Shown here: positions 1 to 64,000 of the stretch, piece after piece
Position numbering within the stretch: the stretch's first letter is position 1
Layout of the letters: each line of letters starts with the position of its first letter
Assembly (NCBI GenBank): GCA_021730285.1
Contig: CP082962.1
Span: 2,852,001 to 2,916,000 of the forward strand
Length of the DNA: 64,000 bases
Origin: Desulfovibrio sp. JY
GTDB taxonomy: Bacteria; Desulfobacterota; Desulfovibrionia; Desulfovibrionales; Desulfovibrionaceae
Reading direction: 5' to 3'
Made by a program: the position numbers and the translations under genes
Notes under the pieces: model-generated
What the model was told of the DNA's origin: nothing
Databases searched by the model: none
What the model saw: the letters and a program-made list of their open reading frames with translations, nothing else

Positions 1-2
1 GC

Positions 3-1544
3 GTCACCTATGTCAACCCGGCGGCCGAGGACATCTTTTCCATTTGCGGCACGGCCCTTGTCGGCAGGGACATCCGCGAGGTGCACGTCCAGTACGGCGT
101 GGACCTCGGGTCGCTGGCCCGGGGGCTCGACGCCATTTCCGCCAGCCGCAGCCACGAATTTTCCTTCTCCCTTCCCGCAGGCGACGGCCCCCGCCATTAT
201 GCCGCCCGGGCCTCGGGCATCTACGACACGCAGGGGGCCCCCGTCGGCTTCATGCTCGTGGTGCGCGACGATACCGAACGCTGCCGGGCCGGGGAGCATC
301 TCGAACGCCTCACCCGCAACCTCGAGCGGCTCGTCATCGAACGCACGAGCGACCTGACCGCCAAGGCCCGGGAGTTGACGGAAGCCAACGAGCGCCTGCG
401 CGATATGGACGCCATCAAAAGCGCCTTTCTCTCCTCGGTCTCCCACGAGCTGCGCACGCCGCTGACCTCGCTTTTGGGCTTTTCCAAGCTTATCGGCCGG
501 GATTTCGGCCGGCATTTTCTGCCCCTGGCCGCTGGCGACGCCGTCCTGGCCAAGCGCGGGGCGCGCATCGTCGAGAACCTGCGCGTGCTTGCGGCCGAGG
601 GCGAGCGCCTGGCCCGGCTGTTAAACGACTTTCTCGACCTGTCCCGCATCGAGTCCGGCCGCATGGAGTGGCGCGACCGTCCGGTGGATCTGGCCGAGGT
701 GATCCGTAACGCGCTGGCCGCCGTGTCCGGGCTCTTCGCTTCCCGGCCGGAGGTGGATCTGGAGTCGCGGCTGCCGGAAGTCTCGCCGGTGGTGGTGGCC
801 GATCCGGACCGGCTGGAGCAGGTCCTTTTGAATCTCATCGGCAATGCGGCCAAATTCACCACCGTGGGCGCGGTTACGGTGATGCTCGACGTGCCCCGTC
901 CCGGGCTGGCCCGGGTGTCGGTGCGCGACACGGGACCCGGCATCGCCCCGCAGGATCGGGAACGCATCTTCGACAAATTCCGCCAGGTCGGGCGCGATCC
1001 CGAAGGCTCGGCCCCGGCCAAGGGCACGGGCCTGGGCCTGGCCATCTGCCGGGAGATCGTGACCCATTACGGCGGGCGCATCTGGGTGGAGCCTGCTCCG
1101 GCGCGCGGGGCGGCCTTCATCTTCGAACTGCCCACCGCAGCGTCCGGGGACGCGGACGCACCCGCCTCGCCGGGCAAGACGCGGCTGCGGGAAAAGCCGC
1201 TGGTCCTCGTGGTCGACGACGATCCGGCCGTGTCCTCGTTTCTCATCCAGTTCCTGGAAGGGGAGGGCTACCGGGTGGCCTCGGCCCATGACGGGGAATC
1301 GGCGCTGGCGGCGGCGGAAAAGCTGCGCCCCGGAGTGATCACCATGGATATGGCCATGCCGGGCATGGACGGCCGGGCGGCCATGGAAGCCTTGCGCCGG
1401 GACCCGGCCCTGGCCGCCATTCCCATCCTGGTCATCACCGGGCATGGCGACGCGCCGTTTGCGGCCGCCGACGCGGTGCTGCCGAAGCCCCTCGACCCCG
1501 ACAAGCTGTTGACCGCCATCGAGACGCTTTTGGCCCGGAAGTGA
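3..1544 (+). CDS. Hybrid sensor histidine kinase with C-terminal receiver (5' end cut off)
   Basis: The reading frame is open from the first bases of the window, so the N-terminus lies outside. In window numbering residues 1-100 form a PAS domain (TYVNPAAEDIF at the edge), followed by a helical linker. The HisKA box has its phospho-acceptor His at residue 148 (VSHELRTPL). The ATPase domain shows the N box (LIGNAAKF), G1 (DTGPGIAP) and G2 (GTGLGLAI). A receiver follows, with acidic pair VVDDD, phospho-Asp 449 (ITMDMAMPG) and Lys 495 (LPKP). All catalytic residues are present, so an active phosphorelay kinase is expected. No transmembrane segment is visible in the part seen. The ligand and partner regulator are unknown. 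It ends before a family A repeat that separates it from a convergent gene. Confidence 0.93.
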   Translation, partial: VTYVNPAAEDIFSICGTALVGRDIREVHVQYGVDLGSLARGLDAISASRSHEFSFSLPAGDGPRHYAARASGIYDTQGAPVGFMLVVRDDTERCRAGEHLERLTRNLERLVIERTSDLTAKARELTEANERLRDMDAIKSAFLSSVSHELRTPLTSLLGFSKLIGRDFGRHFLPLAAGDAVLAKRGARIVENLRVLAAEGERLARLLNDFLDLSRIESGRMEWRDRPVDLAEVIRNALAAVSGLFASRPEVDLESRLPEVSPVVVADPDRLEQVLLNLIGNAAKFTTVGAVTVMLDVPRPGLARVSVRDTGPGIAPQDRERIFDKFRQVGRDPEGSAPAKGTGLGLAICREIVTHYGGRIWVEPAPARGAAFIFELPTAASGDADAPASPGKTRLREKPLVLVVDDDPAVSSFLIQFLEGEGYRVASAHDGESALAAAEKLRPGVITMDMAMPGMDGRAAMEALRRDPALAAIPILVITGHGDAPFAAADAVLPKPLDPDKLLTAIETLLARK

Positions 1545-1806
1545 GGGGCCGGCTCTTTACAACGGGACGGGGATGCTTATTTGGAAGGTGTAAGGGGAGC
1601 GGTTCTCCAAGCGATATGGGAGCAACGGAAACGGAGGGCAGCGCGAAATAAACAATATCTACCATACCCAGCGCATCGAGGCGCGATTTTCCGAGATTCG
1701 CCAGACGTACTAGGAAGAGTTCCCGAAGCAAGCTTCGGAACCGGTTGTGTAAGCAACTCCTGCGTCGACGGCGAATCTCTTTTTATATGGTTCGTTCGAA
1801 AGATTC
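1545..1806. other. Intergenic stretch before repeat A1
   Basis: About 260 bases between the kinase stop and the hairpin repeat. It is less GC-rich than the genes around it and I see no convincing coding frame, promoter or RNA in it. Reading frames that cross it are extended by the following repeat and are not protein-like. Confidence 0.5.
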
Positions 1807-1953
1807 CGGGGGGAAACTTTGTCTTTCGAAAAGTTTCCCCCCGGACCCCCTTTCCAAAGACTTTTAACGATAACAGCTTGTCACCGTTGAAAGTTTTTGG
1901 GAGGGGAGAGCGCGAGAGGGGAACCCTTTTTTCAAAAAGGGTTCCCCTCTCGC
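1807..1953. repeat. Family A composite hairpin repeat, copy A1
   Basis: Two hairpins joined by a conserved linker. The first pairs CCGGGGGGAAACTT with its complement ending in AAGTTTCCCCCCGG. The linker contains TTTCCAAAGACTTTTAACG. The second pairs GCGAGAGGGGAACCC with GGGTTCCCCTCTCGC around a T/A-rich loop. It lies between two convergent genes (kinase and GGDEF-EAL) and runs in the opposite orientation to copies A2 and A3. Runs of T after either arm would let it terminate transcription from both sides; that role is inferred. Confidence 0.85.
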
Positions 1954-1975
1954 ATCGCTTTCCATTTCCGCCCCT

Positions 1976-3685
1976 CTAGATCGTACCGTCAGCGGGTGGG
2001 GTGATGTTCCATTTCTTGCCCACCAGGGCGTCGAGGTTCTCGCCGGGCACGGGCTTGGAAAAGTAGAATCCCTGGGCGCTTTCGCACCGCAGATCCGACA
2101 GGGCCGTGCGATGCTCGGCCAGCTCCACCCCCTCGGCCACCACCTCCAGCCCCAGCTTGTGCGCCATGGCGATGATCGTGCGCACGATCTCCATGTTTTG
2201 TTCCGCCTCGTTCATGTTGCCCACGAACGAGCGGTCGACCTTGAGGCTGTCGAAGGGGAAGCGCTGGATATAGGACAGCGAGGAATAGCCCGTGCCGAAG
2301 TCGTCGATGACCACCTTGACCGACAGGGCCTTGAGCCGCTTGATGGTGGCCACGGCCTCGTCGGCGTTGTCCATGAGCACGGATTCGGTCAGTTCGAGCT
2401 TGACCAGCGACGGATCGATTTCGGTCTCGGTCAGAATGGCGGCCACTTCCTCCACGAAATCCGGTCGCTTGAACTGGCGTCCCGAAATGTTGACGGAAAG
2501 CGTCAGGTTTGCGCCGTCCGGGTGCTTCCTGCCCAGGTCCACCATGCACCGGCAGGCCTGGCGCAGGACCATGGCCCCCAATTCGTTGATGAGTCCGGTT
2601 TCCTCGGCGATGGGAATGAATTCGCTTGGCGGGATGGTTCCCTTGGCGGGATGGAACCAGCGGGCCAGGGCCTCGACGCCGGTGATCTCGCCCGTGGAAA
2701 GCGACACGATGGGCTGGTAGTGGACCGTCATCTCGCCCGACTCCAGGGCATGGCGTAGCGCCAGCTCCATCTCCATGCGGCGCTGGGTGAGCACCCGCAT
2801 GCCGGCGTCGAACACGGTGTAGTGGTCGCCGCCGTGCTCCTTGGAGCTGTACATGGCGTTGTCCGCGTCGCGAAGCACCTGGTCGGGGTGTTCGTAGGCC
2901 CCGGAGCCAAGCACCACCCCGATGCTGCAGGTGACGAAAATTTCCTGTTTTTTGAGGCGAAACGGCGCGGCCAGATGCCGCAGCACATTGTCGGCCATGG
3001 CGCTGACGTCGGCCAGGCCGGCCAGATCCTCCACCAGGATGGCGAATTCGTCGCCGCCGAAGCGGGCCAGGGTGTCCACGTCGCGCAGCAGTTTTTGCAG
3101 CCGGTTGGCGATGATCATGAGCAGCCGGTCGCCGGTGACGTGGCCGAACGTCTTGTTGACCAGCTTGAAGCGGTCGATGTCGAGGTACACCACCGCGTAC
3201 AGGGCTTCGGGGTTGCGCTTGAGGCGCTTTATGGCCTGCTCCAGGCGGTTGAGGAACAGGGCCCGGTTGAAGAGCCCGGTCAGGGTGTCGTGGAAGGCGT
3301 CGTGGAGGATGTGCTCCTCGAGCTGCTTTTGCCGCGAAATGTCCGTGAGAACGATCAGCGCCCCGGGCATCGCCCCGGCCAGCGGGGTCACGACCAGGGA
3401 GCGCCAGCTCGTGGATTGCGACTTGCCGCAGGGCAGGTCCATGGCGTAGCGGGGCGCTTTTCCCGCAAGCACCGAGGCCAGTCCTTCGCGTACGGCCGTC
3501 GCGGCCGCAGGCTGGAACAGGGCGTTGCAATACTCGGCGAAGGCGCGTCCCACGGGCTCGCCCGGAACGATCTCGCGCAACTGGGACAGGCAGGAGGCAT
3601 TGGCCGCGACGACGACCCCCGCCGCATTGAGAACGGCGGTATGTGATGGAAGGGATTCCAGGAGGTCGGAAGGTTCGGGAAGCAT
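1976..3685 (-). CDS. PAS-GGDEF-EAL cyclic-di-GMP turnover protein
   Basis: About 569 residues, cytosolic. An N-terminal PAS-like domain (roughly residues 10-125) is followed by a GGDEF diguanylate cyclase domain with intact ARFGGDEF and an RDVD inhibitory site five residues before the motif. A C-terminal EAL phosphodiesterase domain follows. The EAL domain keeps its catalytic signatures: EALARW, NISGRQF, ELTES, IDDFGTGYSSL, KVDRSFV and AEGVE. Both active sites look competent, so it could make or degrade c-di-GMP depending on its PAS input. The ATG at 3685 follows GAGGG; an upstream TTG at 3760 is possible but has no better ribosome binding site. It converges on the hybrid kinase across repeat A1. 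The signal sensed is unknown. Confidence 0.93.
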   Translation of the reverse strand: MLPEPSDLLESLPSHTAVLNAAGVVVAANASCLSQLREIVPGEPVGRAFAEYCNALFQPAAATAVREGLASVLAGKAPRYAMDLPCGKSQSTSWRSLVVTPLAGAMPGALIVLTDISRQKQLEEHILHDAFHDTLTGLFNRALFLNRLEQAIKRLKRNPEALYAVVYLDIDRFKLVNKTFGHVTGDRLLMIIANRLQKLLRDVDTLARFGGDEFAILVEDLAGLADVSAMADNVLRHLAAPFRLKKQEIFVTCSIGVVLGSGAYEHPDQVLRDADNAMYSSKEHGGDHYTVFDAGMRVLTQRRMEMELALRHALESGEMTVHYQPIVSLSTGEITGVEALARWFHPAKGTIPPSEFIPIAEETGLINELGAMVLRQACRCMVDLGRKHPDGANLTLSVNISGRQFKRPDFVEEVAAILTETEIDPSLVKLELTESVLMDNADEAVATIKRLKALSVKVVIDDFGTGYSSLSYIQRFPFDSLKVDRSFVGNMNEAEQNMEIVRTIIAMAHKLGLEVVAEGVELAEHRTALSDLRCESAQGFYFSKPVPGENLDALVGKKWNITPPADGTI

Positions 3686-4376
<691 letters not shown>

Positions 4377-4398
4377 ATCCGTTCGCCCGTTACGGGCA

Positions 4399-4432
4399 AA
4401 ACCGCGCCGGGAAACCGGCGCGGTTTTTTTTT
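4399..4432 (+). terminator. Rho-independent terminator of the ferredoxin gene
   Basis: AACCGCGCC, a short loop, GGCGCGGTT and then a run of nine T. It lies 23 bases after the ferredoxin stop codon. The stem is GC-rich and the T-run is uninterrupted. Confidence 0.92.
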
Positions 4433-4571
4433 GTGGCGCGGCTAAGCCCTTCCCGGGATCGTCCGATAAGAACGGCGAAGGCCTCCCCGGAGAAGGGAGG
4501 AGAAATAAAAAAGGAACGCTTCTTGCTTATGAAAAAGCGTCAGGGGGCTCCCCCCCATCCGAGGTGCCATC

Positions 4572-4721
4572 ATGAAGCGCTTTCGAAACTACCTGCAACA
4601 TCGGCTCAACCCCGTGCATATGTACTGCCGGCTTGTGGATTTCGGTCTGGCCAGCGTCCGCGCCAAGCGTGTGTGCTCCGTCTACGAGCGCTTCATCTAC
4701 AAAGCCTTGCTGTTTCATTAG
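4572..4721 (+). CDS. Small basic protein, 49 residues
   Basis: An ATG with GAGGTG just upstream opens a 49-codon frame, starting MKRFRNYLQH and ending KALLFH. It is rich in Arg, Tyr and Leu, with two Cys (CRLVDFGLA and VCSVYERF), and looks like one short amphipathic helical protein without a signal peptide or membrane segment. Codon use is like that of neighbouring genes (GC-rich third positions). It stands alone after the ferredoxin terminator. I do not recognise a family name, though I have the impression that similar short proteins occur in Desulfovibrio. Function unknown. Confidence 0.6.
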   Translation: MKRFRNYLQHRLNPVHMYCRLVDFGLASVRAKRVCSVYERFIYKALLFH

Positions 4722-4959
4722 GAAACGCCGTCCCCTGGTCGTAAGCCGGCCGCGACTCCCCGCCGCCGGCCTTACGGCTGGCCATCCCTCGACAATTCCC
4801 TCGCCTCGGCCCGAGTGCAATTTTTTCTCACTCCGATCACCAATTGTATCATTTTCGTAACCGGAACCGTCGGGCGCGTCCCTATCCGTCTCGCGCCTGC
4901 CTTGAAGCGCGGCCGGTTTGGGCGTACGTACGGGCACTTTCATAGCCAAGGAGGCGTCG

Positions 4960-5994
4960 ATGGCCGAACGCACGCTGTGCCTGGATATCGGCTCCGGTAC
5001 CCAGGACGTCTACTACCACCTGCCCGACCTGGAACCGGAAAACTGCCCCAAATTCGTGCTGCCCTCGCCAGCCCGTCGCGTTGCGGCAAGACTTGCCGCG
5101 CTGACCGCCGCCGCCAAGCCCGTCTACCTGTGCGGGCACAATATGGGGGGAGGTTTTTTCAAGGCGTTTCGCGCCCATAGAAAGGCCGACCTGCCCCTTG
5201 CCGCCCACCCCGACGCCGTCTGGGCCCTGACCGACGACCCCAAACGCCTCGAAGACACCATGGGCGTCACCATTACCGAACACCGCCCCGACGGCTACGT
5301 GCCCCTGCCGCTGTCCGATTACGACCCCGGTTTCTGGTCCTGTTTCCTGGCCGCCGCCGGACTGCCCGAACCCGAATGCGTCATGGCCTGCGCCCAGGAC
5401 CACGGCCTGCACCCCGGCAAAAGCAGCCGCGAAGGCCGCTTCAAACTCTGGGAACGCTTCCTGCGCGAGGCCGACGGACACCCCGAAGCCCTGGTCTACG
5501 AAACGCCGCCCCCGGAACTCACCCGGCTGGCCACCCTCCAGACCGCCATCGGTGGCGGCCCCGTGGCCGACACCGCCGCCGCCGCCGTGCTCGGCATGCT
5601 CACCGACCCGGCCATCAAAGCCCGCTCCGCCGAGACCGGCGTCATGCTCGTCAACGTCGGCAACAGCCATACCGTCGCCGCCCTGGTCCACCGCCAGCGC
5701 ATCTACGGCATCTACGAACACCACACCGGCATGCTGCCCGCCGATGACGTCTGGAACGACCTCGAACGCTTCCGACGCGGCGACCTTACCAACGCCGAAG
5801 TCTTCGACAAAGGCGGACACGGCAGCCTCACCCTGGCCTTCCCCGAAACCGCCGGCATTTTCCCCCATACCTGCGTCATCGGCCCCAAACGCGCACTGCT
5901 CAAAGGCTTCGATGTTACTTTCCCCAGCCCCGGCGCCGACATGATGCTCACCGCCTGCTTCGGCTTGGTGGATTGGCTGCGCCGTCGTCGGTAA
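4960..5994 (+). CDS. DUF1786 family protein (actin/ASKHA-like fold)
   Basis: 344 residues, cytosolic. The N-terminus CLDIGSGTQDV is a phosphate-1-type loop of the ASKHA (sugar kinase/Hsp70/actin) fold, and VMLVNVGNSHTVA near residue 230 is the matching second nucleotide loop. Members of DUF1786 have been annotated loosely as pyruvate-formate-lyase activating-like proteins without biochemical proof; no radical-SAM CxxxCxxC motif is present here, so that label should not be used. The ATG at 4960 follows AAGGAGGCG. The TAA stop is also the first triplet of a long family B repeat. Role unknown. Confidence 0.85.
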   Translation: MAERTLCLDIGSGTQDVYYHLPDLEPENCPKFVLPSPARRVAARLAALTAAAKPVYLCGHNMGGGFFKAFRAHRKADLPLAAHPDAVWALTDDPKRLEDTMGVTITEHRPDGYVPLPLSDYDPGFWSCFLAAAGLPEPECVMACAQDHGLHPGKSSREGRFKLWERFLREADGHPEALVYETPPPELTRLATLQTAIGGGPVADTAAAAVLGMLTDPAIKARSAETGVMLVNVGNSHTVAALVHRQRIYGIYEHHTGMLPADDVWNDLERFRRGDLTNAEVFDKGGHGSLTLAFPETAGIFPHTCVIGPKRALLKGFDVTFPSPGADMMLTACFGLVDWLRRRR

Positions 5995-6505
5995 CGGGCG
6001 GGGGCTCTGCCCCCGTACCCCCGGCAGGGCGCTGCCCTGCACCCCACCGCCGGGCTCTGCCCGGACCCGCCGGGAGGCCATGGGCCCCCCGGACCCCCCT
6101 TCCGGTGTGCTTTGGCCAGGCTGGAGGTTTGGTTGGTTGGCGGAAGGGCGGAGAGTGGAAGATGGCGGCGGAATTTGTCGGGACGCTGCCGCCGCTTCGC
6201 GGCAGGCTCGTCCCAGGCAAATTCCGCCGCCACCACGCCGGTCGCCCCAAGGGGGCGACATTCGGAGAACATCTCTTCTTTTTTTAATGCGGCGCTTCGC
6301 CGCTGGCGCGGTTGTCGCCGCAATCGCGTCCGGCGTCGAGGGGCGTAAGCCCCTCGTGCCGCCGGGCCGATTGCGGCGACAAGCATTCGTCGTTCCGCCC
6401 CCCGACTCCACCTCCACCCACCATCCCAACCCGGTAAAAGGGGGTCCGGGGGACATCAAGTCCCCCGGCGGTGGGGGCCAGGGGAGGCAGAGCCTCCCCT
6501 GGCCG
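5992..6505. repeat. Family B multi-hairpin repeat, copy B1
   Basis: About 510 bases made almost entirely of successive inverted repeats. In order: GGGGGCTCTGCCCCC; GCAGGGCGCTGCCCTGC; CCGGGCTCTGCCCGG; a GGGCCC/CCGGG module; a ~70-base hairpin at 6163-6232; CGCCCC/GGGGCG; GGCGCTTCGCC; a ~75-base hairpin built on TGTCGCCGCAATCG; GGGGGACATCAAGTCCCCC; CAGGGGAGGC/GCCTCCCCTG. It fills the space between two convergent genes. The same modules appear in reverse order and orientation at 16459-16980. Confidence 0.9.
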
Positions 6506-6506
6506 T

Positions 6507-7370
6507 CTATCCTTCCTCCTCCGCGAACGCTTCCCTGGCCACGGCCAGGCCGTTGAGGGCGGAGGGGAAGCCGGCGTAGACGGCCATCTGGATGAGCACC
6601 TCGGTGATTTGTTCACGGCTGACGCCGACGCTGCGGGCGGCCTTGATGTGAACTTTGAGTTGCGGGGCCATGGTGCCCCGGGCTGTGGCGGCGGCGATCA
6701 TGGCGATTTCCTTTTGGGCCGGGGTGAGAACGGCGCGGGAGATGACGTCGCCGTAGGAGAAGTCGAGGATGAAGCCGGCCATGTCGGGTGCGATGTCGGC
6801 CAGGGAATCGACGACGCGTTGTCCGGCGGATTGGCTGGTGATGGCCAGGGCGGCGAGGCCGCGTGCGTGCCGGTCGGGATTTTCGGGCGCGGGCGGTGGC
6901 GTGGGGACGACGCCCTGGGCGGTGAAGACCTCGCGGGCGGCGGCCAGGGCGTTGAGCCCGGCGGGGAAGCCGGCGAAGACGGTGGTCACGTAGATGATGT
7001 CCACGATGGCTTGCGGCGTAAGTCCGGTGGCCAGACCGGCTTCGATGTGGAAGCGCAATTGGGGCGCGGCGTTGCCAAGGGCGGCCAGGGCGGCGATGGT
7101 GGCGGTCTGGCGCGAGGCCGGGTCCAGCCCGGGCCGGGTGAAGACGTCGCCGTAGCCGAATTCCACGACGAACCGGGCCATGTCCGGGGCGATGTCGGCC
7201 AGGCCATCCTGGACGGCCTGGGCTTTTTGGGGGGCCAGGGCGACAAGCGCCTTCCAGCCGCGTGCGTAGCGTTCGCTTTCCATGGTCGCACCTCCGCAAA
7301 GGGTTGTGGTTGTGAGGGTGAGCAAAAGGGCCAGGGCGGCCCGGATGCCGGTTACGGGTGATCGGATCAT
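6507..7370 (-). CDS. Exported protein with two carboxymuconolactone decarboxylase-like domains
   Basis: 287 residues: a signal peptide with hydrophobic core ALALLLTLTT ending near a Cys (a lipobox is possible but not canonical), then two homologous CMD/AhpD-fold domains (about 40-145 and 165-280). Each repeats the ARG..AL..FGYGDV or FSYGDV, QTATIAALAALG and AGFPAGLNAL or AGFPSALNGL pattern. The CxxC of AhpD peroxidases is absent from both, so a disulfide-reductase role is unlikely; gamma-carboxymuconolactone decarboxylase-like activity is only a family label. The ATG at 7370 has GGGAGG upstream; upstream in-frame extension runs through the operator region. It is divergent from a LysR regulator, which probably controls it. 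Confidence 0.85.
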   Translation of the reverse strand: MIRSPVTGIRAALALLLTLTTTTLCGGATMESERYARGWKALVALAPQKAQAVQDGLADIAPDMARFVVEFGYGDVFTRPGLDPASRQTATIAALAALGNAAPQLRFHIEAGLATGLTPQAIVDIIYVTTVFAGFPAGLNALAAAREVFTAQGVVPTPPPAPENPDRHARGLAALAITSQSAGQRVVDSLADIAPDMAGFILDFSYGDVISRAVLTPAQKEIAMIAAATARGTMAPQLKVHIKAARSVGVSREQITEVLIQMAVYAGFPSALNGLAVAREAFAEEEG

Positions 7371-7419
7371 GGTCGCCTCCCTGGGGTTGTTTCCGGCAGG
7401 GTAGGCGGGCTGGATTGAT

Positions 7420-7440
7420 ATGTGAAATATAATTTCACAT
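7420..7440. promoter_or_regulatory. Palindromic operator between the CMD-like gene and its LysR regulator
   Basis: ATGTGAAAT-ATA-ATTTCACAT is a perfect 9-base inverted repeat. It fits the T-N11-A core of a LysR box. The decamer TTGATATGTG occurs just before it and again at about 7446, next to the regulator start, so two spaced half-sites are likely. Its position between divergent genes suggests autoregulation plus control of the CMD-like gene; this is inferred. Confidence 0.7.
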
Positions 7441-7469
7441 TCTGATTGATATGTGGAAGATATCGATCC

Positions 7470-8363
7470 ATGGAATTGCGGGATTGTCGGTGTTTCGTGG
7501 CCGTGGCCGAGGAGCTGCATTTCGGCCGGGCGGCGGCGCGACTGGGCATGGCGCAGCCGCCGCTCAGTCAGCGGATTCGGGCGCTCGAGGCGGAACTTGG
7601 AGCGGCGCTTTTCGTGCGCACCAGCCGCATGGTGGCGCTGACTCCGGCCGGGGAGGCGTTTTGGCGCGAGGCGCGGGCGCTTCTGGCGCTGGCCGGAGAG
7701 GCGGCGGCGGTGCCACGGCGGGTGGCGGCCGGGCTTTGCGGGCGGCTCCGGGTGGGGTTCGTCAATCCGGCCATGGACGCGTTTTTATCCGCGACGCTGG
7801 CCATATTTCGGCAAAATGCCCCGGATGTGGAACTGGTGCTTCGGGAAATGGGCAGCCGGGAGCAGGGCGAGGCCTTGGCCGCCGGACGTCTGGATGTGGG
7901 GTTTCTGCGCCTTGGCGGGCCGGAGCCGCCGGGGGTGGAGGTGAGCGTCATTTCCCGGGAGCCGTATCTGCTGGCGGTGCCGGCCGGCCATGTCCTGGCC
8001 GGGAAGAAGCGGATCGCGCTGGCCGATCTTGGCGGGACAGCCATGATTTTGCCGCAACGGCGGCAGGCCTCGGGGCTTGTGGCGGCCATCGAGGCGGCGT
8101 TCGCGGCGGCCGGGAGCAGGCCGCGGGTGGTGCAGGAAGCGGCGTCCAAGTTCACCATGCTGTCGCTGGTCGCGGCCGGCGTGGGCGTGGCGCTGTTGCC
8201 GGCCTCGGTACGGGTGTGGCGGCGGCGTGGGGTGGTGTTCCGGGACCTTGAGCCGGGGTTGCCGGAGGTCTTGCTGGCGGCTGCCGTGCCCCGGGGGCGC
8301 GGAGATGCGGCAGTCGGGCGTCTGGTCGCCCTGGCCCGGGCCTGCGCTTCGGGCGATCAGTAG
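7470..8363 (+). CDS. LysR-family transcriptional regulator
   Basis: 297 residues. An N-terminal winged helix (residues 1-60) carries the family signature FGRAAARLGMAQPPLSQRI and LFVRTSRMVALTPAG. A periplasmic-binding-protein-like effector domain follows (about 88-290). The start chosen gives the canonical MELRDCRCFVAVAEELHF N-terminus; an in-frame ATG 24 bases upstream lies in the operator. It is divergent from the exported CMD-like protein and probably regulates it in response to a small molecule, not identifiable here. The stop overlaps the convergent yitT-like gene by 7 bases. Confidence 0.93.
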   Translation: MELRDCRCFVAVAEELHFGRAAARLGMAQPPLSQRIRALEAELGAALFVRTSRMVALTPAGEAFWREARALLALAGEAAAVPRRVAAGLCGRLRVGFVNPAMDAFLSATLAIFRQNAPDVELVLREMGSREQGEALAAGRLDVGFLRLGGPEPPGVEVSVISREPYLLAVPAGHVLAGKKRIALADLGGTAMILPQRRQASGLVAAIEAAFAAAGSRPRVVQEAASKFTMLSLVAAGVGVALLPASVRVWRRRGVVFRDLEPGLPEVLLAAAVPRGRGDAAVGRLVALARACASGDQ

Positions 8364-9208
8364 ATCTTGCGCCGGGCGAAGCCTTCTCCGAGCACGTTGA
8401 AGGTGTTTTCCACCACGAAGAAGGCGTTGGGGTCGTGCTTGAAGACGAGTTCCTCCAGGCGTTTGATCTGCACGGTGTTGGTGATGGTGAGGATGACCCG
8501 CTTGGATTTGCCGGTATAGGCGCCCCAGCCGTGGAGGAAGGTGGCCCCGCGCCGCAGCTTGTGGATGATTTCCCAGGCGATGGCGTCGGCCTGGTCGGAA
8601 ATGATGAAGACCATCTTGCGCTGGTTGAAAAGCGACAGGAAGTAGTCCATGACCTGGGAGTAGGTATAGGACAGGATGATGGAGTACAGGACCAGGGTCG
8701 GTTCGTAGAAGGCGAAGCCGGCGGCGAACACGGCCAGATTGAAAAAGAAATTGAATTGGCCGATGCGCAGGTTGTATTTCTGGTTGAGCCAGATAGCCAG
8801 GATGTCCGTGCCGCCGGCGGAGCCCATCGAGCGCAGCATGATGCCCGAGCCCGCGCCGAGGACCGCGCCGCCGAAAATGGCGGCCAGAAGCGGGTCGGCG
8901 ATGAGGACGCGTTCAGGCAGGACCTGCATGAAGAGGCTGACGATGCCCATGCCGAAACAGGTGTACAGGAAGAAGCGGCGCGACAGGCTGTGCCAGCCGA
9001 GCAGCAGCAGCGGCACGTTGAGCAGGAAGTAGAGCGGACCCGGACCGAAGATTCCGGTCAGGTAGTAGACGAGCAGGGCCAGGCCCGAGATGCCGCCGGA
9101 CATGAGTCCTTTGCCAACGGCGAATTCGTTGATGCCAAGGCTGAAGATCAGGCCCCCGAAAGTAAGCAGGCCGAGGTTCCAGGATACGGCGCGGATGTTT
9201 GTGGGCAT
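8357..9208 (-). CDS. YitT family membrane protein (DUF161/DUF2179)
   Basis: 283 residues. Five or six hydrophobic segments (residues ~10-195, including the LGINEFAVGKGLMSGGISGLA and GSAGGTDILAIWL signatures) are followed by a soluble DUF2179 domain (~200-283: VFIISDQADAIAWEII, RGATFLHGWGAYTGKSK). This is the usual architecture of the YitT/YpjC/YqfU family, whose transport substrate is not established. The ATG at 9208 has AGGGGG seven bases upstream. The 3' end overlaps the convergent LysR gene by 7 bases, with no repeat between them. Confidence 0.93.
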   Translation of the reverse strand: MPTNIRAVSWNLGLLTFGGLIFSLGINEFAVGKGLMSGGISGLALLVYYLTGIFGPGPLYFLLNVPLLLLGWHSLSRRFFLYTCFGMGIVSLFMQVLPERVLIADPLLAAIFGGAVLGAGSGIMLRSMGSAGGTDILAIWLNQKYNLRIGQFNFFFNLAVFAAGFAFYEPTLVLYSIILSYTYSQVMDYFLSLFNQRKMVFIISDQADAIAWEIIHKLRRGATFLHGWGAYTGKSKRVILTITNTVQIKRLEELVFKHDPNAFFVVENTFNVLGEGFARRKIY

Positions 9209-9348
9209 ATCCCCCTGTAGCCTTGCCGGCTTGCCCGGGCAAGGGGATTGTTGCCACTGCGGTGGGGTGGGTGTAGCCCTGGCTTGGCGTGGCCGACAAC
9301 CGACCGGACGTGCGGGATTTTTTAACATGGCGTGTGGTGAGCAAGCGT

Positions 9349-10044
9349 ATGGATGACGCCCTGCTGCAGCATCTCAAAGTCGCCTTGCTGGGGTATCTGG
9401 GCAAGGCGGTCGATTTCTGCCTGGGGCTGCTGGAAGCGGCCCTGGGCAGGCTCCTTGACGCGGCGGCCGCGCTGGCCGGCTGGACCGAGCACCTGCTTGC
9501 CCGAATCGCGGCCATGCCCTTGTGGATCACCATTCCGGCCGCCCTGGCCCTCATCGCCCTGGCGACCGCCTACGCCATGCGCCAGAAGCTCTACGACCGG
9601 CTCCTCCTTTATTACGATGTCTGGCTGCTGCGCGAAGGCTACCGCCGGCTGACGTTTTCGGTGCGTCGCGGCGCGGTGCGGCTGCGGCGGGTGCTCATGG
9701 CCCGGCCGGTGGCGCTGCCGGATCGCTTTGACGCCGTGGCGCTCTATGAGGCCGCGCCGGATCGCTATGCCGTGGCCTACGGCCCCGTCGACGGGACGGC
9801 CGAGGACGTGCGGCTGTACCGACGCGACAGACGCGCGGGCCTGCGGGACATGGGCGAGGACCTGATCCGGCATTTTCGGGCCAATGTGCACATGCTGCGC
9901 GCCGACGGGGAACTGCGGGCGCTTTTCGCCGTGCTCGATGCCCGGGACCAGGATTTCGCCGCCTGCCGGCCGGTGCTGCCCGGGGAGGAAGTGGAAAAGA
10001 GGGGGAAGATAAAGGAAGAAAGTGCGAGAGGGGAAACCCTTTGA
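9349..10044 (+). CDS. Unrecognised single-pass membrane protein, tail derived from a repeat
   Basis: 231 residues. An amphipathic N-terminal helix region is followed by one hydrophobic segment (about residues 58-76, WITIPAALALIALATAYAM) and a basic cytosolic-like domain (EGYRRLTFSVRRGAVRLRR and after). I do not recognise a family. The last dozen residues (KEESARGETL) are encoded inside repeat A2, and the TGA stop falls in the loop of its first hairpin, so the repeat has set the end of the protein. The ATG at 9349 is the most reasonable start; upstream in-frame codons reach into the divergent promoter of the YitT gene. Confidence 0.7.
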   Translation: MDDALLQHLKVALLGYLGKAVDFCLGLLEAALGRLLDAAAALAGWTEHLLARIAAMPLWITIPAALALIALATAYAMRQKLYDRLLLYYDVWLLREGYRRLTFSVRRGAVRLRRVLMARPVALPDRFDAVALYEAAPDRYAVAYGPVDGTAEDVRLYRRDRRAGLRDMGEDLIRHFRANVHMLRADGELRALFAVLDARDQDFAACRPVLPGEEVEKRGKIKEESARGETL

Positions 10045-10183
10045 AAAGGGTTCTCCCCTCTCGCGCTCTCCCCTTCCTAAATTTTTTACCTGTGAGGGGT
10101 TACGTCGGACATTCCCCCTTTATAGAGTCTTTGGAAAGGGGGTCCGGGGGGAGAACCTTTCTGCAAGAAAGGTTTCCCCCCGG
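10023..10183. repeat. Family A composite hairpin repeat, copy A2
   Basis: The first hairpin pairs GCGAGAGGGG with CCCCTCTCGC. A diverged linker ends AGTCTTTGGAAAGGGGG. The second hairpin pairs GAGAACCTTTCTGC with GCAAGAAAGGTTTCC. It overlaps the 3' end of the upstream coding sequence and stands between convergent genes. Confidence 0.83.
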
Positions 10184-10197
10184 TTCCTCCCTCGCGC

Positions 10198-10731
10198 CTA
10201 ACGGCGGACGTTGGACCTGTTGGTGCAGGTGACGAAGCGGGCGTTGCACTGGTTGTAGCACATGTTGCGCGATTGCCCGAAGGTGGCGTGGTTGCAGCGC
10301 TGGGCGCAGTCGGCCTGCATCTGGTTGCAGCGGGCCACGTCGGCGACCCTGGCCCGTTCGGACCGTCCGGGTTGCCGCACGACAGCGCCCGGGGGCACGA
10401 TCACCGACCCCGGAGGGGCGACCACCGGCGCACCGGGCTGGACCACGCCCTGGGAACGCGGCACGTACTTGGGGCGCGGCTTGTACCCCGGGGCCTTGGG
10501 CACGGGCGTGGTGGGCGCGGCTCTCGGGGGCTTGGGCACGGGTGCTGTGGGCGGGGTCACTTTGGGGACTGTGTTTCTGAATATGGGCTTGCCCGGCGCG
10601 TTGGGATTGACTGGCTGCCCGGGCGCGGGGCCGGACTGGAGCTGCACGAGCGGCTCGGCGGCAAGGGCCGGCGCGGCGGCGGGCAGGGTAAGCGCCAGGC
10701 AGAAAAGAAACGTCCTGATGCATGGCTGCAT
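10198..10731 (-). CDS. Secreted proline-rich protein with twin CX3C helical-hairpin motif
   Basis: 177 residues. Signal peptide (residues 1-25, cleavage after ALA), a long low-complexity stretch rich in Pro/Val/Lys (26-122), then a compact Cys domain. Its six cysteines are mirror-symmetric: Cys135-x6-Cys142-x3-Cys146-x11-Cys158-x3-Cys162-x6-Cys169. The inner CX3C-x11-CX3C spacing is the twin-CX3C pattern of disulfide-locked helical hairpins. A periplasmic or outer-surface protein with a Pro-rich spacer is the simplest reading. The function is not recognised. The ATG at 10731 follows AAAGGAGG. It converges on the preceding gene across repeat A2. Confidence 0.75.
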   Translation of the reverse strand: MQPCIRTFLFCLALTLPAAAPALAAEPLVQLQSGPAPGQPVNPNAPGKPIFRNTVPKVTPPTAPVPKPPRAAPTTPVPKAPGYKPRPKYVPRSQGVVQPGAPVVAPPGSVIVPPGAVVRQPGRSERARVADVARCNQMQADCAQRCNHATFGQSRNMCYNQCNARFVTCTNRSNVRR

Positions 10732-10833
10732 GGGCGAAAGCCTCCTTTGGCAAATGAAACATAATGCCGTTTGACAGCATAACGCGATCCTGCGAGAAAA
10801 TACATCCGCCAAGGGATATGCAGGGAGTATGCC

Positions 10834-11583
10834 GTGGATGATGCCGCGCTTGAAAAGGCGGCCGGGCTTCTGGCCCGGTCGAGGACCGCCATTGCCCTGA
10901 CCGGAGCCGGCATTTCGGTCGCCAGCGGCATTCCCGATTTCCGCAGTCCCGGCGGCCTGTGGGACCGCTACGACCCCATGGCCGTGGCCACGGTGACGGC
11001 CCTTGACCGTGCCCCGCGCCAGGTCTGGGAGTTTCTGCTCGACGCCATATCGGTCATCGGCCCGGCAAGGCCCAATCCGGCCCACGACGCCCTGGCCCGG
11101 CTGGAGGCGGCCGGGCGGCTCTCCGGCATCGTGACCCAAAATATTGACGGGCTGCACCAGGCCGCCGGCTCGAAAAACGTGGTCGAATTTCACGGTGGCA
11201 TGGAGCGTTATTTCTGCATGGGCTGCGGCCGGGCCCACGCCCCGGAAACGGCGCTATCGCTGACCCGGGCGGACATCCCCTGGCGCTGCGGAGCCTGCGG
11301 CGGGGTGGTGCGGCCGGATATCGTGTTCTTCGGTGAGGCCATACCACTTGACGCCCTTGATAAAAGCGGTCAATTGGCCTTGGCCGCTGACATGATTATC
11401 GTGGCCGGAACATCGGGGGAGGTCGCCCCGGCCAACCTCCTGCCCAGGGAGGTCAAGGCCAAGGGCGGAACGGTCGTGGAAATCAATCTGACGGAAAGCG
11501 CCATAACGGGGCTCGCCGACGTCTCGATCTTCGCCGCGGCGGAGATCGCCCTGCCGGCCCTGGCCGGGCGCGCACTTTCCTAA
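10834..11583 (+). CDS. cobB: NAD-dependent protein deacylase (sirtuin)
   Basis: 249 residues. It removes acyl groups from lysine using NAD+. Seen in the sequence: GAGIS, GIPDFRSPGGLW, TQNIDGLH, the catalytic His in EFHGG, and a zinc ribbon of CMGC and CGAC pairs. The late NAD motif reads GTSGEVAPA where the family usually has GTSLxVxPA. The Tyr-x-x-Arg pair that marks desuccinylase-type (class III) sirtuins is not found at the expected place (WEFLLDAI), so deacetylation of a hydrophobic acyl type is more likely. The start is GTG at 10834 after GGGAG. It runs into tolQ after 29 bases and may be co-transcribed. Confidence 0.92.
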   Translation: MDDAALEKAAGLLARSRTAIALTGAGISVASGIPDFRSPGGLWDRYDPMAVATVTALDRAPRQVWEFLLDAISVIGPARPNPAHDALARLEAAGRLSGIVTQNIDGLHQAAGSKNVVEFHGGMERYFCMGCGRAHAPETALSLTRADIPWRCGACGGVVRPDIVFFGEAIPLDALDKSGQLALAADMIIVAGTSGEVAPANLLPREVKAKGGTVVEINLTESAITGLADVSIFAAAEIALPALAGRALS

Positions 11584-11612
11584 CCTCTTACATTTCCCAC
11601 AGGTGGGTCGCA

Positions 11613-12365
<753 letters not shown>

Positions 12366-12368
12366 GCC

Positions 12369-12809
12369 ATGGGCATGCAGGTCGGCGGCAAGGGCCGCTT
12401 CATGGCCGACGTCAACGTGACGCCCTTTGTGGACGTCATGTTGGTGCTCCTTATCATCTTCATGGTCACCGCGCCCATGATGACCCAGGGGTTGCAGGTC
12501 GATCTGCCCCAGACCCGCGCGGTTTCCGTCCTGCCCAAGGAAAGCGACAGCGTGGTGTTGACCATCAAGGCCGACGGTGCCCTCTACCTGGATAAATACC
12601 AGGTGGAGCTCGGCGATCTGGGGGGACAGGTGCAACAGCTGGTGACCGCCCAGAAAAAGCAGCTTTTCCTGCGGGCCGACAAGTCCGTGCCCTATGGCAC
12701 GGTGGTTGCCGTCATGGGTGTGGTCAAAGAGGCCGGCGTGGATAAGCTCGGCGTCGTGGCCGAAGAAGAAAAAACGGCCGCGCCCTCCTCAGCCGCCAAA
12801 AAGAAATAG
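12369..12809 (+). CDS. tolR: TolR-type inner-membrane motor subunit
   Basis: 146 residues of the ExbD/TolR family: a short cytoplasmic start, one membrane helix carrying the conserved Asp (DVNVTPFVDVMLVLLIIFMV), and a periplasmic domain ending in a Lys-rich tail. The helix Asp is the protonatable residue of these motors. It begins three bases after tolQ and precedes tolA in the same orientation. Confidence 0.93.
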   Translation: MGMQVGGKGRFMADVNVTPFVDVMLVLLIIFMVTAPMMTQGLQVDLPQTRAVSVLPKESDSVVLTIKADGALYLDKYQVELGDLGGQVQQLVTAQKKQLFLRADKSVPYGTVVAVMGVVKEAGVDKLGVVAEEEKTAAPSSAAKKK

Positions 12810-12850
12810 GATCCGGACGCGTCGCCCGGCGTGTCACAGCGAGTGCCCCC

Positions 12851-14101
12851 ATGCGCGTTCTTGGCTGGATATTTTCCATCTTCCTGCACCTGACGGTGGT
12901 GCTGGCAAGCCTCGTCTTCATCAATATCGAGCCGGTCAAATTCCAGCTCAACGTTCCCGTGTACGAAGTCGACCTCGTCTCGCTTGGCGCGCCCGGCCTG
13001 CCCCCCGGCGAGGCCGGCCTGCCGCCGGGGCCCAAGGGTCCGGGAGACCGGCCCCAGCCCGGTCCGCCCGAACCCGAGGGAGGACCCGGCGATGCCGCCG
13101 AGGCGCAACTGCCCGAGCCGGCCAAGGCTCCGGCCGAACCGGCCAAGCCCACCACACCCGAACCCGTGGCCGCCGTGCCCCAGGCGCCGGAACCGGAGCC
13201 CAAATCCGAGCCCAAGACCGAACCGAAGCCCGAGCCCAAGGTCGAGCCCAAGACGGATTTTAAAAAGCTCGAGGAAGCGACGAAGAAGGCCGAGGAAATC
13301 CAAAAGAAGGCCGCCGAGGCCAAAAAGATCGAGGAAATCAAAAAGGCCGAGTTGCTCAAAAAGGCCGAGGATGCCAAGAAGGCCGAAGAGAAAAAGAAAG
13401 CCGACGAGGCCAGGAAAGCCGAAGAGGCCAAGAAGAAGGTAGAGGAAGCTAAAAAGGCCGAGGAAGCCAAGAAAAAGGCGGACGAGGCGAAAAAGAAGGC
13501 CGAGGACGCCAAGAAGGCTGAAGAGGCCAAGAAGGCCGCTGACGCCAAAAAAGCCGAGGACGCGAAAAAAGCCGCTGACGCCAAGAAAGCGGCGGAAGCG
13601 GCCAAGGCGGCCGCGGCGGCCAAGGATGCGGCTTCCGCCAAGGACGTCCTGGCCAAGGCGCTCAAGGAGGCCAAGGCCAAGGCCGGACAGGGCGGCGGCA
13701 AAGGCACGGGCAAGGGCTCGGCTGGCGGTGATCCCCTGGCCAAGGCCCTGGCGGACGCCCGTCGCATGGCCGGCGGAGGCGGCGGTGGCGGTGGCAGCGG
13801 AGGAGGCGGCGGCGGCAGCGGCGTCACCATGGGGGTCTACGCCCAGATCGTCAACCGCGAGGTCAAAAAGAACTGGCGCTTCCCGCAAAGCGGCGCCCGG
13901 CAGCCGCTTATAGCCGTCGTGGAAGTGCACATCGACAAGAACGGGCGTATCCTCGAATATCGGCTGGTGCAGTCCTCCGGCCAGACCAGTTTCGACGCTT
14001 CGACCGTCAAGGCCGCGTCCGAGACGGACACGCTGCCGCCGCCGCCGCCGGGGCTGAACGTCCTGCAACTGCGGTTCAGCTCCCAGGAGCTTGGGCGGTA
14101 G
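12851..14101 (+). CDS. tolA: TolA-like protein with TonB C-terminal domain
   Basis: 416 residues. One N-terminal membrane anchor (LGWIFSIFLHLTVVLASLVF), a Pro/Gly/Glu-rich stretch (~45-135), a very long Lys/Ala/Glu helical rod of KKAEEAKK-type repeats (~137-265), a Gly-rich hinge (RMAGGGGGGGGS..GGGGGGS, ~300-325) and a C-terminal TonB/TolA fold (~330-416: VYAQIVNREVKKNWRFP, IAVVEVHIDKNGRI). This matches TolA, which spans the periplasm and contacts Pal/TolB at the outer membrane. The ribosome binding site is weak. It lies between tolR and tolB. Confidence 0.9.
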   Translation: MRVLGWIFSIFLHLTVVLASLVFINIEPVKFQLNVPVYEVDLVSLGAPGLPPGEAGLPPGPKGPGDRPQPGPPEPEGGPGDAAEAQLPEPAKAPAEPAKPTTPEPVAAVPQAPEPEPKSEPKTEPKPEPKVEPKTDFKKLEEATKKAEEIQKKAAEAKKIEEIKKAELLKKAEDAKKAEEKKKADEARKAEEAKKKVEEAKKAEEAKKKADEAKKKAEDAKKAEEAKKAADAKKAEDAKKAADAKKAAEAAKAAAAAKDAASAKDVLAKALKEAKAKAGQGGGKGTGKGSAGGDPLAKALADARRMAGGGGGGGGSGGGGGGSGVTMGVYAQIVNREVKKNWRFPQSGARQPLIAVVEVHIDKNGRILEYRLVQSSGQTSFDASTVKAASETDTLPPPPPGLNVLQLRFSSQELGR

Positions 14102-14271
14102 AAATTCGATGGACGAGAGTTTTTTCCCCGGCCGGCATTTGCCTGGGACCCGGGAACACGGTATAGGCCGAAACGTGGGAATACCCATGCCGGCCATGAG
14201 GGCAGGCTCCCCGGCGCGGCGTCGGGGCTTAACGACAAACCGGCAAGCAGCGAGCTTCAGGGACTTGGACA

Positions 14272-15594
14272 ATGACCACGCGCGTGCATAAGCGAATCAT
14301 CAGTGTTTTCGGGGCACTCTTTATGCTTTTGGGCATCCTGTCCGGACGGGCCCCGGCCCAGACTTCCCTGGCCGTGGATATCCAGGGGCCGGGACAGGCC
14401 AAGATGAACCTGGTCCAGGCCAGGCCTTTTGCCGACGGCGGACAGCTCACACCGGCCGACAAACTGCAGGACCTTATCAACAAGGACCTGCAGTTTCTGC
14501 CATTCTTGCAACTGGTGCCGCCTTCCAACATCCCCGGCCAGATCGGCGGGGCCAAGGCGGAACAGATCGATTTCAAGCCCTTCGGCATGGCCAAGATCGA
14601 CGTGCTCGTCACCTCCCAATGGTCACCCGGCGGCAACCTCGGCAATGTGGAGCTGCGCGCTTTCGAGGTCTATTCCCAGAAAGTGATCGTCGGCAAAGGC
14701 TATGACAGCGTCACCGACGCCCAATTGCCCGATATCGCCGATCGGTTCTGCATGGAACTCATGGCCGCGCTCACCGGCCAGGGCGGCTTCTTCAATTCCC
14801 AGATCGCCTTCGTGAAACCCAGCTCCGGCAAGGGCACCGACATCTGGACCGTGCGCCCCACCGGCCGGGGGCTGACCCGCGTCACCCACTACAACGAGCT
14901 CGGTATGGCCGAAAGCCCGTCCTGGTCTTTCGACGGCCGGCGCATCGCGTTTACCCTCATCGGCTCGCGCTCCCATTACCTGGGCGTCTGGTCCGGCGGC
15001 GGCAAGCCCCAGGTCTACACCCTGCCCAGCACCAATGTGGTGAGCCCGCGCTTTCTGCCGAGCGGCCAGATCGCCGTCAGCCTGCGCGTGCACGGCAAGG
15101 CGGACATTTACCTCCTGAATGCCAACCACCAGCCCGGACGGGTACTGGCCGGCGGCCCGGGCATCAACGTCTCCCCGAGCTTCGACGCCTCGGGCCGGCT
15201 CATGGCCTTTGTCAACGACCAGGCCGGCAACCCCAACATCTACCTTCAGGATGTCGGCGGCGGCTCCCCCAGGCGCATCACCACCTCGGGCTACAACACC
15301 AACCCGTCCATAAGCCCCGACGGCAAGCTCATCGCCTTCACCAAACAGCTTGGCGGCGGTCAGAAGGTCTTCGTCCACGATATGACCACCGGCCAGGAGA
15401 CCCAGGTGACCTCGGGCGGTGGTTCGGATGAAAACCCCAGCTTTTCGCCGGACGGCTACTTTATCGTGTTTTCCTCGACCCGAAGCGGCCAGAAAAAGCT
15501 CTATGTCACGACCCGGCACGGCACACCGCCGATTAAGATTCCCACCGGTGACGGCGTAGCCCAAATGCCTTGCTGGGGGCCGCTGCCGCAGTAG
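14272..15594 (+). CDS. tolB: Tol-Pal system beta-propeller protein TolB
   Basis: 440 residues, exported by an N-terminal signal peptide (VFGALFMLLGILSGRAPAQ). An N-terminal alpha/beta domain (~30-165) is followed by a WD40-like six-blade propeller with repeated SPSWSFDGRRIAF, SPSFDASGRLMAF, NPSISPDGKLIAF and NPSFSPDGYFIVF blades. TolB works in the periplasm, binding Pal and TolA. A gap of 170 bases separates it from tolA and contains no gene. Confidence 0.95.
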   Translation: MTTRVHKRIISVFGALFMLLGILSGRAPAQTSLAVDIQGPGQAKMNLVQARPFADGGQLTPADKLQDLINKDLQFLPFLQLVPPSNIPGQIGGAKAEQIDFKPFGMAKIDVLVTSQWSPGGNLGNVELRAFEVYSQKVIVGKGYDSVTDAQLPDIADRFCMELMAALTGQGGFFNSQIAFVKPSSGKGTDIWTVRPTGRGLTRVTHYNELGMAESPSWSFDGRRIAFTLIGSRSHYLGVWSGGGKPQVYTLPSTNVVSPRFLPSGQIAVSLRVHGKADIYLLNANHQPGRVLAGGPGINVSPSFDASGRLMAFVNDQAGNPNIYLQDVGGGSPRRITTSGYNTNPSISPDGKLIAFTKQLGGGQKVFVHDMTTGQETQVTSGGGSDENPSFSPDGYFIVFSSTRSGQKKLYVTTRHGTPPIKIPTGDGVAQMPCWGPLPQ

Positions 15595-15853
15595 TGTCAC
15601 GGTTTTTTTCATTCCATGACGATCCTGTAATGGTCTGGCCAATGTGGAAAAGAACGGGATAAATGGAGTCCAGGGGTTAGCAAAAGCACTCAACCATGCA
15701 GAAAGCCCATAATTTCCCTGTTGCATTTTATTGCAGGAGGCGTAATTGGAGGCGCGTTCCGGTTGGTGCTTCGCCAGCCCCATCGAGAACACGGCCAGGG
15801 GTAAAGCTCCTGGCTTTGTAAAGCCCGGGCGGGCTATGTGAGGAGGAAGAAAA

Positions 15854-16369
15854 ATGACGCGTTCGAGGATTTTGACTTTGGCGGTACTGGTGTTGATGCT
15901 TTCCCTTATGGGTTTTGGCTGTGCCAAAAAAGCCGGCGGCCCCGGCGATGGTTCCGGAACGAGCTGGGAAGACCAGGAAAAGGCTCGTCTGGAACAAGAG
16001 CGTGCCCTGCGGGAAAAGATGGGACAGGCCGCTAACGAACTGGCCCAGATGATTCACTTCGCCTTTAACAGCTCCAACCTGACGGCCGAATCCCGGCAGA
16101 TCCTGACCCGCAAGGCCGAGATCATGCGGCAGTACCCGCAGATCAAGGTGATCGTGGAAGGGAACTGTGACCAGCGCGGCACGGCTGAGTACAACCTGGC
16201 CCTCGGCGAACGCCGTGCCCAGGCTGCCGCTCAGTACCTGAGCAAGCTGGGCATCCCCGCCGATCGGCTGTCCACCGTCAGCTACGGTAAGGAACGCCCC
16301 TTGGATCCGGCAACCACTGAGGCCGCATACGCCCAGAACCGCCGCGACGAATTCCGCGCCACCTACTAG
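15854..16369 (+). CDS. pal: Peptidoglycan-associated lipoprotein
   Basis: 171 residues. A lipoprotein signal peptide ends at a Cys (LMGFGC, residue 23). A short charged linker leads to an OmpA-like peptidoglycan-binding domain (~70-170) with the conserved VEGNCDQRGTAEYNLALGERRA signature. Pal tethers the outer membrane to peptidoglycan and is the partner of TolB. A GAGGAGG ribosome binding site precedes the ATG. It is 259 bases after tolB, so it may have its own promoter, and it is followed by a strong terminator. Confidence 0.96.
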   Translation: MTRSRILTLAVLVLMLSLMGFGCAKKAGGPGDGSGTSWEDQEKARLEQERALREKMGQAANELAQMIHFAFNSSNLTAESRQILTRKAEIMRQYPQIKVIVEGNCDQRGTAEYNLALGERRAQAAAQYLSKLGIPADRLSTVSYGKERPLDPATTEAAYAQNRRDEFRATY

Positions 16370-16398
16370 TTTCTGTTGATTTCACGCCCACAAGGCGC

Positions 16399-16435
16399 AA
16401 AAGGCTGCCGGGTTTTCCCGGCGGCCTTTTTTTTT
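16399..16435 (+). terminator. Terminator of the tol-pal cluster
   Basis: AAGGCTGCCGGG, a TTTT loop, CCCGGCGGCCTT and then a T-run. It starts 30 bases after the pal stop codon and just before repeat B2. Confidence 0.92.
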
Positions 16436-16458
16436 GTGTGTGTGTACGGATGCGGTTA

Positions 16459-16980
16459 CAGGGGAGGCCGGCAGGGGAGGCTCTGCCTCCCCTGGACCCC
16501 ACCGCCGGGGGACTTGATGTCCCCCGGACCCCCTTTTACCGGGTTGGGATGGTGGGTGGAGGTGGAGTCGGATGGCGGAACGACGAATGCTTGTCGCCGC
16601 AATCGGCCCGGCGACACGAGGGGCTTACGCCCCTCGACGCCGGACGCGATTGCGGCGACAACCGCGCCAGCGGCGAAGCGCCGCATTTTAAGAACAAACA
16701 GTTTTTCTGAAATGTCGCCCCAACGGGGCGACCGGCGTGGTGGCGGCGGAATTTGCTTGGGACGAGCTTGTCGCGAAGCGACATGCACCGTCCCGACAAA
16801 TTCCGCCGCCATCTTCACCCAACCGACCCCCGCCCACCAACCCTGCTCCCGCCCAACCAAAGCACACCGGAAGGGGGGCCCGGGGGGCCCATGGCCTCCC
16901 GGCGGGTCCGGGCAGAGCCCGGCGGTGGGGTGCAGGGCAGCGCCCTGCCGGGGGTGCGGGGGCGGAGCCCCCGCCCGTTA
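16459..16980. repeat. Family B multi-hairpin repeat, copy B2 (inverted relative to B1)
   Basis: About 520 bases carrying the same chain of hairpin modules as B1, in reverse complement. From left: CAGGGGAGGC/GCCTCCCCTG; GGGGGACTTGATGTCCCCC; the long TGTCGCCGCAATCG hairpin; GCGCCAGCGGCGAAGCGCC; CGCCCCAACGGGGCG; the long hairpin 16741-16811; then the GGGCCC and CCGGGCAGAGCCCGG modules; GCAGGGCAGCGCCCTGC; and GGGGGCGGAGCCCCC. Its right edge is the TAA stop of pgpA. It fills the gap between convergent pal and pgpA. Confidence 0.9.
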
Positions 16981-17445
16981 CGACCGGAGCCAGTGAAAGA
17001 TGGCGAGGCAGATGCAGGCGTAGATGCCGGCCAGCACGTCGTCGATCATGACGCCGTAGCCGGCGGGCAGCCAGTTTTCGGAGGCGCGCACGGGGCGCGG
17101 CTTGAGGATATCGAAGGCGCGGAAGAGGAGGAATCCGGCGGCCAGTTCCAGTGGCGGCAGGCTGGCGAAGGGCAGGTAGGTGATCCACTGGCCGACGAGT
17201 TCGTCGATGACCACGTGGCTGGGGTCTTTTTTGTGGAGCAGGATTTCGGTTCGGGTGGCGGTGACGCTGCCGATAAAAAACAGGGCGACGAGGACGATGA
17301 TGCGCCAGAAGCCGGGCAGCGGCAGGAAGAGGGCAGGTGCGGCGATGGCGGCCGCGGCCGAGCCCCAGGTTCCCGAGGCGTAGGGGATTTTGCCGATGGG
17401 GCCGAGCCCTGAAACGAGCAGGGACAGGCGGTCGCCTGAGGTCAT
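16978..17445 (-). CDS. pgpA: Phosphatidylglycerophosphatase A
   Basis: 155 residues. It dephosphorylates phosphatidylglycerol phosphate in phospholipid synthesis at the inner membrane. The PgpA family signatures are present: GPIGKIPYASGTWGS near the start, DPSHVVIDELVGQWIT (acidic metal-binding segment) and LLFRAFDILKPRPV, followed by GVMIDDVLAGIYA. Three to four hydrophobic segments are visible. The ATG at 17445 follows GGAGG; a longer frame upstream is not protein-like. Its stop codon is the edge of repeat B2. Confidence 0.95.
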   Translation of the reverse strand: MTSGDRLSLLVSGLGPIGKIPYASGTWGSAAAAIAAPALFLPLPGFWRIIVLVALFFIGSVTATRTEILLHKKDPSHVVIDELVGQWITYLPFASLPPLELAAGFLLFRAFDILKPRPVRASENWLPAGYGVMIDDVLAGIYACICLAIFHWLRS

Positions 17446-17601
17446 GATCGAGGCCTCCGTGGAGTGGATGAATGAATCGGGGCAAGCTACACCGGGGCAC
17501 GGAGCGGGGCAAGGGGTTGGGCATCTTGAGTTCGGGCGCGAAGTGTGGGAAAAAACAGGCGGCGGGCCATGGGCGCGCCACAACCCGAAAGGAAGGTGTC
17601 G

Positions 17602-17895
17602 ATGTTGAGCCTGCGCTATACCATGGTGCTCTTTGTTATGTACTTTATGTTTTTTTGGCTCTTTTATCGTTTTTATTTCCGCCCACGGATTTATCTGCTG
17701 TTGTTGACCGAGCCATCCTACATGGATCATTATATTGATAAACTGCCGCATATGTACGACCGCCCTGACGAGCGGCTTGGCATGATCGAATTCATGCTGG
17801 CCAAGCGGAAGCGGTTTGTTCGTACCATGCGGCAATTCGTCTTTACCGTCACGGCCGCTTATGTGGCCCTGCTTATTCTCGGCGCAACGCTGTAA
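17602..17895 (+). CDS. Small membrane protein with two helices, function unknown
   Basis: 97 residues. A hydrophobic, aromatic-rich N-terminal helix (YTMVLFVMYFMFFWLFYRFYF), a polar middle with acidic/basic residues (YMDHYIDKLPHMYDRPDERLG), and a second helix at the C-terminus (FVFTVTAAYVALLILGATL). A purine-rich AGGAAGG precedes the ATG. It is followed 29 bases later by the next plus-strand gene and may form a transcription unit with it. No family is recognised. Confidence 0.72.
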   Translation: MLSLRYTMVLFVMYFMFFWLFYRFYFRPRIYLLLLTEPSYMDHYIDKLPHMYDRPDERLGMIEFMLAKRKRFVRTMRQFVFTVTAAYVALLILGATL

Positions 17896-17924
17896 CGCTC
17901 CGGCGGACTCTTTTCGATTCTACT

Positions 17925-18668
17925 ATGAAAGATGAAAGTTTTTCGCTCCCGGCCACGGACGATGCGGCTGCATCCTTAGCGCAACGGGTGGTCGAGGCGG
18001 CGCGGCAGATTGCCGTGCATTACGGGCTATGGCTGGCCGAAACCGCGCATCAGTTGGGCCCGGAACAGGCCGTGGCCTTGGAATCCCAGGTCGGGGACGC
18101 CTATATTCCGCTGCTCACGCGCCGCATCGAGCGGGCGCTGGGGCTTTCCGGGGATATCAACGGCGTCTTGGCGGGGCTGGGCGAGGAAAAGCTCGGCAAG
18201 CTGCTCGACGCCCTGGCCGTTTCCTGGCTGGCGGCGGACGGGGTCTGGTTCCGCAAGGTCGAGGACGCGCGTGGCATGCATGACGCCAAGCGGGTCAACG
18301 ACACCTGCTGGTCGCGCCTGGGCTATTACGAGGCCCTGCGGGCCAAGGCCGCTCTGGGACTGCCCGAGCGGGGCGGCCTCCCCGCGCTCAAGGCCGCCTT
18401 TGGCGCGCGGCTGGTTTCGCGCATCAACCAGTGGGAGATCGCGGACGAGACGCCGGATTCCTTCGTCCTGCGCATGGTGCGTTGCCGGGTGCAGTCCTCG
18501 CGCGAACGCCAGGGACTGCCGCCCTATCCGTGCGTCTCCGGCGGTTCGGTGGAGTACACGGCCTTCGCCGCCGGCATCGACCCCGCCATAGCCACCACCT
18601 GCGTCAGCTGCCCGCCGGATATCACACTTCCCGCCTGCGCCTGTGCGTGGAGATTTTCGACGAAATGA
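17925..18668 (+). CDS. Soluble protein resembling the DUF6125 group, function unknown
   Basis: 247 residues, cytosolic. Distinctive segments are AVHYGLWLAETAHQLG, WFRKVEDARGMHDAKRVNDTCWSRLGYYEALR, MVRCRVQSSRERQGL and CVSCPPD near the C-terminus. The arrangement of Trp/Glu-rich helices followed by conserved Cys residues resembles proteins labelled DUF6125 in anaerobes, which have no established role; this assignment is from memory of the pattern. It follows the small membrane protein and ends just before repeat A3. Confidence 0.72.
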   Translation: MKDESFSLPATDDAAASLAQRVVEAARQIAVHYGLWLAETAHQLGPEQAVALESQVGDAYIPLLTRRIERALGLSGDINGVLAGLGEEKLGKLLDALAVSWLAADGVWFRKVEDARGMHDAKRVNDTCWSRLGYYEALRAKAALGLPERGGLPALKAAFGARLVSRINQWEIADETPDSFVLRMVRCRVQSSRERQGLPPYPCVSGGSVEYTAFAAGIDPAIATTCVSCPPDITLPACACAWRFSTK

Positions 18669-18692
18669 AAGTGTTAGGATGAGGAAGAGAAT

Positions 18693-18838
18693 GCGAGAGG
18701 GGAACCCTTTTTGAAAAAAGGGTTCCCCTCTCGCGTTCTCCCCTCCCAAAAACTTTCAACGGTGACAAGCTGTTGCCGGTAAAAGTCTTTGGAAAGGGGG
18801 CCTGGGGGGAAACTTTTCTGCAGAAAAGTTTCCCCCCG
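18693..18838. repeat. Family A composite hairpin repeat, copy A3 (most complete)
   Basis: The clearest copy. A GCGAGAGGGGAACCC/GGGTTCCCCTCTCGC hairpin, then GTTCTCCCCTCCC and AAAAACTTTCAACGGTGACA, then GTAAAAGTCTTTGGAAAGG, and finally a GGGGGGAAACTTTTCTGC/GCAGAAAAGTTTCCCCCC hairpin. It lies between convergent genes. It serves as the reference for the site split by the IS110 element at 39.3 kb. Confidence 0.88.
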
Positions 18839-18844
18839 GTCTCT

Positions 18845-20371
18845 TTACTCCTTGCTGATGCCGAGCTTGCGCAGGCGGGAGTCGAAGGTGGAGCGGTTGA
18901 CGCCGGCGGCCCGGGCGGCCTTGGTCACGTTCCATTTGTGTTTTTCAAGCAGCGCCAGGGCGTAAGTCCGCTCGAGGGCTTCCCAGGTATAGTCCGTCAG
19001 GTCGAGGCTGGGGGCGTTGGCTATGGCTGTCTCGGGCGCGGCGGGCATGGCGTCGCGGTGCTGGCCGATCTCGTGTGGCGGCGGGATGTCGCCGGCCTCG
19101 ATGACCGGGCCGGAAACGGTGGCGAGCAGGTAGCGCACCAGGTTTTCCATCTCCCGGACGTTGCCCTGGAAGTTGCGGCGCTTGAGGGCGGCCAGGGCGT
19201 CGCGCGAGAGGGCCTTTTGCGGAATGCACAGCCGACCGGCGTCGCGGGCCAGGAAATAGTCCAGCAGTTCCGGGATGTCCTCGGGCCGTTCACGCAGAGG
19301 CGGCAGCTTGAGCGGCAGGACGTTCAAGCGGTAAAAGAGATCCTCGCGGAAGGTCCCTTCGGCGATGGCCCGGGTGAGGTCCCGGTTGGTGGCGGAGATG
19401 ACGCGCACGTCCACGGTGCGGGTCTTGGCGTCGCCAAGGGGTTTGACCTCGTTTTCCTGGAGCACGCGCAGGATGCGGGCCTGCAAGGAAAGCGGCATGT
19501 CGCCGATCTCGTCGAGGAAGACCGTGCCGCCGTCCGCCGCCTCGAAAAGACCTATCTTGTCCTTGTCCGCGCCGGTAAACGCGCCTTTCTTGTAGCCGAA
19601 AAGTTCCGATTCAAGCAGGGCGTCGGGGATGGCCGACACGTTTTGGACCAGGAACGGCTTGTCCTTGCGGTCGCTTTGGGCGTGGATCTCCCGGGCGAAA
19701 AGCTCCTTGCCCGTGCCGGACTCGCCGGTGATGAGCACCGGAAAATCGGTGCGCGAGTAGTTTTTGGCCGCTTCCAGGGCCGCGCGAAAGGCCGGGCTTT
19801 TGCCGACGAGCGGGGTCTCGCCCTTGATGCCGCCCAGGAGTTTCTTGAGTTTCTGGGCTTCGTTTTTCTGGTCGGCGAAGGCCAGGGCGTTGCCCAGGGC
19901 GATGGAGCCGATGGCCACGAATTCTTCCAGGAGCTCCAGGTATTCCTTGCCCAGGTTCAGCCGGCTGCCGCCGTGGGCCGTGTCGATGATCTCGACCGCG
20001 CCGTAGACATCGCCGTTCTTGAGTACCAGCGGAAAGCAGAGAATGAGGGTGGATTTGACGTCCAGGCCCGATTCCGCATCCTTGAAATGGCGTTTGTCCT
20101 TGCCCGGCTCGGCGATGGTCATGCGGCCGTTTTCGATGGCCCAGCCGACGATGCTCGGCTTGTCCTTGGGCACGACAAAGCCCACGAGCTGTTCGCTCTG
20201 GCCACCGCCGATGGCCTCGATGCACTGGTAGCCGTCTTCGCGCTTGATCCAAAGCGAACCGCGCTCGACGTTCTGGAATTCCACCAGCGCTTCCAGAAAA
20301 CGACGCTGGAGCTTGTCGGTTTCCAGCTCCTCGAACAGGGCCTTGGGAAAATTGGGAGTGTGGGGGGGCAT
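18845..20371 (-). CDS. Sigma-54-dependent activator with GAF sensor domain
   Basis: 508 residues. An N-terminal GAF-type sensor (~20-170: [29 protein letters not shown]) precedes the AAA+ domain (~195-430) with Walker A GESGTGKE, an intact GAFTGA loop that contacts sigma-54, Walker [12 protein letters not shown] and an arginine-finger region. A Fis-type helix-turn-helix closes the protein ([20 protein letters not shown]). There is no receiver domain, so it probably responds directly to a ligand or redox cue. Starts at 20371 or 20392 are about equally supported (weak GGA). Its targets are not evident; no sigma-54 promoter was found in its flanks. Confidence 0.93.
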
Positions 20372-20551
20372 GGCGCGTTCCGGCGAAATCATGGTTGTCC
20401 GCAGCGCGTCGGGACGCGCAAGGCGGAAGGACTGACCGGAACATGCCGGAAAAGCGGCAATGGAGCAAGCCGGAGGGGGACTCGCCAAGCGGACGCTGGG
20501 CGGGGACCTGCGCCGCCCACGACAGGCTGCTATTTTGGAGGAAGGCGGAGC

Positions 20552-20592
20552 GCGGGCGGGGAACCCTCCTTCAAAAAGGGTTCCCCGCCCGC
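20552..20592. repeat. Family A hairpin, copy A4 (first hairpin only, re-paired arms)
   Basis: GCGGGCGGGGAACCCT pairs with AGGGTTCCCCGCCCGC. Compared with A1/A3 (GCGAGAGGGG...CCCCTCTCGC) two arm positions have changed on both sides, keeping the stem intact. It lies just after the 3' end of the next minus-strand gene, where it can terminate transcription. Confidence 0.8.
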
Positions 20593-20597
20593 ATGGT

Positions 20598-20915
20598 TTA
20601 ATGGGTCGCCTGGGACAATTCGCGGATGCGCCAGAAATCCTCGGGAATTTCCAGGTACAGATCGTTTTCGGGCAGAGGGATGACGCAGACGAGCACCCCC
20701 GTGGAAGCGACCCAGTACATATGGCCGCTTAGGCCGCGCATGACGTCTTCGTAGCTGACGCCCGTCTGGGCCGCCACTTCCTTCATGGCGCGTTTCATGG
20801 TGGACATGGCCCCGTGGCCGATTTCCACTTCCAGGGCGGAGACGCGGTGAATGGCGTGGCTTTGTTCGGACAACTCGGGAGGAGCGGTTTTGCGCAATGT
20901 CAGAGCCGATTCCAT
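20598..20915 (-). CDS. Small soluble protein, function unknown
   Basis: 105 residues without signal peptide or membrane segment. The N-terminal half is helical and contains VSALEVEIGHGAMSTMKRAMKEVAAQTGVSYEDVMRG; the C-terminal half is hydrophobic (YWVASTGVLVCVIPLPENDLYLEIP). A strong AGGAGG precedes the ATG, supporting the start. It stands alone, with repeat A4 immediately after its stop. I do not recognise a family. Confidence 0.7.
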   Translation of the reverse strand: MESALTLRKTAPPELSEQSHAIHRVSALEVEIGHGAMSTMKRAMKEVAAQTGVSYEDVMRGLSGHMYWVASTGVLVCVIPLPENDLYLEIPEDFWRIRELSQATH

Positions 20916-21181
20916 GGCAACCTCCTAGAAGAATTAGGGCCCGGCCCGACAAGGGTCCGATCCGGGCTATCGCTTGTTATAAGCAATAGCCGTGCAAAGT
21001 ACACCAATCTCGTGGAGAAAGTTGGTGTCTTTTTTTAATAGGCCGATTTTACTCAATGAATTTGTGGGGAGAAAATGTCGTGGCTGCGACACGCGGTACT
21101 GCCGACGTCAGGCTTGCTGCAAAAACGAAGGAAACAAAACAAAAGTGTCGCAAAATAGGGAGATGTCGTGACTGCCGTGGG
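20916..21181. other. Intergenic region with an imperfect palindrome
   Basis: About 265 bases. GCTATCGCTTGTTATAAGCAATAGC at 20966-20990 is an imperfect inverted repeat upstream of the 105-residue protein and could be an operator. CACCAA...TTGGTG followed by seven T at 21002-21036 resembles a weak terminator on the plus strand, but nothing upstream is transcribed that way. No coding sequence is seen. Confidence 0.4.
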
Positions 21182-21781
21182 TCAGAGCGATACGTCCGGC
21201 AGGGCGTCGTAGAGCGCGTTCCATGTTGTGTGGCGCGTCAGAGCCTCCATGACCACGGGCAATGGTGCGGCGTGGATGCCGGGCAGGTCGGCCTCGCCGG
21301 GAGCCATGACGGGAAAGGCCAACCGTTCCGTCGGCGGCGTGAACCGGGCATCGACGCCGGCTTTGTTGCCGCGCGGATCGATCCGGTACCAGCCCCAATC
21401 CTTGAGGCGCACGGCGGCAAGGCCATGGAGGCAGTAGCGCGTGGCGTCCTTGCCGGGATCGAGCACGAGGCGCTGGTAGCACAAGCCGGCCGGGATGCCG
21501 CTTGCCCGCAGCAGGGCGGTAAGCAGGTGGGCCTTGGCGTAGCAATAGCCCGTGCCATGGGCGAGCACCTCGGAGGCGGCGCGGGTGACGGGATTTTGGC
21601 GGTAGTCGGCGCTGTGGTGGATGGCGTCGCGCACAAAGGCGAAGACGGCTTCGGCCACGGCGGCGTCCGTGTCCAGCCCGGCGGCAAGCGCGGCGGCCTT
21701 GGCCGCGACGGCCGGATGGTCGCTGTCGATCCAGGCGGACGGGGCAAGGTAGGCGGCAAGGGGCGAAAGCGGCTCTAGCAT
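21182..21781 (-). CDS. Transglutaminase-like cysteine protease-fold protein
   Basis: 199 residues, cytosolic. The transglutaminase-like triad is visible: Cys in GTGYCYAKA, His in YCLHGLAAV and Asp in YRIDPRGN. Preceding sequence VFAFVRDAIHHSADYR is typical of this fold. Proteins of this kind hydrolyse or cross-link amide bonds; the substrate is unknown. It starts at 21781 and overlaps the end of the CYTH gene by 7 bases, so the two are probably translationally coupled. Confidence 0.88.
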   Translation of the reverse strand: MLEPLSPLAAYLAPSAWIDSDHPAVAAKAAALAAGLDTDAAVAEAVFAFVRDAIHHSADYRQNPVTRAASEVLAHGTGYCYAKAHLLTALLRASGIPAGLCYQRLVLDPGKDATRYCLHGLAAVRLKDWGWYRIDPRGNKAGVDARFTPPTERLAFPVMAPGEADLPGIHAAPLPVVMEALTRHTTWNALYDALPDVSL

Positions 21782-22326
21782 GGGTGTGGCTCCGTTATGT
21801 TCCGGTGCTGTGCGTCCAGGAAAAGGTCCGTATACGCGCGGGGGCACTCCCGCCTGAGGCCAAGGGATGCGCCGTAGGCCCGGATGACGGGCAGGGCGGC
21901 CAGCCCGCGGGCGCGGTCCGGAGCCTGGTGTTCGATCTCGACGAACGCCTCGTCGGCAAAATCCACCGTGACCCGGGTGAGCTCCAGGGCGAGGCCGTCA
22001 TGCACGACCCGGGAGCGCCGGCAATGCTTGACGTAGGCCATGCGCCGCACGAACCCCAGGCCGGCAAGAATGGCCTCCATGGCCTGGGCGTCGGCAACGG
22101 TCGTCTCCAGCTCTTCCTTGGAGGCCGTGGCCATGTCGAAGGGAGGATTCTTGCAGGTGAAAAGCGTCTGGCCGTCCGCCTGTCGCAGCCGCAGTTCCCG
22201 GCCCGAGGCGTAAAACGTCCCGTCGGGCGTATCGAAATAGACGTCATGATAGACCGCGTCGGCCAGACGCGTTCCCGGCAACCGGAACCCGGGCGGGGCG
22301 ATGAACTTGATTTCGGCTTCGTACAT
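21775..22326 (-). CDS. CYTH-domain protein (class IV adenylate cyclase/thiamine-triphosphatase fold)
   Basis: 183 residues. It begins MYEAEIKF, the ExExK signature of CYTH tunnels, followed by YHDVYFDTPDG, ELRLRQADG and a string of alternating charged residues lining the tunnel. The family includes CyaB-type adenylate cyclases and inorganic triphosphatases, which bind triphosphates with divalent metal; which activity this protein has cannot be told from sequence. It is the first gene of a two-gene unit with the transglutaminase-like protein. Confidence 0.87.
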   Translation of the reverse strand: MYEAEIKFIAPPGFRLPGTRLADAVYHDVYFDTPDGTFYASGRELRLRQADGQTLFTCKNPPFDMATASKEELETTVADAQAMEAILAGLGFVRRMAYVKHCRRSRVVHDGLALELTRVTVDFADEAFVEIEHQAPDRARGLAALPVIRAYGASLGLRRECPRAYTDLFLDAQHRNITEPHPC

Positions 22327-22379
22327 GGGGCGCACGGTTAGCTGTTTACGACAGACTGATTTTGATCCATTATGACGCC

Positions 22380-23276
22380 ATGTTACGCAAAATATCCGCA
22401 AACGGCAATCCCGGCCCGGCACCGGGGGCGGCTTCCGATCCGATGGCCGGCCAGGGACGGGCGGCCGCCGGGCTTTTGGCCGTCACGGCGCTTTTGTGGA
22501 GTACCGGGGGGCTTGCCATAAAGCTCGTGCCCATGCCTCCCATGGCGGTCACGGGCGGGCGCAGTCTGCTTGCCGCACTGCTGCTTGTGGCGCTTTTTCG
22601 GAGCAGGCTCGACTTTCGTCCGACAAAGCCCTTTTTGTGCGCGGCCCTGGGCTATGCCGGCCTGCTTGTCACCAACGTGGTCGCCACTCGGCTGACAACA
22701 GCCGCCAACGCCATCCTGCTGGCCTACACCGCGCCGGTCTACGTGGCGCTTTTGGCTCCGGCGGTGCTCGGCGAACGCACGCGCCCGGCGGACTGGGCCT
22801 TTGTCGCGGTCACGGTGGGGGGCATGGCGCTTTTTTTCCTGGACAGGCTGTCGCCGGAAGGCTTCTGGGGCAACGTGCTGGCCGTGGGCACGGGGCTGTC
22901 CTACGCGGTTTTCACCCTCGGCATGCGGGCCGGCCGGGCGGGATCGCCGGTTTCGGCGGTCATTGCCGGCCATTTGCTGACCGCCGCCGTGGGCCTGCCC
23001 TTTCTGGTGCGCGAACTGCCGCTTTCCGGGGAGGCGCTTTTGGGGCTGTCCTATCTCGGCATCGTGCAGCAGGGGCTGTCGTTGGCGCTTTACGTCTGGT
23101 GCATCAAGCGGTTGCGGGCCTTGACCGCGATTTGCATCATGACCCTGGAGCCGATTTTCAACCCGGTGTTCGTCGCCCTGGGCTACGGTGAACTGCCCGG
23201 CAAATGGGCCATGGTCGGCGGCATGGTGGTTGTCGGCGCGGTGACGCTGCGCAGTCTGGCCGCCGCGCGTCGGTAG
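22380..23276 (+). CDS. EamA/DMT-family transporter
   Basis: 298 residues with about ten membrane helices in two EamA halves. Family features: LLAVTALLWSTGGLAIKLVP at the start, ILLAYTAPVYVALLAPAVLGERTR at the end of the first half, and LEPIFNPVFVALGYGELPGKWAMVGGMVVV in the second. Such proteins export or import metabolites (amino acids, purines and others); the substrate is unknown. The ATG at 22380 is divergent from the CYTH gene, with about 50 bases between. Confidence 0.9.
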   Translation: MLRKISANGNPGPAPGAASDPMAGQGRAAAGLLAVTALLWSTGGLAIKLVPMPPMAVTGGRSLLAALLLVALFRSRLDFRPTKPFLCAALGYAGLLVTNVVATRLTTAANAILLAYTAPVYVALLAPAVLGERTRPADWAFVAVTVGGMALFFLDRLSPEGFWGNVLAVGTGLSYAVFTLGMRAGRAGSPVSAVIAGHLLTAAVGLPFLVRELPLSGEALLGLSYLGIVQQGLSLALYVWCIKRLRALTAICIMTLEPIFNPVFVALGYGELPGKWAMVGGMVVVGAVTLRSLAAARR

Positions 23277-23306
23277 GCTGTCCGCGCCCGGCCCGGCGGA
23301 AATACG

Positions 23307-23729
23307 CTATTCGGTAAATCCTTTTTCCCGCATGGCCTCGGCCTTTACAAACTTTGCCATGCCTGTCCGCATGTTGCTGAAGCCCTGTTTTCGATAAAAG
23401 CCTTCTTTCCCGGGGGCGGCATAGAGAATGACATTGCACCCGGCAACGGCGTCCAGGAGGTTTCGCATGATCATGGCGCCGATTTTCCGGCCCTGGTATT
23501 CCGGCAGGACCGCGCAGTCATATATTGCGGCCTGATAGGCCCCATCGGAAATCGCCCGACCAAATCCGATCAGCTTCCCCGCATCGTAAATAAACACGGT
23601 TGCCTGGCTCGCTTCAAACGCTTTGGCATGGACTTCCGGCGCATAGGAGGCCATGCCGACGCGTTTGAGAATATCCGCAATGGCTTGCCAGTCGACGCCG
23701 GAGCATTCATTTATAGTTTGTAATTGCAT
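23307..23729 (-). CDS. GNAT-family N-acetyltransferase
   Basis: 140 residues, a single GNAT domain. The acetyl-CoA binding motif reads VLPEYQGRKIGAMIM, preceded by KLIGFGRAISDGAYQAAIYDCAV and followed by NVILYAAPGKEGFYRKQGF, which is typical. The acceptor is unknown. It converges on the EamA gene with a 30-base gap and marks the left edge of the AT-richer island. Confidence 0.9.
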   Translation of the reverse strand: MQLQTINECSGVDWQAIADILKRVGMASYAPEVHAKAFEASQATVFIYDAGKLIGFGRAISDGAYQAAIYDCAVLPEYQGRKIGAMIMRNLLDAVAGCNVILYAAPGKEGFYRKQGFSNMRTGMAKFVKAEAMREKGFTE

Positions 23730-23858
23730 TCTATTTCCTTTTGAATTCGCGAGACAAGCTCCTCATACGAACTGGCAACCGGAATTGGAAGATTTATCTT
23801 GAATGCATAGCATGGGAATTTTTACGAAAATGGCGCACGCCAGCGCCTGCAAGGAGAT

Positions 23859-24293
23859 TCAGGCCAGCTTCATGTGCAGTAAGGGAAAGGGCTTTCCCTG
23901 GCCATCGACCGATGAACGTCCGATGCGTCGGAAACCAATGTGCTCATAGAATGCGATTGCCTGCGGATTCTGCTCGTTTACATCAACGTAGGCAATATCC
24001 ATATTTTCGATTGCATGCTTGCACAGAAAAGAACCGATGCCTTGCCCTCTGTTTTGGGGCAACACAAAGAGCATTTCAAGTTTCTTCTCGGAGACGCCGC
24101 AGAAGCCAAGAATGTTGCCTTGCTCATTTTTGACGCATCGTAATTTTACAGCATCAAAATATTGCTCAAGAAGCAATGGCTTTAAAAAGGCAATATCTGC
24201 ATCTTTCAGGAAATGATGCGTCGCCCGAACGGAAGATTCCCATACTTCCACCAATTCGGGATAGTCTTTTTTGTCAGCATATTTGATCTTCAT
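23859..24293 (-). CDS. GNAT-family N-acetyltransferase
   Basis: 144 residues. A complete GNAT domain with LEMLFVLPQNRGQGIGSFLC as the acetyl-CoA loop and NEQNPQAIAFYEHIGF as the last signature, like YiaC/PhnO-size acetyltransferases. The ATG follows GGAGGAAAG. Codon and base use are clearly AT-richer than in the core genes, consistent with acquisition. A short open frame upstream ends with an ATGA overlap onto this start. Confidence 0.9.
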   Translation of the reverse strand: MKIKYADKKDYPELVEVWESSVRATHHFLKDADIAFLKPLLLEQYFDAVKLRCVKNEQGNILGFCGVSEKKLEMLFVLPQNRGQGIGSFLCKHAIENMDIAYVDVNEQNPQAIAFYEHIGFRRIGRSSVDGQGKPFPLLHMKLA

Positions 24294-24433
24294 GCAACTT
24301 TCCTCCAAGCGGATACCTTGAAACTCTTCCGACAAGGGAATTCTGTTTCCTTTGAAACAAGAGCATCCAAACGTATGAGAAAATCCAGCAGTTCGCCAAG
24401 GGAAATTTCATGACGTCGATCAAGGTTGTGTCT
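24290..24433 (-). pseudogene. Possible remnant of an upstream coding sequence
   Basis: A 47-codon frame without a credible start, bounded by a stop at its upstream end. It encodes a helical, protein-like stretch (HEISLGELLDFLIRLDALVSKE). Its TGA overlaps the ATG of the GNAT gene by four bases (ATGA), as genuine operon neighbours often do. This suggests the 3' end of a gene that has lost its front. It is weak evidence; it may be chance. Confidence 0.25.
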
Positions 24434-24678
24434 CTATAACCGTCTTGTTCAATTGTAGGCGACCTTGCGACTCGCGCCTGGTGGGAGCTTTAGTGGGAAT
24501 TGGGGGCGCATCCGTTCTTGGATACGTCACTACTCCTATTCTTACCTATTCCATTGTACTTTATTCATGTTGTGTTCTCGTTGTCAAGCAAGCAACTCCT
24601 TGAATATAAATATTTTTGTGTATTACTGAAAGTATGGGCAAGGATTTTGACCTGAATGTTTTGGGAGGAAAAGAGCGT
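24434..24678. other. AT-rich intergenic stretch in the accessory island
   Basis: About 245 bases, the most AT-rich of the window, between divergent genes. It contains several TATA-like hexamers, but I cannot single out a promoter. No RNA gene or repeat is recognised. Confidence 0.4.
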
Positions 24679-25368
24679 ATGAAACAGCAGCTGACCAGGA
24701 AAGGTATCAAATATCTTCTGGCACCATTTCGCTGGACCTTATTCATGATGATCGTATTTTTTGTCGCTGCGGGAAGATTGGATATCCCCAGGGCATGGCT
24801 TGCTTTCGGCCTTCATTTTATTGGAGCGGTGTTGGGGGCGTTGCTCATGTATCGCTTCGCGCCTGAACTGGCGAATCAGAGAGCGTCGGCCGGGCATGGA
24901 ACGAAAGGTTGGGACAAAGCGATCCTGACGATCTATTTCTTTCTGTTGCTGGTGGGGATTCCGCTTACGGCAGGATTGGATGTCGGGAGATATCAGTGGT
25001 CCGAGTTGCATGACATGGGTCTTGGGCTTATATGCTATCTTCTTTTCTTCCTTCTCTTCTACTGGGCAATGCTGACAAATAAATTTTTCGAGGGGACCTC
25101 TCGAATTCAGACGGATCGAGATCATAGGGTCATTCGTTTTGGCCCGTATGCGTATGTGCGACATCCCGGTTATCTCGCAATGCTCTTCGCCAGCGTGTCG
25201 GATGCGTTGATCATCGGTTCGCTCTATGCCTTGATCCCGAGCTGCCTTGCCGTCGGCGTCACGATTGTGCGCACAAGCCTTGAGGATAAAATGCTCCGGA
25301 GTGAATTGGACGGTTACGCCGAATATGCCGCGACAGTAAAATATCGCTTGATTCCTGGCCTATGGTAG
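24679..25368 (+). CDS. Isoprenylcysteine carboxyl methyltransferase-like membrane protein
   Basis: 229 residues with five membrane segments. The C-terminal half carries the ICMT/PEMT-type signature GPYAYVRHPGYLAMLF followed by the acidic ED(K) segment (TSLEDKMLRSELDGYAEYA), which binds S-adenosylmethionine in this family. Bacterial members methylate lipids or unknown small molecules. A GGGAGG precedes the ATG. It belongs to the AT-richer block and has no operon partner. Confidence 0.85.
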   Translation: MKQQLTRKGIKYLLAPFRWTLFMMIVFFVAAGRLDIPRAWLAFGLHFIGAVLGALLMYRFAPELANQRASAGHGTKGWDKAILTIYFFLLLVGIPLTAGLDVGRYQWSELHDMGLGLICYLLFFLLFYWAMLTNKFFEGTSRIQTDRDHRVIRFGPYAYVRHPGYLAMLFASVSDALIIGSLYALIPSCLAVGVTIVRTSLEDKMLRSELDGYAEYAATVKYRLIPGLW

Positions 25369-25623
25369 ATGGCGTCAGCTCGCCTCGGAAATGCTTTTTG
25401 GGGGGAGTCGAGGGCTTTCGGCTCCCAGAGCGTTTCGGTGTCTTCAACTTCTTCGGCGCTCTGAGAACCCGGCCCAGTCATGGACCGAGAAAACGGGATC
25501 GCGGCTTTGCATCAGTCCCGGAGAGCCAGCGGAACCCTTTGAGGGCATCCGCTCTGATTTGACAAATTCGGGATGGAAAAATTATGGATCGATCTTACAC
25601 ATAGCTCATGCAGGACCCATACA
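25369..25623. other. Intergenic stretch in the accessory island
   Basis: About 255 bases between two plus-strand genes. No convincing frame, terminator or promoter. A purine-rich stretch lies near the ATG at 25624. Confidence 0.35.
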
Positions 25624-26259
25624 ATGTTTGACTACTCTTTCGGCCATTGGTCGACTTTTTTTCTCGCCGCTTTTTTGCTGAATATTTCACCAGGCCCGGA
25701 TATGGCCTTTATTTTGAGCCATACGGTGAAAGGCGGGAAAAAAGCCGGGACCGCCGCGATGTTTGGGATTTGGACAGGAGCGTTCTGTCACGTCCTGCTG
25801 GCCGCATTGGGGCTCACGGCGATCGTCGCCACTTCCGCCACGGCCTTTTCCGTCGTCAAGTGGGCTGGCGTCGCCTATTTGCTCTGGCTCGGCGTACACG
25901 CCCTTCGTTCCGACGGCGGCTCGCTGCTCATAGACAAGAAGGCCAAGCCCAAAAGTATCGGTGCGGTGTTTCGGCAAGGCGTTTTTATTGATTTGCTCAA
26001 TCCAAAAGTCGCCACCTTTTTTCTGGCTTTTCTGCCCCAGTTTGTCGTGAACGGCGCGGGTCCCGTCTGGGCGCAACTCATGATCCACGGCGTCCTGATC
26101 ATTGCCGTCGCCGTGTTTGTGGAGCCTCCGATAATTCTGCTGAGCGACAGGGTCGCGGAAAGATTGCGCCAAAGCCATTCCCTCAGACTTTGGCTGGACC
26201 GCGTTCTCGGGCTCGTGCTCGTTTCTCTTGGAATCAAGCTGGCAATGTCCGAGCGGTGA
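25624..26259 (+). CDS. LysE/RhtB-family amino-acid exporter
   Basis: 211 residues with six membrane helices. Family signatures: LLNISPGPDMAFILSHTVKGGKKAG at the start and GVFIDLLNPKVATFFLAFLPQF in the middle. Proteins of this family export amino acids such as lysine, threonine or homoserine. The substrate cannot be read from the sequence. No regulator is adjacent. The ATG at 25624 gives the usual N-terminal length. Confidence 0.92.
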   Translation: MFDYSFGHWSTFFLAAFLLNISPGPDMAFILSHTVKGGKKAGTAAMFGIWTGAFCHVLLAALGLTAIVATSATAFSVVKWAGVAYLLWLGVHALRSDGGSLLIDKKAKPKSIGAVFRQGVFIDLLNPKVATFFLAFLPQFVVNGAGPVWAQLMIHGVLIIAVAVFVEPPIILLSDRVAERLRQSHSLRLWLDRVLGLVLVSLGIKLAMSER

Positions 26260-26556
26260 ATCGACCACTGCGCGGTTCGTGGAAAATCCTGCGGATGTAC
26301 GGTTTTTTCAGCCTCTCCGCGGAACGAGAATACACCAAGATACTGAGACCTCTAATACACGAGGCAGGGGTAAGCCGACGACGTTGATCAGAATGGTAAA
26401 GTGGTAACCACTTGTCGTCGATTAACTTTGACTGCACCAGATGCCGTTGAGTGGGGAGTTGCGTGGGAGGTCTCTGGGCGCAACTCCTTGTGTTTTTGCC
26501 GCATTATTTTATTAGTCTTGAGAAGTGGTTGAGCTAGGCATAGCCCGCAACATATT
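26260..26556. other. Intergenic stretch in the accessory island
   Basis: About 297 bases between the LysE gene and the next gene. GTGGTAACCAC near 26398 is a short perfect palindrome. Otherwise I see no gene, repeat family member or clear promoter. Confidence 0.35.
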
Positions 26557-28203
26557 ATGACCAAGCGCCTTATTTTCATACCGGTAGTTCTCTTCTTCGT
26601 TATGGTCCTGTTCCTCGCAGGAGTCATATTTCACACCAAGGGGACTATCCGTGAATCCTTCAGATTGAATCAGTTGCGCAAAAGCGAGGGATATTACCTT
26701 GCTGAGTTCGAATGGAACATGCTTGCTTGCGTCAAGTATCTTGACACCGGGCAGTACGTTCGAGCCCTGACTGTCATGCATGCAATACATGACAGTCTTT
26801 CTGACCCCAAGCTGTTGGCACGGGCTCCGGCTTCGCCCGAGCCGCTGGAACGGCTGCGCTTCTACCAGTCCATGCAGAATCCGAGGACAGGAGCCTTCAT
26901 CAGAGACGATTCCCTGCCCTTGTTCACCTACATCGGCCCAACCGCGAACATGATCACCCTTATCGAGGAACTGTCAGCCAAAGCGAAAAAACCGTTTGAG
27001 CTGAAATACTCACTTTCATTTCTCGATAAGATCAACACTCCTGAACGGCTCAAGGAATTACTTGATGACGCTTCCCGCGTCGGTTGGATAGGAGCTCAAT
27101 TCAAAACTCCCTATGTCTGCGTTGCGGAACTCGGAGAGTTGGCGGCGAGTTGCGAACGGCTGGGAATCTACGAGTTTACTCCGGAGTGGAAAAAGTCCCT
27201 GTTCGATTGGTTTTACGAAAATCAGGATCCCGACACGGGACTTTGGGGACCTCGCTCGCGGTCTGACGACAGTCTGCTTCATGGCGGTTCTCTCACGGAG
27301 AGCGAACGGGTGATCAAGATGTTTGTGGATCGGGAGGGCAACCAGATTCACCATGCCTACCCTCTCAGATATGTGGATAACATCATTGCATCCTCGCTGG
27401 AAAAACTCGCCACCCCTATGCCCGACGATCTTGACGAACTCCACGAATGGATTTTGGCGCGGGACCATGGGACGCGGTTCATCACGCGGTATCTTTGGAG
27501 TTTCGCATCGTTGGAAAGCAGGGAAAAGGCAAAGGGCCTGATGGAGGATTTTATACAGCTCCGATTCAAAAAGTACTATGCTGAAAAGGACGGAGCATTC
27601 AGCTTATACCCCAATTCGGAAACCGCCGATCTGGACGGTACCGGCGAGGCCATAGGGATGTTCGGCTACCTGGGCATACTGGACAGCCTCAAGCAGCAAC
27701 GTTTGTGGGGCGACTACGAAACGATTGTTGAAAACTTCGGTCGGCGAATAATCGCCAGGACATCCCAGGTGTCTTTCGAGTCAGTCAGCGGCTATTCCGG
27801 GGTCAACTCGATACGGGTTTACATTGCTCCCCCGGGTACGCGTTTCTTGGACAAGGTTGCTCTGATCTACTATCCAAGGAAAACCGTCGTGCCGGACGCA
27901 GTGCAAATCTTGGCAAATGTTAATGATTGGCTCGGTAAGACCCCGCAGCAGATGGGGAACTGGGTAACAAAGGACAGTATTCGAAAATTACTTGCAAACA
28001 TTGCCGTCCAATCCGTCCCGACATTCATGTACCCTCCCGTTGATGAGGTGAACAGAATTCTCCAGGATAATGGGCAGGTAGTCTTGGTCGGATTCGATCT
28101 ACTGCAAATTCCCCTCTGTATGATCGCATATCAGGGTGAAGGTCGAGAGAGAGAGAGAACTCCGAATTCAAAGCCCCGACGGGACAACTACACCCCAGGA
28201 TGA
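26557..28203 (+). CDS. Membrane-anchored protein, possibly an alpha/alpha-toroid; function unknown
   Basis: 548 residues. A hydrophobic N-terminal anchor (residues 4-25) precedes a large, mostly helical domain expected outside the cytoplasm. Repeated motifs resemble the QW-type turns of alpha/alpha-toroids (terpene cyclase/prenyltransferase-like fold): FYQSMQNPRTGAF (103-114), WFYENQDPDTGLWG (218-231) and KDGAFSLYPNSE (344-355). I recognise no catalytic DxDD or metal-binding set, so the enzyme class is open. Base composition is AT-richer than the core. The C-terminal tail (GEGRERERTPNSKPRRDN) is low-complexity and lies over a GA-rich tract that overlaps the end of maf, suggesting the original 3' end was lost at a junction. 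Confidence 0.6.
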   Translation: MTKRLIFIPVVLFFVMVLFLAGVIFHTKGTIRESFRLNQLRKSEGYYLAEFEWNMLACVKYLDTGQYVRALTVMHAIHDSLSDPKLLARAPASPEPLERLRFYQSMQNPRTGAFIRDDSLPLFTYIGPTANMITLIEELSAKAKKPFELKYSLSFLDKINTPERLKELLDDASRVGWIGAQFKTPYVCVAELGELAASCERLGIYEFTPEWKKSLFDWFYENQDPDTGLWGPRSRSDDSLLHGGSLTESERVIKMFVDREGNQIHHAYPLRYVDNIIASSLEKLATPMPDDLDELHEWILARDHGTRFITRYLWSFASLESREKAKGLMEDFIQLRFKKYYAEKDGAFSLYPNSETADLDGTGEAIGMFGYLGILDSLKQQRLWGDYETIVENFGRRIIARTSQVSFESVSGYSGVNSIRVYIAPPGTRFLDKVALIYYPRKTVVPDAVQILANVNDWLGKTPQQMGNWVTKDSIRKLLANIAVQSVPTFMYPPVDEVNRILQDNGQVVLVGFDLLQIPLCMIAYQGEGRERERTPNSKPRRDNYTPG

Positions 28204-28764
28204 CAACACTTCTACCAGCCTTGCCAGGGGCAACCCCACGACGTTGGTGTACGAGCCGTTGATCGCGGTGACAAACGCCGCCGCCTTGCCCTGGATGGCG
28301 TAAGCCCCGGCCTTGTCCATGGGCTCGCCGGTCGCCACGTAAGCGGCGATGGCCACATTGGAAAGCGCCGCCATGGCCACGTCCGTGGACACGGTGAATA
28401 TCTCCGGCTCCGGGCCGCAGCCGAAAATCGCGCAGCCGGTCACCACCTGATGCGTGCGGCCGGAAAGCAGCCCCAGCATGCGTTCGGCGTCGGCCGCATC
28501 GCGCGGCTTGCCCAAAATCACATGCCCCACGGCCACCACCGAATCCGCGCCGATGACCGCCGCTTCCGGATGCTCCCGGGCCACAGGCGCGGCCTTGAGC
28601 CGGGCCATGCGCGCGGCATAGGCCGACGGCAACTCGCCCATGTCCGGTTCGGGTTCCTCGGCCGGACTCGGAACGACCGAAAACGGCACCCCCGCCAAAT
28701 CAAGCAACTCGCGCCGGCGTGGTGACGTCGAGGCCAGAATGATGCGTCGCTGTGTCGTGTACAT
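28168..28764 (-). CDS. maf: Maf-family nucleotide pyrophosphatase
   Basis: 198 residues. Maf proteins hydrolyse non-canonical or surplus nucleoside triphosphates (dTTP/UTP-type). The signatures are LASTSPRRRELL, GADSVVAVGHVILGKP, HQVVTGCAIF and DKAGAYAIQGKAAAFV. The usual GADT is GADS here, a mild change at the catalytic acidic segment. The ATG at 28764 gives the standard N-terminus; upstream in-frame codons lie in repeat A5. It overlaps the preceding plus-strand gene by 36 bases, at the right edge of the AT-richer island. Confidence 0.93.
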   Translation of the reverse strand: MYTTQRRIILASTSPRRRELLDLAGVPFSVVPSPAEEPEPDMGELPSAYAARMARLKAAPVAREHPEAAVIGADSVVAVGHVILGKPRDAADAERMLGLLSGRTHQVVTGCAIFGCGPEPEIFTVSTDVAMAALSNVAIAAYVATGEPMDKAGAYAIQGKAAAFVTAINGSYTNVVGLPLARLVEVLSSWGVVVPSGL

Positions 28765-28782
28765 AGTATGATGTTGGAAGAG

Positions 28783-28860
28783 CCGGGGGAGGGAACCCCT
28801 TTTTGAAAAAAGGGGTTCCCTCCCCCGGACCCCCACCCTCCCGAAAAACTTTAAAAGGGG
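28783..28860. repeat. Family A hairpin, copy A5
   Basis: CCGGGGGAGGGAACCCC pairs with GGGGTTCCCTCCCCCGG around a T/A loop, followed by part of the linker (CCGAAAAACTTTAAAAGG). The arms differ from other copies but remain complementary. It adjoins repeat B3. Confidence 0.75.
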
Positions 28861-28886
28861 AATAACGGCTCAAATTCCATCTTTAT

Positions 28887-29112
28887 TCGCCCCGAAGGGG
28901 CGACGGCGTGGTGGATGCGGCATTTGCCGGGACGCGCCTGCCGCGAAGCGGCGGCATCGTCCCGATAAATGCCGCATCCATCTTCCACACATCCGCCTGA
29001 CCGCCAGCCAACCCAGCCTCCGCCCGGCCAAAGCCGAGAAGGGGGGACCGGGGGGCCCGTGGCCCCCCGGCGAAGGGGTCCAGGGGAGGCCGCGCCTCCC
29101 CTGGACCCCGGA
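28887..29112. repeat. Family B repeat, copy B3 (short form)
   Basis: Contains CGCCCCGAAGGGGCG, the long hairpin at 28912-28980 with inner CTGCCGCGAAGCGGC, the GGCCCGTGGCCCCCCGG module and CCAGGGGAGGC/GCCTCCCCTGG. In the long hairpin, three positions differ from B1/B2 on one arm and the facing three positions on the other arm differ to match. The left modules of B1/B2 are missing. Confidence 0.85.
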
Positions 29113-29120
29113 GGCATCAT

Positions 29121-29921
29121 TTAGCTGTGGAAGTGGGGCACTTCGGTGTCCCAGTTCTGGGTGACGGGGCGGCCGCGTTTGTAGCGGAAATCGCACAGCG
29201 CGTCGCCCTGGGCCAGGGTGTGCCTGCGTTCGAGGCCGGTGTCCTGGGCGCGGGAGGCCAGGAAGTCGTTGAGGCAGAAGTAGGGGGCGACTTCGGCCAC
29301 GCCCTGAGCTTTGAAATAGAGGACCGCGCCGCACTGGGTGTAGTCGTAGCCGAGGTCGAAGGTCTTGCCGTCGCCGGGGATGGCCTTGCCGACCCAGTCG
29401 CCGGGATACTGGCGTTTCTGGCTGGCGGCGGCCCATTCCTTGAGCGACGCGAAGTAGGCCGGCGAGAAAAGCGCCGCGCCCATGGCCTTGGCTTTTTGGG
29501 GCGGCACGGCGGTCCAGTCGGCGGCGTCGAGGTCGTAGAGGAGCCGGCCGGCGTCCTTGGCGGGCATGCCCTTTTCGCCCATGGCCTGGGTCAGCGCCGT
29601 GAGCCAGCCGGCCATGATGAGAAAGGGCTGGTTGCGGTTGGTCGTGCCGCCGATTTCCGGCATGCCGGGAAGCAGAAGGGCGTAGCGGCGCTCGGCGTCG
29701 GCGGTGATGGCCTTGGCCGTGGGTTCGGCGGTGCGGGCGGCGAGCCAGTGTTCGGCCCCGGCGCACACGCCCCGGAAATCAGCCAGTAGCTTGTCGCGGT
29801 TGGCGACGTAGAAATTCGGCTTCACCGTGGCGGCGGCCAGCGCCCGCCAGGGGAACAGGCAGGCGCAAGCGCCGACAAGCCCGGCGCGCAGGAGATGACG
29901 CCTGGTGATTCCTTGTTGCAT
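29121..29921 (-). CDS. Tat-exported ATC-hydrolase-like protein
   Basis: 266 residues. A twin-arginine signal (TRRHLLRAGLVGACACLF) directs folded export. The mature part ends with a domain of the L-2-amino-thiazoline-4-carboxylate hydrolase type: YDYTQCGAVLYFKAQGVAEVAPYFC, then LNDFLASRAQDTGLERRHTLAQG and LCDFRYKRGRP. In Pseudomonas ATC hydrolase takes part in making L-cysteine from a thiazoline; whether this exported relative has that activity is unknown. Start chosen at 29921, after GGGAG. Repeat B3 abuts its stop. Confidence 0.8.
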   Translation of the reverse strand: MQQGITRRHLLRAGLVGACACLFPWRALAAATVKPNFYVANRDKLLADFRGVCAGAEHWLAARTAEPTAKAITADAERRYALLLPGMPEIGGTTNRNQPFLIMAGWLTALTQAMGEKGMPAKDAGRLLYDLDAADWTAVPPQKAKAMGAALFSPAYFASLKEWAAASQKRQYPGDWVGKAIPGDGKTFDLGYDYTQCGAVLYFKAQGVAEVAPYFCLNDFLASRAQDTGLERRHTLAQGDALCDFRYKRGRPVTQNWDTEVPHFHS

Positions 29922-29980
29922 CGTGGCATCTCCCATACTTCTCAAGACCCTTTTATCCTGCTTTCTTCAATGAACTGCCC

Positions 29981-30040
29981 CGTTGAAAGTTCTTGAAGGG
30001 GGGCGCGGGGGGAAACTTCTTTCAAGAAGTTTCCCCCCGC
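29981..30040. repeat. Family A hairpin, copy A6 (second hairpin)
   Basis: Linker remnant CGTTGAAAGTTCTTGAAGG followed by CGCGGGGGGAAACTTCTT pairing with AAGAAGTTTCCCCCCGCG. It lies directly after the lpd stop codon on the minus strand, in a terminator position. Confidence 0.78.
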
Positions 30041-30049
30041 GTTCATTCT

Positions 30050-31417
30050 TTAATCTTTCGTCTTCATTTCACCCAACAGCGCCGCGCGCAGGGTCTCGTC
30101 CAGGCCCGGGTGGGGGAAGACGAGGGCCTCGCATTGGGCGCGGGTCCAGCCCTGGGACACGATGGCCGTGGCCAGGGTGCCCATGGCGGACGCGCCGTGT
30201 CCCACGGCGGTGAGTCCCGCCACCTTGCCGTCCTTCCAGGTGACGCGGGCGAACCCGGCCGTGTCGGCGTAGGCCTGGGCCATGGGGTTGGCCACGAAGG
30301 GGGCTTCGGAGACGGCGTCGCCGGGCTGGGCGATCTCTCCCACGCGCATGATCTCGGGGGCGCCGTAGTAGCAGCCCGGGATGGGGCCGGGCGCGTAGGG
30401 GCCGGATTCGAGGCCGGCGGCGTGGCGGGCGGCGTAGGTTCCCTGGCTGGAGGCGGCGTGGGCCAGGAGCACCCGGCCGTTGCAGTCGCCCACGGCATAG
30501 ATGCCGGGCGCGGTTTGCAGGGTTTCGTCGGTGGAAATGAAGGCCCGGTTGGGCGAGGGATTGGCGAAGGTCGCGCCAAGCTCGGCCAGTCCCGGCACGG
30601 CGGTGGGGGCGAAGCGGCCGATGGCCACCAGCGCCTTGGCGGCGGTCACGACCTCGCCGCCGGCCAGGGTCATGCGGGCCAGACCGTCCTCGTCCGTGAC
30701 CAGGCTTTCCACCTTGACCCCGGCCCGGGCGTCGATGCCTTTGCGGCGCATGACCTGGGCCACGACCTTGGACACGTCCGGGTCCTCGGCCGGAGCCAGG
30801 CGCGGGGCCGCGTCGACCAGGGTCACCTTGGTGCCGAGCCGATGGTAGATTTCGGAAATCTCGATGCCGATGGCCCCGCCGCCGATGATGATGAGGCTTT
30901 CCGGGGCTTCGGTGAAATCGAGCACCGGGGCCACGCCGAGCACGGCCTTGCCATCGGGCTTAACGCCCGGAAAGGCGGCGGCGCGCGAGCCGAGGGCCAG
31001 GATCAGCGTGTCGAAGGGAATGTCTTCGGTTTTCCCGCCGGCGGCCACCTGGGCGACGCTTGGCTTGAGGCCGGCGAGGTTGCCGGTCACAAGGCGCACG
31101 CCGGCCGATTCCAGGCGTTTGGCCATGGCGGAGTGGGTGGCGGAAAGGAGTTTTTTCTTCTTGGCCTGGATGGCGGCCAGATCCGGCCGGACTTCGCCGG
31201 CCACCAGCTTCTGTTTGGCCTGATCGGCCAGGGCGGCCACGGCCTGGGTCGTGGCCAAAAGATGCTTGGTCGGGATGCAGCCCCAGTTGAGGCAGGTGCC
31301 CCCGAGTTTGCCGCGCTCGACCAGGGTCACGGCCAGCCCGGCCGCCGCGCCGGTCAGGGCCGCGTCATAGCCGCCGGGCCCGGCGCCGACCACGACAAGG
31401 CGTTTGGCTTGGCTCAT
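30050..31417 (-). CDS. lpdA: Dihydrolipoyl dehydrogenase
   Basis: 455 residues, FAD-dependent. It re-oxidises the dihydrolipoyl group of GcvH with NAD+. Seen: N-terminal FAD motif VVVGAGPGGYDAALTGAAAG, redox disulfide GGTCLNWGCIPTK, NAD motif IIIGGGAIGIEISEI, second FAD motif GIYAVGDCNG, and the C-terminal catalytic His-Glu pair in HPGLDE. Its place directly downstream of gcvPB indicates service to the glycine cleavage system. The ATG at 31417 follows AAGGA. Confidence 0.95.
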   Translation of the reverse strand: MSQAKRLVVVGAGPGGYDAALTGAAAGLAVTLVERGKLGGTCLNWGCIPTKHLLATTQAVAALADQAKQKLVAGEVRPDLAAIQAKKKKLLSATHSAMAKRLESAGVRLVTGNLAGLKPSVAQVAAGGKTEDIPFDTLILALGSRAAAFPGVKPDGKAVLGVAPVLDFTEAPESLIIIGGGAIGIEISEIYHRLGTKVTLVDAAPRLAPAEDPDVSKVVAQVMRRKGIDARAGVKVESLVTDEDGLARMTLAGGEVVTAAKALVAIGRFAPTAVPGLAELGATFANPSPNRAFISTDETLQTAPGIYAVGDCNGRVLLAHAASSQGTYAARHAAGLESGPYAPGPIPGCYYGAPEIMRVGEIAQPGDAVSEAPFVANPMAQAYADTAGFARVTWKDGKVAGLTAVGHGASAMGTLATAIVSQGWTRAQCEALVFPHPGLDETLRAALLGEMKTKD

Positions 31418-31471
31418 GTTTTGTCCTTGGGCTGTGCCCATGGGAAGGGCGTGTTTTGGGAGATGGCAAGG

Positions 31472-32920
31472 CTAGAGGTCATCGGTAATTTCCATGGCCC
31501 GGGCGGCGTACGTTTCGTCCAGACGGCCCACGGGCAACGTGGTGGGGCAGGCCCGCACGGCCTCGGGGTCGGTTTCGGCCAGGGCCAGGATGTCGCACAG
31601 ATCGGCCACGAAGGCGTCGAGGGTGTCCTTGCTCTCGGTCTCGGTCGGCTCGATCATGAGCGCTTCCTTGATGATGAGCGGAAAGTAGATGGTCGGCGCG
31701 TGGTAGCCTTTATCCAGCAGCGCCTTGGCGATATCCAGGGCGCGCACGTTTTTTTCGGTCGCGAGCCTGGCGGCCGAGGCCACGAATTCGTGCATGCAGG
31801 TGCGGGCGTAGGGCACCTCGATGACGTCGGCCAGGCGCTTGCGCAGATAGTTGGCCGCCAGCACCGCAGCTTCCGACACCCGCGTCAGCCCCTCGCGCCC
31901 CAGGCGCAGGATGTAGGCATAGGCGCGCAGCACGATGCCGAAATTGCCGTAGAACGGGGCCACGTAGCCGATGGACTTGGGATGGTCGTAGCTTAGGGAA
32001 TAGCGGCCGGCCTCGTCGCGCGTGACCCGGGAGATGGGCAGGTAGGGAATAAGCCGTTGCGACACGCCGACCGGTCCCGAGCCCGGGCCGCCGCCGCCGT
32101 GGGGCGTGGCAAAGGTCTTGTGCAGGTTGACGTGGACCACGTCGAAGCCGGCGTCGCCCACCCGCAGCTTGCCGAGGATAGCGTTGAGGTTGGCCCCATC
32201 GTAGTAGAGCAGCGCATCCACCTTGCGGCAAAGGGCCACGATCTCGGGCAGGTGGCGTTCGAAAAGTCCGAGCGTGTTGGGCACGGTCATCATCACGCCG
32301 GCGGTCTCGTCGTCGATGGCCGCGGCCAGGGCTTCGGGGTCGATGATGCCGTCCTTCGAGGCGATGGACACCACCTCGAAGCCGGCGATGTGGGCCGAAG
32401 CGGGGTTGGTGCCGTGGGCCGAGTCCGGGCAGATGATCTTGGTCTTCTTGTTGCCTTTGTCGGCGTGGTAGGCCGCGATCATGAGCGCCCCGGTCAGCTC
32501 GCCGTGGGCTCCGGCCATGGGGTGCAGGGTGAAGGCGTCCATGCCCGTGATCTCGCACAGAAACCGCTCCATCTCGTACATGACCTCAAGGGCGCCGGAG
32601 GTCATGTCGCCGCCGCCGGGCAGTTGGGGCGTCAGCGGATGGAGCCGGGCGAAGCCGGGCAGGGCGGCCACTTCCTCGGTGAACTTGGGGTTGTACTTCA
32701 TGGTGCACGACCCCAGGGGATAGAAATTGCCGTCCACGCCGTAGTTCTTGCGCGAAAGCTCGGTGAAGTGGCGCACCACGTCGAGTTCGGACAGCGACGG
32801 CAGCCGGGGCGAGCCCTCGCGCAACAGTCCGCCGGGCAGAAAGTCGATGGGCTCGGTCTTGGGTTTTTCCGGCCACACACCTTCCCGGCCGGGGCGGGAT
32901 TTGGAAAAAACGGTGCTCAT
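31472..32920 (-). CDS. gcvPB: Glycine dehydrogenase (decarboxylating) subunit 2
   Basis: 482 residues. The PLP-carrying subunit of a split P-protein; Lys in NLHKTFATPHGGGGPG forms the internal aldimine. With GcvPA it decarboxylates glycine and transfers aminomethyl to lipoyl-GcvH, or runs in reverse. Other family stretches include YPLGSCTMKYNPK and GMDAFTLHPMAGAHGELTG. The start overlaps the stop of gcvPA by four bases (ATGA), implying translational coupling and equal dosage. A much longer in-frame extension exists upstream but lies in the wrong frame of gcvPA. Confidence 0.97.
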   Translation of the reverse strand: MSTVFSKSRPGREGVWPEKPKTEPIDFLPGGLLREGSPRLPSLSELDVVRHFTELSRKNYGVDGNFYPLGSCTMKYNPKFTEEVAALPGFARLHPLTPQLPGGGDMTSGALEVMYEMERFLCEITGMDAFTLHPMAGAHGELTGALMIAAYHADKGNKKTKIICPDSAHGTNPASAHIAGFEVVSIASKDGIIDPEALAAAIDDETAGVMMTVPNTLGLFERHLPEIVALCRKVDALLYYDGANLNAILGKLRVGDAGFDVVHVNLHKTFATPHGGGGPGSGPVGVSQRLIPYLPISRVTRDEAGRYSLSYDHPKSIGYVAPFYGNFGIVLRAYAYILRLGREGLTRVSEAAVLAANYLRKRLADVIEVPYARTCMHEFVASAARLATEKNVRALDIAKALLDKGYHAPTIYFPLIIKEALMIEPTETESKDTLDAFVADLCDILALAETDPEAVRACPTTLPVGRLDETYAARAMEITDDL

Positions 32921-34248
32921 AGGATTTTCCCCAGCCGTCTGGCCAGACGGTCGATTTCGGAGCGCTCGTGCTTTTCGGTGCAGCAGATCAGGAGCGCGTT
33001 TTCCAGGCCCTTGTAGTAGCGGCCCAGCGGAAAGCCCGGGATGATGCCGTCGTCCATGAGCGTGCGGGCCGCGAGCTTGGCGTTGACCGGCAGCACGGCG
33101 GCGAACTCGTTGCCGAAGGGGGCGTCGTTTATAAGCCGCACGCCGGGAATGGCTTCGAGCTTCATGGCGGCATAGTGGGCGTTTTCGATGGACAGCGCCG
33201 CCTGGCGGGTGAGCCCCTCCTCGCCGGCCAGACACAGGTTGATAAGCGCGCGCAGGGCGCACAAAGCCTGGTTGGAGCAGATGTTGGAGGTGGCCTTTTG
33301 CCGCCGGATGTGCTGTTCGCGGGCTTGCAGGGTCAGCACGTAGCCGGTGCGGCCGGCGGCGTCCCTGGTGCGGCCGGCGATGCGGCCGGGCATCTGGCGC
33401 ACCAGCGACTTCCGGCAGGTCATGATGCCGAGGTACGGGCCGCCGAAAGAGAGCGGCAGCCCCAGGCTCTGTCCCTCGGCCGTGGCGATGTCCGCGCCCA
33501 TGGCACCGGGGGTTTTGAGCACGGTCTGGAGCACCGGATAGCAGGACATGATGGACACGGCTCCGGCCGCCGCCGCTTTGGCGAAAAGCCCGGTGAAGTC
33601 CTGGACCTGGCCGAAGAAGTTGGGGTTTTGCACCACCACCGCCGCAGTCTGGTCGTCGATGGCCTCGGCCAGCCCGTCCATGTCGTCGCAGCCGGCCTTG
33701 TGGGGCACGGTGACGAGCTCGAGGTGGAGGTTCTTGGTGTAGGTGGCCAGCACGATGCGGTAGATGGGACTCACCGTCTCGCTGACCACGGCTTTTTTGC
33801 GCTTGGTGTGGCGCACGGCCATCATCAGCGCTTCGTACAGCGCCGTGCCGCCGTCGTAGCCCCCGGCATTGGCGCATTCCATGCCGAGCAGCCGGGTGAC
33901 GGCGGTCTGGTATTCGAAGATGGCCTGCAGCGTGCCCTGGGAGGCCTCGGGCTGGTAGGGCGTATAGGCGGTGTAGAATTCCCCGCGCGAAAGGAGCAGG
34001 TCCGACGCGGCGGGCACGTAGTGGTCGTAAAAGCCGCCGCCGAGAAAGCTCGTCATGTCGGTCCGGTTCTTGGCGGCCAGACGTTCCATGGTCGCGCGAA
34101 CGGCCATCTCCGTCCCGCCCCGGGGCAGGTCGAACCGTTTGGGCCGCAAGGCCGGCGGAATTTCGGCGAAAAGTTCGGCAACGTCGCGGGCGCCGACAAC
34201 AGCCAGCATCTCCCGGACTTCTTCAGGCGTATGGGGGACGTAGGGCAT
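32917..34248 (-). CDS. gcvPA: Glycine dehydrogenase (decarboxylating) subunit 1
   Basis: 443 residues, the non-PLP-lysine half of the split P-protein. Typical features: GGGFYDHYVPA, TAYTPYQPEASQGTLQ, NAGGYDGGTALYEA and QHIRRQKATSNICSNQAL. It forms a heterotetramer with GcvPB. It sits 15 bases after gcvH and overlaps gcvPB. The single-chain P-protein of E. coli is about 957 residues; the split form is usual in Firmicutes and many anaerobes. Confidence 0.97.
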   Translation of the reverse strand: MPYVPHTPEEVREMLAVVGARDVAELFAEIPPALRPKRFDLPRGGTEMAVRATMERLAAKNRTDMTSFLGGGFYDHYVPAASDLLLSRGEFYTAYTPYQPEASQGTLQAIFEYQTAVTRLLGMECANAGGYDGGTALYEALMMAVRHTKRKKAVVSETVSPIYRIVLATYTKNLHLELVTVPHKAGCDDMDGLAEAIDDQTAAVVVQNPNFFGQVQDFTGLFAKAAAAGAVSIMSCYPVLQTVLKTPGAMGADIATAEGQSLGLPLSFGGPYLGIMTCRKSLVRQMPGRIAGRTRDAAGRTGYVLTLQAREQHIRRQKATSNICSNQALCALRALINLCLAGEEGLTRQAALSIENAHYAAMKLEAIPGVRLINDAPFGNEFAAVLPVNAKLAARTLMDDGIIPGFPLGRYYKGLENALLICCTEKHERSEIDRLARRLGKIL

Positions 34249-34263
34249 GTCCTTCTCCCGCGA

Positions 34264-34638
34264 TCAGTGCTCGGCCTTGGAAATTTCCTCGTATTCCTCG
34301 GGCGAAAGCAGCCCTGCCGGCTCGGCCGACAGGCGCACCCGGAGCATCCAGCCTTCGCCGAAGGGATCGGCGTTGATCTTCTCCGGAGTGGCGTCAAGCT
34401 CTCCATTGATTTCGATAACTTCACCGGCTACCGGGCTGTAAAGCTCGCTGGCCGCCTTGACGGATTCCACGGAACCCATCTCCTGGCCGGGTTCGAGCTC
34501 GGTGCCCACGGCGGGCAGCTCCACATACGTGATGTCGCCGAGCTGTTCCTGGGCGAAGTCGGTGATGCCGATCACCGCGATTTCATCCTCGACCCGTACC
34601 CACTCGTGGGTCTTGGTGTAGAGCAGGTCCTTTAACAT
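34264..34638 (-). CDS. gcvH: Glycine cleavage system H protein
   Basis: 124 residues. It carries the lipoyl arm that shuttles aminomethyl between P, T and L proteins. The lipoylation Lys is in [13 protein letters not shown]. Preceding sequence [27 protein letters not shown] is canonical. It is the first gene of the gcvH-gcvPA-gcvPB-lpdA unit. No gcvT is adjacent and I could not recognise a glycine riboswitch in the 200 bases upstream. Confidence 0.96.
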
Positions 34639-34849
34639 GGCGCGTGTCCCTCCATGACGTGTGCGGCTTGGCCCGCCGTGGCAAGGTTGGCGGGCTGGCT
34701 TCGAATACCCCTTTGCGCAGCCTGGGGCAAGACATGGGGCCGACCGGGGTGACTGTGTCAGCGAATAATCGTCGTCGCCGGGCCCGGTTGCGCTGGCGGG
34801 GCTTTCGCGGTAACACGGTTGATGCGGTCAATTGCACGAATGGTCCGCT

Positions 34850-35557
34850 ATGGAGTCTTGTGTGTCCGCTAATTATGCCGCCATGCCACTTTTGGCCGCC
34901 AATTCGACCCCACCGGACTGGCGCGGCAATCAGTTGCGGCTTTCCATCGGCGGTTACGATTTCGATCTGCGCCGTGACCAGGACATGGACGCGCTGTGGG
35001 AGTCCCTGGGCCGGGACGGTTTCGGCTCGGACGAGCGCATGCCGTACTGGGCCGAAATATGGCCGGCGAGCCTGCTGTTGACCGCCTGGCTGGCGGTGCG
35101 GCAGGGCGACATTGCCGGCAGGCGCTGCCTGGACCTCGGCTGCGGCATGGGACTGTCGGCCCTGGCCGGGGCGGCCGTCGGCGGGCGCGTCGTGGCCGTG
35201 GATTACGAGGAGGCCGCCATCGTCCATGCCGCCCGCAACGCCGGGCAAAACGGCCTGAGCCTGGATCTGGCCGTCATGGACTGGCGCAGGCCCTGTTTTA
35301 CGGCCGGGAGCTTCGATCGGATATGGGGCAGCGACATTTTATACGAAACCCGGTTTTACGCGCCCCTGGTTTCGCTTTTCCGGGAGCTTCTGGCTCCGGG
35401 CGGCCGTATCTGGCTGTCCCAGCCCTGGCGGCAGGTGTCGGAGCCGGTGTGGGAGCGTCTTTCCGGCGACGGCTTTACCGTCGTCAAGGCGCATGAGGAA
35501 TCGGTGTCCTTTTCCACGTACCGCTCCACGGTGAGCCTTTACGAGATCAGTCTGTAA
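34850..35557 (+). CDS. Class I SAM-dependent methyltransferase (lysine methyltransferase-like)
   Basis: 235 residues. The SAM loop is [16 protein letters not shown], followed by VVAVDYEE and WGSDILYE. The N-terminal [14 protein letters not shown] is the signature of the METTL/ETFB-lysine-methyltransferase group, so protein lysine methylation is a reasonable but unproven role. The start is uncertain: TTG 34832, ATG 34850 or ATG 34883. It is divergent from gcvH and is followed 13 bases later by nikR. Confidence 0.82.
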
Positions 35558-35570
35558 AAGGGGGAGGAAC

Positions 35571-35990
35571 ATGGGCCAGACGATTCGCTTCGGCGTGTCG
35601 CTCAATTCCGAGTTGCTCGAGAAGTTCGACGCGCTTTGCGACGAGAAAAGCTACCAGACCCGTTCCGAAGCCATCCGCGACCTGATCCGGGGCGTTCTGG
35701 TCCAGAAGGAGTGGGAACAGACCGACAAGGAAGTTGCCGGCGTGCTCACCCTGGTCTACGACCACCATACCTCGGATCTCGCCCAGCGGCTCATCGAGAT
35801 CCAGCACGAGGACCACGAGGTGATCCTTTGCACCATGCATGTGCACATCGACCACCACAACTGCCTGGAAGCCCTGGCCCTGAAGGGGGCCGGCGAGGCC
35901 GTGCAAAAACTCTCCCAACGCCTCATCTCCACCCGGGGCGTCAAATACGGCAAGCTCACCCTGGCCACCACCGGCCAGGAAATCGTGTAG
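35571..35990 (+). CDS. nikR: Nickel-responsive transcriptional regulator
   Basis: 139 residues. An N-terminal ribbon-helix-helix ([28 protein letters not shown]) binds DNA; an ACT-type domain binds nickel. The four high-affinity ligands of E. coli NikR (His76, His87, His89, Cys95) are matched with exact spacing by His79, His90, His92 and Cys98. It senses Ni(II) for repression of nickel uptake; sulfate reducers need nickel for hydrogenases. Its targets are not in the window. GGGGGAGG precedes the ATG. Confidence 0.96.
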
Positions 35991-36145
35991 GAGCGAAGCG
36001 CGTGGGAGGGGCGTCGCCCCTCCCACACCCTCCCCATTGGGGGGGATAATCCCCCCCAAACCCCTTTTAACGATGGGTTTCTCTCTTCCACTTTACACTG
36101 CCGTCGCCGCACAGTATTGACGATTTCCCGTCCCTTTAATTTTTG

Positions 36146-36247
36146 CAGGGGGGTCCGGGGGGCCCTCGGCCTCCCGGCGGGGTGCAGGGGCAGCGCCCCT
36201 GTCGGAAGGGTCCAGGGGAGGCGCCGCCTCCCCTGGCCGCCGGAGGC
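36146..36247. repeat. Family B repeat, copy B4 (short form)
   Basis: Modules GGGGGGCCCTCGGCCTCCCGG, CAGGGGCAGCGCCCCTG and CCAGGGGAGGCGCCGCCTCCCCTGG in tandem, ending in the shared CCGGAGGCAT edge also seen after B3. Further GC-rich palindromes (AGGGGCGTCGCCCCT and TTGGGGGGGATAATCCCCCCCAA) fill the space from 36004 to the nikR end. It separates nikR from folE2, both on the plus strand. Confidence 0.8.
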
Positions 36248-36257
36248 ATACGAATCC

Positions 36258-37046
36258 ATGCGCGATGTACAGAGCGGACCGCCGGATGTGGCTATTGCCG
36301 TGGACCGGGTCGGCATAAAAGATTTCAAGCTGCCCCTGGTGGTGCGCGACCGGGCCAAGGGCCGCCAGCACACCGTGGCTGAGGTTGAGCTGTCGGTCGA
36401 TTTGCCGGCGCGGTTCAAGGGCACGCACATGAGCCGGTTCGTCGAGGCGCTTTCGGGCTTTGCCGGCGAGCTGGACCTCGTGTCCTTCCGCACCCTGCTT
36501 ACGGACGTGCGTTCGCGCCTCGAGGCGGAAAACGCCCATCTGACCCTGCGTTTCCCGTATTTCCTGGCCAAGGCCTCGCCGGCTTCCGGGGCGCGTTCGC
36601 TCATGGATTACGCCTGCCAGTTGTCCGGGGAATTCGTGGGCGAGAAGTTTCGCCAGACGCTGACCGTGTCCGTGCCGGTGATGACGGTGTGCCCGTGCTC
36701 CCTGGCCATCTCCGACCAGGGGGCGCACAGCCAGCGAGCCCTGGTGACGCTGCGCTGCCGGTTTTCGGGCTTCGTGTGGCTGGAGGAGCTCATCGAACTG
36801 GCCGAGGCGGCCGGGTCCTCGCCGGTCTACGCGCTTTTGAAGCGCGAGGACGAAAAGCACGTCACCGAGCAGGCCTTTGCCAACCCGACCTTTGTCGAGG
36901 ACGTGGCCCGGCGGGCGGCCAGCGCCCTGGCCGCGCACCCCAAGGTCACCTGGTACCAGGTGGACGTGGAGAGCTTCGAGTCCATCCACAACCACAGCGC
37001 CTTTGCCGGCATCGAGGGTGTGAACGCGCCTGGAAACGGGGCATGA
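36258..37046 (+). CDS. folE2: GTP cyclohydrolase FolE2
   Basis: 262 residues. Type IB enzyme converting GTP to 7,8-dihydroneopterin triphosphate for folate/queuosine precursors; it is the metal-flexible alternative to FolE. The catalytic Cys lies in [46 protein letters not shown]-type elements (ESIHNHSAF) and the FxGTHMSRF segment match the family. The ATG at 36258 is preceded by GGAGG that belongs to the edge of repeat B4. The in-frame extension upstream is repeat sequence. Confidence 0.94.
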
Positions 37047-37243
37047 TGCATCTTTCTTTGAAATAGGTTCACCTATAACTCTCGCTGCCCCGGCTTCCCT
37101 GGTTCGAAAGACGGCTCCGGGACCATGATTCGTCCCGGTTTGGGCCCGAAAGAGTGCGATTTCGGCAGAAATCGTGGCATAAAACGTCATTTGTTCGCTG
37201 GATGGCCTTGCCGGGCGGGGGAGGCCCGGGTATTGGTAACCCC

Positions 37244-39256
37244 ATGACGCTCCCCGGTTTGCCCCTAACCGAATGCGAGAGGATTTTGCAGCTCGCCCCG
37301 GTGTCCATCATGACCGTGGACGCCGCGGGGACCATCCTCTTCGTCAACGACTGGCATCTGGCCAATTTCGCCCGGGGCAAGCGCGGCCGGGATTTTTTTA
37401 TCGGCCGCAAGCTGCAGGAACTGCCCGGCATCGTGTCCGCCGGCATCGTCGAGGACATCAAGGCCGTGCTGGCCGGAAAGCCCATCCATCTGGAAAGCGT
37501 CTACACCGACGAATGCAGCGGCGGCCAGTCGGCCTATCAGAACATCCGGGGCATTCCCCTTTGCGACGCCGGCAAGGTGACCGGCGCCATTTTCATTCGC
37601 GAGGACGTGACCAAGCTCGTCATGGCCCAGCACCTGCTTGGGGAAAACCAGGCCATCTTCAAGGCGCTTTTAAACGCCACGCACGATTCCATCATCCTGT
37701 CCGACCTCGACGGCTACATCCTTGTGCTCAATGAGGAAGCGGCCCGGCGGCGCGGCCATCCCGTCGACGCCCTGGTCGGGACGAGCCTTTTCAAGTTCAT
37801 GCCCGCCGCCCAGGCCGAGGCGCGCCGCACGTACCTGAAGGAGTCGGTGGAGAAGGGCACGCTCGTTTCCTACGAGGAGCGCCACGAGGACCGCTACTTC
37901 CTGGTGAGCCTGTGCCCCATCGCCGACGACCATGGCCGGGTGATATTTATGGCCAGCTATTCCCGGGACATCACCATGCTCAAAGAGACCGAGGCCCAGC
38001 TGCGCCGGGAACGGGAGCTGGCTTTCTCGGCCAGCCAGGCCAAGTCGCAGTTTCTCGGCAACATCACCCACGAGTTGCGCACGCCCTTAAACGGCATCAT
38101 GGGTGCGACCCAGCTGGCCCAGCAAGGCAGCGGCGAGGAAGAGCAGGCCGAGCTGTGGGACATTGTCGCGGATTCGGGGCAGCGGCTGCTGGCCATCGTC
38201 AACAATGTGCTGGAGCTGGCCGACATCGACGCGGCGGCCATCGAGCCGGTGCTTTCGGGCTGCGACGTGCGGGGACTCATGGAGAATCTGGCCCGGAATT
38301 ATTCCATACGGGCCAAGGCCAAAAATATCGATTTCGCCGCGCGCGTCGATCCCCGCATCCCGCGACGGCTGATCGGCGACGTTTTCCGGCTGCGCCAGAT
38401 CCTGTCCAACCTGGTCGACAATGCGCTCAAGTGCACGAACCAGGGACGCATCGACATCCGGGTGAAGCTGATCTCCACCAGCCGCATCGCCTTCGCTCCC
38501 AACTACCGCAACCTGCTTTTCATGGTCCGCGACACCGGCATTGGCATCGCCAAGGATTTGCAGGACAGGATTTTCGAGGATTTCGAACTGGCCGAGCACT
38601 ACCTGACCAAGCGGGTGAGCGGGGCGGGCCTGGGGCTTTCCATCGCGCGCCATCTGGTCGAGATGCTCGGGGGGCGCATCTGGGTCAAAAGCGCGCCCGA
38701 CCGGGGCAGCACGTTTTATTTCACCATCCCCTTCGCCCTGCCGGACTACGAGTGCCGGGACGCTTCGGTGGTCTATGCCAGCGAGGACGCGGTGTTCCAT
38801 CCGGGCGAGTACACGGTGCTCCTGGTCGAGGACGAGCGCATCAACCGGCTGACCACCGGCCGCACGCTCGCCCGGCTCGGCTACAAGGTGCTGGAGGCGG
38901 CCAACGGCCAGGAGGCCCTGGCGACGCTGGCCAGGGACAAGGCCGACATCATCCTCATGGACATCCAGATGCCGGTCATGGACGGCATCGAATGCACCCA
39001 CCACATCCGAAACGGCGAGGTGCCGGGGCTGGCCAAACGCATCCCCATCGTGGCGCTCACCGCCTACGCCAGCGAAAAGGACCGGGAACGGTTCCTGCGC
39101 CTGGGCATGAACGACTACCTGGCCAAGCCCCATACCATCGAACAACTTGGCGAAGTGCTGGAAGCCAATTTGAAGGCGAACGAGGAGAGAAAGGAAGATG
39201 CGAGAGGGGAACCCTTTTTGAAAAAAGGGTTCCCCTCTCGCGCTCTCCCCTCCTAA
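37244..39256 (+). CDS. PAS hybrid histidine kinase with receiver; tail derived from a repeat
   Basis: About 670 residues without membrane segments. Two PAS domains (~10-120 and ~130-255) precede HisKA with phospho-His in NITHELRTPLNG, an ATPase domain (LVDNALKC, DTGIGIAK, GAGLGLSI) and a receiver (VLLVEDERINR, phospho-Asp in ILMDIQMPVMDG, Lys in LAKPHT). No output domain is attached, so phosphate must pass to another protein. The last residues (EDARGEPFLKKGFPSRALPS) are encoded by repeat A7, so the natural end is probably near residue 650. The start is uncertain (GTG 37154, ATG 37202 or ATG 37244). Confidence 0.9.
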   Translation: MTLPGLPLTECERILQLAPVSIMTVDAAGTILFVNDWHLANFARGKRGRDFFIGRKLQELPGIVSAGIVEDIKAVLAGKPIHLESVYTDECSGGQSAYQNIRGIPLCDAGKVTGAIFIREDVTKLVMAQHLLGENQAIFKALLNATHDSIILSDLDGYILVLNEEAARRRGHPVDALVGTSLFKFMPAAQAEARRTYLKESVEKGTLVSYEERHEDRYFLVSLCPIADDHGRVIFMASYSRDITMLKETEAQLRRERELAFSASQAKSQFLGNITHELRTPLNGIMGATQLAQQGSGEEEQAELWDIVADSGQRLLAIVNNVLELADIDAAAIEPVLSGCDVRGLMENLARNYSIRAKAKNIDFAARVDPRIPRRLIGDVFRLRQILSNLVDNALKCTNQGRIDIRVKLISTSRIAFAPNYRNLLFMVRDTGIGIAKDLQDRIFEDFELAEHYLTKRVSGAGLGLSIARHLVEMLGGRIWVKSAPDRGSTFYFTIPFALPDYECRDASVVYASEDAVFHPGEYTVLLVEDERINRLTTGRTLARLGYKVLEAANGQEALATLARDKADIILMDIQMPVMDGIECTHHIRNGEVPGLAKRIPIVALTAYASEKDRERFLRLGMNDYLAKPHTIEQLGEVLEANLKANEERKEDARGEPFLKKGFPSRALPS

Positions 39257-39297
39257 AAACTTTTAGCGGTGACAGGCTGTTATCGTTAAAGGTCTTT
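39200..39297. repeat. Family A repeat, copy A7, left part (split by the IS110 element)
   Basis: The first hairpin (GCGAGAGGGGAACCC/GGGTTCCCCTCTCGC) and linker up to GTTAAAGGTCTTT. The remainder of the repeat resumes at about 40748 after the insertion sequence. The first hairpin overlaps the 3' end of the kinase coding sequence. Confidence 0.85.
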
Positions 39298-39581
39298 CCT
39301 ATGTGGCCCGAAGTCAAGCCGGCTGACGCAGTCTAACCGCCCGTTTCCTATTCGCGCCCGAAGCGCCAAGTACCGATTCGGTAGTTTTCGGATTTTCGCC
39401 ATTTGAGAAACGCCGCCATGCGGCCAGACTTTTCCGCGACCAATCCGAAAAATTGTTGGCTGTTAGGCTTTCAGTCTTCCCTACTCGTTGCCACAGGTCC
39501 TTGTTGGCGCTGCAATACCCTCTTGGCGGGCGAGGAGCACGGGGCTTCCCAGAGCCGGCGTGATCCTCGCCCGCCGCCGTT
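39298..39581 (-). ncRNA. Candidate bridge-RNA region of the IS110 element
   Basis: The long non-coding end downstream of the transposase. It starts with a perfect 12-bp stem (39525-39536 with 39564-39575, GGCGGGCGAGGA/TCCTCGCCCGCC). It also contains AGACTTTT at 39426-39433, whose complement AAAAGTCT equals the linker of intact target repeats, and AGTCTTCCCTA at 39473-39483, close to the left junction GGTCTTTCCTA. IS110-family enzymes use an RNA from a non-coding end to pair with target and donor; placement downstream of the gene is as in the IS1111 group. The RNA itself is inferred. Confidence 0.4.
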
Positions 39582-40664
39582 TCACGCCATAACCGCCTCA
39601 AATCGGTACGCTCGTTTCTCCAGGCTCAGCCGCCACAAAATGATGGCCAGTTTTCGAGCTAAGGCTGTGATGGCCTTTTGGGCCAGGCCGCTTTTCCCCA
39701 GCAACTTGTGATACCAGGCCTGAGCCTTCGGATCGTGTGCGCGCCATTTCCAGGCCGCCTCCACTAAAAGACTTCGCAGTTTGGTCTGCCCCACGGGCCG
39801 TAACCTGGCCCGGCCCTTGCTCTCGCCGCTCTGGCGCACCATGGGGGCAAGTCCCAGATAGCTTGTCACCTCTTCGGCCCGGCTGAAACGTTCCGGCTGA
39901 AACAACTCCAGACGGAAGGTCGCGGCGATGAGCGGCCCCACACCGGGCACGGTGCGCAGGCACTTGATGACTTTGTCATGCTCTCCCTGGCGGCAAATTG
40001 TCTCAAGTTGCTGTTCAACGAGGGACAATTCGCTGGTGATGGCATGCATCTCCCGCACAAAACTTTCCAGCGTATACCGGGCAGCCTGATGCATGGGCAG
40101 TTTAAGCAGGGATGCTACAGCGACCTTGCTCCAGTATTTCAGATTGGGTGGTTCGGTAAGGCCCAAAAAAAGCAGATGGGAATGGATGCGCAGTTTCACA
40201 CGACGCAGGTCGTCGGCCAGATCGTGTCGTCGGCGCTCCAGGCTCCTCTGGGCTTCTTGCTCCTCGGTCGGCACGGCGATGGGACGCAGCATCCCCTTGG
40301 CGGCGTAATCGGCCAGTTTGACGCAATCGAGCCGGTCTGTTTTTGCGCCCCAGACCACGGGGCGGGGAATCCGACTGGGAGCCGCCACGAGATTGGGAAT
40401 CCCTGCCTTTGTGAGCGCTCTGGACAGGGTGAATCCGGTCGGCCCGGATTCACTGGCCGCCATGGCCACGGTGACGCCCACCGCGGCCAATTTGTCGATC
40501 AGAGCCTGCGGGCTCGCCGACATCACCAAGGTGTGGACGACTCCATCAAACCGACGTAACGCAACAAAATAACTATTTTTATGGACATCCAATCCGACAA
40601 AAAAAGATCGACCTTGTGAAGCCTCCACAAACGCTTGAAGTTGGGATAACGCTTGTCCTGCCAT
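39582..40664 (-). CDS. IS110-family transposase (DEDD recombinase)
   Basis: 360 residues. The N-terminal RuvC-like DEDD domain begins FFVGLDVHKNSYFVAL and continues with ASESGPTGFTL and GAKTDRLDCVKLADY; the C-terminal domain has the helix-hairpin-helix VPGVGPLIAATFRLE followed by TSYLGLAPMVRQSGES and the catalytic-Ser region KLRSLLVEAAW. No frameshift or stop interrupts it, so it is likely active. The ATG at 40664 follows GAGGAGA. It catalyses RNA-guided recombination of its element in this family. Confidence 0.95.
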   Translation of the reverse strand: MAGQALSQLQAFVEASQGRSFFVGLDVHKNSYFVALRRFDGVVHTLVMSASPQALIDKLAAVGVTVAMAASESGPTGFTLSRALTKAGIPNLVAAPSRIPRPVVWGAKTDRLDCVKLADYAAKGMLRPIAVPTEEQEAQRSLERRRHDLADDLRRVKLRIHSHLLFLGLTEPPNLKYWSKVAVASLLKLPMHQAARYTLESFVREMHAITSELSLVEQQLETICRQGEHDKVIKCLRTVPGVGPLIAATFRLELFQPERFSRAEEVTSYLGLAPMVRQSGESKGRARLRPVGQTKLRSLLVEAAWKWRAHDPKAQAWYHKLLGKSGLAQKAITALARKLAIILWRLSLEKRAYRFEAVMA

Positions 40665-40747
40665 GTTGGTCTCCTCGCCTCGTTTGTGTCTACGAGCACA
40701 TTTACTGGCACTATCAGCCAGTTTGAGGGTCGAGGCCAACATGGTAT

Positions 40748-40801
40748 TTGGAAAGGGGGGCTGGGGGGAGAACCTTTCTGCAAGAAAGGTTTCCCCCCAG
40801 G
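40748..40801. repeat. Family A repeat, copy A7, right part
   Basis: TTGGAAAGGGGGGCTGG followed by the second hairpin GGGGGGAGAACCTTTCTGC/GCAAGAAAGGTTTCCCCCC. Together with 39200-39297 it makes one full family A element lying between the kinase and the convergent lipoprotein gene. Confidence 0.85.
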
Positions 40802-40814
40802 TGGCTTCTCTCCT

Positions 40815-41390
40815 CTATTTTTCCCTCGACGGCGGTTGGTGCAGGAAGAAGGTGCCTTCGGAGCGCAGGATGTCGGCGTTGCAGGGCGAGACGGCGGCCT
40901 TAAGTTCCGCTTCCGAGTTGCCGAATACATAATTAGTGAGGGTATAGAGCAGCTTGCCCCGGGCCAGGAACGTCTGGCGCACGAGCTGGTAGCGCACCAC
41001 ACCCTGCTCGTCGGCCACGTTGCGCAGGTAGATGGCGTCGTAGGCCCGTCTGCCTTGTAGCAGCGACGGCCGGCACATGACGTTGTAGCCCTTGAGCTTG
41101 TCCGCGACGTAGGCCTTGACCAGCTCGCAGTTGGCGAAGTCCGAGGCGGTGGGCAGGAAATCATCGGGGCGTTCGCTGACGCACACGTAGAAGCTGCATT
41201 CCCCGTTTTTCGCCGTGACCGAGGTCAGGCAGGACGGCGTTTGCTCGGCCGTGACTTCCCAGCCCCGGGGCGGTACGAAGCTGAAGAGATACTGTTTGTT
41301 GACGTAGCGTTTGAGCTGTTGCGGTTCCTTGCATCCCCAAAGCGGGGCCAGACAGGCGCAAAGCAGGCAGGCGGAAGCGAAAAGGCGCAT
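40815..41390 (-). CDS. Lipoprotein with PsbP/DUF1795-like domain
   Basis: 191 residues. A lipoprotein signal ends at LWGC (residue 20). The mature domain begins YLFSFVPPRGWEVTAE, a pattern seen in small PsbP-like/DUF1795 beta proteins, and contains several Cys (SCLTS, ECSFYVC, NCELV, MCRPS) that could form disulfides. The exported 213-residue protein at 47243 has a similar FAFTIPAGWKLE segment, so the two may be distant paralogues. Function unknown. It converges on the hybrid kinase across the split repeat. Confidence 0.75.
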   Translation of the reverse strand: MRLFASACLLCACLAPLWGCKEPQQLKRYVNKQYLFSFVPPRGWEVTAEQTPSCLTSVTAKNGECSFYVCVSERPDDFLPTASDFANCELVKAYVADKLKGYNVMCRPSLLQGRRAYDAIYLRNVADEQGVVRYQLVRQTFLARGKLLYTLTNYVFGNSEAELKAAVSPCNADILRSEGTFFLHQPPSREK

Positions 41391-41501
41391 GGCCGGGCTG
41401 TAGCATGGCCTTTGCGCTCCGGCAACCGGATGGTCCTTGCCAAGGGTCCGGGGCTGCTTTATCGTGGATAAGTCGGGAAACGGTTTTTTCGGAGGCAGGT
41501 C

Positions 41502-41888
41502 ATGACAGACGCCATATCCGCCGCCCAGTCGGCCCTCGGAGCCATGTCCACGTCCATGGCGGTCACGGCCAACAACGTGGCCAACGTCAATACCGACGGC
41601 TACACGTCCAAGGAAGCCCGCCTGTCCACCGGTCCCGACGGCCAGGGCACGCAGGTGTCCGCCATCGTCGAGGAGACTGCCGACGCCGGCCTTCGCGCGG
41701 AAACCGTGGGCGTCGAAAACCAGGCCGGCGCGTACGAGCCCACCGAGGATATGGTGGCGATGAGCAACGTCGACCTGGTCCGTCAAAACGTCAACATGAT
41801 CCAGGATTCGCGCGCCTTCGAGGCCAATGTGGCCGTGATCCGCACCGCCGACGACATGGCCGGCACGCTGCTCGACCTGCGCGTCTGA
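41502..41888 (+). CDS. FlgC-like flagellar rod-family protein, stand-alone
   Basis: 128 residues. The N-terminus (AISAAQSALGAMSTSMAVTANNVANVNTDGYTSKEA) is the conserved rod/hook helix, and the C-terminus (NVDLVRQNVNMIQDSRAFEANVAVIRTADDM) is the matching coiled-coil partner, as in FlgC. The middle is short. It is not next to flgB or fliE, which normally accompany flgC, so it may be a rod-family paralogue. GGAGG precedes the ATG. It may work with the sigma-54 activator that follows. Confidence 0.82.
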   Translation: MTDAISAAQSALGAMSTSMAVTANNVANVNTDGYTSKEARLSTGPDGQGTQVSAIVEETADAGLRAETVGVENQAGAYEPTEDMVAMSNVDLVRQNVNMIQDSRAFEANVAVIRTADDMAGTLLDLRV

Positions 41889-42180
41889 TCCCCGGGCCGC
41901 GCCTGGGCGGCCGTCTGGCCCCTTTCCCGATACGATCCGCTTCCGTTGCCGCCTGCCATCCGCAAGGCGGCGCGCCAAACCGCCGGCTGCCTGGGTGGCG
42001 GTGTCTTTTCCAGGACGCTTCGTATCAGGCGTCATGCCGGTAATCTCCCGCTGTCCTTCTTCCACGCGCCATTGCCGCGTCTTTTTTGGTGTCTTTTTCC
42101 GTCAGGAAATTGACTGTGCCGCGCCGACGCTATAGGAAATGGAAAGCCGCCAGGAATGCGGTCTTTTTTCCGGAGGCCAG
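41889..42180. other. Intergenic region before the sigma-54 activator
   Basis: About 290 bases. It contains a TTGACT/TATAGG pair described separately and a few T-rich tracts. No coding sequence or repeat-family member is seen. Confidence 0.4.
42110..42136 (+). promoter_or_regulatory. Possible sigma-70 promoter of the sigma-54 activator gene
   Basis: TTGACT and TATAGG separated by 15 bases, ending 45 bases before the ATG at 42181. The spacing is shorter than the usual 17, so the call is weak. Confidence 0.3.
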
Positions 42181-43194
42181 ATGGAACTGAACCTTTCCGG
42201 CATGGTGGGCCAGAGTCCCTGCCTGGGCGAAGTCATACGCGTGCTCGCCAAAGTCGCGCCCACCGACAGCACGGTGCTGGTCACCGGCGAGTCGGGTACG
42301 GGCAAGGAACTGCTCGTGCGCGCCCTGCACAACAACAGCGGCCGGGCCGGCAAGCCGTTTGTTCCGGTCAACTGCGGGGCCATCCCCCGCGAACTCCTCG
42401 AATCCGAACTCTTCGGCCACGAAAAGGGGGCCTTCACCTCGGCCGTGCGTTCACGCCAGGGCCGCTTCGAGCTGGCCGAAGGCGGCACCATCTTTCTCGA
42501 CGAAATCGGGGAAATGGACCTGAGCCTCCAGGTGAAGATCCTGCGGGCGCTGCAGGAAAAGGAATTCGAGCGCGTGGGCGGCGGCAAGACGCTCAAGGCC
42601 GACGTGCGCATCGTGGCCGCCACCAACCGCGACCTGGAAGTCGAGGTCGAGGCCGGCCGTTTTCGCGAGGACCTCTATTACCGCCTGAACGTCATTCCCC
42701 TGCATCTGCCGCCGCTGCGCGATCGGGGGGAGGACATCCTGCTTCTGGCCGATCATTTCCTGCGCCGCTTCTGCCAGCAAAAAAAACGGACCACCCTGAC
42801 CTTTACCGACGAAGCCCGTTCCATGATCCTGTCCTATCCCTGGCCGGGCAATGTGCGGGAGCTGGAAAATTTCATGGAGCGGTTGTCGATCCTGTGCGAG
42901 CACGACGTGATCGTCGTTTCCGATCTGCCGCGCAAGATTCTCGACAACGCCGGGGTTGCCCCGCCGGTGGTGCCTGTGGTGACCGTGCCGGCGGGCTTTC
43001 GCTGGCCGCGCCTGGGCGATATGGTGGAACAGGGCATGGGGCTGAAGGAATTCTTCGACGTCATGGAGGAAAAGCTCCTCCTCGAAGCCCTGGAAAAGGC
43101 CGGCGGCGTAAAGAACCAGGCGGCGGAACTGCTTGGCATCAAGCGCACGACGCTGATCGAAAAGCTCAAAAAGCGCGACCTGGCGGGAGACTAG
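42181..43194 (+). CDS. Sigma-54-dependent activator lacking a sensor domain
   Basis: 337 residues. It starts directly with the AAA+ domain: Walker A GESGTGKE, loop GAFTSA in place of GAFTGA, Walker [12 protein letters not shown], then a Fis-type helix-turn-helix ([20 protein letters not shown]). With no receiver or GAF domain, control must come from its own level or a partner protein. The second G of GAFTGA is the residue changed to S; this loop touches sigma-54. CGGAGG precedes the ATG. Position between a FlgC-like gene and a TPR gene, with a sigma-54 flagellar promoter 16 kb away, suggests a role in motility (inference). Confidence 0.92.
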
Positions 43195-43253
43195 GCGTCG
43201 GTGGCGGCACCGGCGCATCGTGTCGCAGCACGTTCCTTGCAAGGGGATGCGGC

Positions 43254-46253
43254 GTGAGCCTTACCCTGCCTGCCGGTCTCCGGCGTCTTTTCCTCGCGGC
43301 CTTGCTGGTCGCACTCTGGGCCGGCCCGGCCCAGGCCTTGTCCGTTTCCACCATTACGCGTCCCGACACCGACTCGCTGATTCTCCAGTTTTCCAGGCCC
43401 GGGGCCTATCCGACCATCGCCCGGACCGGCCCGGCCGAAATCACCCTGACCTTTCCGCCCGGCATTCTGGCCAAGGAGGACAAGCCCGAGGCCGTCGATT
43501 TCAAGTCCTCGCGCCTGATCGAGGCGATGCGCGAAAGCGGCGACACGCTGGTGGTGCGCCTGAAAACCGACGCTTTCGGCTTCGTGGGCTGGCCCCAGGG
43601 TGAGCAGGAACTCAAGCTGCAGGTCTACCGCGATCCGGCAGGGGCCAACTGGACGCCCGCGTCAAAGGCGCAGCAGGGGCCGGATACCACCATGCCGCCC
43701 CGCGCCGCCGCTGCGCCGGCCGCTTCGTCCCTGAAGCTGCCCGTCACGCCGCCGAACAACAAGCCCGGCCCGTTGCATCTGCCGCCGCTGCCGGCCACCC
43801 TGGCGGACAACAAAGGCCCTGGGCCGGCCCGCCCCGGCGGTCCGCTGCCGGCACCTGAGCGCGCCGGCAAGAAGCCCGATGCGCCCAAGGAGCCGTTTTA
43901 CGCCGTGCCCTATTCGATGCGGGCCACGGCCATGCATGTTTCCGCCGACAAATCCCCGACGCTGCGTCCGGCCGGCATGGAAGCCCCGACCCTGGCCGAC
44001 GCGCGCGCCCCCTCGGCCCTGCCGCCGTCGACGCCGTCCCGGACGCCGGGCGGCAGCGGGGCGGGGGAATACCGCGTCAAATTGCCGCCGATTCCGCCGG
44101 CCGTGGCCGCCGCCGGCGAGGCGCGCGGGGCCGTGGCGCCGCCCGGTCCGACGCCGTCCGCCCCGAACAAGACCGCTGCCGCGCCACCGCCCGATGCGGC
44201 GCATGGCGGCGCGTCCCATGGCGACGTGGCCAAGGCCGAAGCGCCTGCGGGCAAGCCGCACGGGGCCGAAGGCGAAACGCCGCCTCCCATGGAGGAGGAC
44301 CACGACGCCAACAGCCTCGTCGCCGCCCAGGCCGAGAAACTGGCCGGCAACTACGAAGCGGCCAGGAACATGCTGACGAGCCTCAAGAATGCGCCCGGCC
44401 TCAAGCCCGATCTGTACGAAGAAACGCTGCAAACCCTGGCCGGCCTCTACGTCGATATGTACAAGGACGACCCGGCCGCCCATTACGACGAAATCCAGGG
44501 CGCGCTGCTCGAGGCCATGAATGCCAACACCAACTCCTACCGGGTACCGCAGGATCTGCTCCAGCTCGGCATGCTGAATCTGCGGGTGGGCAACCTGCCC
44601 GAGGCCAAGGGCTATTTCAATGTCCTGACCCGCAAGTATCCGACGGACGCCAACGTGCCGCTGATCAACTTCTATTGGGGCGAGTATTATTTCGATCGCG
44701 GCGAGTACAAGAAGGCGGCCAAGGAGTACCAGCAGCTCATCGAGAAGTATCCGGAGAGCAAATACGTGCGCGAGGGGGCCATGGGCCTGGCCAAGACCCT
44801 GGTGCGGCTGGAACAGTACAAGGAAGCGGCCCAGATCGCCGACTACATCAACAAGCGCTGGCCCCGGTATTATGTGGAGTTCCCGCCCATCTTGCGCATA
44901 GACGGCGACATTGCCTATAAAAACGGCGATTTCAAGAAGGCGCGCGAGGACTATCTGACCTTTTACAATATGACCCCCAAGGCCAAGGACACCGATCTTG
45001 TCCTGGCCCGGCTCGGCGACATCTACGCCAAGCTCGGCAACCGTCCGGCGGCGGTGGATTTCTACAACATGGCCATCAAGGACTATCCCAACCAGGAAGG
45101 CGGGCTTATTGCCAAGATGCGCCTGGCCGAGCAGGGGGTGCACGACCAGCCCACCGTCTCCGAGATGTTCTCGCTTTTCGACAAGCCCCAGCAGGAGAGC
45201 CCCGAGACCATCTACGAGGGGATCATCCGCGACCATCCCAACAGCCCGCTGGCTCCCCTGGCCCAGATCAAGCTGGCCATGTGGCATCTGTATCGCCAGA
45301 ACTATCCCGAGAGCCTCAAGGCGGCGGCCCGGTTCCTGGAGCGTTATCCCCAAAACGAGCTGGCCTCCAAGGCCGAGGAAGTGGCGGTCACGGCCTTCGA
45401 AAAGATGGCCGGCGACCTGATCGACCACAAGGACTATCCCCGGCTGGTGGCGGCCTACAAGGACAACCCCGTCCTGGCCGCCAACAGGGGCCTTTTATCC
45501 GACAAGACCCGGCTCGGGCTGGCGCTGGCCTATCTGCGCACGGGCGACGAGCGTTCCGCCCTGGCCGAGGCGCTGCCCTATATCGGGCCCAGGGAAAACG
45601 ACAACGGCAACATGGCCTTGGCCCTTTCCATGAACGTGTACCGCAAGGAAAAGGCCTGGCGGGACATCGTCGAGCTGGCCAGGAAGGTCAAGGACTGGAA
45701 GTTCGGTCCGACGCGGCGGCGGGAACTCGAATACAACGTGGCCGAGGCCCTGGAAAACCTGGGCGATTCCAGGCGCGCCCGGGAACTGTGGCGACGGCTG
45801 GCCGGGGACGAGCTGCTGGAGACGGAAAAGCGCTGTTATGCCATGTATTTCATGGCCAAGGCGGCCATGGCCGACAAGGATCTGGAAAATGCCGAACTGT
45901 ATGCCGGGGAGGCCGCCTTCATGTTCAAGGAGACGGGGCAGGACCCGGACAAGCGCAAGGCCTCGCTCAACATCCTGGTCGAATCGACCCGGGGGCTCGG
46001 CCAGTACGGCAAGGCGCTCAAGTGGGCCGGGGAATACGCTTCGCTGTGCAAGGAAGGCGACGACGACTGGGCCAGCAACCGGCTGCGCATCGCCGCCATC
46101 CAGCGGGCCATGGGCGATGTGGACGGCTGGCGCAAGACGCTGACCGCCATGCGCGATGCCGCCCCGGATTCCCTCTACGGCCGCATGGCCGCTTCCGATC
46201 TGGCCACAAGCGGCCTACAGCAAAGCCTCAACGCCCTCACCCAGAAGCCGTAA
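43254..46253 (+). CDS. Large exported TPR-repeat protein
   Basis: 999 residues. A signal peptide (RLFLAALLVALWAGPAQA), a beta-rich N-terminal domain (~30-125), a long Pro/Ala-rich disordered region (~130-345) and then at least a dozen TPR-like helical repeats to the end (such as AAKEYQQLIEKYPESKYVREGAM, YPESLKAAARFLERYPQNELASK, AALKWAGEYASLCKEG). This design suggests a periplasmic scaffold. The start is GTG at 43254 with AAGGGG upstream, 59 bases after the activator; the reading frame continues far upstream but overlaps that gene in another frame. Similar TPR proteins occur beside flagellar regulators in Desulfovibrio as far as I recall. Role unproven. Confidence 0.85.
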   Translation: MSLTLPAGLRRLFLAALLVALWAGPAQALSVSTITRPDTDSLILQFSRPGAYPTIARTGPAEITLTFPPGILAKEDKPEAVDFKSSRLIEAMRESGDTLVVRLKTDAFGFVGWPQGEQELKLQVYRDPAGANWTPASKAQQGPDTTMPPRAAAAPAASSLKLPVTPPNNKPGPLHLPPLPATLADNKGPGPARPGGPLPAPERAGKKPDAPKEPFYAVPYSMRATAMHVSADKSPTLRPAGMEAPTLADARAPSALPPSTPSRTPGGSGAGEYRVKLPPIPPAVAAAGEARGAVAPPGPTPSAPNKTAAAPPPDAAHGGASHGDVAKAEAPAGKPHGAEGETPPPMEEDHDANSLVAAQAEKLAGNYEAARNMLTSLKNAPGLKPDLYEETLQTLAGLYVDMYKDDPAAHYDEIQGALLEAMNANTNSYRVPQDLLQLGMLNLRVGNLPEAKGYFNVLTRKYPTDANVPLINFYWGEYYFDRGEYKKAAKEYQQLIEKYPESKYVREGAMGLAKTLVRLEQYKEAAQIADYINKRWPRYYVEFPPILRIDGDIAYKNGDFKKAREDYLTFYNMTPKAKDTDLVLARLGDIYAKLGNRPAAVDFYNMAIKDYPNQEGGLIAKMRLAEQGVHDQPTVSEMFSLFDKPQQESPETIYEGIIRDHPNSPLAPLAQIKLAMWHLYRQNYPESLKAAARFLERYPQNELASKAEEVAVTAFEKMAGDLIDHKDYPRLVAAYKDNPVLAANRGLLSDKTRLGLALAYLRTGDERSALAEALPYIGPRENDNGNMALALSMNVYRKEKAWRDIVELARKVKDWKFGPTRRRELEYNVAEALENLGDSRRARELWRRLAGDELLETEKRCYAMYFMAKAAMADKDLENAELYAGEAAFMFKETGQDPDKRKASLNILVESTRGLGQYGKALKWAGEYASLCKEGDDDWASNRLRIAAIQRAMGDVDGWRKTLTAMRDAAPDSLYGRMAASDLATSGLQQSLNALTQKP

Positions 46254-46365
46254 GACGTCGGCTTCGCCATCGCCTCCCTTGTCAAGGCGGCCCGAAGCAG
46301 GCTAGGACATCCATACTGCCCTGTGTCCCGACGTCCTGTCCGCCGCGCGGGGCGAGGAGGGAGCC

Positions 46366-47208
46366 ATGTCCGTTGCGTCGTCCTCTTCCGTTTCGTCCAT
46401 GATCCGCCAGCCCGTCGTGGCCGGCCGTTTCTATCCTGGCGATCCGGCCGGGTTGCGCCGCGAGGTGGCCGGCTATCTGGGGCAAGCCGCTCCCCGGTCC
46501 GAAAAGCCGACCCTCCTGGCCATGGTGCCCCACGCCGGCTACGTCTTCAGCGGTTCCGTGGCCGGGCGCACCCTCGGCGCGGCCAGGCTTGCCGACACGA
46601 TCCTGCTCCTTGGCCCCAACCATACCGGGCGCGGCGCGCGGCTTGCCGTCTGGCCCGAGGGGGCGTGGCTGGTCCCGGGCTGCGAAGTGCCGGTGGACGC
46701 CGGGCTGGCCGGCCAACTGCTCGCCGCCGAGCCGCGTCTGACGCCCGATGTCGCCGCCCATCTGGGCGAGCATTCCCTGGAAGTGGAGCTGCCGTTCTTG
46801 TGCGCGGTCAACCCCGGGGCGCGCATCGTGCCGGTGTGCGTGGCCGAGCCCGACCCCGCCGTGCTGCGCGAGGTGGCCGGGTCCATCGTTGCGGTCCTTG
46901 GCGCGCTGGAGCGGCCGGTTTCCATCGTGGTCAGCTCGGACATGAGCCACTATATTTCCCATAACGCTGCCAAAAAGCGCGATTCCATGGCGCTCTCCCG
47001 CGTCCTGGCCCTCGATCCCGAGGGACTTTGCCAGGTGGTGCGCCGTGAAGGCATCACCATGTGCGGCGTGATGCCCATGGCCCTGGGCCTTTTCGTGGCC
47101 CTGGGGCTTGGCGCGCGGGAGGCGACCCTTGCCGCCTATGCCACGTCCGGGGAGGTGACGGGCGACATGGAGCAGGTTGTGGGCTATGCCGGAGTACTTG
47201 TTTCCTGA
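46366..47208 (+). CDS. MEMO1-family protein (AmmeMemoRadiSam system protein B type)
   Basis: 280 residues. Signatures of the Memo family: VPHAGYVFSGSVAG near residue 60, LLLGPNHTGRGARLAV, EHSLEVELPFL and VSSDMSHYISHNAAKKRD with conserved His residues arranged as in extradiol dioxygenase-like metal sites. Partners AmmeMemoRadiSam protein A (AMMECR1) and the radical-SAM enzyme are not in the window, so the gene is separated from its usual cluster here. Role not established. The ATG at 46366 is in a GGAGGGAGCC context. Confidence 0.9.
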   Translation: MSVASSSSVSSMIRQPVVAGRFYPGDPAGLRREVAGYLGQAAPRSEKPTLLAMVPHAGYVFSGSVAGRTLGAARLADTILLLGPNHTGRGARLAVWPEGAWLVPGCEVPVDAGLAGQLLAAEPRLTPDVAAHLGEHSLEVELPFLCAVNPGARIVPVCVAEPDPAVLREVAGSIVAVLGALERPVSIVVSSDMSHYISHNAAKKRDSMALSRVLALDPEGLCQVVRREGITMCGVMPMALGLFVALGLGAREATLAAYATSGEVTGDMEQVVGYAGVLVS

Positions 47209-47242
47209 CAACCGCCAACCGCCCGGTGCAAGGAGATGCCGT

Positions 47243-47884
47243 ATGCGACGTATCCTTTGCGTGCTGCCGTTGACGAGCGCCTTGATCCTGATTCTTTCCA
47301 CCTTTGCCGGTGCCCAGTTCGGCCTGCTCAAGCAGGGCATCGACGCCGTAACCAGCGGCAAGCAAGCCGCGACGCCGGGAGCGGGGTCGGCCGCCGCGCC
47401 GGCGACCGGCGGGGCCGGAGTGCTCGCCAGCGACACCACCTACAAGAACACGGCCCGCAATTTCGCCTTTACCATCCCGGCCGGCTGGAAGCTGGAAAAC
47501 GGCGATCCGGCCAGCGAATCGGTGCTCTTTATGAAACCCGGCACCACCTGGTCGTTTCAGTTCCACCTCGAGCAGATGGTGCCGAGCTTTCCGCGCAAGG
47601 CTTCGGTTGCCGCGTCGCTTAAGCAGGCCAAGGAAATGGTGCAGATCAAGAAGTACCTGGAGGCCCGGCGGCGCGATGACGGCGACGCCAAGCGCAAATG
47701 CGGCGTCATCGGCTGGGAGGTTGTGGAAGCGCCCCAGAAAAACGGCTACCAGCGCATCATCTGGCAGGCCTATGACGGGGAGAACTTCTACATGAATTTC
47801 ATGGCCGCCAGCGAAAACGGCCAGTTCGAGGCGGCCAGGGACACCCTGCGCCGCATCATGGACTCGATCCGGTTCTGCCGGTAG
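47243..47884 (+). CDS. Exported protein with PsbP/DUF1795-like domain
   Basis: 213 residues. Signal peptide (residues 1-25, cleavage after FAGA), a low-complexity Ala/Gly stretch, then a beta domain starting NFAFTIPAGWKLENGD and containing TWSFQFHLEQM. One Cys pair may bridge (KRKCGVIGW and the terminal FCR). It resembles the lipoprotein at 40815. AAGGAGA precedes the ATG. Function unknown; it lies between MEMO and a lipoprotein gene in the same direction. Confidence 0.75.
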   Translation: MRRILCVLPLTSALILILSTFAGAQFGLLKQGIDAVTSGKQAATPGAGSAAAPATGGAGVLASDTTYKNTARNFAFTIPAGWKLENGDPASESVLFMKPGTTWSFQFHLEQMVPSFPRKASVAASLKQAKEMVQIKKYLEARRRDDGDAKRKCGVIGWEVVEAPQKNGYQRIIWQAYDGENFYMNFMAASENGQFEAARDTLRRIMDSIRFCR

Positions 47885-47935
47885 AAGCAATCACCGGCCG
47901 GCGTTTGCCGGTCCGGAATATCATCAAGAGGACCT

Positions 47936-48682
47936 ATGAAACGCACCACCCTTTCCATGCCGGTTGGCCGGCTGGCGACGGCTTTGGCCCTTTGTTTCCT
48001 GCTTGCCTCCTGCGCGGTCTACACACCGCCGAATCCGCAAATATCGAACGTGGTCAACCCGGCCGCCCTGCCCGGCGCGGCGCGCACGGCCGACTGGGAC
48101 ATCGGGGCGGTGCGCTACCAATGGCAGGGCCGGGGGCTCAATTATTATGACGCCGGCCTTGCCCCGGTGCTGCTTCTGGTCAGCAACCATTCCGGCCGCT
48201 ATCCGGTCATCTATGCCCAGGAATGCCGGGGGATCGGCGTCGGCGGGGCGGAGTACGCGCCGTATTCCGTGGACCAGGCGGCCGAACTGGTTTTCGCCTC
48301 CACGGCCTATCGGAAAAGCGCCGAGGCGGCGGTGGTCGGGGGCCTTACCGGCGCGGCAGTCGGAGCCGGGCTCGGGGCGCTGATCGGCTCGGGTTTCAAC
48401 CACGGCTGGGGCGCGGGACCGGGGGCCCTGATCGGGGCCGGCGCCGGGGCCATCGGCGGCGCGGCGCTTTCCCAGCAGCCCTCCATGGACCAGTACCGGG
48501 CCTCGCTGTACCAGGAGATGGGCACCTATGCCTGGCGGCCGTCGCCGGTGCCGCCGGGCGGCCTCATGCCCGGCTACCTCTACTTTCCGGTCTCGGCCGG
48601 CGTCCATTCGCTGCGGGTGATCGTGCACGCGGAAAACCAGGTCCAGACCTTCATCATCCCCGTGGACATGCCGGTCTGGTAG
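47936..48682 (+). CDS. Lipoprotein with glycine-zipper segment
   Basis: 248 residues. The lipobox LLASC places Cys at about residue 25. The central region (VGGLTGAAVGAGLGALIGSGFNHG and PGALIGAGAGAIGGAAL) is a double glycine-zipper, typical of outer-membrane-inserting segments. The C-terminal part forms a beta domain (LRVIVHAENQVQTFIIPVDMP). It may be an outer-membrane lipoprotein; the exact role is unknown. AAGAGGA precedes the ATG and a strong terminator follows. Confidence 0.8.
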   Translation: MKRTTLSMPVGRLATALALCFLLASCAVYTPPNPQISNVVNPAALPGAARTADWDIGAVRYQWQGRGLNYYDAGLAPVLLLVSNHSGRYPVIYAQECRGIGVGGAEYAPYSVDQAAELVFASTAYRKSAEAAVVGGLTGAAVGAGLGALIGSGFNHGWGAGPGALIGAGAGAIGGAALSQQPSMDQYRASLYQEMGTYAWRPSPVPPGGLMPGYLYFPVSAGVHSLRVIVHAENQVQTFIIPVDMPVW

Positions 48683-48707
48683 ACTGGGCCGGCTTCCAAA
48701 CGATCGC

Positions 48708-48744
48708 AAACCGGCTCCGGGCCTTCGCCCGGAGCCGGTTTTTT
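48708..48744 (+). terminator. Terminator after the glycine-zipper lipoprotein gene
   Basis: AACCGGCTCCGGGC, loop, GCCCGGAGCCGGTT and then a T-run, 25 bases downstream of the stop codon. Confidence 0.92.
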
Positions 48745-48760
48745 CATGGAACGCGGCGAC

Positions 48761-48789
48761 AAAAAAAGAGCCTCCCGTTCGGAAGGCTC
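48761..48789 (-). terminator. Terminator facing the pnp operon
   Basis: On the minus strand GAGCCTTCCGAACGGGAGGCTC followed by seven T. It lies about 100 bases beyond the pnp stop codon, after repeat A8. Confidence 0.75.
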
Positions 48790-48820
48790 CCTTGTATTGG
48801 TGTAGCTGCGGTGAGACGAG

Positions 48821-48882
48821 AAAGTTTAGGAAAGGGAGAGCGCGAGAGGGGAGAACCCTTTTCAAAGGGTTTCCCCTCTCGC
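48821..48882. repeat. Family A hairpin, copy A8 (first hairpin and half linker)
   Basis: AAAGTTTAGGAAAGGGAGAGC followed by GCGAGAGGGG, an ACCCTTTTCAAAGGGT core and CCCCTCTCGC. It stands between convergent genes next to the pnp stop codon. Confidence 0.8.
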
Positions 48883-48892
48883 ACTGTAAACG

Positions 48893-51127
48893 CTAGTCGC
48901 GGTCGCGATGGCCGCGGTCACGGCCGCCGCGGTCGCGGTCGAACCCGCCGCGACGGTCGCCGCCGGGACGACGCGGACCGCTGGTCTTGGCATAATCGGC
49001 CGGATCGTAGGGGATGCCGCGTTCTTCGTTGAGAACCGCCTTGCGCGACAGGCGGATGCGGCCCGAAGGCTCCTGGTCCAGGACCTTGACCTCGATCTCC
49101 TGGCCGAGCTTGACCACGTCGGCCGGGCTGGCCACCCGCTCGACGTCGAGCTGGGACACGTGGCACAGGCCCTCGAGGCCGGGCAGGATCTCGATGATGG
49201 CGCCGCAGTCGATGACCTTGCGGACGATGCCCTTGTAGTTGGCGCCGACCTCGGCGTGCTGGTCGTAGTACGCGACGCGCGCCTTGGCCTTTTCCAGGGA
49301 CTCCAGGGTGGGGGCGAAGATGGAGATCTTGCCCGAATCCTCGATGTCGATGGAAGCGCCGGTATCGGCCGTGATGGCCTTGATGTTCTTGCCGCCGGGT
49401 CCGATCACTTCACGGATTTTTTCCGGATTGATGTTGACCACGGCCAGTTGCGGCGCCAGGGGCGACAACTCCGGACGCGGCGCGGCCAGTTCCTCGGCCA
49501 TGCGGCCGAGGATGTGCAGCCGGGCGTCCTTGGCCTGGGACAGCGCTTGGCGCATGACGGCCTGGGGAATGCCGGTGATCTTGATGTCCATCTGGATGCC
49601 GGTGACGCCGTTGGCCGTGCCGGCAACCTTGAAGTCCATGTCGCCCATGGCGTCCTCGTCGCCGAGGATATCGGTCAAGATGAGGAAGTCGTCGCCTTCC
49701 TTGATGAGGCCCATGGCGATGCCGGCCACGGGCTCCTTGACCGGAACGCCGGCGTCCATGAGCGCCAGCGACGCGCCGCACACCGAAGCCATGGACGAGG
49801 AACCGTTGGACTCCATCACCTGGGACACCACGCGCATGGTGAAGGGAAATTCGTCCGGACCGGGCAGCACGGGCAGGATGGAGCGCTCGGCCAGGGCCCC
49901 GTGGCCGATTTCACGGCGCGACGGGCCGCGCATGGGCTTGACCTCGCCCACGCAATAGGGCGGGAAGTTATAGTGGAGCATGAAACGCTTGTAGGTCTCG
50001 CCGTTTAACGTCTCGATTTTCTGCTCGTCGCCGGTGGAGCCGAGAGTGGCCACGCACAGGGACTTGGTCTCGCCACGGGCGAAGATGGTCGAGCCGTGGG
50101 TGCGGGGCAAAACGCCCACTTCGATGGCGATGGGGCGCACGGTCTTGGTGTCGCGGCCGTCGAGGCGGATGCCGGTTTCCTTGATAAGCTTGCGCAGGAG
50201 CTTCTTCTCCATGTCCGCGAGGATATCGCCGGCCTTGGCCTTGTAGGTCGGCTCGTCCGGGAAGGCGGCCAGCACGGCCTCGATGACGGTCTGCTTGACG
50301 GCCTTTCTGGCATCGCGCCGGGGCATCTTGTCCTTGATGGAGAAGGCTTCCCTGAGTCCGGCCTCGGCCGTCTCGTGGACGAGCTTTTCCAGTTCCGCGA
50401 TGGGGGCTGGCGGGACGAAGGCGATCTTCGGCTTGCCGGCTTTCTCGCGCAGCTCCTCCTGGAGGTCGATTAAGGGCAGCACGCTTTTGTGCCCCCACTC
50501 CAGGGCATCGGCCAGCATGTCCTCGGAGACGAACTTGCCGCCGCCTTCGACCATGACCACCGCGTCGCGCGAGGCGGCGAAGGTCAGGTTGAGCGTGCTC
50601 TCGCCGGCCATCTGCTGGACGGTGGGGTTGAAGACGAACTGGCCATCCACGAAGCCCACCCGGCCGCCGGCGATGGGGCCTTCGAAGGGGATCTTGGAGA
50701 TGTGCAGGGCGGCCGAGGCGGCGGTCAGGGCCAGCACGTCGGGCTCGACCACGCCGTCGGCGGAGAGCACCGTGGCGATGATCTGGACCTCGTCACGGAA
50801 GCCCTTGGGGAAAAGCGGCCGGCAGGGGCGGTCGATCAGCCGGCACACCAGCACCTCGCGCTCGGAGGGACGGCCGATCTCGCGGCGGAAGTACGAGCCG
50901 GGGATGCGGCCGGCGGCGTAGGACATTTCCTGGTAGTCGACGGTGAGCGGGAAAAAGCCTTTTTCCTCGGGCAGGACCTGGGTGCAGGCCGTGACCAGGA
51001 CCACCGTGCCGCCGGACTGGACCCAGATGGCGCCGTCGGCCTGGTTGGCCAGGCGTCCGGTTTCCAGAATGATGGCGTTGCCGCCGATGTTCGCTTCGAG
51101 TCGGATGGGAGAAAATGGGGATGTCAT
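48893..51127 (-). CDS. pnp: Polynucleotide phosphorylase
   Basis: 744 residues. It degrades RNA phosphorolytically and is part of the degradosome. Two RNase PH cores (~10-225 and ~310-545; the second holds SRREIGHGALAERSI and GDEDAMGDMDFKVAGT with catalytic acidic residues) are followed by KH (REVIGPGGKNIKAI) and S1 (YKGIVRKVIDCGAIIEILPGLEGLCHVSQL) domains. The tail is an Arg/Gly/Asp-rich extension (GGFDRDRGGRDRGHRDRD), probably RNA-binding. The ATG follows GAGGTG. It is last in the rimP-pnp operon. Confidence 0.97.
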   Translation of the reverse strand: MTSPFSPIRLEANIGGNAIILETGRLANQADGAIWVQSGGTVVLVTACTQVLPEEKGFFPLTVDYQEMSYAAGRIPGSYFRREIGRPSEREVLVCRLIDRPCRPLFPKGFRDEVQIIATVLSADGVVEPDVLALTAASAALHISKIPFEGPIAGGRVGFVDGQFVFNPTVQQMAGESTLNLTFAASRDAVVMVEGGGKFVSEDMLADALEWGHKSVLPLIDLQEELREKAGKPKIAFVPPAPIAELEKLVHETAEAGLREAFSIKDKMPRRDARKAVKQTVIEAVLAAFPDEPTYKAKAGDILADMEKKLLRKLIKETGIRLDGRDTKTVRPIAIEVGVLPRTHGSTIFARGETKSLCVATLGSTGDEQKIETLNGETYKRFMLHYNFPPYCVGEVKPMRGPSRREIGHGALAERSILPVLPGPDEFPFTMRVVSQVMESNGSSSMASVCGASLALMDAGVPVKEPVAGIAMGLIKEGDDFLILTDILGDEDAMGDMDFKVAGTANGVTGIQMDIKITGIPQAVMRQALSQAKDARLHILGRMAEELAAPRPELSPLAPQLAVVNINPEKIREVIGPGGKNIKAITADTGASIDIEDSGKISIFAPTLESLEKAKARVAYYDQHAEVGANYKGIVRKVIDCGAIIEILPGLEGLCHVSQLDVERVASPADVVKLGQEIEVKVLDQEPSGRIRLSRKAVLNEERGIPYDPADYAKTSGPRRPGGDRRGGFDRDRGGRDRGHRDRD

Positions 51128-51254
51128 GGGCACCTCGCTGAAAAAGGGGGGAATGCGGCGTATCGTGGCCGGCCCTCCCGCCATGCAGCAGGCGCGACGG
51201 CCACCGGGACCGGTGTCCCGAGGGCGGGCGCGCATAATGCATGTGCGGGAAGGC

Positions 51255-51282
51255 GGGAACCGGCCCGGAAAGGCCGGCTCCC
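51255..51282. promoter_or_regulatory. Strong hairpin in the rpsO-pnp intercistronic region
   Basis: GGGAACCGGCC and GGCCGGCTCCC pair with one mismatch. It lies 13 bases after the rpsO stop, in the leader of pnp. In E. coli the same gap holds a terminator and an RNase III-cleaved stem that controls pnp; by analogy this hairpin may do likewise, but it has no T-run. Confidence 0.45.
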
Positions 51283-51294
51283 GACGTGGCGGCG

Positions 51295-51564
51295 CTACTT
51301 GCGCAATCCAAGCTTAGCGATCAGGTCGCGGTAGCGCTGGATGTCCTTTTTCTTCAAATAGTTTAAGAGTTTCCGGCGCTGGCCGACCATTTTGAGCAAA
51401 CCCGTCCGGGAATGGTAATCCTTGGGATGGGCCTTGAAATGGTCGGTCAGGTAGGTGATGCGCGCCGTCAGCAGGGCGACCTGGACCTCGGGAGATCCGG
51501 TGTCGCCTTCGTGCTTCTTGTGCTCCGTGATGACGCTTGCCTTGTCTTCGGCGGTCATAACCAC
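51295..51564 (-). CDS. rpsO: 30S ribosomal protein S15
   Basis: 89 residues with a GTG start (MVMTAEDK), chosen because GGAGG is eight bases before GTG and the length equals that of E. coli S15; an ATG two codons later is farther from the Shine-Dalgarno site. Family signature [50 protein letters not shown] is intact. S15 binds 16S rRNA helices 20-22 and can regulate its own translation. It lies between truB and pnp. Confidence 0.97.
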
Positions 51565-51568
51565 AGCG

Positions 51569-52546
51569 TTATCCTCCATGGTTGGGGGTGGTTGTTCGCT
51601 CGGGGACGGTTTGTCCGCCGCGCCGGGCCGGCTGCGGGTCGCCGAAAAGACCGCGCAAAATGGCCCACCTTCGCGTGCCTTCCGTTTCTTCGACTTTGGC
51701 CAACGCCAGTGGCTGTCCGGCGTCGTCGGTCAGCAGGGCGCATCCGCCGGGAGCAACCGAGGCCCCGGCCCGCACACGCACGCCCTGGCGTACCAGGGCG
51801 GCCGTATCGGCGGGCAGGGCAATGGTGGCCCAGTGGGGAAGCGCCTGCCCGATGGGAATGATCCGTTCAGGCAGGGTTTCCGGGGCGGCCAGGATGTCAT
51901 CCAGGCCATGCGCCTGCGTCAGGTCGAAGGGACGGCTGGCTTCCCGGGTCAGGGCGGTAAGTGCGGCGCCGCAGCCAAGTCGCTTCCCCAGGCTGTGGAC
52001 CAGGGAGCGTATATAGACGCCAGCGGAAACCCGGACCCGAAATGTCGCCGACGGCAGGTCGATGGCAACGGCCTGCGCGTCGAAAACGGAAATTTTCTTG
52101 TGTTTGACAGGGGCGGCCAGACCCTGGCGGGCCAGGGCGTAAAGCGGCTTCCCCTGGTGCTTGGCCGCCGAGTAGGGCGGCACCTCCTGGCTTTCTTCCT
52201 GCGTCCAGGCGGCGATGGCCTCGGCCAGTTCGGCCGGGGCGATATGATCCCAGGCCGCTTCGGCGGTCACCGCGCCCTGGATGTCGTAGGTGTCCGTGGA
52301 AAGCCCCAGGCGCAATTGCCCCAGATAGGTCTTCTCGCCCTCCATGACGTAGGAGGCGAGTTTGGTCGCCTCGCCCAAAAGCACCACCAACACGCCGGCG
52401 GCCAGGGGATCGAGAGTCCCGGCATGGCCGATCTTCTTTTGTCCCAGGCGTTTGATGGCCGTCAGGCAGGCGGTGGAGGTCGGGCCCGACGGCTTGTCGA
52501 GCACCAGCACCCCGTGCAGTTGGGGCAGAGCGTTCCTAGGCGTCAA
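51569..52546 (-). CDS. truB: tRNA pseudouridine(55) synthase
   Basis: 325 residues. It isomerises U55 in the T loop of tRNAs. [14 protein letters not shown] opens the catalytic domain and the nucleophilic Asp is in [33 protein letters not shown]-like sequence follows. The likely start is TTG at 52546, eight bases after AAAGGAA and overlapping the 3' end of nrnA; no in-frame ATG lies nearby except far upstream inside nrnA. Part of the rimP-pnp operon; ends five bases before the rpsO start. Confidence 0.94.
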
Positions 52547-53522
52547 TCGAATATTCCTTTGCCCCGGCAACGGCCTTGGACACGGCCGCAACGAGGATAT
52601 CGGCGGATTCTTCCAGGGGATAGGCGAGTCTGCCGCCAGCGGCGTTTTTGTGCCCGCCGCCGCCAAACGAGGCGGCAACGGCCTGGATGTCGACGGCGCC
52701 GACCGAACGCAGGGAAAATTTTACGCCGCCCTCGGGCAGCTCACGCGCCAGGATGGCGGCGCGTACGCCCCGAACCCGGAGCGCGTTGTTGATCAGCCCC
52801 TCGCAGTCCTCGGGCCCTGTGCCCGTGCGGCGGAACATTTCCTGGGATATCCTGATAAGCCCCACCTGTCCATGGTCGGCCAGGCAAAGCTCGCCCAGCA
52901 CCTCGGACCACAGCCGTATCCGGTTCATGGTCCACTGGTTTTTGATGCGCGCGCCAATGGCCCCGACGTCGAGGCCGTTCCGGATCAGTTCGGCCACGAT
53001 CTCCATGCACACGGCCGAGGTGCCGCTGAAGCTGAAAAAGCCCGTGTCCGTGGCCAGGGCGGTGTAGAGGGCCTCGGCCAGGGGGCCGGAGAGCGGCACG
53101 CCCAGGTCCTTGGCGAGCAAGGCCACCATCTCGCCCGTGGCGCAACGGACCGGATCGACCCAGTTGATCAGGCCGAAGCCGGGATTGCCGAGGTGGTGGT
53201 CGATGACGATCATGCGGGCCGGATCGAGCACGGTTTCCAGGCGGCCCAGCCGGGGGCCGTCGCCGCAGTCGAGGACCACGGCCAGATCGTAGTCGTCGGC
53301 CGGCGGGACGTCGAGCAGGGGGGCCGGCAGTTCCAGCCAGCCGTACTGGGGCGGCACGGGGGAATCGTTTACCAGGGCGAACGACTTGCCGAGCGCTTCC
53401 AGAACGAATCCCATGGCGGCGGTCGATCCCAACGCGTCGCCGTCCGGGGCGGCATGGGCGGCGACCACGAAGGTGTGGCCTTCGCGGATCCGACGGGCGA
53501 TTTCACGCCTCGGGTCGGGCAT
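52536..53522 (-). CDS. nrnA: DHH/DHHA1 oligoribonuclease / pAp phosphatase
   Basis: 328 residues. NrnA-type enzymes degrade nano-RNA and 3'-phosphoadenosine phosphate. The DHH domain has AAPDGDALGS and the metal motif MIVIDHHLGNPGF; the DHHA1 domain ends with FGGGGHKNAAGGRL. A sulfate reducer may need the pAp activity less than assimilators, but this is speculation. The start at 53522 overlaps rbfA by 20 bases; truB overlaps its end by 11 bases. Confidence 0.92.
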   Translation of the reverse strand: MPDPRREIARRIREGHTFVVAAHAAPDGDALGSTAAMGFVLEALGKSFALVNDSPVPPQYGWLELPAPLLDVPPADDYDLAVVLDCGDGPRLGRLETVLDPARMIVIDHHLGNPGFGLINWVDPVRCATGEMVALLAKDLGVPLSGPLAEALYTALATDTGFFSFSGTSAVCMEIVAELIRNGLDVGAIGARIKNQWTMNRIRLWSEVLGELCLADHGQVGLIRISQEMFRRTGTGPEDCEGLINNALRVRGVRAAILARELPEGGVKFSLRSVGAVDIQAVAASFGGGGHKNAAGGRLAYPLEESADILVAAVSKAVAGAKEYSIDA

Positions 53523-53838
53523 AGACCATGTCCTCCAGATAGGTGTCGCGGGCAAACCGCAGCTGGGGCACGGAGCGCAGGCGCAACCGCTTGCCAAGCA
53601 GCGTGCGCAAGAATCCCTTGGCCTGCTCGAGGCCTTCGGCCGCTTCGGCCAGCCGGGCCTCGTCGCCGCTTAGGGTGTAGTAGACCCGGGCGATGGAAAG
53701 GTCGGCATTCAAGGCCACGCCGCTTATGGTGACAAGCATGAGGCGGGGGTCCTGCACGTCCTCGACCAGGGCCGTGGCCATTTCCCGGGCGATCTGGTCG
53801 GCAAGGCGCGCCGAGCGGCGCGTAGGTTTGGCTTTCAT
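53503..53838 (-). CDS. rbfA: 30S ribosome-binding factor
   Basis: 111 residues with the KH-like fold of RbfA: RRSARLADQIAREMATALVEDVQDPRL at the N-terminus, VTISGVALNADLSIARVYYTL and SVPQLRFARDTYLE. It helps mature the 5' end of 16S rRNA. It overlaps nrnA and follows the DUF503 gene by 15 bases in the operon. Confidence 0.95.
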   Translation of the reverse strand: MKAKPTRRSARLADQIAREMATALVEDVQDPRLMLVTISGVALNADLSIARVYYTLSGDEARLAEAAEGLEQAKGFLRTLLGKRLRLRSVPQLRFARDTYLEDMVYARPEA

Positions 53839-53853
53839 GGCAGTATTTGCGCC

Positions 53854-54147
53854 TTACAGGAAAAGTATATCGATGTCGTCATCGACAAGTTCGGCCTCGG
53901 CCGTGGCCACGACCATGTTGAGCGCTTTTTGGAGCAGACCCCGGGCATGGGCTGCGTCGGAGGAGACGGTCACCGCGGCCAGAACGAGGGTGTCCCAGGA
54001 TTCCTGCATGGCCGTCTCGGCGGCGGCCACGTTGAATTTGTTGCGCAGTTTGCGCTTGAGGCTTTGGGCCACGCGGCGCTTGCCCTTGAGCGAATCGTTG
54101 CCGTGCAACGTGAACTGGAGGGTCAGCACGCCTACGACCATGGTCAT
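53854..54147 (-). CDS. DUF503 family protein
   Basis: 97 residues. It starts MTMVVGVLTLQFTLHGNDSLKGKRRV, the hallmark of DUF503 (YlxP-type), and ends in an acidic tail. YlxP proteins sit between infB and rbfA in many bacteria and are linked to ribosome assembly, without a firmly established role. The start at 54147 gives the usual length; GGA is close upstream. Confidence 0.93.
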   Translation of the reverse strand: MTMVVGVLTLQFTLHGNDSLKGKRRVAQSLKRKLRNKFNVAAAETAMQESWDTLVLAAVTVSSDAAHARGLLQKALNMVVATAEAELVDDDIDILFL

Positions 54148-54192
54148 TCCGCATGCGGCGCGGGACGCGTGGGCGTCCCGCGCCGTCATCCG

Positions 54193-57087
54193 TTACAGGG
54201 TGGCCTTTTCCTCCACCGACTCGAAGGCCTCGATCACGTCGCCGACCTTGATGTCGTTGAAGTTTTCCAGGCCGACGCCGCATTCGTAACCCTTGGTGAC
54301 TTCCTTGACGTCGTCCTTGAAGCGCCGCAGCGATGCGAGCTTGCCGGTGTAGACCACCACGCCGTCGCGCACGAGGCGCACGCCGGCGTTTCGGGTCAGC
54401 TTGCCGTCGAGCACGCCGCAGCCGGCGACCGTGCCGATCTTGGGCACGCTGAAGGTGTCTCGCACCTCGGCCTGGCCCAGGTACTGCTCGCGGATGACCG
54501 GGGCCAGCATGCCGGACATGGCGTCCTTGATCTCGCCCACGAGCTTGTAGATAATGTCGTAGAAGCGGATGTCCACGCTCTCGCGCTCGGCCATCTCCTT
54601 GACCTTGATGGTCGGGCGCACATTGAAGCCGATGATGATGGCGTCGGAAGCCGAAGCCAGCAGGATATCGGACTCGGTGATGGCGCCGGCGCCGGTGTGG
54701 ATGATCTCCACCTTGACCTTGTCCGTGGAGAGCTTGTGGAGCGCGTCGGTGATGGCCTCGAGGGAGCCCTGCACGTCGGCCTTGAGCACGAGGTTGAGGG
54801 TTTGGGCCTCGGCCTCGGGCTTGCTGGCCAGGAAGGTTTCGAGGGTCACCTTGCTGGCCTTGCCGAGTTCGCGCTCGCGCTGTTTGGTGGCGCGGCCCTC
54901 GGCGATGCGGCGGGCGACCTTGTCGTCCTCGAGCCCGGCAAATTCGTCGCCGGCCTCGGGCACGCCTTCGAAGCCCTGCACTTCCACCGGGATGGCCGGT
55001 CCGGCTTCCTTGATCTTGCGGCCCTGGTCATCGAAGAGGGCCCGCACGCGGCCGGAGAACACGCCGCACACGAAGGCGTCGCCCTGGTGCAGGGTGCCTT
55101 CCTGGATGAGCACCGTGGCCACCGGGCCGCGACCCTTGTCCAGGCGCGCTTCGACGATGTGGCCGCGGGCGCGCTTGTCCGGGTTGGCCTTCAGCTGCAA
55201 CACTTCGGCCTGGAGCAGGATCATTTCGAGCAGTTCGTCGAGGCCGATCTTCTGCTTGGCCGAGACGCTGGCGAAGATGGTGTCGCCGCCCCAGTCCTCG
55301 GGCACAAGGCCGAGCTCGCCCAGTTCGCGCTTGACGCGGTCGGGGTTGGCGTCGGGCTTGTCGATCTTGTTGACCGCGACCACGATGGGGACGCCGGCGG
55401 CCTTGGAGTGGTTGACCGCCTCGCGGGTCTGATCCATCACGCCGTCATCGGCGGCAACCACCAGGACCACGATGTCCGTGACCTGGGCGCCGCGGGCGCG
55501 CATGGCCGTAAACGCCTCGTGGCCCGGCGTATCGAGGAACACGATGTCCCCGCGCTTGGTGCTCACGTGGTAGGCGCCGATGTGCTGCGTAATGCCGCCG
55601 GCCTCGCCGGAGACCACGTTGGAGGCCCGGATGGCGTCGAGAAGCGACGTCTTGCCGTGGTCGACGTGGCCCATGATGGTGACGACCGGAGGACGGGGCT
55701 TCAGGTCTTCGGGCTTGTCCGTCTCGGAGGCGATGAGGTAGTCGTCCTCGGAGAAGCCGAATTTTTCCACTTCGAAGCCGAATTCGGACGCGGCCAGGGT
55801 GGCGGTCTCGACGTCGAGGGACTGGTTGATGGTCACCAGCGCCCCGAGGCCGAGCAGGACCTTGATGAGGTCCTGGGCCTTGGCGCCCATCTGCTTGGCC
55901 AGATCGGAAACCCGGATGGTTTCCTCCATGCGGATCTTGCGCTTGGCCGCCTTCATGGGCTGGGCGCCGGCGTCGACCTTGGTCTGGAGGAAATCGTCGC
56001 GGTTTTTCTTGCGCTTGAATTTGCCGCCCATGCGGCCGCCGGTGCGGTCCTGGATGTCGCCGGCCTTGCGCTTGCCGCCCTTGCCCGCGCCGAGACCGGC
56101 CCTGCGGCGATCGCCTTCGTTGGCCTGGGGCGTGAATTCCACCACGCGGCGGTCTTTCTTGCGCTTTTTCGCAGCGTCGTCGGTGCCGGGCTGCGGCGGC
56201 ATGCCGGGCACGGGACGTCCGGTGGGACGGGGAGCGCCGGGACCGGGACGCATGCCGGGACGGGGCGAATCGCCGGCCGGGCGCCGGGGGGGCGCGGGGG
56301 GCGTTTTCTTCGGGTCCGGCATGGAAATGATACGCACCTTGGGCGCGGAAGAGGGCTCGGGCCGGCGGGGCTTGCGGCGGTCCTTCCCGGCGGCGTCGGC
56401 CCCGGCGGCGGGCGCCTCGGCCTTCTCGGGTTCCGGGGACTCTGGCGCGACCGGCGCCGGCGCTTCCTCCACCGGGGCCTCGACGGCTTCGGCGGCAGCT
56501 TGCGCTTCCTGCGTTTCGGGTGCCGCAACGGCTTGCGATTCCTCGGTCACGACCTCGGCCTCTGCTGTGACCGCGACTTCGACTTCGGCAGTCGGCGTCT
56601 CGGGTTGGGGCTCTTCGGCAGCCGGCGCACCGGCCGGGCGCACGACCCGGGCGGTTTCCATGATGACCGGCCTGGCCTCCTCGCGGGGCGCTTCGGGGGC
56701 CTCCGGCCGGGACTCCGGCGTTTCGCTCGCGGCTTGCGGCATCTCTTGCTCCACGGGCTCCACGACCTCCGTCTCCGGCGCCTCGGGGGCGGGGGGGGGC
56801 GTCACGGGCTCGGGCGCTTGTTCGCTTACGGTCGGCGCGGGGGGCGGGGTCGGGGCGGCCTTGCGGCGACGGACGATGACGCCGGGCTGCACTTCGGTAT
56901 CAATGATCTGGGTACGGGCGGTCTGTCCCTGCTGCACGCGGGCGCGCACCTGGGCGGCTTCCTCGTCGGTCAACGTGCCCATCTGGCTTTTGACCTGGAT
57001 GCCGAGCTCCCGCAGGATCTGCAGCAATTCCTTGTTGCCGATGCCCAGATCCTTGGTAATGTCCTTCAGTCTGATTTTATTCACCAT
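54193..57087 (-). CDS. infB: Translation initiation factor IF-2
   Basis: 964 residues, larger than E. coli IF2 (890). An N-terminal helix bundle ([23 protein letters not shown]) is followed by a long Pro/Glu/Ala-rich region (~65-390) that is poorly conserved, then the G domain with [11 protein letters not shown] (G1), DTPGHEAF (G3) and NKIDKPD (G4), and domains II-IV that bind fMet-tRNA. It places initiator tRNA on the 30S subunit. The ATG follows an eight-base run of G after GGAG. The long linker is Glu- and Ala-rich. Confidence 0.97.
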
Positions 57088-57328
57088 TCCCCCCCCTCCG
57101 GCGCCTGGGCCGCCCGGAGTATTTCGAAAATTTCTCGGCGCATTCGGGGTTGGCGCAGAGATAGTGCCCCCGTCCCGGCATGACGGCCCGGGGATCGGGC
57201 ACCAGGCGGGCGTCGCCGGTCGCGGCCGCAACATGGCGGCGCAACGCGCTTTTAGGATATCGGCCACGGCAGATGACGCACATGCGCGTGGGGCCGGCGC
57301 GGCGACCGGTCGTTTCGTTTTGCATCAT
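57077..57328 (-). CDS. ylxR: YlxR (DUF448) RNA-binding protein
   Basis: 83 residues. [20 protein letters not shown] at the start and GRGHYLC in the middle are the family signature; a basic tail ([11 protein letters not shown]) follows. YlxR proteins are small nucleic-acid-binding proteins usually located between nusA and infB, as here. It overlaps nusA by four bases and infB by 11, so it is tightly coupled. Confidence 0.93.
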
Positions 57329-58818
57329 CGGGTCGTATCCGTCTCCGGTTCATTGTCTGCCGCATCCACCGCCTTGGCGGTTTCAGGGGACGCTTCGGGA
57401 GCGGCCGCCTCGGCTTCGGGAGTTGCCGCCACGTCGGCCTCGGGCGGCGTTTGCGCCGCGTCCTCGACCGGAGTGTCCGCATCTTCGGCCTCGGGCGACG
57501 CCGGGGTCGCCTCCTCGGCCGGGGCGTCGGCGTCCTCGACCGGGGCTTCCCCGGCTTCGTCCGCATCGTCCTCGGTGTGGGCAGCCACCGCGCCCATGAG
57601 CTTGAGCGCCGCGCGCAGGTCGTCGCGCTTGGCCGGCGTCATGCCGTTTATGGCGTCGATGGCCTCATCGGGCGCTCCGGCCAGTTCCTCCATGGACTCG
57701 AAGCCGGCGGCCAGGATGTTGTCCACGGGGATCTCGGCCACGCTCGCCAGCTGCTCCAGGAATTTCTTGGAGGCGTTGACCTCGCGGAAGCGGGACTCGG
57801 TGAAGATGTCGATCTTCCAGCCGAGAAGCTTGGCCGCGAGTTTGACGTTTTGGCCCTTGCGGCCGATGGCCAGGTTGAGCTGGTCGTCGGAAACCACGAC
57901 TTCCAGGGCTTTTTCGTCCTCGTCGACGGAAATTCGGGTCACCCGGGCCGGGGACAGGGCGTTGGCGGCGTAGCTGGCGATTTCGGGGTTCCAGACCACG
58001 ATGTCGATGCGTTCGCCGCGCAGCTCCTGCACGATGTTCTGGATGCGCGAGCCCCGGATGCCGACGCACGCGCCCACCGGGTCGACGTCGCGGTCCTTGG
58101 ACACCACGGCCACCTTGGCCCGGGAACCGGGATCGCGGGCCACGCCCACGATTTTGACCGTGCCGTCGGAGACTTCCGGCACCTCGCGCGAGAAAAGCGC
58201 CTTCATGTATTCGGCGTGGGTGCGCGACACGATGATCTGGGGGCCGCGTCCGGAGGGCAGGACTTCGATGATATAGGCCTGGACCCGGTCGCCGCGCTTG
58301 TAGCGCTCGCGGGGAATCTGCTCTTCCTTGGGAAGAAGCGCCTCGGTGCGGCCGAGGTTGATGATCCAGCCGGTACGGTCGCGGCGCTGGATGATGCCGG
58401 AAATGATCTCGCCCTTGCGGTCCTTGTATTCCTCGTAGATGATCTCCTGCTCCGCGTCGCGCATGCGCTGGATGATCACCTGTTTGGCCGACTGGGCGGC
58501 GATGCGGCCGAGGTTCTCCACCGTGAGCTTGAAGCCCATCTCGTCGTCGAGGGCCACGTTGGGATCGATGGCCTTGGCGTCGGACAGGCAGATCTCCACC
58601 GCCGGATCGGCCACGTCGTCGTCTTCCACCACGACTTTGAACTGGTACACCTCGATCTCGCCCTGTTCGTCGTTGTAGCTGACCTCGACGTCGAGGTTCT
58701 CTCCGTATTTGCGGATGACCGACGAGCGTACGGCCTCCTCCAGGGTATCAACCAGCAAGTCGCGGTCGATGCCCCGGTCCTTGCTGATCTGATCGATGGC
58801 TTTTTTGAGTTCCGTCAT
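57325..58818 (-). CDS. nusA: Transcription elongation/termination factor NusA
   Basis: 497 residues. N-terminal RNA polymerase-binding domain (1-125), S1 (~135-200), two KH domains (~205-345; GSRIQNIVQEL and GRKGQNVKLAAKLLGWKIDI) and one helix-hairpin-helix repeat, followed by a ~90-residue acidic Ala/Pro/Glu-rich tail (residues ~405-497) that is not part of the classic domains. NusA modulates pausing and antitermination. The ATG at 58818 has GGAGGG upstream. Confidence 0.96.
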   Translation of the reverse strand: MTELKKAIDQISKDRGIDRDLLVDTLEEAVRSSVIRKYGENLDVEVSYNDEQGEIEVYQFKVVVEDDDVADPAVEICLSDAKAIDPNVALDDEMGFKLTVENLGRIAAQSAKQVIIQRMRDAEQEIIYEEYKDRKGEIISGIIQRRDRTGWIINLGRTEALLPKEEQIPRERYKRGDRVQAYIIEVLPSGRGPQIIVSRTHAEYMKALFSREVPEVSDGTVKIVGVARDPGSRAKVAVVSKDRDVDPVGACVGIRGSRIQNIVQELRGERIDIVVWNPEIASYAANALSPARVTRISVDEDEKALEVVVSDDQLNLAIGRKGQNVKLAAKLLGWKIDIFTESRFREVNASKKFLEQLASVAEIPVDNILAAGFESMEELAGAPDEAIDAINGMTPAKRDDLRAALKLMGAVAAHTEDDADEAGEAPVEDADAPAEEATPASPEAEDADTPVEDAAQTPPEADVAATPEAEAAAPEASPETAKAVDAADNEPETDTTR

Positions 58819-58846
58819 GGGGTTCCCTCCGAGGTCCCGGACGACG

Positions 58847-59389
58847 CTAGGCGTCGCCCTCCGTGGCCTCTCCTTCGGAAATGGCGTCAAAGGCGTGGAT
58901 GAGACGGACCTTGTCCGCTTCGTCGAAATCAAAAGACAGCGAGAACGCCTGCGGCCCGGGATCCACCGTCAGGGTGACGCGCGTATCCGCAACCGCCGCC
59001 AGTTTCCCCCGGAATCGCTTGCGCCCGTCCCGGGGCGCGGCGAGCTTGGCCTCGATGGTCTCCCCGATGTAGGCCGGCAGTTGTCCGGCCGAGAAAAAAC
59101 GGCGGCCAAGGCCCGGCGAGGACACCTCCAGCACGTAGGGACCGTGAAAGATGTCTTCCATCTCGAGCAGCGAGCCCAGGTGGCGGCTGACCGTGGCGCA
59201 TTCGTCGATGGTCACGCCGCGACGCTCCGGCGTACGCGGGACGTCATCGGCGAGGTCGAGGTAGAGGCGCACAAGCTGGCGATGTCCGGACGCAGCCAGT
59301 TCCACGCCCCAGACGACAAGGCCCTTGGCGGCGAGGAACGGGGAAATCAGTTCCCGAATTTTTTCCGGCGCTACGCTTGTTCGCTGCAT
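58847..59389 (-). CDS. rimP: Ribosome maturation factor RimP
   Basis: 180 residues. The two small beta domains of the YhbC/RimP family are visible: GVELAASGHRQLVRLYLDLADD then LLEMEDIFHGPYVLEVSSPGLGRR (the conserved SPG motif) and a C-terminal domain. RimP promotes 30S maturation. Start at 59389 after AAAGGA. First protein gene of the operon, 84 bases after the tRNA-Gly gene with a terminator between. Confidence 0.94.
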   Translation of the reverse strand: MQRTSVAPEKIRELISPFLAAKGLVVWGVELAASGHRQLVRLYLDLADDVPRTPERRGVTIDECATVSRHLGSLLEMEDIFHGPYVLEVSSPGLGRRFFSAGQLPAYIGETIEAKLAAPRDGRKRFRGKLAAVADTRVTLTVDPGPQAFSLSFDFDEADKVRLIHAFDAISEGEATEGDA

Positions 59390-59405
59390 GTTGTCCTTTG
59401 TCAGC

Positions 59406-59436
59406 AAAAAAAAAGTGGACCGATCGTCAGGCCCAC
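59406..59436 (-). terminator. Terminator between tRNA-Gly and rimP
   Basis: On the minus strand GTGGGCC and GGTCCAC form a stem (one G-U pair) and are followed by nine T. It lies downstream of the tRNA and upstream of the rimP start, so it can end the tRNA transcript; partial readthrough would feed the operon. The rimP promoter itself was not identified. Confidence 0.82.
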
Positions 59437-59472
59437 CTCGTCACGACAACCGTTGGGTTGGGAGACTCAGGT

Positions 59473-59548
59473 TGGAGCGGGCGACGAGGATCGAACTCGC
59501 GACACCAAGCTTGGGAAGCTTGTACTCTACCAGCTGAGCTACGCCCGC
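59473..59548 (-). tRNA. tRNA-Gly (anticodon CCC), CCA encoded
   Basis: Acceptor stem GCGGGCG/CGCCCGC, discriminator T, and CCA in the gene. D arm GCTCAGCTGGTAGAGT; anticodon stem CAAGC/GCTTG with loop TTCCCAA, giving anticodon CCC; T arm GCGAGTTCGATCCTCGT with the universal GTTCGA. All stems pair. It lies upstream of rimP on the same strand. Confidence 0.96.
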
Positions 59549-59559
59549 TCGAATTGGAG

Positions 59560-59587
59560 GGAATACCATCTCCCCCGTATTTGTCAA
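59560..59587 (-). promoter_or_regulatory. Sigma-70 promoter of tRNA-Gly
   Basis: On the minus strand TTGACA (59587-59582) and TATTCC (59565-59560) with a 16-base spacer. The predicted start is about five bases before the mature tRNA 5' end. The -35 element is a perfect consensus. Confidence 0.7.
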
Positions 59588-59657
59588 GCGAATGGGGCCA
59601 GCCTCGGAAAAAAGTACACAGTCCCCCGCCCGGCGTCTCCGGGAGCGGTTTTGGCCG

Positions 59658-59674
59658 TTGGCCCGCATGTTGCA
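59658..59674 (+). promoter_or_regulatory. Sigma-54 promoter upstream of flgF
   Basis: TTGGCCCGCATGTTGCA matches TTGGCACGNNNNTTGCW with one change, and GG and GC are exactly 10 bases apart (-24/-12). The expected start is near 59685, giving a leader of about 19 bases that still contains the GAGGAGG ribosome binding site before the ATG at 59704. Confidence 0.82.
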
Positions 59675-59703
59675 ACCGTGTCGGCCGAGGAGGGCCGCAC
59701 CCC

Positions 59704-60489
59704 ATGGAAATGAGCATGCTGAGCGCTGTCTTCGGGGCTTTGTCCACGGAATTGCGCCTGAATATGTCCGCCAATAATTTGGCGAACGTCAACACCACCG
59801 GCTATAAGCGCGACCGGGTGTCCTTCGAGGACACCTTCCTGCGCTACGCCCACGACTACCATATGGACCCGCGCGGCAACCTCCGGGAAAAGGAGATCTT
59901 CCCCCGGGCGGACCTCGTGGCCACGCCCCGGCTGGCCGAACAGAAAATCGATTTCGGCCAGGGCGCGCTGCAACTCACCGGCAACCCTCTCGACGTGGCC
60001 ATCCAGGGGGAGGGCTTTTTCAAGGTCTCCTCCGGCGGCTCCACCTACTACACGCGCAACGGGGCCTTTCACCGCGATGCCCAGGGCATGCTCGTCACCG
60101 ATCAGAATTATCCCGTCCTCGGCAACGGCGGTCCCATCCAGATTCCCGACGGCCGGGACATTTCCATCGACGGGACCGGGGCGATCCATGTCGACGGGGC
60201 CCAGGTGGGCCAGATCGACGTGGTGACCGTGCAAAATCCCGAGGCTCTGCAAAAATACGGCGCCAACCTCTACATGCCCCAGGACGGCGTCACCGTCCGG
60301 GAAGGGGCGGTGGTGGACGGCCAAAGTCAGGTCGCCCAGGGATACCTGGAAAAACCCAATGTCCAGGTGGTCGAGGAGATGGTCAACATGATCGAGACGC
60401 AACGTACCTACGAAGCCTATCAGAAGGTCATGACCAACACCAGCGATCTCGACACCAAGTCCATCCGCATGGGCACGGACAAGTCGTAA
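59704..60489 (+). CDS. flgF: Flagellar basal-body rod protein FlgF
   Basis: 261 residues of the rod/hook family: N-terminal helix SAVFGALSTELRLNMSANNLANVNTTGYKRDRVSF, central domain LDVAIQGEGFFKV and YYTRNGAFHRDAQGMLV, and C-terminal helix NVQVVEEMVNMIETQRTYEAYQKV. Together with FlgG it builds the rod. Distinguished from FlgG by position and by the next gene being a better FlgG. First gene after the sigma-54 promoter. Confidence 0.92.
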   Translation: MEMSMLSAVFGALSTELRLNMSANNLANVNTTGYKRDRVSFEDTFLRYAHDYHMDPRGNLREKEIFPRADLVATPRLAEQKIDFGQGALQLTGNPLDVAIQGEGFFKVSSGGSTYYTRNGAFHRDAQGMLVTDQNYPVLGNGGPIQIPDGRDISIDGTGAIHVDGAQVGQIDVVTVQNPEALQKYGANLYMPQDGVTVREGAVVDGQSQVAQGYLEKPNVQVVEEMVNMIETQRTYEAYQKVMTNTSDLDTKSIRMGTDKS

Positions 60490-60511
60490 CGCTCGAGAGG
60501 AGAAAGACGCC

Positions 60512-61294
60512 ATGATGCGATCCCTTTGGACCGCCACCACCGGCATGGTGGCCATGCAGATGCAGATAGACACCATGTCCAACAACCTGGCCAACGTGAA
60601 CACCGTGGGCTTTAAAAAAAGCCGGGCCGAGTTCGAGGACCTCATGTACCAGACGCTCCAGGTGGCCGGCACGGAAACCGCCGGCGGCAACCGCATCCCC
60701 ACCGGCCTGCAGGTGGGCCTGGGCGTCAAACCGACGACGGTGCACAAGTTCTTCACCCAGGGCGACCTGCAAAATACCGGCAACCAGCTCGACATCGCCA
60801 TCCAGGGCCAGGGCTTTTTCAAGATCGACGTCAACGGCCGGGAACTCTACACCCGGGCCGGCTCGTTCAAGCTCAACCAGGACGGCACCATCGTCAATGC
60901 CGGCGGCTATCCGCTCCAGCCGACCTTTTCCGTGCCCACCGAGACCAAGACCATCACCATCACCGAAAACGGTCACGTCTCCTGCCTCGACCAGGACGGC
61001 GCCGAACTGGCTTCGACCGATATCCCGCTTTACACCTTCATCAACCCGTCCGGACTCACCGCCGAGGGCAGAAACCTCTATTCCACCACCCAGGCCTCGG
61101 GCACGGCCAACGAAGTGACGCCCGGCGACCAGAACGCCGGCACCCTGGCCCAGGGCTACCTGGAAATGTCCAACGTGGAGCTCGTCGACGAAATGGTCGG
61201 ACTGATCGTCGGCCAGCGCGCCTATGAAGCCAACTCCAAGGCCATCACCACAGCCGACGGCATGTTGCAGACCGCCGTCAACGTGAAGCGGTAA
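60512..61294 (+). CDS. flgG: Flagellar basal-body rod protein FlgG
   Basis: 260 residues. SLWTATTGMVAMQMQIDTMSNNLANVNTVGFKKSRAEFEDL, LDIAIQGQGFFKI, ELYTRAGSFKLNQDG and the C-terminal NVELVDEMVGLIVGQRAYEANSKAI are standard for the distal rod protein. It lies 22 bases after flgF with a good AGAGGAG site. Confidence 0.97.
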   Translation: MMRSLWTATTGMVAMQMQIDTMSNNLANVNTVGFKKSRAEFEDLMYQTLQVAGTETAGGNRIPTGLQVGLGVKPTTVHKFFTQGDLQNTGNQLDIAIQGQGFFKIDVNGRELYTRAGSFKLNQDGTIVNAGGYPLQPTFSVPTETKTITITENGHVSCLDQDGAELASTDIPLYTFINPSGLTAEGRNLYSTTQASGTANEVTPGDQNAGTLAQGYLEMSNVELVDEMVGLIVGQRAYEANSKAITTADGMLQTAVNVKR

Positions 61295-61325
61295 ACGCCG
61301 TCGGGAACTTCCCCGGGAGGATGCC

Positions 61326-62300
61326 ATGACACGCCTGATCAAAACCGCCGTCGCCGCCGCCCTGGCCTCGGTGCTGCTTTTCGCCGCCGCGACGGCCGGG
61401 GCCGCCTTGTGGCGGCTTTCCGTCAAGGAAGCGGCCACCGCCGCCGGCGAGCGGGTGCTTTTATCCGAAATCGCCGAGCCCCAGGGCCAGTTCCCGCCCG
61501 ACGCCTGGGCGACGCTCGGGGCCACGCCCCTTTGGTATTCCCCGGAGACGGTGGGCACGCAGACGATCATTCCCGCGGCCAAGATCCTGGAGGGGCTTCG
61601 CTACTACCTGCGCGACGCGCCGGTGGAATACGCCCTGCCCAACCAGCTCGTGCTTTCGCGCGGGGGCAAGGTGCTCTCCCACGAGGAACTGCGGACCATG
61701 GCCGTCGAAACATTGACGCCCAAGGTGGCGGCCCTTGGCGGCGAGGCCCGGCTCGTGTCGGTGTCCGTGCCCGACCATCTTTTCATCGATGACCGGAGCA
61801 CCGGCGTCCACGTGGAATGCGGGGAAGCAGTGCCCGGAAAAATGCCCTTCCGGTTCGTCGTGGCCGGTCCGGGGGCAAAGATATTGCAACAGATCCCGGC
61901 AGAGGCCGTGGTCGAACAGTTCGCCCGCGTGCCCGTGGCCATAAAGCCCATCCTCCCCAGGGACGGAGCAGCCAGGGAACAGGTCGCCTATGTTTGGGAA
62001 CGCCGCAACATGGCCCACATCAAGGGCCGGGTGTTCGAACCCGGCGACGGCCAGTGGCGGGCGCGCCGGGGCGTCGGCGCGGGCCAGATCATCATGGCCG
62101 ACGACATGGAGCCCATGCCGCTTATCCTGCGCGGCGACCAGGTCCGGGTGGTCTACCAGGGGCGCGGCGTGCGCTTGACGCTGCTGGCCGAAGCCCTGAC
62201 CGACGGGGCCCCGGGCGGCAAGATCACCGTGAAGAGCCCCAAGGGCAACAGGGAACTCATGGGCATCGTCCGGGACAGGTCCACGGTCATGGTCCAGTAG
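61326..62300 (+). CDS. flgA: Flagellar P-ring assembly chaperone FlgA
   Basis: 324 residues, longer than E. coli FlgA (219). A signal peptide (ALASVLLFAAATAGA) is followed by a central domain and a C-terminal SAF domain (RGVGAGQIIMADDMEPMPLILRGDQVRVVYQGRGVRLT, KSPKGNRELMGIV). FlgA helps FlgI assemble the P ring in the periplasm. Located between flgG and flgH as usual in Desulfovibrio. Confidence 0.92.
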   Translation: MTRLIKTAVAAALASVLLFAAATAGAALWRLSVKEAATAAGERVLLSEIAEPQGQFPPDAWATLGATPLWYSPETVGTQTIIPAAKILEGLRYYLRDAPVEYALPNQLVLSRGGKVLSHEELRTMAVETLTPKVAALGGEARLVSVSVPDHLFIDDRSTGVHVECGEAVPGKMPFRFVVAGPGAKILQQIPAEAVVEQFARVPVAIKPILPRDGAAREQVAYVWERRNMAHIKGRVFEPGDGQWRARRGVGAGQIIMADDMEPMPLILRGDQVRVVYQGRGVRLTLLAEALTDGAPGGKITVKSPKGNRELMGIVRDRSTVMVQ

Positions 62301-62459
62301 CCTGAGAAAAAAATACGCGAGTATTCTTAAGAAAAAAGAGTGATCCGAATGCGCCGCATGCGGGATGCGCCGGAAAGCATCCCGAGGGCGCGACACGGGG
62401 CTGGCGTGGCACAAGGATGTGTTTTCGCAAACGCCGAGGACGGAAAGGACGGAGTCGTC
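62301..62459. other. flgA-flgH intergenic region
   Basis: About 160 bases. A GGGATGC/GCATCCC hairpin (62362-62383) and an AATACGCGAGTATT hairpin (near 62313) are present without T-runs. I see no clear promoter; a TGGCACAAGGATGTG near 62406 lacks the GC at the correct distance for sigma-54. Confidence 0.35.
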
Positions 62460-63182
62460 ATGATACGCAAGCACTATATTCCCCTGCTTCTGGTCGCCGG
62501 CCTTGCCGCCTGCGCGCCGGCCTCCAAGAAGGCCACGCCCATGCCCCAGGTCACGCCGACCGTGGCCAAGGCCCCGCCGCCGGCCCAGAATCCCGGCTCG
62601 GTCTTCAGCCAGAACCAGCCCACCTTTTTGTTCGACGACACCCGGGCCCGGCGCATCGGCGACATTTTGACCGTCAACATCGTGGATACGTCGAAGTCCG
62701 ACCTCAAGGCCGAGACGAAAAACGACAAGACCAGCAGCCAGCAGCTCGGCGTGTCCAACTACTTCGGCAACAAGACCATCACCGGCAACCTGCCCGGGCA
62801 GCTCGGCGGGCCGGACTTCGGCATGAAGGGATACACCGGCTCCACGCCGCTGGTTGGCGTCAATAACGCCGAGAAGTTTCAGAGCAAGGGCGAGACCAAG
62901 CGGGAATCCGCCGTCACCGCCTCCATCGGCTGCCGCATCGTCAACATCCTGCCCGGCGGGGTGATGCAGCTGGAAGGGGCGCGGCAGACCCGCGTCAACA
63001 ACGAAAACCAGATCATCGTGGTCAAGGGGCTGGTGCGGCCCATCGACGTCGGCCCGAGCAACACCGTGGCCTCGACCCAGCTGGCCGACTGCCAGATCGA
63101 ATACTACGGCGAGGGCGACCTGGCCGACCGCCAGAAGAGCGGTTGGCTGGCCCGCATCCTCGACAACGTCTGGCCGTTTTAA
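62460..63182 (+). CDS. flgH: Flagellar L-ring protein FlgH
   Basis: 240 residues. A lipoprotein signal peptide ends at LAAC. The mature protein carries [67 protein letters not shown] and [37 protein letters not shown], the FlgH core. It builds the outer-membrane L ring. Start at 62460 after GGACGGAG; upstream in-frame codons are not protein-like. Confidence 0.96.
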
Positions 63183-63207
63183 GGCCGTATCGCGGGAGCA
63201 AAAGGAT

Positions 63208-64000
63208 ATGCACCCCATCATCATGAGCACAAGCCTCGCCATGCGTCCGGTCCGAGTGTTGGCCGCCCTGGCCCTGGCCGCCCTCACCGTGCTTGCGGCC
63301 CTGCCCCTGACGGCCTCCCCGGCCCACGGCGCGCGCATCAAGGACATCGCCACCGTCTCGGGCATGCGCAAGAACCAGCTCGTGGGCTACGGCCTGGTGG
63401 TCGGGCTCTCCGGCACCGGCGACCAGCGCGGCTCGGATTTCACGGTCCAGTCCATCTTCAACATGCTCGACAAGATGGGCGTGCGCGTGGACAAGGCGAC
63501 GCTCAAGCCGAAAAACGTGGCCGCGGTCATGGTCACGGCCCAGATGCCGGTTTCGTCCCGGCCCGGCAGCCGGCTGGACGTGACCGTGTCCTCCATCGGC
63601 GACGCCACGAGCCTGCTTGGCGGCGTGCTGCTGGTGACGCCCATGAAGGGCGTCGACGGCAACATCTACGCCATCGCCCAGGGCTCGGTGCTGGTCGGCG
63701 GCGTCTCGGCCCAGGGAGCCGGGGCCTCGGTGTCGAAAAACATCACCACCGTGGGCCTGCTTCCGGGCGGGGCCAACGTGGAGCGGGCCGTGGCCTTTTC
63801 CTTCAACGACCAGCCCGACCTGACCCTCTCCCTGCGCAACCCCGACTTTTCCACGGCCACCCGCGTGGCCAAGCGCGTCAACGAAACCATGGGCTCGGCC
63901 ATGGCCGCGGCCATCGACGCCGGCACCATCCGCCTGTCCGTGCCGCCGGAGAACCAGGGCAACCTGGCGCCGCTCATGGCTTCCATCGAGAACATCGAGG
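63208..64000 (+). CDS. flgI: Flagellar P-ring protein FlgI (3' end cut off)
   Basis: 264 residues seen before the window edge. A signal peptide ([25 protein letters not shown]) precedes [32 protein letters not shown], the FlgI start, then [21 protein letters not shown] and SVSRKIT-like elements. FlgI forms the periplasmic P ring around the rod. AAAGGAT lies before the ATG at 63208; ATG 63223 is also possible. Confidence 0.95.

What the first reader, a model, noticed from the sequence alone, without database searches (positions are those of the whole stretch)
6163..28980. Compensatory base changes in the long hairpin of family B repeats
The ~70-base hairpin occurs at 6163-6232 (B1), 16741-16811 (B2) and 28912-28980 (B3). 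B1/B2 arms read GGCGGCGGAATTT with AAATTCCGCCGCC; the B3 arms read GGATGCGGCATTT with AAATGCCGCATCC. Three positions on one arm differ and the three facing positions differ to match. The inner hairpin shows the same: TGCCGC/GCGGCA in B1 and B3 versus TGTCGC/GCGACA in B2. Paired substitution in three copies is direct evidence that the fold, not the sequence, is kept. I know of no named element with this structure.
Basis: seen in the sequence. Interest (0 to 1): 0.82.

Follow-up and report, generated by a model that had tools for sequence, protein, structure and literature searches.

The report
Self-matching hairpin repeats after bacterial genes
A sulfate-reducing bacterium carries dozens of copies of a long hairpin just downstream of its genes; the two arms change together so exactly that the pairing is clearly kept, but the pattern looks at least as much like one arm being copied from the other in DNA as like the usual signature of a selected RNA fold.

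Summary
The hairpin has at least 44 full copies in the window's genome and 51 in a close congener; of 119 family genomes sampled with strict filters, matches came from one genus only (Solidesulfovibrio, inferred). Covariation is strong: 11 of 37 pairs vary on both arms in 88 sequences, 29 of 37 across 11 other congeners; no shuffle of 500 reaches this. 42 of 44 copies have an element at the same site in the congener. At 36 aligned shared sites, 24 Watson-Crick pairs became another Watson-Crick pair on both arms.

The inference "so the RNA fold is selected" is weaker. G-U wobbles are rare (0 of 509 outer-stem cells across species) and do not exceed A-C overall, 15 of 18 outer-stem double changes are transversions, and one congener copy has an exactly inverted apical segment. 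This fits arm copying in DNA (template switching), or a fold needed on both strands. Persistent bulges and invariant stem positions show selection as well.

The hairpin is the core of a multi-hairpin block, usually 97-180 nt past a stop codon and mostly between convergent genes. It is REP/BIME-like, but no RAYT-type transposase was found and it lacks a U tract. Likely role: a two-way 3'-end barrier. This is not shown.

The parts
6163..6232 (+). B1 long hairpin (core)
6241..6259 (+). B1 short 3' hairpin after the CCACGCC linker
   Evidence: third helix
5996..6157 (+). B1 5' modules (GGGGGCTCTGCCCCC-type hairpins, then a G-rich stretch), starting just after the stop codon of the DUF1786 gene that ends at 5994
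6289..6303 (-). short hairpin of the facing C unit
6312..6382 (-). long hairpin of the facing C unit
16741..16811 (-). B2 long hairpin
16714..16732 (-). B2 short 3' hairpin
16591..16661 (+). long hairpin of the C unit facing B2
16670..16684 (+). short hairpin of the C unit facing B2
28912..28980 (-). B3 long hairpin
28887..28903 (-). B3 short 3' hairpin
28785..28826 (.). T/A-flanked perfect hairpin next to B3, where B1 and B2 have a C unit
   Evidence: family D2

Best explanation
The hairpin is the core of a REP/BIME-like composite element at the 3' ends of genes, seen so far in one genus: stop codon, GC-rich small hairpins, G-rich stretch, long hairpin, CCACGCC linker, short hairpin (shown). 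In 54 of 93 copies a mirror-image unit of a second family (C) faces it downstream (shown); that it serves the other gene is inferred. The arms are kept as near-exact Watson-Crick partners (shown). The coupled changes arise at least partly in the DNA, by one arm being copied onto the other during replication (template switching), with selection keeping certain stem and bulge positions (inferred). Most likely role: a two-way 3'-end barrier that stops or caps transcripts running in from either side, so that pairing matters on both strands (inferred, about 45%).
For: Copies and conservation. Same sites in the congener: 37 of 44 plus 5 more. Double changes at 36 aligned shared sites: 25 (24 of them Watson-Crick to Watson-Crick) against a permutation mean of 6.8, maximum 15 of 2000; in the outer stem 19 at the true partner against 0-3 at partners slid by 1-4. 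The C unit shows the same in a smaller set: 5 double changes at 19 site pairs, permutation mean 0.8, maximum 4 of 2000. No wobble signature overall. Inverted apical segment. Context: 26 of 44 copies lie between convergent genes and 1 of 44 between divergent genes, against 10 and 18 of 59 background gaps of at least 200 nt. Terminator-like states where B is missing: at 2 of 4 resolved sites the own genome has a T-tailed hairpin (L177, L180).
Against: No transcript data. The core's short hairpin is not followed by a U tract: 0 of 93 copies have 5 or more T in a row there, 5 have four. Internal loops and an apical bulge persist in most copies, which unchecked template switching should erase. Only 1 of 93 copies has an inverted loop, and it is in a draft assembly. 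Among single changes at shared sites G-U is not rarer than A-C (12 v 11; outer stem 8 v 5), and between convergent genes G-U is 9 v 6 if pair 29-60 is left out. No phylogeny-aware null (R-scape) was run. Gene orientation comes from my own gene caller.
Confidence: 0.5

Rival explanations
1. A selected RNA fold in the 3' UTR (stabiliser or protein-binding RNA), with ordinary stepwise compensatory substitution on the sense strand.
For: Strong covariation; the left gene reads into the block for 78 of 93 copies; apical sequence alike in many congener copies; single changes at shared sites are G-U 12 v A-C 11, outer stem 8 v 5.
Against: A sense-strand RNA should tolerate G-U over A-C; observed in all copies 12 v 23 (12 v 14 without pair 29-60), 1 v 8 between tandem genes (1 v 6 without that pair), 0 v 3 in the outer stem across species. 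Outer-stem double changes are 15 transversion to 3 transition. Cells are related, so these counts are weak one by one.
Confidence: 0.2
2. A REP-like single-strand DNA hairpin, spread by a transposase or recombinase acting on folded DNA (RAYT-like), now lost or unrecognised.
For: On the reverse strand GGC-GTGG, sometimes GGC-GCGG, lies at the foot of the B and C stems, like the REP tetranucleotide; bulged stem; many copies; B or B+C present or absent as a unit at orthologous sites.
Against: No Y1_Tnp in the own genome. Six other genus genomes have a Y1_Tnp match; the two proteins read (G005, G003) look like IS200 TnpA by recall, with only short inverted repeats near them, one of 15-nt arms at the start of the G005 gene, unlike B; the G001 and G009 stretches were fetched but not examined. 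42 of 44 sites are shared, so little recent movement. Polarity not set: in none of 12 other congeners were the two flanks listed side by side (drafts, one flank not listed for G012).
Confidence: 0.18
3. Neutral palindromes: no function, kept perfect only by template switching and spread by recombination.
For: Double changes, apical-type switching and inverted loop.
Against: Invariant positions and persistent bulges; strong position and orientation bias.
Confidence: 0.12

Closest known systems
REP / BIME / REPIN elements (PMC3116915, PMC8266576; passages seen)
   Same: Interspersed intergenic palindromes in many copies, facing units, conserved short motif at the stem foot, bulged stem (one REP group), compensatory changes reported for REPINs
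   Different: 70-nt hairpin plus linked short hairpin, foot motif GTGG/GCGG on one side only, no Y1_Tnp (hence no TnpA_REP/RAYT) found in the genome, narrow range of distances from stop codons
Intrinsic (bidirectional) transcription terminators (defining features recalled)
   Same: GC-rich hairpins at 3' ends, mostly between convergent genes; a T-tailed hairpin present at 2 of 4 resolved sites that lack B
   Different: No U tract directly after the short hairpin; far longer; a repeated family
Template-switch-maintained hairpins (PMC8794818; abstract and passages seen)
   Same: Coupled arm changes and an inverted loop
   Different: Described there from reconstructed histories of RNA genes, where 61.0% of instantaneous changes were of transition type; here 3 of 18 in the outer stem, 9 of 24 over all stems

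Membership tests
REP/REPIN | Many extragenic palindromic copies | tested here: met
   At least 44 full copies in the own genome; no called gene overlaps any of 93 cores by more than 20 nt
[quoted passage not shown]
   GTGG or GCGG at the foot on one strand, but the palindrome is about 70 nt
REP/REPIN | Cognate RAYT / TnpA_REP transposase in the genome | tested here: not met
   PF01797: 0 matches in the own genome, while the same search rings in 5 of 14 control genomes and in 51 of 149 family genomes
REP/REPIN | Mobility | tested here: inconclusive
   Presence/absence as units at 4 resolved sites, polarity unknown
Intrinsic terminator | GC-rich hairpin | tested here: met
Intrinsic terminator | U tract directly after the hairpin | tested here: not met
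   Last 6 bases of the core plus next 12: 0 of 93 copies with a T run of 5 or more, 5 with four; B1 has a T run about 20 nt further on
Intrinsic terminator | Stops transcription | not testable with these tools
   no RNA data
Known Rfam RNA | Match at the gathering score | tested here: not met
   Whole window: only a tRNA elsewhere; 5990-6560 at E up to 1: 12 matches, all far below gathering
Template-switch hairpin | Loop inversion with both arms retained | tested here: met
   1 of 93 copies, L119 against its ortholog L014
Integron attC site | Core boxes and IntI | not tested
   considered only

The most novel reading that the evidence does not exclude
Most of the covariation in this family is made by mutation, not by selection on RNA: arms copy each other during replication at dozens of loci, so standard covariation tests would call an RNA structure even if the RNA fold had no function.
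Probability: 0.4. Interest if true: 0.75.

Novelty: new variant of a known kind. Interest (0 to 1): 0.55.

Why it matters
Covariation is widely taken as proof of a functional RNA. Here 36 aligned orthologous copies in two close species allow arm changes to be counted directly at separate loci, and the changes show little of the wobble signature expected for a sense-strand RNA. The family could serve as a natural assay for how often replication template switching keeps hairpins perfect. It also points to a 3'-end element in one genus for which my paper searches found no description.

Tried and rejected
RAYT-driven REP: no Y1_Tnp in the own genome; the two congener proteins read look like IS200 TnpA by recall, and one search found only short inverted repeats near them (15-nt arms at the start of the G005 gene; a 22-nt imperfect palindrome in L148). 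L149 and L150 were fetched for the same purpose and not examined. Known RNA family: none. Plasmid similarity: in the 20 of 23 records listed, only the neighbouring coding stretch matched. Whole-hairpin gene conversion as the cause of double changes: not supported, though apical types do switch at some sites. A claim that coupled change exceeds any neutral rate was dropped: the upstream module diverges by 0.189 between orthologs, so pair 9-78 (10 Watson-Crick double changes in 36 sites) could be reached by mutation plus selection. Polarity of dimorphic sites: not resolved. C family: a first count used an automatic structure with spurious outer pairs and gave G-U 110, A-C 35; recounted on the hairpin columns without one constant T-G pair it is G-T 10, A-C 4 on the strand read with B, which is G-U 4, A-C 10 on the C unit's own strand. 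Searches for a prior description: 'Desulfovibrio' with 'repetitive extragenic palindromic' (3 papers), with 'intergenic repeats' and 'hairpin' (0 papers), 'Desulfovibrio magneticus' with 'repeat' and 'intergenic' (3 papers), 'Solidesulfovibrio' with 'genome' (15 of 28 listed), and a general palindrome/terminator search (15 of 30 listed); no title or abstract start in those listings describes this element, and those papers were not opened.

Full report
B1 is 6163-6232 (plus strand), B2 is 16741-16811 and B3 is 28912-28980 (both minus-strand copies). Each folds at about -60 to -65 kcal/mol, and none of 200 shuffles is as stable.

Copies. A BLAST search of the own genome scored 40 of 121 candidate places; 68 matches fall on 40 distinct copies. 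A covariance model built from 39 of these 40 (L013, truncated, left out) finds 97 matches in the own genome with 150 of 6707 candidates scored, many of them the reverse strand of the same hairpins or the related C unit; 44 are full copies at 83 bits or more, a lower bound. 13 of 14 genus genomes, own included, have a match at E 0.001. In the congener G005, 51 places score 93 bits or more (150 of 6788 candidates scored), of which 49 were fetched and aligned. In 119 family genomes 5 have a match at E 1e-6, all in one genus of 44; that search used stricter filters that lose weak matches. The genus is probably Solidesulfovibrio: two congener contigs carry that name in a named collection, identified by equal contig length; this is inference.

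Covariation. In 88 distinct sequences 11 of 37 pairs have changes on both sides (117 cells) and 96.7% of cells pair; no shuffle of 500 reaches this, and slid controls pair at 38-55%. In 11 other congeners (40 matches, 37 distinct rows, including reverse-strand rows that I did not remove for that count) 29 of 37 pairs covary. These two alignments were fitted to the model and lean towards its structure; the first was not, and gives 8 of 37.

Orthologous sites. 37 of 44 copies have a copy at the same place in G005. Five more were found: L010, L009, B3 and L123 at contig ends, and L041 inside a contig, so 42 of 44; L025 and L033 were not traced. At 36 aligned sites (L013 dropped; [quoted passage not shown] permutation mean 6.8, maximum 15 in 2000. 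In the outer stem: 18 Watson-Crick double changes (15 transversion, 3 transition), 1 other double change and 20 single changes; the 6 in the inner stem are transitions, and part of these go with apical-type switches. The co-change is at the true partner: 19 cells, against 0-3 at slides of 1-4. Sites with outer-stem double changes do not have more inner differences (2.42 v 3.42, 12 v 24 sites); L021 and L075 differ at three outer-stem pairs and at no inner base. At the B3 and L041 sites, not among the 36, G005 has a different lower stem on both arms with the apex kept.

RNA or DNA. A sense-strand RNA should tolerate G-U. Over 88 distinct rows, pairs 37-52 and 90-124 left out, counts are G-U 12, A-C 23, other 16, Watson-Crick 3023. 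Nine of the A-C cells are one pair, 29-60; without it 12 v 14. By context (all rows) convergent 9 v 11 and tandem 1 v 8, or 9 v 6 and 1 v 6 without that pair. Single changes at shared sites are G-U 12, A-C 11 (outer stem 8 v 5), which does not favour my reading. In other congeners (34 distinct sequences, reverse-strand rows dropped) the outer stem has 506 Watson-Crick, 0 G-U and 3 A-C of 509 cells, and all stems (two pairs left out) 2 G-U, 8 A-C, 12 other of 1179. Cells are not independent. In L119 the apical 36-38 bases are the reverse complement of those of its ortholog L014, with arms, linker and flanks (94-95% over 1.9-2.0 kb) in place; 92 of 93 copies have the other orientation. Loop inversion and multi-base coupled change are footprints listed for template switching by Monttinen and Loytynoja (PMC8794818: abstract and passages), who report that 61.0% of instantaneous changes in their RNA genes are of transition type. 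A two-way RNA function is an alternative: G-U on one strand is A-C on the other, so both would be purged. Against free-running template switching, internal loops and an apical bulge persist in most copies, and 6 of 15 outer-stem pairs never vary.

Anatomy and place. Upstream of the hairpin lie GC-rich small hairpins and a G-rich stretch; downstream come CCACGCC (with variants) and a short hairpin. A facing unit, C, has the same plan with other stems; it lies within 420 nt downstream of 54 of 93 copies: 43 of 59 convergent, 5 of 18 plus-plus tandem and 6 of 13 minus-minus tandem copies. The own genome has at least 40 C places, 40 of 95 candidates scored. C hairpins at 19 shared sites show 5 double changes (4 Watson-Crick) and 10 single ones, permutation mean 0.8, maximum 4 of 2000. 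By my gene caller the left gene reads into the block in 78 of 93 copies, ending 97-180 nt before the core. In the own genome 26 of 44 copies are between convergent genes, 17 tandem, 1 divergent; background gaps of at least 200 nt are 10 convergent, 31 tandem, 18 divergent of 59, from the window and seven other stretches that include some B sites. The genes beside B1-B3 are ordinary: DUF1786, CMD, OmpA-family, PgpA, Maf, ATC_hydrolase family.

Dimorphic sites. Twelve of the 49 fetched G005 copies had no partner copy among those of the own genome. Seven regions were looked at by synteny. At four the B-less state is clear: two lack a B+C block of about 390 and 490 bases (L180, L178), one lacks B only (L179), and one has a simple hairpin with a T6 tail followed by AT-rich DNA (L177). 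At L180 the remaining outer small hairpin has A and T tails that the G005 allele lacks, so 2 of 4 have a canonical-looking terminator. A fifth (L124) has the C unit, with only the right part matching; two were not resolved; five were not examined. Polarity is unknown.

Verdict. Real, strongly paired, restricted to one genus in the sample, REP/BIME-like in kind but without a Y1 transposase in the genome, and with several DNA-level signs in how its arms change. Function is inferred, not shown.

Noticed in passing
window 1906-1953, 18687-18734, 39194-39241, 48836-48883 and others: A second family of T/A-flanked hairpins (GAGAGGGGAACCCTTTTTT...AAAAAAGGGTTCCCCTCTC type), 9 members at 60% identity or more, which look like two-way intrinsic terminators.
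   Followed up: no
window 18691-18790 and 39198-39297: A 100-nt repeat pair, 91% identical.
   Followed up: no
window 13187-13785: Short tandem repeats, apparently coding and rich in Lys, Glu, Pro and Ala codons (by eye).
   Followed up: no
L177:4193-5844: AT-rich inserted DNA in the own genome directly after a T-tailed hairpin, at the site where the congener has a B+C block.
   Followed up: partly
L119:2501-2604: Exact inversion of the apical segment of the hairpin relative to the orthologous copy L014.
   Followed up: yes
G005 contig ends (L184, L185, L186, L189): Several draft contigs of the congener break at these elements, so assemblies may undercount them.
   Followed up: partly
L147:1953-2402: A single Y1_Tnp protein in the congener G005, IS200 TnpA-like by recall, none in the own genome.
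   Followed up: partly
L188:2058-2200 (G005:C43): A more diverged hairpin of the same plan (long hairpin, linker, short hairpin) with quite different arms.
   Followed up: no
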